From the NCBI GenBank assembly GCA_030248065.1, contig JASAMV010003192.1, positions 28,866 through 92,865 of the forward strand: a DNA stretch of 64,000 nucleotides, in the 5' to 3' direction. The translations under genes and the position numbers were made by a program. Under the pieces are notes generated by a model. It was not told the DNA's origin, did no database searches, and saw nothing but the letters and a program-made list of their open reading frames with translations. Of the stretch, positions 1 through 64,000 are shown piece by piece (within the stretch, counting starts at the first letter, position 1; each line of letters starts with the position of its first letter). Source of the stretch: Rhynchonema sp. JSB1_4. Lineage: Eukaryota > Nematoda > Chromadorea > Monhysterida > Xyalidae.

Positions 1-3000
1 CCCTGTTCATAAAACACGCGTTCAATTTGGCAATGTGTCACTTGAGCACACAACAGTTCGAGTTCGCCCTCCCTGAACACATGATAATATCGCAAATGTC
101 GTTCGGCAGCAGCAACCGCATTCTGTGATGCTTCATTGGCCTGCTTTTTGTTCGGTTTTGTTGTCCAAGGCACAAACAGGTCCTGTTGCGTGAATGGGGT
201 CTGATTGGTGTGCACTGATAGTAGTGTTGCATCAGACTGACACGTCACGCTGCTCGCACCGGGCTCAGACTGGGAACTGTCGACTTGACCGGACTGAGAC
301 CGGCAGCTGCCGCCCCATTTGAGATACTCGGACGGTTGATTGTCACGTGACTGTTCGAATGCCCAGACGGTGACCATCGCACGACCTCCTGGTCTAAGCA
401 CGTCCAGCAGTTGTTGGATGGCGGCGATGCGACGCTGCTGAGACAGTGAGTTGGTGGGTTTTTATAATGCAGGTGAAACATCAAATTGTCGGGGACAGCA
501 GACGTCAGTTATCGGTCCACCATTATCAACTGTTTTTTTGGTGACTGGCGACCATAAGAACCTGTATACCAAACCACCCTTTACAAAAGAAGATCGAAAT
601 CCCGCCACCAAGAACGCACAGAGCTGTGCAGTTCAGTGCCAGGGTACAATTGGTCAGGAAATGACTGTCCAGTTCACACTTTAGCTGTTCGCCTTCAAAA
701 GGGTGAATATTCTTTAATACGATCGATAACCCCAGAGGTCCATATCCGATTATGTCACTGGTCGAAACTCACGAAATCGCGCCACCGGGGCGGGGCGGTT
801 GCGAGTAAATATCCTTCTACTCCCAAAATGGCGGTTGCGCAACGCCACCGATGGCGCTTTCGGAATTTGGGTCATTATAAAGGCAGCACGGAAATGAATC
901 TATTCAACAACCAACGAATTGGTGGTGTTCTCACCTCCGTGGCCATGTGATGAACGACAGCCACCGAAATGGCCGCATCGAATCGGCCATTAGCAAACGG
1001 AATGTGCAAACAATCACCGATGGCCACGTGACACGATTTGGATGCAACGATCGTGCACAGACATGCACACATGTCAAAACCGATCTGTGATCGATTTTGG
1101 AGGTTTTTTTAGGCTGGGCGGTACTGATTGCGAGAAAAAGTGGTTTGAAGGAAATGTCCGGGCACAAACACAACAAAGCAAGGTCAAACGTTCGACACTT
1201 GGCGCAACGTATCGCTGAATAGAAGTGCTTCACCATATGAGATCGAGACAATCTCAAACGCCGACAATGCTGATTCGCGCGCTGTTCACCTTGAACCTCA
1301 GAGAAAATTAGCCCAGAAACTCCAACTTCAATGTACCTTGACAACATGCCTGGTCGATTCAGGCAACAGATACTTTCCATTTCCACAGCCAGCATCGAGC
1401 AGACACGAGCCAGATGGCAGTGTGTCAATGAATGCAGCGATGCCACGCCACCGCGAGTGGCGCGTCTCGTCGAAATGCGGCGCGATGCGTTCGTACACCT
1501 GTGTGCGCAGTTGGGGGGGGGGGAATATTAGTGCCCTGCGTGCAAACATAGTGTGATTTCTGCTGCAAAGCGTTCACTTGTGCGCTTCCACACCTGTTTT
1601 CACGGACCGGCGGTGCACCAGGTCATCGTCACGGCGAATTTATTAGATGCCCATGCGTGACCCTAAAAGTACAAAAGAACTCCACAATCACGGCAAGCAA
1701 TTCATTGAAACAACAGCCAGCCAGTCCAGTTAACCTGATTGACAAAGGCGCGTTCCAGCTGCAGACCATCAACGTCAGTCTGTGGCACACGATACATTGG
1801 CTGATCGGGTGTACGGTTGTGGTCACAGTGCGTGGGGAATTCTGCGTAATGTTTCATGCTTTTACGTGATGTAAACTCAAGGATCATGTTATGTTCCAAG
1901 GTATCAATAGAGTAATTGGTACCGCGCACATCAGTACTTTTAAAAACTTCTAATCTAACCATTTCCCCACTCGAATCTTGGACGAGTGCCCGTTTTTATA
2001 GCGTCTTCTAATATAACGAAAGAGACGTTTTTATGGTGAAGAACTTTGAACGGTTTTGCATCATACTGTCATTCCAAATTTGCCTTTAAACCACTGAATA
2101 TTGAGTATTTCCTCATTTCAAACGAAATTGATAGTTCGACATTACGACACTACAATTAGGGCTGTAGGCCGTTGTCGCAACAGATAGACGCAGACGTGCT
2201 GCCACGGTGCAGCAGGCCATCAACGGTGCAAACATCCAATCACAACAGCCAGCCACCAACCACAAACACACGGTTCGCGTCTGACGGCACGAAATGTGAA
2301 TGAACAGCGCAGTGAACGAGGCAACAATCGGCCGGACATCGGATGACAGTCGTGCTTTCGTGCCGCGATACTGAAAGGGTAATTGTCGGTAAAGGGTACG
2401 TAATCGTCGTGGCTGAGATCGTCGGTGCGTTATTTTCGGCTCGTAGTAATGTCGTCAAATCATGTCGTCGCATCTGGTCGTCAAATGACATGTATTATTT
2501 TCGCGTTTATTTGGGGCTATTTGGGGTATTATTGCTTTTTTGACGACAAAACTACTAGCCTTCTGCCATTTCTGATAGCAAGGCACATTGTGACATAGTT
2601 CGGATTATATTAATGTCGTCAACTCTGCGCGCACCCGTGCATCCACGCGTAACGCGCCGGCCCGGTCATCACAGTGAGACTGCGTCGAGGCAACCACACT
2701 GGCACACACGTGCTCTTGTCGTCTGCGGCACGGAAGTCCATCACAACCTGTGTCAATATATAGCAGATATAGGCAAACTACGCCAACGCGAGCCCGATTT
2801 CGAAGGTGGTGTGTATTCAAAACGAATAGAAAGAGAAAATCATCATCCTCCACTTTGTATTCTTCAACGTGTAACATTTCCCAAATCAGCAGCCACGTCA
2901 GAATGTTTCGCCATTCTGACAGCTGCGAAATCCAGCTCATGTTGCTGTGGTTGGCCCATACATATCTCCAAACACTGTAACATTTGACGTCAGCGTTCGA

Positions 3001-5421
3001 TCAAGCTGTTCAACCCTCAGAGCGGAATATGTTCCTCTCGTCTAAGCATGTTCACAAAAAATTCCTAAAATGAAAATAAACACCGAAAACCAATCGAACA
3101 TCCGACAGCAGACTGAGCGAGACAATGGCGTCTTCAAAGGCCGAATGCGTGTCGACGTGACTGGGAATGCCTGAAATGGCAAGCTGGCTGATGTTTCACA
3201 CTCTTCGTTTACATGGTTAGACATCAACACTGTGAACGTTCAGCTCCGCACCAAACGTACGCTTCCACGACAGGATTCGAACCTGCTGTCTTTCACAGAC
3301 GTGAGACATTCAACCAACAGAGCCACTGACCCACCTTGACCGGGTTCATACACATTGACGGTCAACTGATCGGGCGTGTGTGTCAGTGACGTTTCACACA
3401 TAATTCTATCGATAATTCTGAGCGCGAAGTCAGGTATGGCTGGTGGGTGTGGTGGATTGAGTGCCACATGACCGGTGGCGTAGTCGAATTGGTAACCGAA
3501 ATGGTGCACTAGACGATTCTTGAGATGACTGCCTGAAAGTACGACTGTGCTGAAAACCGCATGGATTGAATGGAACGCTCAAAATATCGTGATTGAATAT
3601 CTTTATTTGTGCTTTACTACCACGTAGTTGTGTGCCATTCCCAATTTTCACTCATAAAGCAAGTATAATGTATTTTGGTAAAGTTCACGCTACCACTATC
3701 ACTATAGTTCATCATGTTTCTCGGGTGCGATTCACAGACTTTACGACGTCACTAATGAGCAGTCTGGGGTGATATTTTTGAAACGGTGTAAAGGTCAGTT
3801 GGGTGTAAAGGTCGGTGGAAAGCTCGGTCGACAGCTCAGTGTGATAGACCTCGGTGTAAACTTGAAACATTCCACGTTAATAATAGGCAATGTTTGACGT
3901 TTACACCGAGCTACGCCGACCGAGCTTTCGACCGAACTTTACGCCGACCTTTACGCCCAACTGACCTTTACACCGTTTCGAAAATTCCACCCTAGTAGTC
4001 ATTTTATTTGCATGGGGAACTACTGCACTGCAACTTATAACTCCAGGTTGAAAAACGATTATTTACATAGGGCCCGAACAATGTCGTTTGTCTTCTTTCA
4101 CAGATCTGGTTGGGATTTTCGCAGTCCCCTTTGCCTCCTTTCAGCCATCCAAACAAATTCATTACCAACCATCGCTGACCGTACTTGGACTGGGCAAGTT
4201 CTGCACAAAATTCCACAGTATTTGCTCGGTGTCCGTGTCGATGAAATTCTCAATAATGTTCAGTCCGGGAACGTGTGTCGGCCTCGAGTCCGTTGATGTT
4301 TCATGCACTGATTTGGGCACTACAACAACAAGAATCAAACAATTAGCGGCATCAAACTTGGTGGTCGGATCGGACTAGATGACATCTGCCTTTAGGTCGC
4401 GTGGCTATTTTGCATGGAGAAGATTCAAAATTAACAGATGCCACTCATTTCGACCGGCACAAAAGTTGCTCGCCAACGAAGCCAGGAGAAACAACTTTTA
4501 CGCTGGTCGAACTGAGTGGCCTGAATTCAACAAAGTTACTTGAACAAGGCAGACCAACAGGTGTGATGCCGATACCGTCCTACCGAGTCAGCCATATTAA
4601 AAGGTAGATACAGCATAAAATTGCAAATGAATCGAAACAACCCGAGAAAGAAAATCAAAAAACTCAACCAACGTTGTTTGACGTGCGATAAATAGAAGAC
4701 AACCGTTTGCACAGCCACTTGTGTCGGATGTTGACCCTGCAGTGTTGCCAGTGCACGGGACGCGCTCTGCGCACTGTCGAACGTGACGAACACGTAGCTG
4801 AAAGGACAGACATTAATTAGGCCGTATGGCCGGACAGAAGAGCGACGGCAAAACAGCGATTTAAAAAAATATCAGCAACCTCGGACATCAGGATGTTTGT
4901 TTGCGGAAGTGTGGGGCCAAACTTACGGCAAAAGTATCCAACATCATCGGTACCTAATGACAAAAGAACATCCGTTCCCTCATTTCTTCGTGCACATGGC
5001 TCAATAAGCAGGTATGATCTTGACAACGAAAAGATGGACACGAACGGTTTTGACTTGGGGAATACATGAATGGCCAGCACGGTGCCAAATGCGTTGAACA
5101 CAGACTCCAACTCCGCCCACTGCACACCACAGACAGCGCCGGCATTCGCCACGTAGAGAATCTAGGAAAGATGTTATCGTTTGGGAGACAGATTACGACA
5201 TGCTTGGTGACAGCATTCGGCTCCAGGAATATTGTCAGAGCATAGATTATACATCATCAGCAGTGTAACATCGTACGCACTAAATGTGCCAAACGGAACA
5301 TTTCCTGCTGCACGCACCCACCTACCGGTGTTGGTTCATTCGATATCTCAACCTCTGGTTCGTGTCGCTTCAGTAATGCAATCGAACGCTGAATTTTGCG
5401 TGACAATTTCTGCGCCGCCAT
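1..5421 (-). CDS. ALKBH8: ALKBH8: tRNA wobble-uridine methyltransferase / AlkB-type dioxygenase (3' end beyond window)
   Basis: Family role: carboxymethyluridine methylation and hydroxylation of tRNA wobble uridines. Twelve exons read on the minus strand: 5421-5326, 5161-5046, 4797-4673, 4307-4170, 3532-3335, 3170-3100, 2747-2635, 2370-2261, 1841-1735, 1498-1337, 1084-935, 437-1; all but the 4797/4307 boundaries join in frame with GT-AG. Domain order matches the animal protein: RRM ([12 protein letters not shown] ... [12 protein letters not shown]), AlkB ([24 protein letters not shown], iron ligands in [11 protein letters not shown] and in YAWMHGI, then [14 protein letters not shown]), and a class I methyltransferase (motif [38 protein letters not shown], near-terminal [13 protein letters not shown]). 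607 residues are present and only the last few are missing. The start MAAQKLSRK is the first ATG after an AG 3 bases upstream. Introns carry several short mobile elements. Identity very sure; splice borders of exons 3/4 less so. Confidence 0.95.
3171..3334 (-). repeat. tRNA-like (SINE-like) sequence occupying one ALKBH8 intron
   Basis: The 164-base intron between the AlkB exons 3532-3335 and 3170-3100 begins with GTGGGTCAGTGGCTCTGTTG. This resembles a pol III A box (TGGCTCTGTTGG), and about 40 bases later there is a perfect B box GGTTCGAATCC. The A-box region starts 7 bases after the 5' splice site. The last 30 bases carry TGAAACATCA followed by CAGCCAGC before TTTCAG. The anticodon arm does not fold into a 7-base loop, so I do not call a functional tRNA. 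Either a SINE landed in an old intron or the intron itself derives from it. Confidence 0.6.
3764..3995. mobile_element. 232-bp foldback element with internal GTAAAGGTCGG repeats
   Basis: Inverted ends: left CTGGGGTGATATTTTTGAAA, right complement CTAGGGTGGAATTTTCGAAA. Just inside each end the word GTAAAGGTC(A/G)G is repeated two to three times, followed by AAGCTCGGTCG-type words. It lies in an ALKBH8 intron. A related left end (GGGTGATATTTTCGAAAC) appears at about 37140. No clear target duplication. Confidence 0.6.
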
Positions 5422-5555
5422 TTTGCCTGATTTTGAAAGGGGAACGTGAAAAGTGAACAAAGGCTCAATTCTGCTGCACCGTGTTAAAAAGGTACTGCAC
5501 CGATAAACACGGTATGGCTCTGTGAAAATAAGCAAATTCAATTGACTCCGTTTAA

Positions 5556-5561
5556 TTTATT
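5556..5561 (-). promoter_or_regulatory. Candidate TAF1 poly(A) signal
   Basis: AATAAA on the minus strand, about 440 nt downstream of the TAF1 stop and 135 bp upstream of the ALKBH8 start codon. Position fits the 3' end of TAF1; motif only. Confidence 0.4.
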
Positions 5562-5999
5562 TCTGTGCACAAAAACGAAAAGATCACAGTCTAACAGGGC
5601 CGAACACACAAACAACAACAACGACAATAATAAAACTCCTTTTTGTCAACCAAAAGCCTGTTTAACAACAGAGTGCACCTTGGCTAAACCCGTTACGCAA
5701 ACAAGTACAGTACATAATAATAATAAACAGGTGTAAAACGTTAGCACAGTGAAATTACTACGATCATGGTATAAAAACAACGCACTAATACGATAGAAAA
5801 CACAGCCATGCCCATGATTGCCATCATATAGTCATTAAAGTACATTACAGTATGCCCTCTTTACAGTTAATTAGTTGGAACCATAAATTTTCGTTCGCAA
5901 AGTTTGGGAACGAAACTATCGTTCATATAAAGACTGTATGACCATACATGCCAGCTTAACAGATGTGATGTTTCCCGCCAGCTATATATAAATATCCAT

Positions 6000-27108
<21,109 letters not shown>

Positions 27109-27260
27109 TGTTTACTTATTTTCTTCCTTTCCTGTCATGAGCCAGGCCAAACGATTTGTTATTCTTGTTTCTTGGCGATCCAGACACTTTCTTGGTTATT
27201 ATTACCCAATAAGGGTCGCACGTGCACGTGCGTTTCAGGACTGAAAATACGTTCTCTTAA

Positions 27261-29007
27261 AGGGTCTCCGCCATATATATGCGACCGAAACCAATCTCAA
27301 TGAGACTTGGCACCGTAAGTGGGTTTGGTCGAAAACACTCACCGCCAAGAAAATTTTTCCCCATATCAGCTCCCTGTCTGAGCCTGGAGGGCTAAAAGGT
27401 AAAAAATTTTGACCCTACCTCAGCACCTTAAAATTAAAATATCGATCTGTTTCGCATATTCTTTGTGTGCAGTTTGTTCACAAATTTTTCATAAACGCCT
27501 TGGGTCTAATTTAGAACTATATTCACTTTTTTGGCACTACCACAGCTCGCGCTATTTTTCCAAAACCACGGAAATTTTCGAAAAAAAATTTTCCGTTGTA
27601 TTTTCCGGTCACATAGAAAGCGCACAGAGCTTTTATATAAAGTAGGCAAGAAAGCCCGTATATCATGCTATTCAGGCGATCAATGACTAATTTTCCACCG
27701 CTGATAAGTTTCGACAAAAGCTCGCTCAACTGTGGTGAACCTCAACGTTTTTTGCCATTTTCTGTGGATCCCAAGCACACTTCTATCTCATATTTTCCTA
27801 TTTTAGTAACAATGTACCGAGGTGATATATGGCACGCTAGATAGTAAAAATATAATTGTTGTTAATTATGTGCAAATCTAGGTTGGTCCAGCTGCATCCT
27901 TGGAGGTACGAGCAATAAATGAATTTTACACAAAATTCATAATTTTAGCAAATTTTCACTTCCGTCATATTTTTAGCCTATCTACAGTTGGGTAGGAATT
28001 GTGGCTTTTGCTGTCCGATGAAGCCCAAACGTTATTGTTGTTTATCGATCAAAATTCAAAATTATAGCTCTAACGTATCTTGAGAAAAATCGTGTTAATT
28101 GAGGTCCATGCGTTGGACTTGGAACTACAACCGGGCTTACAACAGGACCAGCGTCTGCGGTGCCTTCACTTAACATGATTTTTCTCAGGATACGTTAGAA
28201 CTAGAATTTTGGATTTTGATCGATAAACAACAACAACGTTGGGGCTTCATCGGACAGCAAAGGCCACAAATCCGTCACAAATGTAGGTAGGCTAAAAATA
28301 TGACGGAAGCGAAAATTAGCTAAAATTATGAATTTTGTGTAAAACTCATTTATTGCTCGTACCTCCAAGGATGCAGCTGGACCAACCTAGATTTGCACAT
28401 AATTAACAACAATTATATTTTTACTATCTAGCGTGCCATATATCACCTCGGTACATTGTTACTAAAATAGGAAAATATGAGATAGAAGTGTGCTTGGGAT
28501 CCACAGAAAATGGCAAAAAAGTTGAGGTTCACCACAGTTGAGCGAGCTTTTGTCGAAACTTATCAGCGGTGGAAAATTAGTCATTGATCGCCTGAATAGC
28601 ATGATATACGGGCTTTCTTGCCTACTTTATATAAAAGCTCTGTGTGCTTTCTATGTGACCGGAAAATACAACGGAAAATTTTTTTTCGAAAATTTCCGTG
28701 GTTTTGGCAAAATAGCGCGAGCTGTGGTAGTGCCAAAAAAGTGAATATGGTTCTAAATTAGACCCAAGGCGTTTATGAAAAATTTGTGAACAAAGTGCAC
28801 ACAAAGAATATGCGAAACAGATCGATATTTTAATTTCAAGGTGCTGAGGTAGGGTCGAAATTTTTTTACCTTTTAGCCCTCCTGGCTCAGACAGGGAGCT
28901 GATATGGGGAAAAATTTTCTTGGCCGTGAGTGTTTTGGACCAAGCCCACTTACGGTGCCAAGTTTCATTGAGATTGGTTTCGGTCGCGTATATATGGCGG
29001 AGCCCCT
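27261..29007. mobile_element. 1.75-kb palindromic foldback transposon with TTAA flanks
   Basis: The left half (27261 to about 28130) is repeated inverted as the right half, so the two arms encode the same chance 68-residue frame on opposite strands (27523-27729 and 28538-28744). Flanks are TTAA on both sides (27257-27260 and 29008-29011), with tips AGGG...CCCT. TTAA duplication is the hallmark of piggyBac-type transposition, but no transposase frame is present, so it would be non-autonomous. A shorter copy lies at 48688-49752. Confidence 0.9.
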
Positions 29008-29180
29008 TTAAATTGTTTTGGTTATACTGGCAGATGAAAGAAAACGTTCTTGACGACAAAAACGAGTCCATCCGGGACGTGAAAAAACCGAAACAACCTC
29101 AGCCTCCGGGAAACATCGGTCTTTTTGCGAAATTTTCCAATTTTTGACAGAAAGAAGTTGGCAATAATTTGTATTCAGAA

Positions 29181-29921
29181 CAGAGGTCGCAATCGGGCCG
29201 GGCCGCGATCTTGGGCTTTTAGTTCGGGCCGGGCCGGAGATTTGGAGGATCGGGCCTTGCCGGGCCGGGGAAGCTTCTGAATCTGAAGTGACTTATTTTA
29301 CAGAAAGAATAGTAATTTTTTGTCAAAAACACTAAAATTTCTGACGGATTCAGCAAGTGAGTGATCAGTACTTGTCTAGCCAGTGTAGTTCCTGGGGGGA
29401 TTGGGACCCCCCCTAAGGTACACTAATTTCCCCGACCAAGGTACACTAGTACACTAATTTCCCCAATTTTTGCCTAAAATGGCCATTTGGCCAAAATGGG
29501 CATTTTTAGGCCTAAAATGTGTGATTTTCAGGTCAATGTGCTCAAAAGTCGCCAAAATACCCTTTTTATGAAGAATTTTTTCCAAAAAGGGGTAAAAATA
29601 GGTCAAATTTTCTACCTCAAAAAGTGACTTTTTCCTGATTTTGGGTCTTCCCCCCCGGGGAGGTACACTAATTTCGACTCCGAAAAAGTAGGGAGGTACA
29701 CTAATTTCCCCGCCGGACCAGGAACTACACTGTGTCTAGCTGACAACTTTTTTTATTGAAAGCAGTCATTTTTTCACCAAAAAGAAGGTACAGAAAAATC
29801 GCTAAAATTATGACAAAAATCGGGTAAAATCTGACCCAAACAATTCGGCTCGCGTCGGGCCGAGCTTTTGCCACCTCGGGCTGGGCCGGGCTGGCCAAAC
29901 TCGGCCCGATTGCGACCTCTG
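29181..29921. mobile_element. hAT-type MITE, GGGCCGGGCC family (host of a nested copy)
   Basis: Ends CAGAGGTCGCAATCGGGCC and its complement, flanked by ATTCAGAA and CTTCAGAA (7 of 8). CGGGCCGGGCC words recur inside both ends. Interrupted by the element at 29381-29732. A fragment of the same family is at about 36825-36865. Confidence 0.85.
29381..29732. mobile_element. hAT-type MITE, GGTACACTAATTTCCCC family, nested
   Basis: Ends CAGTGTAGTTCCTGG / CCAGGAACTACACTG with a perfect 8-bp duplication TGTCTAGC. The phrase GGTACACTAATTTCCCC occurs two or more times inside each end around the shared core (AAAATGGGCATTTTTAGG ... AAAAAGTGACTTTTT). Confidence 0.95.
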
Positions 29922-30298
29922 CTTCAGAACAACTTTGGTCAAGCGCGAAAACGGACGTAAAGCTTTGCCAACGTGGCTTGTTTTAACGCAGTGGTGTCGT
30001 TGGGAAATCAAAAAGTCAGGATACCGGATACCCAAAATCCAAAATTTTCGGATACCGGATCGGAGCATTTTAGAGGTAAAAATAGGCAATTTTTACGGTT
30101 TTCGGAAAAATTTTAGGGTAGGATACGCCTGGACAGAAAGTCAGGATACCGGATACCCCTGGGTGAAAAAATCAAGATACCGGACACAAGGGGGGTAACC
30201 CCCTTCCCCCCACGATTGGCTATTTCTTCAACCTATCCAAGGCTGATCCTCCGCTCCGCACTTTCGAGGTTTCAGAGTTTTGAGGCTGTTTGTTGTGT

Positions 30299-30364
30299 TA
30301 AGCCTAATCCAAAGCCTAAGTTTAAGCCTAAGCCTAAGCCCAAGTCTAAGCCTAAGCCTAAGCC
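30299..30364 (-). repeat. Interstitial TTAGGC-type hexamer array
   Basis: About eleven imperfect GCCTAA units on the plus strand, i.e. TTAGGC on the minus strand, ending 50 bases from the tRNA-like sequence at 30402. TTAGGC is the telomere repeat of nematodes; here the array could equally be the tail of a SINE. Confidence 0.7.
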
Positions 30365-30416
30365 AAAAAATTTAAAAAAAACGAAAATTGTTTTTTTTCG
30401 CTATCGGGAGTCGAAC

Positions 30417-31103
30417 CAGTGTAGTTCCTGGGGGGGAGGGGGGTCCCCCCCCCTAAGGTACACTAACCGCCGCGACCAAGGTACACTAGTACACTAACCG
30501 CGGCGCCAGGTACACTAACCGCCTCAATTTTTGCCTGAAATAGGCAATTTTAGGCCTAAAATGGGCATTTTTAGGTCTAAAATGGGTGATTTTTAGGTCG
30601 ATGTTGTCAAAAGTCGCCAAAATACCCTTTTTATGGAGAATTTTTTCCAAAAAGGGCCAAAAATCGGTCAAATTTTCTACCTCAAAAAGTGACTTTTTCG
30701 TGAATTTGGGTCTTCCCCCCCCCCTACCGCCCCAGGGAGGTACACTAACCGCCGCACGGAAAAAAGGGGTAGGTATGGGCAATCCATCGGCTCATGGCAC
30801 TTTTTGTACACACAGCGCATGCAGCAGCACACGGCCGCACACGCCTATTTCTAAACAAAATGTACACTTTGAGCGAGTGTCATACTTTGATGACCGCTTT
30901 TTAATTTATCCGGTTTTCATTTGCTGCTTGCCATAACACTTTTCTGCACAGTTGCAAAATTTGGGGATGTTTCAACGGATAACTGCAGAGAATAGATGCA
31001 TTCATTGACGGCAGTAATGCAGCATGCAGCCTGTGTGTGCGAGTGCCATGAGCTGGTGGATTGCCTATACACTAACCGCCGCGCCGGACCAGGAACTACA
31101 CTG
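30417..31103. mobile_element. hAT-type MITE, GGTACACTAACCGCCGCG family, copy 1
   Basis: Ends CAGTGTAGTTCCTGG / CCAGGAACTACACTG with perfect 8-bp duplication AGTCGAAC. The phrase GGTACACTAACCGCCGCG is repeated at both ends around the shared core. Enlarged by a nested TA-type element at 30776-31067. Confidence 0.95.
30776..31067. mobile_element. TA-flanked MITE (TGGGCAATCC ends), copy 1
   Basis: Inverted ends TGGGCAATCCATCGGCTCAT and TAGGCAATCCACCAGCTCAT (complement), flanked by TA. The uninterrupted sister sequence at about 33528-33545 shows the empty site, so the duplication of TA is visible directly. TA duplication suggests a Tc1/mariner-type mechanism. Other copies lie at about 56363-56645 and, with diverged ends, 42751-42975. 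Confidence 0.85.
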
Positions 31104-31339
31104 AGTCGAACCCCCGACCTCTGGTGTTGCAAGCTAAAGCTCTGCCGCTGGGCCAACCTACCGACACAGCCACAGCGCTGAAAGGTACAATACAATCCTA
31201 ATGCGCGCGCAGTGTTACACAATACGGTGTCTGCTTGCTGAAACAGGCAAGCTGCGTGTGTTTGTGTTGGCAGCACAGCACACAACAAGAAACTTGGATG
31301 GTGTGAAGAAATAGTCGTAAATCTTCCCCCCCCCAACGA

Positions 31340-32130
31340 CTAGGGTTAGAGAGATGTCGGGTGTCGGGTGCCTCCAGGTGTCGGGTGCCTCCAAAACCCG
31401 ACACCCGACAGCCGACACCCGACACTTACGGTTCAAAACATCAGTTTTGCCGAGAAAAGAATTTTGAGAGAAAATTTTCTTCGAACCAAATGTTTCCGAA
31501 GACGCAGAATGTGTCATTTTGGTGTTTATTTTCTGTGTAAATACTTGAATTCAGTCACTTGATCCAAAGAATTGCACTAATAGTGCGAAGGAGCAAAAAG
31601 TTGCCTGTTTTTTGTCCAAAAACAGGTGTCGGGTGTCGGGTTTTTTTCAAAAACTAGATGTCGGGTGTAGGGTTAGAGAGATGTCGGGTGTCGGGTGCCA
31701 AAAAAGTGTAGGTGTCGGGTGTCGGGTGCCTCCAGGTGTCGGGTTTTTTGGGACCCGACAGCCGACACCCGACACTTACGGTTCAAAACATCAGTTTTGC
31801 CGAGAAAAGAATTTTGAGAGAAAATTTTCTTCGAACCAAATGTTTCCGAAGACGCAGAATGTGCCATTTTGGTGTTTATTTTCTGTGAAAATACTTGAAT
31901 TCAGTCACTTGATCCAAAGAATTGCACTAATAGTGCGAAGGAGCAAAAAGTTGCCTGTTTTTTGTCCAAAAACAGGTGTCGGGTGTCGGGTTTTTTTCAA
32001 AAACTAGATGTCGGGTGTCGGTTTTTTTGGAACTGTCGGGTGTCGGGTGTCGGCTTTTTTTTTCTCAAATGTCGGGTGTCGGGTATTTTCAGATGTCGGG
32101 TGTCGTCTGTTGGGTGTCGGGTACCCCCCC
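31340..32130. repeat. TGTCGGGTGTCGGGTGCC minisatellite with a 350-bp tandem duplication
   Basis: Words TGTCGGGTGTCGGG alternate with an A/T-rich spacer (CAGTTTTGCCGAGAAAAGAA...). The spacer block starting at 31411 is repeated at 31761. A diverged, inverted relative is at 58560-58925. Confidence 0.8.
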
Positions 32131-32283
32131 CCCCCCGACCTCTAACCCTACCAACGACACCACTGTTTCAACGATTTTAGTCAGTGACCAGACCGTGAGC
32201 AGTCACAAGTATAGTTGCAGGTGGAAAAAACCCGTTTTTTCCTGAAAAAAACGAAAAAAACACGTTTTTTTTCAGAGGCAGTG

Positions 32284-33035
32284 TACCGTAAAAACCTAAA
32301 TACGCCCCCCCCGGAATAGAGCCCACCCCCCAAAAAGGGGTCAGTGAATTAATAGAGCCCCCCTCTAAAGTAGCAGCCCCTATACAGTAGTGTATTTAGA
32401 GCTTGATTGTGCGAATAAATGCGATTACAAGCGAAAAAACATGCTTTCAAACCCCTTTTTAGGAGTTTTTGGGGGTATTTCTGGGAACAATTTTTCAGGT
32501 TTGGGTCAGTGAATTAATTGAGGCCCCCCGGAATAGAGCCACCCCGTTATAGAGCCCCCCAAAATGGGGTCAGTGAATTAATAGAGCCCCCTTCTATTTA
32601 TTCCCTAAAATAGAGCCCCCAAAAATAGAGCCGCCCCCCAAAAAATACAGCCCCCCTAAAAGGGGCCAGTGAAAAAATAGAGCCCCCAAAAATACATCCC
32701 CCTCCCCCAATTTGCAATTCCCCGCTTTGGGGTCGTAAAGTCAATTTCTTGTACAAGACACCTTATGTACAACGTTTGTGGTTGAGTATATGATGACGTA
32801 AAGCCTTTTATAGAAGATTTGCACTGCACCTAAAAACACTCAATAATGACCAGTAACACTCTGACAGAACTCCATTTTAAGGGCATTTTTGGGAACATTT
32901 TTTGAGATTTTGGGCAGCGAAAAAAATAGAGACCCCCCAAAAATAGAGCCCCCAAAATACAGCCCCCCTAAAAGGGGCCAGTGAAAAAATACAGCCCCCC
33001 TTGTATTTTAGATTTTACGGCAGGTTTTTACGGTA
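32284..33035. mobile_element. TA-ended MITE, GAATTAATAGAGCCCCCC family, copy 1
   Basis: Ends TACCGTAAAAACCTAAATAC and its near-complement (GGTTTTTACGGTA). Inside, AATAGAGCCCCCC and GGGGTCAGTGAATTAATAGA words recur many times on both sides of an A/T-rich middle. Other copies: 35067-35458 and 36481-36676. Confidence 0.8.
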
Positions 33036-33178
33036 GTTCCTTGGGGGAGGGGGCCCCCCTCGGGTACGTCTGTTCCCCCTCCATGGTAGGCATGGGGGCA
33101 ATACCGATTTTTTGACCCAAGCCAATACCCAATACCAGGGCCCACCCCCAATACCCAATACCTCAAATGGGACCCAAC

Positions 33179-33569
33179 CAGTGTAGTTCCTGGGGGGGAG
33201 GGGGTCCCCCCTCCTAAGGTACACTAACCGCCGCGACCAAGGTACACTAGTACACTAACCGCCGCGCCAGGTACACTAACCGCCTCAATTTTTGCCTAAA
33301 ATAGGCAATTTTAGGCCTAAAATGGGCATTTTTAGGCCTAAAATGGGTAATTTTTAGGTCAATGTTGTCAAAAGTCGCCAAAATACCCTTTTTATGGAGA
33401 ATTTTTTCCAAAAAGGGCCAAAAATCGGTCAAATTTTCTACCTCAAAAAATGACTTTTTCCTGAATTTGGGTCTCCCCCCCCCCTTCCCCCCCAGGGAGG
33501 TACACTAACCGCCGCACGGAAAAAAGGGGTAGGTACACTAACCGCCGCGCCGGACCAGGAACTACACTG
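33179..33569. mobile_element. hAT-type MITE, GGTACACTAACCGCCGCG family, copy 2
   Basis: Same ends, phrase and core as the element at 30417 but uninterrupted, with a perfect 8-bp duplication GACCCAAC inside a CCAATACC-type minisatellite. Serves as the empty-site reference for the nested TA element at 30776. Confidence 0.95.
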
Positions 33570-33591
33570 GACCCAACCCAATACCCAATAC

Positions 33592-34057
33592 CAGTATAGT
33601 ACTTGGTCAGGGTGTTGACGATAGATAGATTGGGACCCGAAATGTGTTGACGATAGATAGATGACCCAAGTCCGAAATCTGGGGCGGGGGTCGACCCAAA
33701 CTTGTTGACGATAGGTAGATGGTGGGGGGGTCGCCAAAAATCAAGGTATAGTATAGTGTACTAAGTAGGTAATAATGTGTAAATAATAATGAAAATGTAC
33801 TTAGATGTACTAAATCCGCGCGTAGCGCGCGATTTTTTGCCTATTTGGGACAAAAAATACCGATTTTGAGCCATTTTGAGGCAAAAATACCCATTTTGGG
33901 GTCGAAATGTGTTGACGATAGATAGATTGTTCCCAGAATTTGTTGACGATAGATAGATTTGCCCATAAGTGTTGACGATAGATAGATGAAATCAAAAAGT
34001 GTTGACGATAGATAGATGAATTTGGGGGGACCCCCCCACCCCCCAAGTACTACCCTG
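33592..34057. mobile_element. hAT-type MITE, TGTTGACGATAGATAGAT family
   Basis: Ends CAGTATAGTACTTGG and CAAGTACTACCCTG, flanked by CCCAATAC on both sides (inside a repeat of that word, so weaker proof). The phrase TGTTGACGATAGATAGAT occurs seven times, three before and four after the core. A truncated relative with the phrase inverted is at about 62190-62493. Confidence 0.85.
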
Positions 34058-34555
34058 CCCAATACCCAATACTCAGGTTGAGACCCAATACCCAATACCG
34101 ACCCAATACCCAAAATTCCAAACTTTTTTTAAAAAATGGGCCTGTTTGGGGTTTTTGATCGAATACTAAGTAAAATATGACTGAATTTCTCATTCTTTGC
34201 AGCTAAAAAAGCGATTTCAAAGGCTAAAAAATTGAAAATTTTTCACCATTTTGTTAATTCTTCCTAGCCTGCCGTTAGGCTTTTGCGAAAGCATGCATAA
34301 AACTTGAAACTTGAAACCATTTCAGGGCCCCGGAGAAGAAAAATAGGGCAAAACAGGGGTATTGGGTGGCAGTGTAGTTCCTGGTCCGGAGGGGGAGATA
34401 GCGGACCCTCCGTTTTTCGGGGGGGGAATTCCCGAGGGGGGGGGGGAGGAAAAAAAAAAAATCCCATAAAAAAATTCCTGGAAAAGATCACACATTTTGG
34501 TATAAAAATCCAAGGAAAAAAAAAAAAACCCACCCCCCCCACACCCAATACCCAA

Positions 34556-34990
34556 CAGTGTAGGGTCACCTCCTGGAAAGATCCAATCTCGGCCCCCCCC
34601 CCGGGAGGGGGGGGACCCCCCCTCGGGTACGTCTGTTCCCCCTCCGAGGCCCTACCCCTCCCCCACTGTTCCCCCTCCGGGTACGTCTGCTCCCCCAATT
34701 TTTTCCAAAAATGGGAAAATTTAGGCCTAAAATAGGCATTTTTAGGCCAAAAATAGGTAAACTTTAGGTGAAACCTCCAAAAAAACGCCAAAATACCCTT
34801 TTTATAGGGGATTTTTCGCAAAAGAAGGCAAAAATAGTCCAATTTTTCGACCTCAAAAAATGACTTTTTCCGTCCCCCCCCAAATTGGGACTTCCCCCCC
34901 CCCCCTTCCCCCCCAGGTAGGTACGTCTGTTCCCCCTCCGAAAATAGTGGAGGGTACGTCTGTTCCCCCTCCGGACCAGGAACTACACTG
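34556..34990. mobile_element. hAT-type MITE, GGTACGTCTGTTCCCCCTCC family
   Basis: Left end CAGTGTAGGGTCACC, right end CCAGGAACTACACTG, perfect 8-bp duplication ATACCCAA. The phrase GGTACGTCTGTTCCCCCTCC is repeated at both sides of the shared core. Another left end of this style starts at 34370, but its partner end is not evident. Confidence 0.9.
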
Positions 34991-35066
34991 ATACCCAACA
35001 CCGGCACCCAATACCTGGGATTGGGTATTGGGTACCCACTACCAGGTATTGGGTATTGGGTATTGG

Positions 35067-35458
35067 TAACCGTAAAAACCTAAACCCCGCCCCCCCCCCC
35101 CTGATTACAGCCCCCCCCAAAAAGGGGTCAGTGAATTAATAGAGCCCCCCCCTAAGTAACATCCCCTATACAGTAGTGTATTAAGGCGTGATAGTGGTGC
35201 ATAGGTACATTTATGCACGTCTGTTGTTCGTTCAGAGCACATAATATGCCTCTTATTGACGAACAGACACGAATAAATGCAATTACAAGCGAAAAAACAT
35301 CCTTTCAAACCCCTTTTTAGGGGTTTTTGGGGGGTATTTCTGGGAACAATTTTTCAGGTTCGGGTCAGTGAATTAATAGAGGCCCCCCCGGAATAGAGCC
35401 CCCCAAAATGGGGTCAGTGAATTAATAGAGCCCCCCTTCTATTTAGGTTTTTACGGTA
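35067..35458. mobile_element. TA-ended MITE, GAATTAATAGAGCCCCCC family, copy 2
   Basis: TA-ACCGTAAAAACC left end and GGTTTTTACGGTA right end, with the same internal words as the copy at 32284. Confidence 0.8.
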
Positions 35459-35475
35459 TTGCCCCCATGCCTACC

Positions 35476-36362
35476 TACCGTATTGTCGGAAATAGAACCC
35501 CCCCATCAGTGCTGTGGCTACTTTGGCGGGGCGGGTAGGGTACACAGGGGTAAAAAATCGGGGCGGGTAGGGGGGTAGTGTACCTGGGATTTTGGGGGGG
35601 GGGGGGAAACTCCGGTTTGGGGGGGGGGGGAGGGGGGGGAAGATTTTTCGGGGCGGGTAGGGTACAACACAAGTTTTTTCCGGTGCCTGTTTTTATGTAC
35701 TAAAAAGTGCATATATCGCGCGGAGCGCGAGATTTTTTGCACTTTTTAGGGTTTTCGGTCGAAATTTGGGCATTTTTGACCGAAAATGGGCATTTTGGGG
35801 GTAAAAATCGGGGCGGGTAGGGTACCAGGGAGGGGCGGGTAGGGGGGTAGGGTACAAGAGCGGGGCGGGTAGGGGGGTAGCGTACCAGGCCGGGGCGGTA
35901 GGGTACCATTAGGGGGGACCCCCCCCCCCAACCCCCCCCCCCCCCCCCCCAGCCACAGCACTGCCCCCCCATTAATTGAACCCCCCCCCTAAATGGCTCG
36001 AAATCAAAAATAGAACCCCCCCATTAATTGACCCCCCATTAATAGAACCCCAACCCCACCCCCAACCTTCACCGCACCACAGATTAGTGGTACGGTAAGG
36101 CTGTGTTGTTGTGTCAAACGTTGTTTAAGCTTGCGTACACAACAGAATACAGCTTTTTAAGCATAATTGCCGCTATTAAAGTTAGAAAATACCGAAAACA
36201 AGCCATTTTTATGGGCATCAGTAACAACGATTTTTTTCGTCGGGGGGCCAAATGAAAAATATAACCCCCCCCAATAATTGACCCCCCCCATAAATTGAAC
36301 CCCCCCAAAATGACCCCAGTGAAAAAATAGACCCCCCGGGTTCTATTTCCGACAATACGGTA
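35476..36362. mobile_element. TA-ended MITE, AATAGAACCCCCC family (host of a nested hAT copy)
   Basis: Ends TACCGTATTGTCGGAAATAG and complement. AATAGAACCCCCC / AATTGACCCCCC words recur inside. Interrupted at 35517-35963. A lone end occurs at 62036. Confidence 0.8.
35517..35963. mobile_element. hAT-type MITE, GGGGCGGGTAGGGTACC family, nested
   Basis: Ends CAGTGCTGTGGCT / AGCCACAGCACTG. The flanking duplication lies in C runs followed by AT on both sides, so its exact length is ambiguous. The phrase GGGGCGGGTAGGGTAC is repeated inside both ends; the core reads AAAGTGCAAAAAATCTCGCG on one strand. A second partial copy is at about 36382-36830 and a third left end at 61316. Confidence 0.8.
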
Positions 36363-36480
36363 CTCCATGGTACGCCTGCCAGTGCTGTGGCTGGGGGTGG
36401 GGTCCCCCAATGGCGCCCTACCCGCCCCGGCCTGGTGCGCTACCCCCTACCCGCCCCGCTCTGGTACCCTACCTACCCCC

Positions 36481-36676
36481 TACCGTAAAAACCTAAATAG
36501 AAGGGGGGGCTCTATTAACTCACTGACCCCATTTTGGGGGGGCTCTATTACGGGGGGGGGGGCTCTATTCCGGGGGGGGGGGGGCTCTATTAATTCACTG
36601 ACCCCTTTTTGGGGGGGCTGTATTACGGGGGGGGGGCTCTATTCCGGGGGGGGGCTGTATTTAGGTTTTTACGGTA
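36481..36676. mobile_element. TA-ended MITE, GAATTAATAGAGCCCCCC family, copy 3 (short)
   Basis: TACCGTAAAAACCTAAATAG at the left and GGTTTTTACGGTA at the right with only the phrase repeats between, i.e. an internally deleted copy, 196 bp. Confidence 0.85.
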
Positions 36677-38003
36677 CCCGGCTACCCGCCCCGCCCTGGT
36701 ACCCTGCCCGCCCCGATTTTTACCCTCAAAATGCCCATTTTTCGGTCAAAAATGCCCAAATTTCGAGCGAAAACCCTAAAAAGTGCAAAAAAATCTCGCG
36801 CTGCGCGCGATTTTTAGTACATAGTCGGGCCGGGCGGGCCGGGCTGGATCTGGAGGATCCTAATCTCTGGTCGCCATTTCAACGAATTTCAAAATTTTCT
36901 TTCGCAATAGCAGGCGGAGGATCGATAGTGTTCGGTGGTATTGTGGCATGACAGGATGACGTATTGCCCAAGAAAACCACCGCCCACAAAACCGTGGTGG
37001 CCAAAACCGGACCAGGCGCAGTCGTCCCAGGTACAAAAACATGACTCTCACAACTGAACAATGTGACGCATGTGAGGAACAGCTCGCTTCTCGCCGTTCG
37101 AAGCAGCAACAGCCCAGCCTGGTTGATCTTTCACACTATGGGTGATATTTTCGAAACAACTCTTTCTCGAGTGCTGCCAATCTTACTCAAACGAGTGAAA
37201 ACCGTTGTCAAATTTTCGTCGCTGCGATACCAATCGCTGAATGAGTGAAAAATTTGACTCAATAAAGTGGAGCTAGGACGAGAGAGTAGGTCTGAGCTCA
37301 AGAATGAGTGTGAGACCAAAACGGCTTATGTGCAGACATTTTTGCATCACTACCCACGCAACCAACGCGCCCCCCCCACCCCCCCCCCACCCCCCTCCCC
37401 CACCCCCCCCCCCCATCACTTGATGAATCTGGATTATTGTTTGCCGGACACTTCGTGTGGGTTTTTGGTTTGCTTTGAAGTTACCGACACAACACAAAAC
37501 ACAACGCGTAGTATACAACAGAAATATCGAGCAAAGTGAACATATACCGATGTTGGAGCATTATCTCGGCAGTCGGCACATTATACACGTCGTAAATGCG
37601 GGGAATGAAAGCAATAAAAAGGTGTTTGTTGAACCGGGGTTCCAAGCCAGGCCGCGGTTTTGCAAACGTTGTGATGTGTGAACTGAACATACAAGAACGC
37701 CTGCTCGTCATCGTCAGAGGATTTTATTTCTCTTTGTTTTGCTTTTGTTAGACTCCGATTGCCAAGGGAGGCACGACAGAACAACTGGTTCAACGTAACT
37801 ATTGTGCATAGTTCGTGGATTTTCGTTGTTTACGCAAAGCGGTGGTTGTGCTTTTAGTTCGAGGTGTGCAGTTGGGCCCTCAGAGTATGGACTCATTCAA
37901 ACCCAAACTCGTTTTTTCCTCCCGCTTGGTTTTTCTCCAGGCTAAATAATTCCGTTTTTGGCGAAATCCAAAACTAATTTTGATTTTCAGAGCCATTATT
38001 CTT

Positions 38004-39082
38004 ATGACACTCATCAAAATGCCAAAACGACGACGATCGAACCCAGTTGAATGCGCGCAATGCGGTGCGGTACTTGCTGGCGAACGGGAATTGAAAAATC
38101 ACAAACTATTCGTTCATTCTGATATTCGCAACTATCCGTGTCCCGTCGCCGGATGCGAGTATCGCTCCAAATCGATAACGAATCTCAATCAACATCTGCA
38201 TGTGAATTCGCATTCAAACGCACGACCATTCGCGTGCCCGAAATGCGACAAAACGTTCAAATTTCGGCCAACGATGCGTCGGCATGTCAAATTCGTTCAC
38301 TTGAATCGAATGAAAACGATCAAATGTGACCGGTGCGAATTCACGACCAAATTCGATTCCTACCTCCGCAGTCACGTGATCAACATGCACAACAGCAGCA
38401 GCAGCTACGTTTGTGATCAGTGCGGCACGATGCTCAATTCGGCCGATCGGTTGCACGCGCACAAGCGCCACTTTCATTTTGCGATCAAACCAGCAAAAAA
38501 GTTCAAGTGTTCCCACTGCAAATCGGCATTCAAGAGCAGACAAGAATGTTGTGATCACGAGAATGCGCGGCATACGCTCAAACGGTCGCATGTCTGTAGC
38601 GTGGTGCGACTTTCACCAACCTCCGCAATTTGAAGCGACATATGATGGTCCAGCATAGTGCAGCACCGAAAAAGTTTGCATGCACTGATTGCGACAGCCG
38701 TTTCCACTCAAACTACGCGTTGAAACATCATAGCAACAGGGTACACGGCACGTACAAAGGGCAATTTCAGTGTGACAAATGCGAACGAAATTTCGTCGCT
38801 CCATATGAACTGTCAGATCACAAAATCAGGGCGCACAGCGACGTTCGCGCCCACGCGTGCTATGTCTGCGGCAAATGTTTCAAGACAATGTACGATGTCC
38901 ATTTACATGCCGTTATCCATTCCGAAGCGCGTCCACACGAGTGCAAATTGTGCAACAAGGCATACAGACGGCCGTGGGGGCTCGTGAAACATCTCAGAAG
39001 CAAACAGCACATTGACAAAACAACACTGCATTTGTCCAGTGATGAGTTCAGAGCTCAGGCCGGTGCTGGTGATGGCTTATAA
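38004..39082 (+). pseudogene. C2H2 zinc-finger protein, 11 fingers, with an apparent 4-base frameshift
   Basis: Two consecutive frames: 38004-38633 holds fingers 1-6 and the first Cys of finger 7; 38630-39082 continues from the end of finger 7 through finger 11. Fingers follow C-x2-C (finger 2 is C-x4-C)-x12-H-x3-5-H with short linkers, e.g. FACPKCDKTFKFRPTMRRHVKFVH. Just upstream, TTTTGATTTTCAG is a good 3' splice site ending at 37990, 13 bases before the ATG, so a 5' exon or trans-spliced leader is likely; an alternative start MPKRRR is at 38019. At about 38601-38606 the expected second Cys and Gly of finger 7 are missing and the frame shifts by 4 bases (loss of one TGTG from a TG-rich stretch). 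Either a recent inactivation or an assembly/read error. Family: probable DNA-binding transcription factor; no orthologue recognised. Confidence 0.8.
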
Positions 39083-39088
39083 TACAGT

Positions 39089-39366
39089 GGTAGTAGTCGC
39101 ACAATGACTTGTTAGAATTGGTCAAATTTTTTTCCTGAATCGTAAAGCGGGAAAGTGACGGGGCAATGACGTTGCGTTGCGTGATCGCACACAAAGCATG
39201 TAGTATAGAGAATGTTTCAGACCTGCAGCAACGTGGTTGATCTACTAGATTCTTTTTAGATGAGAATGTTTTGTGAGAATCACAAATAGCAGTGGTTAAG
39301 AGTGACTGAACGTGAAAATCAGGATTGATTTGATGAATTCTTATATGGTCATTGTGCGACCAATAG
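39089..39366. mobile_element. MITE with GTCGCACAATGAC ends, copy 1
   Basis: Left TAGTCGCACAATGACTTGTT, right complement TTGGTCGCACAATGACCATA. It starts 7 bases after the zinc-finger stop codon. Better preserved copy at 51170-51570. The remainder to 40087 (39367-39884) shows no gene. Confidence 0.65.
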
Positions 39367-39884
39367 TAGTCGACTCAAGTCGGCAACGCACCCCGAATAC
39401 CATGTATATTATTTTTCGCGCTCATTTGCGGCTGCTTTGAGTTCACGACTCAACATGATCATGTCGACTTGAGTTGTGGCGAATATGAATACAATTATTA
39501 GTGAGTCTGAAGTCTGATGTACTGTATGTTCAACGACCGTGCACAGTTCCGATAATTTTTCTGGTACACCACTCTATCGAAAAGCTGACCCCTGTCAAAT
39601 CGACTGTTTTGTCTTGCTGTAACAACATCACATATTTGAATCGGGCACGTGCCAAAAACCGGACACAACAGAAATGACAACAAATGAACAAATAAGCTGG
39701 CCATTCAGTTGTTGAACAAAATTCAAACTGTGAACAAATAGGTTGATGACAAAACCATTACCCAATAACAACATAATGCATTATAGTGATCCGTTTGTGC
39801 AGAATATAGTATAATGAGCGATATAAAACTTAGTGAACGGCTCGGTACGATCTTGCCTTGGCCACGTGTGATTTAAACAAGATA

Positions 39885-39890
39885 TTTATT
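39885..39890 (-). promoter_or_regulatory. Candidate ERCC3 poly(A) signal
   Basis: AATAAA on the minus strand about 200 nt downstream of the ERCC3 stop codon. Motif and position only. Confidence 0.4.
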
Positions 39891-40087
39891 CGAGCCACTA
39901 ATTGCGACCAGCTTTTAAAAAAGTTTTTCATTGTACAGATCTGGGAACAACTTTTACACTGGCCGAAATTAGCGGCTCCAGTAAATGTTACTCTTAACAT
40001 CTTCAATTCAAAAAAGTCACGTGACCAAATCAAGACCGGTCCGACCCAATCACCAAGTTTGATATCGTTCAATGGCTGCTGGCCGAA

Positions 40088-52843
<12,756 letters not shown>

Positions 52844-53638
52844 CACTGCTGGCTTGGCTATAAAAGTTGATATCTTCGATTTAAAAAAAAGTAAAAAAAG
52901 CATCAGAAAGAAATTTTGTGCAGCACAACAAGGTACACACCATTCAAGTTTGTGGTGTGACGACGTTTCAGCATTGGCATTAATACAAAAATCATTACTG
53001 CGCGGTGAAATTGGGGAACCCTTTTATGTCAAATGAAATTATCAAGATAATGAAAAGGTAATGATTGGGAAATTGAAACATTACAAGAATCAGATATCAC
53101 ATACACAGATCAACAACTTGAAACGTCTCGAAAGTTTTCTTTTGAATCACAACAGGCATTACATTTTCAAGAACTGGACAATTACATTATAACCACCTGG
53201 ACAGACAACTTTAAAGCAATCAAGAGAGCACCCCGACCAAGCTATGTGGGAAGATCCAATCGATAAAACACCAATATAAATGTTGAGATGAAATACAAAA
53301 AAATATAAATAATACGTGTGCATCTTCGCGAAGTTGAATCCCTTAATCACGGCACAGCAATACTTGATCTTTGCATAATTGAATATGTATGAAGCTCGAT
53401 CAAAAACTCGTGCAATGTCATTCAAATAAACAAGACGGAAATACTTTGGAAATCAAACATAAAATAGTGAACTGAAATGCTCCGAAATGACAAAAAGCGT
53501 CTCCTGCTTTAGAAACAAATCAAAAAAATTGTGAATCTTCATTGGAGAAGAACATTATGATCGCATAAGTGCACTTTCGAAAGAGAAGTCAATCGAGATT
53601 ACCAACATGTGGTGGATTATAATTAGTAAATTTATCCA

Positions 53639-56600
53639 TCATTTACTCGATCCCGGTCCAGCTTCGTTGTTGCCTGTGTTGGCAAGCGGATCGAAATCGG
53701 TCAACAAATCACCAGCCCCAAACGACGCGCTCTCCTCCCCGCCCATCCCGAGTCCGCGCTCAAACGCCAGTCGCATTTCGGACAAGTGCGTCTCAAAATC
53801 GGCCCCATTCGTGTCCGGAATTGCGATCGAGTCGCGCACCACCAACTCATTGTTTGAAGCCGGCTGCCCTGATCCAACAGGTGGACTGTCATTGCCGCTA
53901 AACGGTTCCTGACCGAATGCATCCGTATTGCGCATCGACACCACAGCAGATCCAGTGCCATTCTCATATACTGCGGTTGAAAGATCAGCTGCGGCAGGAG
54001 CAGTTGCCGTCTTCTTTGTCTCATCCGCACGCGGGTCGAATGAATCATCGAATATTTCGTCATCTGTTGTTGCACCACTACTTCCGGTCACAGACTGGGA
54101 CTTCGCCGCTTGCTGCTGCTGCTTGCTATCACATGGTGGCGGTAGACGCACCTGAGAATGAAACATAAAGTTGGTGGCAGCCAATTATTATCGGAGAAAA
54201 ATTGTGTTTTGATTGGGTAGCGCGCCATGAGCAACCACAAGCGACCTTGGTTTGATTCTGCTGCCATGCACATCCGCTTTCGAAACGTATACTTTATAAA
54301 ATTTAGTTTATCAGATTATTGTTACCTTCGGTCGAACCCCATGCAAAATTGGTGTCATGTTGATGAGACGCAAATGTCATTGACATCAGCACTCATACCC
54401 AAAAAACTAAACAGCACATGTTCTTCGTGAGCAGTGAACACACAAAGCGAAATCTATGTTTGTTGGCTGCTGTTAATTTCTTATCAAAACAGGATCTCGT
54501 TTCATTTCGCTTCCACCATATTTAGATCTTGCTACCCAAAAGCAATAAAAAATAAATAAAACAGCAACAAGGTCCAACCAAAAAAAGAACCTACCACAGC
54601 GCCCGGTAGATTCGCCGGTTTCTTCGGTATTGGCGTTGTCGGCAACTCGGGTGGTGTCTCGGTCGGAGGTGTCAGTTTCTGGAATGTTTCCCACACCGCC
54701 TTTGAAACATCTCCAGCTCCTCCGCCACCCCCAGCAGCAGGGGCGTTGCTTAATTGTTGTTGCAAACCGAGTCGTTGTCGAAGACGGGTGTTCTCGTCCT
54801 CTAGTTGTTGCACGCGCTGACGCAGTTGGTACAGCTGCAGTGGAATATCAACATTGGCAGAGTCTTCGAGTCTGGCAATTTGCACAGCGAATCTCTTTTT
54901 CCGAGAAAACGTAAAATTCCCAGAGTAATTTGTCTCACCTACACTGGCAGACGAAAAAAACGTTTTTTTTAAAACAGGTGTTTTTCGGTTTTTTCCGAGA
55001 CCAGAATATTTTTCCGTGGGTGCGTTATCCTGATTTTGACAAAAAATGTAATGCAAACCCGACGAGTTTTTTTAATTTTGGGAAAAGATTGGTTTAAGGA
55101 CGAAAATTGATCGATAAAAAAGCTTGCAAAACACATGTTTCCGTAGAGTTAAAGCGGGAAACCGTATATCTCATGCTTGCTTTTTTACTACGCAGTTAGA
55201 CTGTTTATGTCCAACGGTCACAAAAACAACGATCAAACGAGATAAACCACGTTAAAACTGTCAGAATTTATCTTTGAAAAGTTGCTTTCAGGAACAACGG
55301 CGAGCTTGTGCCGACTTACGCTCACCCTTTTGATCATGAAAGGCAGTGAGACTGAGACAAGAACCAGCTCGCTGACAGATGAAACCTTTGTGAAACATTT
55401 CACACGTGGCTGTTGGCTGACGAGCTGGTTGGATTCCCTACTAAATGTTCTGCCGTTGCCTGATCAAAAGGGGGAGCGTACGTCGGCACAAGCTCGAGTT
55501 TCTTCCCGAAAGCAAATTTAAAAAAAAAATAATTCTCACAATTTAAACGCATTTCATTTTGTTTGAACGATGTTTTTGTGATCACTCATCGTATATAGTC
55601 ACATTTTATTGCGAAAGGCCGGATTCTGAGAGCATGCGATATCCGGTTGCCCGGTTTAAGTACTCTTCGAGAAACAACTCGCAACAGTGTAATGCACAGA
55701 ATCAGTACCGACCAGAAGCCAACCAACTGAACAACAAAAACAACCACTCAATCAAACACCCACCTGCTTCTGCACTTCCAAATCGCGTCCATTATGTTCC
55801 AGGAATTTCCTGTAGGCCAGGTCGAACGCCTCGCCAATCGTCAACGTAATCTCCTCCGCCAATTTATCGCTCAAAAACACGAAACAATCGTGCACATCGA
55901 CGTCGGCACGTTTGGCGATGAACGCGAATACTCGTTTGTCATTCTTGTCGTCCGCGCAGAACGAGATGCGATGCAACGGGTACTTGTACATCACTACCTG
56001 CAACGGAATCGTGTCTTTTTGGACAGTTCTTAGGCACAAACGCACCTAAAATGCAGAAAAGTGCCTGAAATCCCTCAATCATCACCTGAAATTCTAACAT
56101 TTCTGGGTGCAACTTGAAGGCTTGTGAAAAAATCACTGAACAGCATGGGCACTGTGGACGTGTTGCAAAAGTGGCTTATTGTTTTTTGTTTCAGTTTTAC
56201 ACTGTTGATAACGCCTATTTTTTTCTGTCACTGGTAATAGCCACTGCGAAACCGCTTTCGTTAATTCTGGCTCCTGGTTCTATATGCTAGCTGTGAAACA
56301 TTTTTGCAGCATTCTGTGTGAGTTTCGCAAACAAGCACACCGGCATAAACAGCCAGCATGTATGGGCAATCCATCGGCTCATGGCACTTTTTATACACAC
56401 AGAGCATGCAGCAGCACACGCCATTTTCTAAACAAAATGTACACTTTGGGCGAATGTCATACTTTGATGACCACTTTTTAATTGATCTGATTTTCATTTG
56501 CTACTTGCCATAACACTTTTCTGCACTGTTGAAGAATTTGGGGATGTTTCAACGGATAACTGCAGAGAATAGATGCATTCATTGATGGCAGTAATGTAGC

Positions 56601-58490
56601 GTGCAGCCTGTGCATGCGAGTGCCATGAGCTGGCGGATTGCGTATACACGATTTTGTCAAGCTACTTTTGCAACATTGCCTAACATTTTTTTGCATCGAC
56701 AACATGAGTTGTAGCAGTTTAATAAGCGCTGCAAGTCTTGAATGCAGCTCACGTTACGACCGAAGCTGAGCCTAAACCATGATCACTGCTGCTTTTTCTT
56801 CCTTTCCGCCCTTTTTTGTCAGACACTGTTCAGCACACACGAAAAAAACAAGCTAGATTTGAATGAAATACCGTCATCGAATAACAATATTTGTGCGCAC
56901 CTTCGTCTTCGCATCCACCACCGTTAGTCCGTCGACATTGATGTGTATCTCGGTCTTTGGCAGTTTCGCAGCGGCCGTGCCTTGATTCGATCGATTCACC
57001 TGCAACAATGTGTGGGCTAATTCTTTCGTCATCAACGCAAATCGTCAACCCTGGTAGTCAACGCAAGCAGCCGTGAATGAGGGTGAGAAATATACAGATG
57101 GCATTGGGGCTGAGTTGACGATGTGCGTTAACGACATGAATACAAGCCACACGTGTATTAGTGAGGAAAGTTGGATGTGAAAGAGCCCAACGCCTTGAAG
57201 TGCAATTTACTGAAGCACGCCAGGCATCCATCCAATCACTCGAATTTGTATAAAAATTACAATTTCGTTTGTGAACCACAGGAACACACAAACAAACTAC
57301 CGGCACCCTGCTCAAACTGAATCATTCGTTTTATCGCAAGAAAAAATATGCGCGACGTAACCTGCAGACGAAATCGTAGTTTCTGAATCGCTTCACGAAT
57401 CACCTCGACGCCCTTCGATTGTGACACTTCGCATTCACCAAGAAATTTCACCGTGTATTCGACACGACCCAATTGTAGATGCTCGGGTGGGTGCACCTGG
57501 AGAAATGCGGACAGAAAAAATGGCCTGGTGCGATAAGAGAAAACTGGGGTACTCTACTTTTAAGTCAGTTAGTTTTGACGCGTGTGGCTAATACGGGCCA
57601 CCGACACCATGTAAAAGGCAGACTACACCAACACGAGTTCGATTTCGCAGCTGGCGTTGTACTGAAACAATGTGACGTGGCTGCTGATTTGAGAAATGTC
57701 ACACGTTGAAGAATACAAAATGGAGCTTATATTCGTTATGAACACATCAGTGGTGTCGTTGAGAAATCGAAATTTTCCCATACCCAGCCCAATTTTCGGG
57801 AAATTTCCCATACATACCCCCAAAAATCAAAAATTTCCCATACCAGAGGGGGGTTTCTCCAAAAACTCAAAAATTTCCCATACCCGAGGGTGGGGGTTTT
57901 GAAAAAATGACCCCAAAAATCTTCTAAAAGTGCCAAAAATTGGTCTAAAAAGCGCTTAAAACAGAGTTTTCTTGCGGTAGCAAGCGATTTTTGGCATTTT
58001 TGGACGAAAAATGGTCAATTTTGGTGCTTCTCGGGGTCAAAAAGTCATTTCTTAGGGGTGCTTGTTCCAAAAGTGAAAAATTTCCCATACCCCCGGCCGA
58101 TTTCCCATACCCCATACCAGGCGGGGGGTAACCCCCCCCCAACGACACCACTGGAACACATACCACCTTCGAAATCGGGCTCGTGTAGTTTGCCTTTGCA
58201 TCAACAGCGCATTCTTCAACCCGCTTGAATCCAGCTATTTACTGGGAATGCAAGCAAAAACCATGTCTGTCTTGCAGAATGACTGCACTGCACTTTCCGA
58301 ATAAAATCTTTGGTAACAATTTTAAACAGAGACCAACCCATTGTTTGTTGAACGACACGCCAGCATACCGTCCGCCGCCGTCAGTCGTGTAAACAGCAGT
58401 CGAACTGGACGATCCAGTGTGGAGTGAACGTCGCAACGTTTGATTCGCATCCTTCACCCATTCTTTCATCTTAGCTGCCGGCTTGCTCAT
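53639..58490 (-). CDS. GULP1: GULP1 / CED-6: PTB-domain engulfment adaptor
   Basis: CED-6/GULP adaptors bind NPxY tails of engulfment receptors (CED-1/LRP family) and relay the signal for clearing apoptotic cells. Six minus-strand exons, all GT-AG and in frame: 58490-58338, 57496-57362, 56999-56901, 55997-55764, 54894-54595, 54151-53639; 477 residues, longer than human GULP1 (304) and close to worm and fly CED-6. Residues about 50-190 are the PTB domain ([72 protein letters not shown] block reading [22 protein letters not shown]). Then comes a Leu/Gln coiled coil ([22 protein letters not shown]), a Pro/Thr-rich stretch and an acidic tail with DPLANTG. The start [11 protein letters not shown] follows an AG 6 bases upstream. 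The start of exon 5 is my best guess. 52844-53638, the space to ERCC3, holds its 3' UTR and no other gene. Confidence 0.93.
56363..56645. mobile_element. TA-type MITE (TGGGCAATCC ends), copy 2
   Basis: About 90 percent alike to 30776-31067 by eye over its whole length, including ACTTTGATGACC and GGGGATGTTTCAACGG. In the GULP1 intron 55998-56900. Confidence 0.8.
57748..58153. mobile_element. hAT-type MITE, GTATGGGAAATTTTT family, copy 2
   Basis: Ends CAGTGGTGTCGTTGA and CAACGACACCACTG with perfect 8-bp duplication GAACACAT. Inserted into a copy of the foldback repeat seen uninterrupted at 2769-2960 and 47243-47440, which supply the empty site. In the GULP1 intron 57497-58337. Confidence 0.95.
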
Positions 58491-58559
58491 GGTGACGCTG
58501 ATCACGTCGAGAAATACAAACAACGAAAATATAGCAACCTGATTAGGGTCACAGATCTG

Positions 58560-58925
58560 GGGAATACCCGACCGACGCCCGTCAGTCACCCGACATCTGG
58601 AGAAAAAAGTCGACACCCGACAGTTTTGAAAGTATCCAAAAATACCAGACATCGTATTTTTGGAACAAAAAGGCAAGAACTTGCCGTTTTGTCACATCAA
58701 TGCAAATTTTTGGCTCAAGTTACACTGAATTCAATGGTTTTTACGCAAAATCGATTCTGAAAGGCCACACTTTGCGCTTTTGTGAAACATTTGGTTCGAA
58801 AAAAATTTCCTTCGAAAGTCTTTTCCCCGCAAATTGGTGTTTTGAACTCAGCGTTGGATCGCGAAACCCCAGACACGCCCATACTTTTTTGGCGCCCGAC
58901 ACACGACAAACCCCGATGCAAAATA
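58560..58925. repeat. Diverged copy of the GTCGGGTGTCGGG repeat
   Basis: CCCGACGCCCGTCAGTCACC and CGACACCCGACAG words around an A/T-rich block with TTTGTGAAACATTTGGTTCG, similar to 31411-31560 read on the other strand. It lies between GULP1 and ATXN10. The remaining intergenic sequence, 58926-59332, would be ATXN10 3' UTR and shows nothing else. Confidence 0.6.
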
Positions 58926-59332
58926 CAAATCAAAATCGGGCGGTAACATAAATGCCAGTGGAGACACGGCATACGGTTAATTAAACCGGACAAATGCAAA
59001 AGAAAATCGCACGCATGGTTCTGGTTTTATGTTTTAGTTTTACTCAAATTTAAGTCGGCATGATAAATACAAGTGTCGCGAACGATAAATACAATCTCAC
59101 ATACGAAATCATAAAAAACGCCCATTATAATGATAAAAATGCCCAGTTTACGACAAAAGCGGCTTAGTACAGCACTGTCCTGACCTGTTTGTCTCGTGAC
59201 ACATCATCTAGCCAAGCAGCAGCATCCCACGCGGAAAAACGCAAAGCCGACAAAATATCACACAGAAGCCAAGGACAACAAATGTGGGATCGGATAGACA
59301 GGGACAGAAGAACCAAATAATTCACAGTGCAA

Positions 59333-60935
59333 TCACAGTTGCATGGCATTCATCTGCTCTGCCACCACATTCACATTATTATCGACCAGCTCCAACGCAG
59401 TCGCGGATGCACCCGAACATGCCTGCAGTCGCTGTTGATTGATGGCGCAATTATTCGACAGATTTTTCAGCGCCGCAATTGCCCACTGCCGAAGAAAGGG
59501 CGACTCAAAATCGAGCGGTCGACGAACGCAGCCGAAGAACAACAACTGCACGGCATTCCTGTCTCCAGCACGCAGCTGACACGCCACGCACGCGAACACA
59601 CTGTTGCCGATGTAGCGCACACACGCGCGCAACCACGCGTACAGCCACTCGTCACGCGCGTGCTCGCTGCTGCTGGCCAGCAATAGTTGCAGAGTGGATA
59701 TCACAACGCCGAGTAGGTCAATGCCGTTGGCATTCTTGGCCGGACACAAACGATCGCGGTAGACATCCAACTGAGCCGCGTCGGCTAGACACTCGAGCAC
59801 GCTCAGTTGGACGCGAGAGTCGACGTCGGATCTGGGACCGATTGTTGAGAATAGCAGACCGTGACGCAGTAGATGCGCCGATAGATGGTCGAAATTGAGC
59901 ATTGGAATGGGTGGCTGGCCATATGCGCAGTCACACTCGTCCGTCAGCATTGATTTGAGCACCTGAATAGAAAAAGCACGAAATTTGAATTCGGATTTGA
60001 TTGAAAAAAACGCATAAATCTAATCAAAACCCATATGGGCACAAACAATTCATAAACAAAAACAGTAGGACTCCGCCGCGTTCCGGATCTTGACAAAGGG
60101 CTGGTGCGAAACGGTAGTGATCTGATTGTGATACCGGCGGGCTAAGGGCACAAAACCAGTTTCATCACTGATAACGAGACGATACGCTCAATGATTGGTG
60201 TGTTTGTCTGAGCCTGTTCCGCGTATGAGCACAAATCAGAAAACTAACAACACAAACAAAATAATCGTACTAAAACCGCGATCCCGTCGCGGCGACTGAC
60301 CTCCAAGAATATCAGTTGTCTGTCGGGCGTGAACTGTTTGATCGGACAATCAACCGTTTTGACGACGAACTGCATAATCCACTGATGATAATCACCGGCA
60401 TCGGTTCGTTGCTGTGGTGATTGGGAATGTCGAATCACATCCAAACAAATATTGTTGAGATCAGACAGATGCGGCCACACAGCTAGTGAGGACATCTGAC
60501 CAGGCTGTGCATCTGCAATCAGCGGATTTTCACTTCAAAGCTTCACGTGTGAAAACGGCAAAATGTAAATCGCACGTGAGATTTCCTTATTCTCCACAAA
60601 TTAAGCAAGGTGAAAAAATCCTGCGTAGATGTTGCGCCTAACAATCGCAAACAAAAATCCATACCTGCATTCAACAGACGAACACTGCTGTACAACAGCC
60701 AAGCGCCGTATTCTCGCAGCTTGTCGTCATTGTGCGCAATCAGACTCAACCAGAATGACGACTGCAACGACGAGCATTCGACCACAACGACAACAGCAGT
60801 GGATGTGCTGGGCGCGAATGAATCAGTCGCTGCTGACGCCACCATCCACAATCGATCCACACAAGTCGGAATGGCGCACACCAGATTGGCCAACAGTTGG
60901 ACGGCAACGCGCGCGCACACCAATGCTGCGTCTGT
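59333..60935 (-). CDS. ATXN10: ATXN10: ataxin-10, C-terminal part (5' exons not found in window)
   Basis: Ataxin-10 is a cytoplasmic ARM-like repeat protein needed for neuronal survival and cell division in animals. Three minus-strand exons: 60935-60665, 60512-60301, 59962-59333, about 370 residues; the human protein has 475. The last exon carries the diagnostic ataxin-10 C-terminal domain: a strongly conserved stretch equivalent to the family's IGNLC...NPF..EWAI.AIRNL, here YIGNSVFACVACQ ... DFESPFLRQWAIAALKNLSNNC ... INQQRLQ. The upstream exons are Leu-rich helices (VQLLANLVCAIP, LREYGAWLLYSSVRLL). The usual Cys/Lys-rich loop after IGN is altered and the tail VVAEQMNAMQL is short. No further exon is recognisable up to 64000, so the 5' end lies beyond the window or behind a long repeat-filled intron. 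Confidence 0.85.
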
Positions 60936-61315
60936 CTGCAAACAAATCACACAACCATTTTCAACTTCATGCTGGATTATTAGAAAAATTGTCCTCCCCC
61001 TTCTCCTCAACCAAGTGATTGGTCCACCAGACCAGACCGGAGTCGGCGACCGGGACGAGACTTTCGGCTTCGATTTTTCGGAGGATCTATTTTTTCAGTG
61101 GGAGTGGGACCAGATCTATTTTTTTTTCACCGGAAACGAAACGGAAACCTTTCCTTTTTTATTCCCGTTTCTTCCTGGAAAAAATTTTCTTTGTCTCTCT
61201 CCTACCAACGCTGGTTAGTGTTTTTTTACACTGAGGAATTTCGGAGGCAGAAACAAGTTCCTGGGGGAGGGGTCTCCCCTCGGGCGGGTACGCCTGTTCC
61301 CCCTCCATGCTTGCC

Positions 61316-61829
61316 CAGTGCTGTGTCTACTTTGGAGGGCGCGGGCGGGTAGGGTACATAGGTGGAAAAAACCGGGGCGGGTAGGGGGTAGCAGTGTAGT
61401 TCCTGGTCCGGCGCGGCGGTTAGTGTGCCTACCCCTTTTTTCCGAGCGGCGGCTAGTGCACCTCCCTAGGGGGAAGGGGGGAAGACCCAAATTCAGGAAA
61501 AAGTCACTTTTTGAGGTGGAAAATTTGACCGAGTTTTGGCCCTTTTTAGAAAAAATTCTCCATGAAAAGGGTATTTTGGCGACTTTTGACAACATCGACC
61601 TAAAAATCACCCATTTTATGCCTAAAAATGCCCATTTTAGGCTTAAAGTGCCTATTTTAGGCAAAAATGGAGGCGGTTAGTGTACCTGGCGCGGCGGTTA
61701 GTGTACTAGTGTACCCGCATGGCGCGGCAACCTACCTACCTACTGTACCTAGGGAGGCTCCCCCCCACTCCCCCCAGCTACACCAGTTGGGGGACCCCCC
61801 CCCCCCCCCCCCACCCATCCACAGCACTG
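61316..61829. mobile_element. Mosaic of two hAT-type MITEs
   Basis: Outer ends CAGTGCTGTG and CACAGCACTG. Within it CAGTGTAGTTCCTGG starts at 61392 with the GGTACACTAACCGCCGCG phrase inverted, the shared core, and a worn right end near 61785. No outer target duplication, so order of events unclear. Confidence 0.6.
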
Positions 61830-62772
61830 ATTCCATCCAACATTCAAAAAATTAAAATGTTGCTGCATATTGCCACAAACTATCAATTTGCGTGCCGTTG
61901 TCGCTGTTTCGGTTCTATGCTGTTACTGTTTTGGTGTCACTAACACCCGTGTCGTTGGTCCCTGTGGTCGTGTTGCGAAATTGTTGTTCGATTGCCTAGG
62001 TTAGTCAATTTTATTCATGTTCGTGTACCGTATTGTCGGAAATAGAACCCCCCATTAGGGCGGGCTTAGGTTGAATCCGGAAATATTTCCGGAACACGCA
62101 TTGTTTTTGAAAAGAAAGCCTAACTCACCCTGAAATCAGTAACATAATATCGTTCCTTAACCACTGGGTCCCGAGTATCGAAGGAGTGCCCATTTTTTAG
62201 GCATAAATGAGTGATTTTTAGGTCAATATCGTCAAAAATCGCCAAATACCCTTTTTATTGAGTTTTTTTCCAAAAAGGGGCAAAAATGGGTCAAATTTTC
62301 GACCTCAAAAAATGACTTTTCTCCAATTTTGGGTCCTCCCCCCTTCCCCCCAGACCCCCCCCACCATCTATCTATCGTCAACAAGTTTGGGTCGACCCCC
62401 CTCCAGATTTCGGACTTGGGTCATCTATCTATCGTCAACACATTTCGGGTCCCAATCTATCTATCGTCAACACCCTGACCAAGTACTACACTGGGGGGGG
62501 GGGTTGAGTACCTACCTCTCACAACTCCAAATCATACCTCTCACAAGCAATTTTATACCTTTTTAAGGCAAAAATCGGTGTTTTTCGACCTTATTTTCCC
62601 AAAAATCGCGCGCGCAAACCCACCCATAATACCTGTTTTTAGGCGATTTTCGGCGAAAATTTGGAAAAAGTACTATTATACCTCATTTTTTGGCCAAAAT
62701 TGTATCACGAAAACTGTGTTTTTTCGCCTTTTTGGGTGACCAAAATCATACCTCTCACGCACCCGGTCCCAA

Positions 62773-63472
62773 CTATGGGTGGGCACAATACCCAATACCC
62801 AATACCAATATCACCCAATACCAATACCAATACCAGTGTTGATATTGGTATTGGGTCTAATTTTGGTATTGGGTATTGGTATTGAAGCTGGCCTGGTATT
62901 GGTATTGGGTGTTGGTATTGGGTTTGCCCAGGTATTGGGTCAAAACCAATACCCAATACTAATCCAGAAAAACCCAATACCAAACCAATACCAAACCCAA
63001 TACCTGACTCAAAACCCAATACCAAACCAATACCAAACCCAGCCAATACCAACCCAATACCAGACCAAAAACCCAATACCAAACCAATACTAAGACCAAT
63101 ACCCAATACCAACACCAACCCAATACCCAATACTCAATACCAATACCAACCCAATACCAAACCCAATACCAGGCACTTCAGTAGTATTGATCTATGGGTG
63201 GGCACAATACCCAATACCCAATACCAATACCACCCAATACCAATACCAATACCAGTGCTTGGTATTGGTATTGGGTCTAATTCTGGTATTGGGTATTGGG
63301 TATTGGTATTGAAGCTGGCCTGGTATTGGTATTGGGTATTGGTATTGGGTTTGCCCATGTATTGGGTCAAAACCAATACCCAATACTAATCCAGAAAAAC
63401 CCAATACCAAACCAATACCAAACCCAATACCTGACACAAAACCCAATACCAAACCAATACCAAACCCAATAC
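62773..63472. repeat. CCAATACC minisatellite with a 419-bp direct duplication
   Basis: Starts TATGGGTGGGCACAATACCC at 62773 and again at about 63192. Within each copy the words read CCAATACC, then GGTATTGG, then CCAATACC again. Frames predicted here (IGIGLVLVLG-type) are artefacts of the repeat. The same words continue after 63904. Confidence 0.9.
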
Positions 63473-63903
63473 CAGTGTAGTGGCTGGGGGGGGATGGGGG
63501 GGATTCCCCCCCCCTAAGGAGTAGGTACCTTGCAACCACCCCTTGGGGGGGATGGGGGGGAAGGGTAGGTACCTTGCAACCACCCCGGAGGGTACCTTGC
63601 AACCACCAATTTGTGGTTTTTATAGGCAAAAATGGGTGTTTTTCGAGCTCAAAACCCCAAAAATCGCGCGCTCCGCGCGCAAACCTCCATATAACAGCTA
63701 TTTTGGGCAAATTTTCGGCCAAAATGCAAAAAAGTACCATTTTTCGGCCAATTTTGCAGAAAAAAGCATGCAAAAAACACCCTTTTTTCTGACCCCAGGG
63801 GTACCTTGCAACCTTCTGGAGCCTGGGTCGGGGGGTACCTTGCAACCACCTGGATCCATCCCCCCCAAGGGTACCTTGCAACCATCTGCCTGCCATTACA
63901 CTG
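63473..63903. mobile_element. hAT-type MITE, GGTACCTTGCAACCACC family
   Basis: Ends CAGTGTAGTGGCTGG and GCCATTACACTG, flanked by CCCAATAC on both sides (inside a minisatellite of that word). The phrase GGTACCTTGCAACCACC occurs three times on each side of an A/T-rich core containing AAAAATCGCGCGCTCCGCGC. Confidence 0.85.
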
Positions 63904-64000
63904 CCCAATACCAACCCAATACCAGACCAAAAACCCAATACCAAACCAATACTAAGACCAATACCCAATACCAATACCAACCCAATATCCAATACCAATA

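Follow-up and report, generated by a model that had tools for sequence, protein, structure and literature searches.

Alternative subterminal words in the same slots of common frames: short hAT-like elements of Rhynchonema sp. JSB1_4

As far as the available parts of the published reports go, the hAT element Herves of Anopheles gambiae carries at both ends a short repeated motif that is critical and sufficient for transposase binding (PMC3143072), the subterminal repeats of Hermes are bound by BED domains (PMC10368747), hAT BED/Hermes-type domains display diverse specificities with matching subterminal regions (PMC8097297), and the THAP sites of Galileo lie in tandem repeats (PMC3688188). The elements analysed here resemble Herves by their short motif repeated at both ends, but Herves is described with one motif per element, whereas alternative motifs are found here on one frame (PMC3143072). 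They share with Hermes clustered and asymmetric subterminal sites, which are read there by a zinc-finger domain; however, the Hermes sites are 4 bp long and belong to one autonomous element, while the present words are 15–20 bp long, run in one direction and are carried by short copies (PMC10368747). The minus strand of one of these words (B) contains CGGCGG, which recalls the CGGBP and hAT BED-Hermes proteins, although the accessible part of that work concerns proteins and not site switching in element lineages (PMC8097297). Finally, a similar contrast is described for the CMITE families of Acropora corals, in which the ends vary more from family to family than the internal region does. Their ends are nevertheless CC[C/T]T and of the piggyBac type, as opposed to CAGTG with 8-bp duplications here, and the available portion of their description does not mention repeated subterminal words switched in register, as found here (PMC2872659). 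An earlier note on this DNA knew of no described system with such a pattern; its parts do have precedents, and we found no report of in-register word switching in the literature.

Within the window, the 64,000-nucleotide stretch that was analysed, a scan for element boundaries with 8-bp duplications yielded ten matches versus two in a mirror control (elements in Table 1). The first frame (chassis 1) ends in CAGTGTAGTTCCTGG with 8-bp target duplications, and its exact ends are found 4,872 and 4,831 times in the genome (9,703 together) versus once each in a control with the sequence backwards. Copies usually measure ~340–420 bp, and a target duplication with at most one mismatch borders 41 of the 64 candidate elements. 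Short size, high copy number, terminal inverted repeats and target duplications are the features of MITEs and, judging from their size and sequence, the chassis-1 elements probably contain no genes. The same five slots of this frame are filled by any of four common words: A (GGTACACTAATTTCCCC), B (GGTACACTAACCGCCGCG), C (GGTACGTCTGTTCCCCCTCC) and I (GGTACACTATCTCCCCC). The last one, overlooked by the earlier note, has no exact copy in the window and is common elsewhere in the genome.

Table 1. Elements and element fragments in the window, by position and strand
Feature	Position	Strand	Target duplication	Remark
Chassis-1 element, word A	29381..29732	+	TGTCTAGC, exact	
Chassis-1 element, word B	30417..31103	+	AGTCGAAC, exact	
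Chassis-1 element, word B, five words	33179..33569	+	GACCCAAC, exact	
Chassis-1 element, word C, left end degenerate	34556..34990	+	ATACCCAA, by eye	inside X063
Truncated chassis-1 right end, I-type word	34370..34440	-		by eye
D element, word TGTTGACGATAGATAGAT (plus strand), seven copies	33592..34057	-	CCCAATAC, exact	
E element, word GGTACCCTACCCGCCCC (G-run-left polarity)	35508..35964	-	no clean one	poly-C flank
F element, word GGTACCTTGCAACCACC, three copies per side	63473..63903	+	CCCAATAC, exact	
G element of chassis 2, word GGTATGGGAAATTTTT	57748..58153	-	GAACACAT, exact	
G element	48113..48513	+	none (by eye)	right boundary counted by eye
H element, word TAGCTTTCTTGCTCC	10830..11194	+	7/8	
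H element, final base of end missing	43412..43749	+	none (by eye)	
Chimera: N-type left end (word GGTACAGTAGGTAGG...), then B words, chassis-1 core, B right end	61392..61786	-		by eye
Broken chimera: D right-end module (three D words) and C-like chassis-1 core, joint at C-run	~62190..62493	-		by eye

The eight phrases listed previously are all present in the window and repeated inside elements, while a random 15-mer would be expected ~1.2e-4 times; the E phrase is exact at one site only (35810), the remaining E copies being variants. Outside the element list that was drawn up only three D copies appear (62366-62455), which belong to the broken D-word chimera. In all seven window elements that were counted (7/7), the words of both ends form direct repeats, and the only inverted copy is one in E. 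Moreover, 185 of 186 words (at most two mismatches; 47 class-assigned elements) fit the class of their own element, this class being set by the majority of the same words after nested composites had been dropped; the single exception resembles an indel variant. The proposal that families with different phrases share one core holds for A, B and C but not for D to H, as no chassis-1 core was found in intact copies of D, E, F, G or H. Inside the window, exact matches to the core AAAGTCGCCAAAATACCC are limited to four sites, 29545, 30610, 33371 and 61569 (minus strand), all of them in chassis-1 copies; the copy with C words at 34556 has a diverged version. The core was present in 35 of 35 elements of one set, a count that is biased by the inclusion of core-sampled loci. 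D words on the chassis-1 core were considered as a class and discarded, because the exact junction pattern gave one match genome-wide, the broken copy of the window. In chassis 2, two words (G and K) occur in register, and the replacement of the word at every slot of one core is thus seen in two frames. The earlier observation is therefore partly confirmed, being real but narrower than stated. GGTA starts 10 of the 12 word classes (H partly, D not), and a possible reading, which we advance tentatively, is a modular recognition code in which CAGTGNNGTNNYTGG ends and a constant GGTA anchor would be followed by a variable tail, with repeated tail switches in all slots and exchange of end modules at G/C runs.

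Words and cores were compared in a mixture of window, end-sampled, core-sampled and word-selected copies, whose class proportions are consequently not those of the genome; the 64 candidates were reduced to 48 rows by dropping 15 by hand (nested composites, copies without words or core, other families) as well as X038. In the four closest inter-class pairs, words differ by 27–39% and cores by 4–9% (Fisher p from 4.8e-4 to 1.1e-9), the core being limited in pairs with X046 to 69–70 columns and the rest counted as "other" alongside spacers and G/C runs. In four within-class pairs, the word difference is 0–3%. Mismatches to the class consensus, which cover classes A, B and I, amount for words and core to 1.9 and 5.9% in A, 1.6 and 4.3% in B, and 3.5% each in I, where both are equally conserved. 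Words are thus under stronger constraint than the core in two of the three measured classes (A and B, not I). A change of word in all slots between close lineages would be expected of a word that the moving enzyme recognises. Our favoured explanation, with a probability of roughly 0.55, is that these are hAT-type MITEs in which subterminal transposase-binding words were switched along with transposase specificity, with selection of matching ends and some exchange of ends. The elements would be non-autonomous cut-and-paste MITEs of the hAT type, their words putative clustered subterminal sites to which the mobilising transposase would bind with its DNA-binding domain, and each word class a lineage fitted to one transposase specificity. 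Upon a change of specificity, multiplication would be confined to elements whose slots, at both ends, all held the new word, and words would look replaced in concert because only these copies had multiplied. The core, not read by the transposase, would drift, and some ends may be exchanged through recombination.

A first core tree (48 rows) was abandoned, since its class mixing came partly from misaligned deletion variants; the final tree is based on a shorter block and 51 rows, to which four hybrids contribute besides 47 others and from which the J copy is omitted. The word label changes six times on this tree versus a mean of 25 after shuffling, indicating that words are mostly inherited and not freely swapped. 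Replacement of the word, as suggested earlier, is seen in every slot and in two frames, but not in the form of free swapping. Complete agreement between core and word trees, which had been named as a refutation, was not found: C is a single clade, and A and I are interleaved. A forced single clade is weakly rejected by the AU test for A (p 0.0445) and I (p 0.0339) and not rejected for B (p 0.368). The median core distance between A and I equals that inside A (0.086 for both), and distances inside B (0.061) and I (0.059) are below those between classes (0.088–0.097), which points to some core separation of classes. No graded series of intermediates was found.

The interleaved A and I cores would also suit an exchange of end modules, by which old and slowly diverged ends are re-joined to a common core pool through recombination or template switching, often at the C-run, and cores would remain alike despite old ends as a result of this continual re-joining. 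Three hybrids speak for such events: L154 has three B words on the left, two A words on the right and a perfect target duplication; L150 follows the same plan with a mismatched duplication; and L153 is a mosaic with a perfect one. The breakpoints of L150 and L154 are alike, both falling in the interval from the core end to word 4. Two chimeras of the window (61.4-61.8 kb and 62.2-62.5 kb) and X037 of class C, which joins both C core types (by eye), go in the same direction. Each class also has its own non-repeated spacer between the right words, so that entire end modules have diverged and not only words. However, hybrids are few, the B-left/A-right pattern giving five matches, three of them clear, versus 176 pure A-A elements (the comparison is with A-A only), and word labels track the core tree, with the few changes reported above. 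We judge end exchange rather unlikely as the main explanation. The sole match to the reciprocal A-left/B-right pattern was rejected, as it corresponds to two abutting elements.

The earlier note had also proposed a copying mechanism, and gene conversion or gap repair between direct word repeats could indeed spread a mutated word through an element. Repeated copying would leave all words in a single orientation, as they are, and X021 has one private variant common to slots 2 and 4. Nevertheless, no other variant is shared between slots in the 47 elements, which have 81 word mismatches, for a mean of 2.7 under a crude random-placement null, and a truncated double word in slot 2 is kept across classes A and B. 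In the absence of any excess of variants common to several slots, there is no sign of copying within elements, which appears improbable, and homogenisation would rather result from selection of matching ends. The copying idea of the earlier note thus finds no support, while its interpretation as a whole is partly supported.

The 8-bp target duplications and CA-type ends are those of hAT elements, to which these frames probably belong, and their words are putative sites of a hAT transposase. hAT domains are abundant in the genome (PF05699: 330 candidates, 150 scored), and no transposase could be tied to chassis 1 among the 150 of 330 candidates scored, of which 50 were examined for repeats. With up to four repeats listed per locus, 39 of these 50 loci have ATCCCG-type arrays (two only partly), six have ACCGAC arrays, and five have neither among the matches listed. 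In elements with hAT transposase C-termini, arrays of the words ATCCCG or ACCGAC likewise stand at both ends; most of these copies point the same way, and some are inverted. At L044, I words flank an ACCGAC element on both sides, which we take as nesting. The L109/L129 locus, a candidate autonomous element examined through ORF lists and patterns, was discarded. It resembles a J-like copy, ~1.4 kb long and with its end near L129:973, for which no target duplication was found. Another superfamily with 8-bp duplications could have produced the frames, for instance that of the P elements, where THAP domains likewise recognise repeated sites. It would agree with GC-rich target duplications (61% in 30 exact ones versus a window GC mostly of 0.42–0.51) and with the tandem repeats that harbour the Galileo sites in the available part of that report (PMC3688188). 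Conversely, a search for the P-type transposase domain PF21787 gave no match here, a weak argument as control genomes gave none either, and hAT domains are abundant; we grant this alternative little likelihood.

How a transposon and its enzyme jointly change their recognition code, at several sites of two ends at once, is an open question. A single genome offers here thousands of copies, two or more frames whose alternative words lie in register, and a few hybrids, so that one could reconstruct a specificity switch step by step and test it. Besides the elements themselves, one ORF of the window resembles ataxin-10; a protein search with this ORF gave 319 candidates, none at E <= 0.001, and there was no Rfam match and no tRNA. 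The element at 29381-29732 sits nested within a CAGAGGTCGC element (29181-29921), and that at 30417-31103 contains a nested insertion at ~30776-31067, between its right words. A GCCTAA/TTAGGC-like stretch at 30298-30364 would hint at a nematode, but it was not kept as a sign of origin, as the same hexamer also forms an array beside a hAT fragment in L149.

The window holds many short elements with inverted CAGTG-type ends and 8-bp target duplications. In the 204-Mb assembly, where the window is C1949:28866-92865, the end CAGTGTAGTTCCTGG has 4,872 forward and 4,831 reverse matches, against 1 + 1 for its backwards control; the frame that it bounds is called chassis 1. The window and fetched loci supplied 64 chassis-1 candidates: the core is present in 61, and 41 are flanked by a target duplication with no more than one mismatch. 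Alignments reveal the plan: end, G-run, C-run, three slots for a repeated word, an AT-rich core of ~180 bases, C-run, two further slots and end. Four words fill the slots, A (GGTACACTAATTTCCCC), B (GGTACACTAACCGCCGCG), I (GGTACACTATCTCCCCC) and C (GGTACGTCTGTTCCCCC); word I was missing from the phrases listed for this frame by the earlier note, which had proposed one chassis with many swappable phrases. Two fetched loci, L110 and L112, have a form that has diverged further, J (GGTACACTTAATTCC). A search for extra right-end words, limited to those having a purine at one selected position, returned 54 places, mostly small variants of known words; among the few unusual ones is GGTTCTTTATGACAG at C4456.

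Words are uniform within elements. After 16 of the 64 candidates were dropped, 47 of the 48 kept could be assigned to class A, B, I or C, and 185 of the 186 words that they carry with at most two mismatches belong to the class of their element, a count that tests uniformity with labels that are not independent, since the majority of the same words defines the class. The lone non-matching word (candidate X054) resembles an I word with an insertion. Of 39 elements with good duplications and at least three words, 36 have words of a single class, a further two show one weak extra match each and the last is a nested composite. Copying of a mutated word through its element would leave the same private variant in more than one slot. 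Among 81 mismatches to the slot consensus in the 47 elements, one variant recurs (candidate X021, slots 2 and 4) and random placement, a crude null, gives a mean of 2.7; there is no excess of shared variants on this null, and hence no sign of the word-spreading mechanism that the earlier note had raised as an alternative.

Words and cores diverge differently. In the four closest inter-class pairs, 24/75, 19/60, 16/60 and 27/69 word positions differ, versus 6/70, 7/178, 3/69 and 11/182 core positions; four within-class pairs give 2/60, 2/74, 0/75 and 0/83 for words and 0/69, 5/69, 10/182 and 9/182 for cores (cores of 69-70 columns being script-shortened). Median core distances between classes are 0.086 (A-I), 0.097 (A-B) and 0.088 (B-I), against 0.086 (A-A), 0.061 (B-B) and 0.059 (I-I) within them; class C is distant from the others (0.18-0.20) and also varied internally (C-C 0.162). 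Mismatches to the class consensus amount to 8/433 in words and 59/999 in cores for A, 15/961 and 100/2339 for B, and 34/971 and 72/2081 for I; words show clear constraint in A and B and none in I. In the alignment each class also has its own spacer between the two right words, so the difference between classes covers entire end modules. On a tree of a 153-column core block (51 rows), the word label changes 6 times versus a shuffled mean of 25. Class C forms one clade (95/92), A and I interleave, a single clade is weakly rejected for A or I (AU p 0.0445 and 0.0339) and is not rejected for B (AU p 0.368). Core and word histories thus agree mostly, and not with the completeness that simple divergence would give according to the earlier note.

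The most likely account, at a probability of roughly 0.55, is that transposase specificity switches and that elements with matched ends are selected. Its main rival, exchange of ends by recombination, is a real contributor and an unlikely principal cause. Exact patterns genome-wide yield five B-left/A-right places and 176 pure A-A places, the latter including apparent tandem copies. In two of the five, L154 and L150, B words and a mostly B core run up to the core end, with A words beyond; the duplication of L154 is perfect, and L150 is without one. L153, a mosaic, also has a perfect duplication; L152 is short and lacks one, and L151 lacks a right end. The single A-left/B-right match was rejected as a hybrid, its full reading being two abutting elements. 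Two chimeras lie in the window (table), and the exact pattern of the D-end/C-like-core junction has its sole genome match in the window copy. Four A elements spaced 435-444 bp apart at G000:C318:14889-16436, with identical listed core starts, are apparently a tandem array of whole elements.

Word change extends to a second frame. The generic end CAGTGNNGTNNYTGGGGGG occurs 3,870 + 3,925 times genome-wide, chassis-1 ends included (control 1 + 2), and 18 other ends were fetched from the first 100 among the matches listed. Two words, G (GGTATGGGAAATTTTT) and K (GGTATCC...), occur on the frame with end CAGTGGTGTCGTTGG and are in register across the five copies aligned; this is a second instance of word change, and its core has diverged further. 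Another family (N) has end CAGTGGTGTAGCTGG and word GGTACAGTAGGTAGGTTGCCGCCCC. With the G-run end taken as left, most slots start with GGTA in 10 of 12 word classes (A, B, I, C, J, E, F, G, K, N), in H the first copy only does, and D is without it; the rule was noted before N was read, K arrays being already visible. Shared ends suggest common descent, and the GGTA of a putative site may accordingly be a constant, inherited part. Dense (GGTATTG)n/(CAATACC)n arrays in the window possibly represent another GGTA-type family, and some chassis-1 duplications (GGTATTGG and CCAATACC) match them. Words run one way at both ends in all seven window elements counted, except for one inverted copy in E. 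Among the 18 fetched ends, 14 lack an inverted copy of the top 9-mer, two have two each, in stretches extending past the element, and two have no repeated 9-mer. Frames, slots, within-element uniformity, in-register change in two frames, the existence of a few hybrids and one-way orientation are established.

We infer a role for the words as transposase sites, a hAT identity for the enzyme and selection for matching ends. Herves (PMC3143072), Hermes (PMC10368747) and hAT-derived CGG-binding proteins (PMC8097297) illustrate hAT enzymes reading short subterminal repeats, with widely varying specificity; coral CMITEs have ends less conserved than internal regions (PMC2872659) and Galileo has repeated THAP sites (PMC3688188). 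No report of a single frame with alternative words swapped in every slot was recognised among the titles and abstract openings listed by searches of an open-access library. The hAT dimerisation domain has 330 candidates; 150 were scored and listed, and a repeat script was applied to 50 of these: ATCCCG-type arrays lie beside 39 (two partly), ACCGAC arrays beside six, and neither was shown at five. Two such loci have ends and duplications recognised by eye (L052, CAGTGTTCGAACG and GTCGTGGC; L042, TAGGGATCGG and CACCCGAC). Hence hAT elements with transposase remnants do carry word arrays here, at both ends and mostly in one direction. These ATCCCG and ACCGAC arrays do not follow the GGTA rule, and none of the 50 candidates examined links a hAT transposase to chassis 1; I words on both sides of an ACCGAC element (L044) are taken as nesting. 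The TAGGGATCGG family combines a hAT C-terminus with ACCGAC arrays, and the TAGGGTTAG-ended window element resembles it, a possible further word change.

Features of the window beside the chassis-1 elements
Position	Feature	Ends or sequence	Arrays	Target duplication
29181-29921	element containing an A element	CAGAGGTCGCAATCGGGC	GGGCCGGGCC	7/8
30407-30417, 31104-31160	T-arm-like sequence embedding the B element at 30417	GAGTCGAACCC...		
30776-31067	insertion at a TA, its long inverted ends imperfect	GGCAATCCAYCRGCTCATGGCAC type		
31341-32150	element	TAGGGTTAG	GTGTCGGGT	CCAACGAC
33090-34100, 62786-64000	dense arrays		(GGTATTG)n/(CAATACC)n	
37980-38633	ORF, presumably C2H2 zinc-finger-like (by eye)			
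59333-59962	ORF, presumably resembling ataxin-10 (by eye)			
61.4-61.8 kb	chimera, N-type left end on B element			
62.2-62.5 kb	chimera, D right end joined at C-run to C-like core			

The B element at 30417 is embedded in sequence resembling the T-arm of a tRNA or of a repeat derived from one, and ARAGORN reported no tRNA. The insertion inside the right words of this element is what we take to be a Tc1/mariner-type MITE (short non-autonomous transposon).
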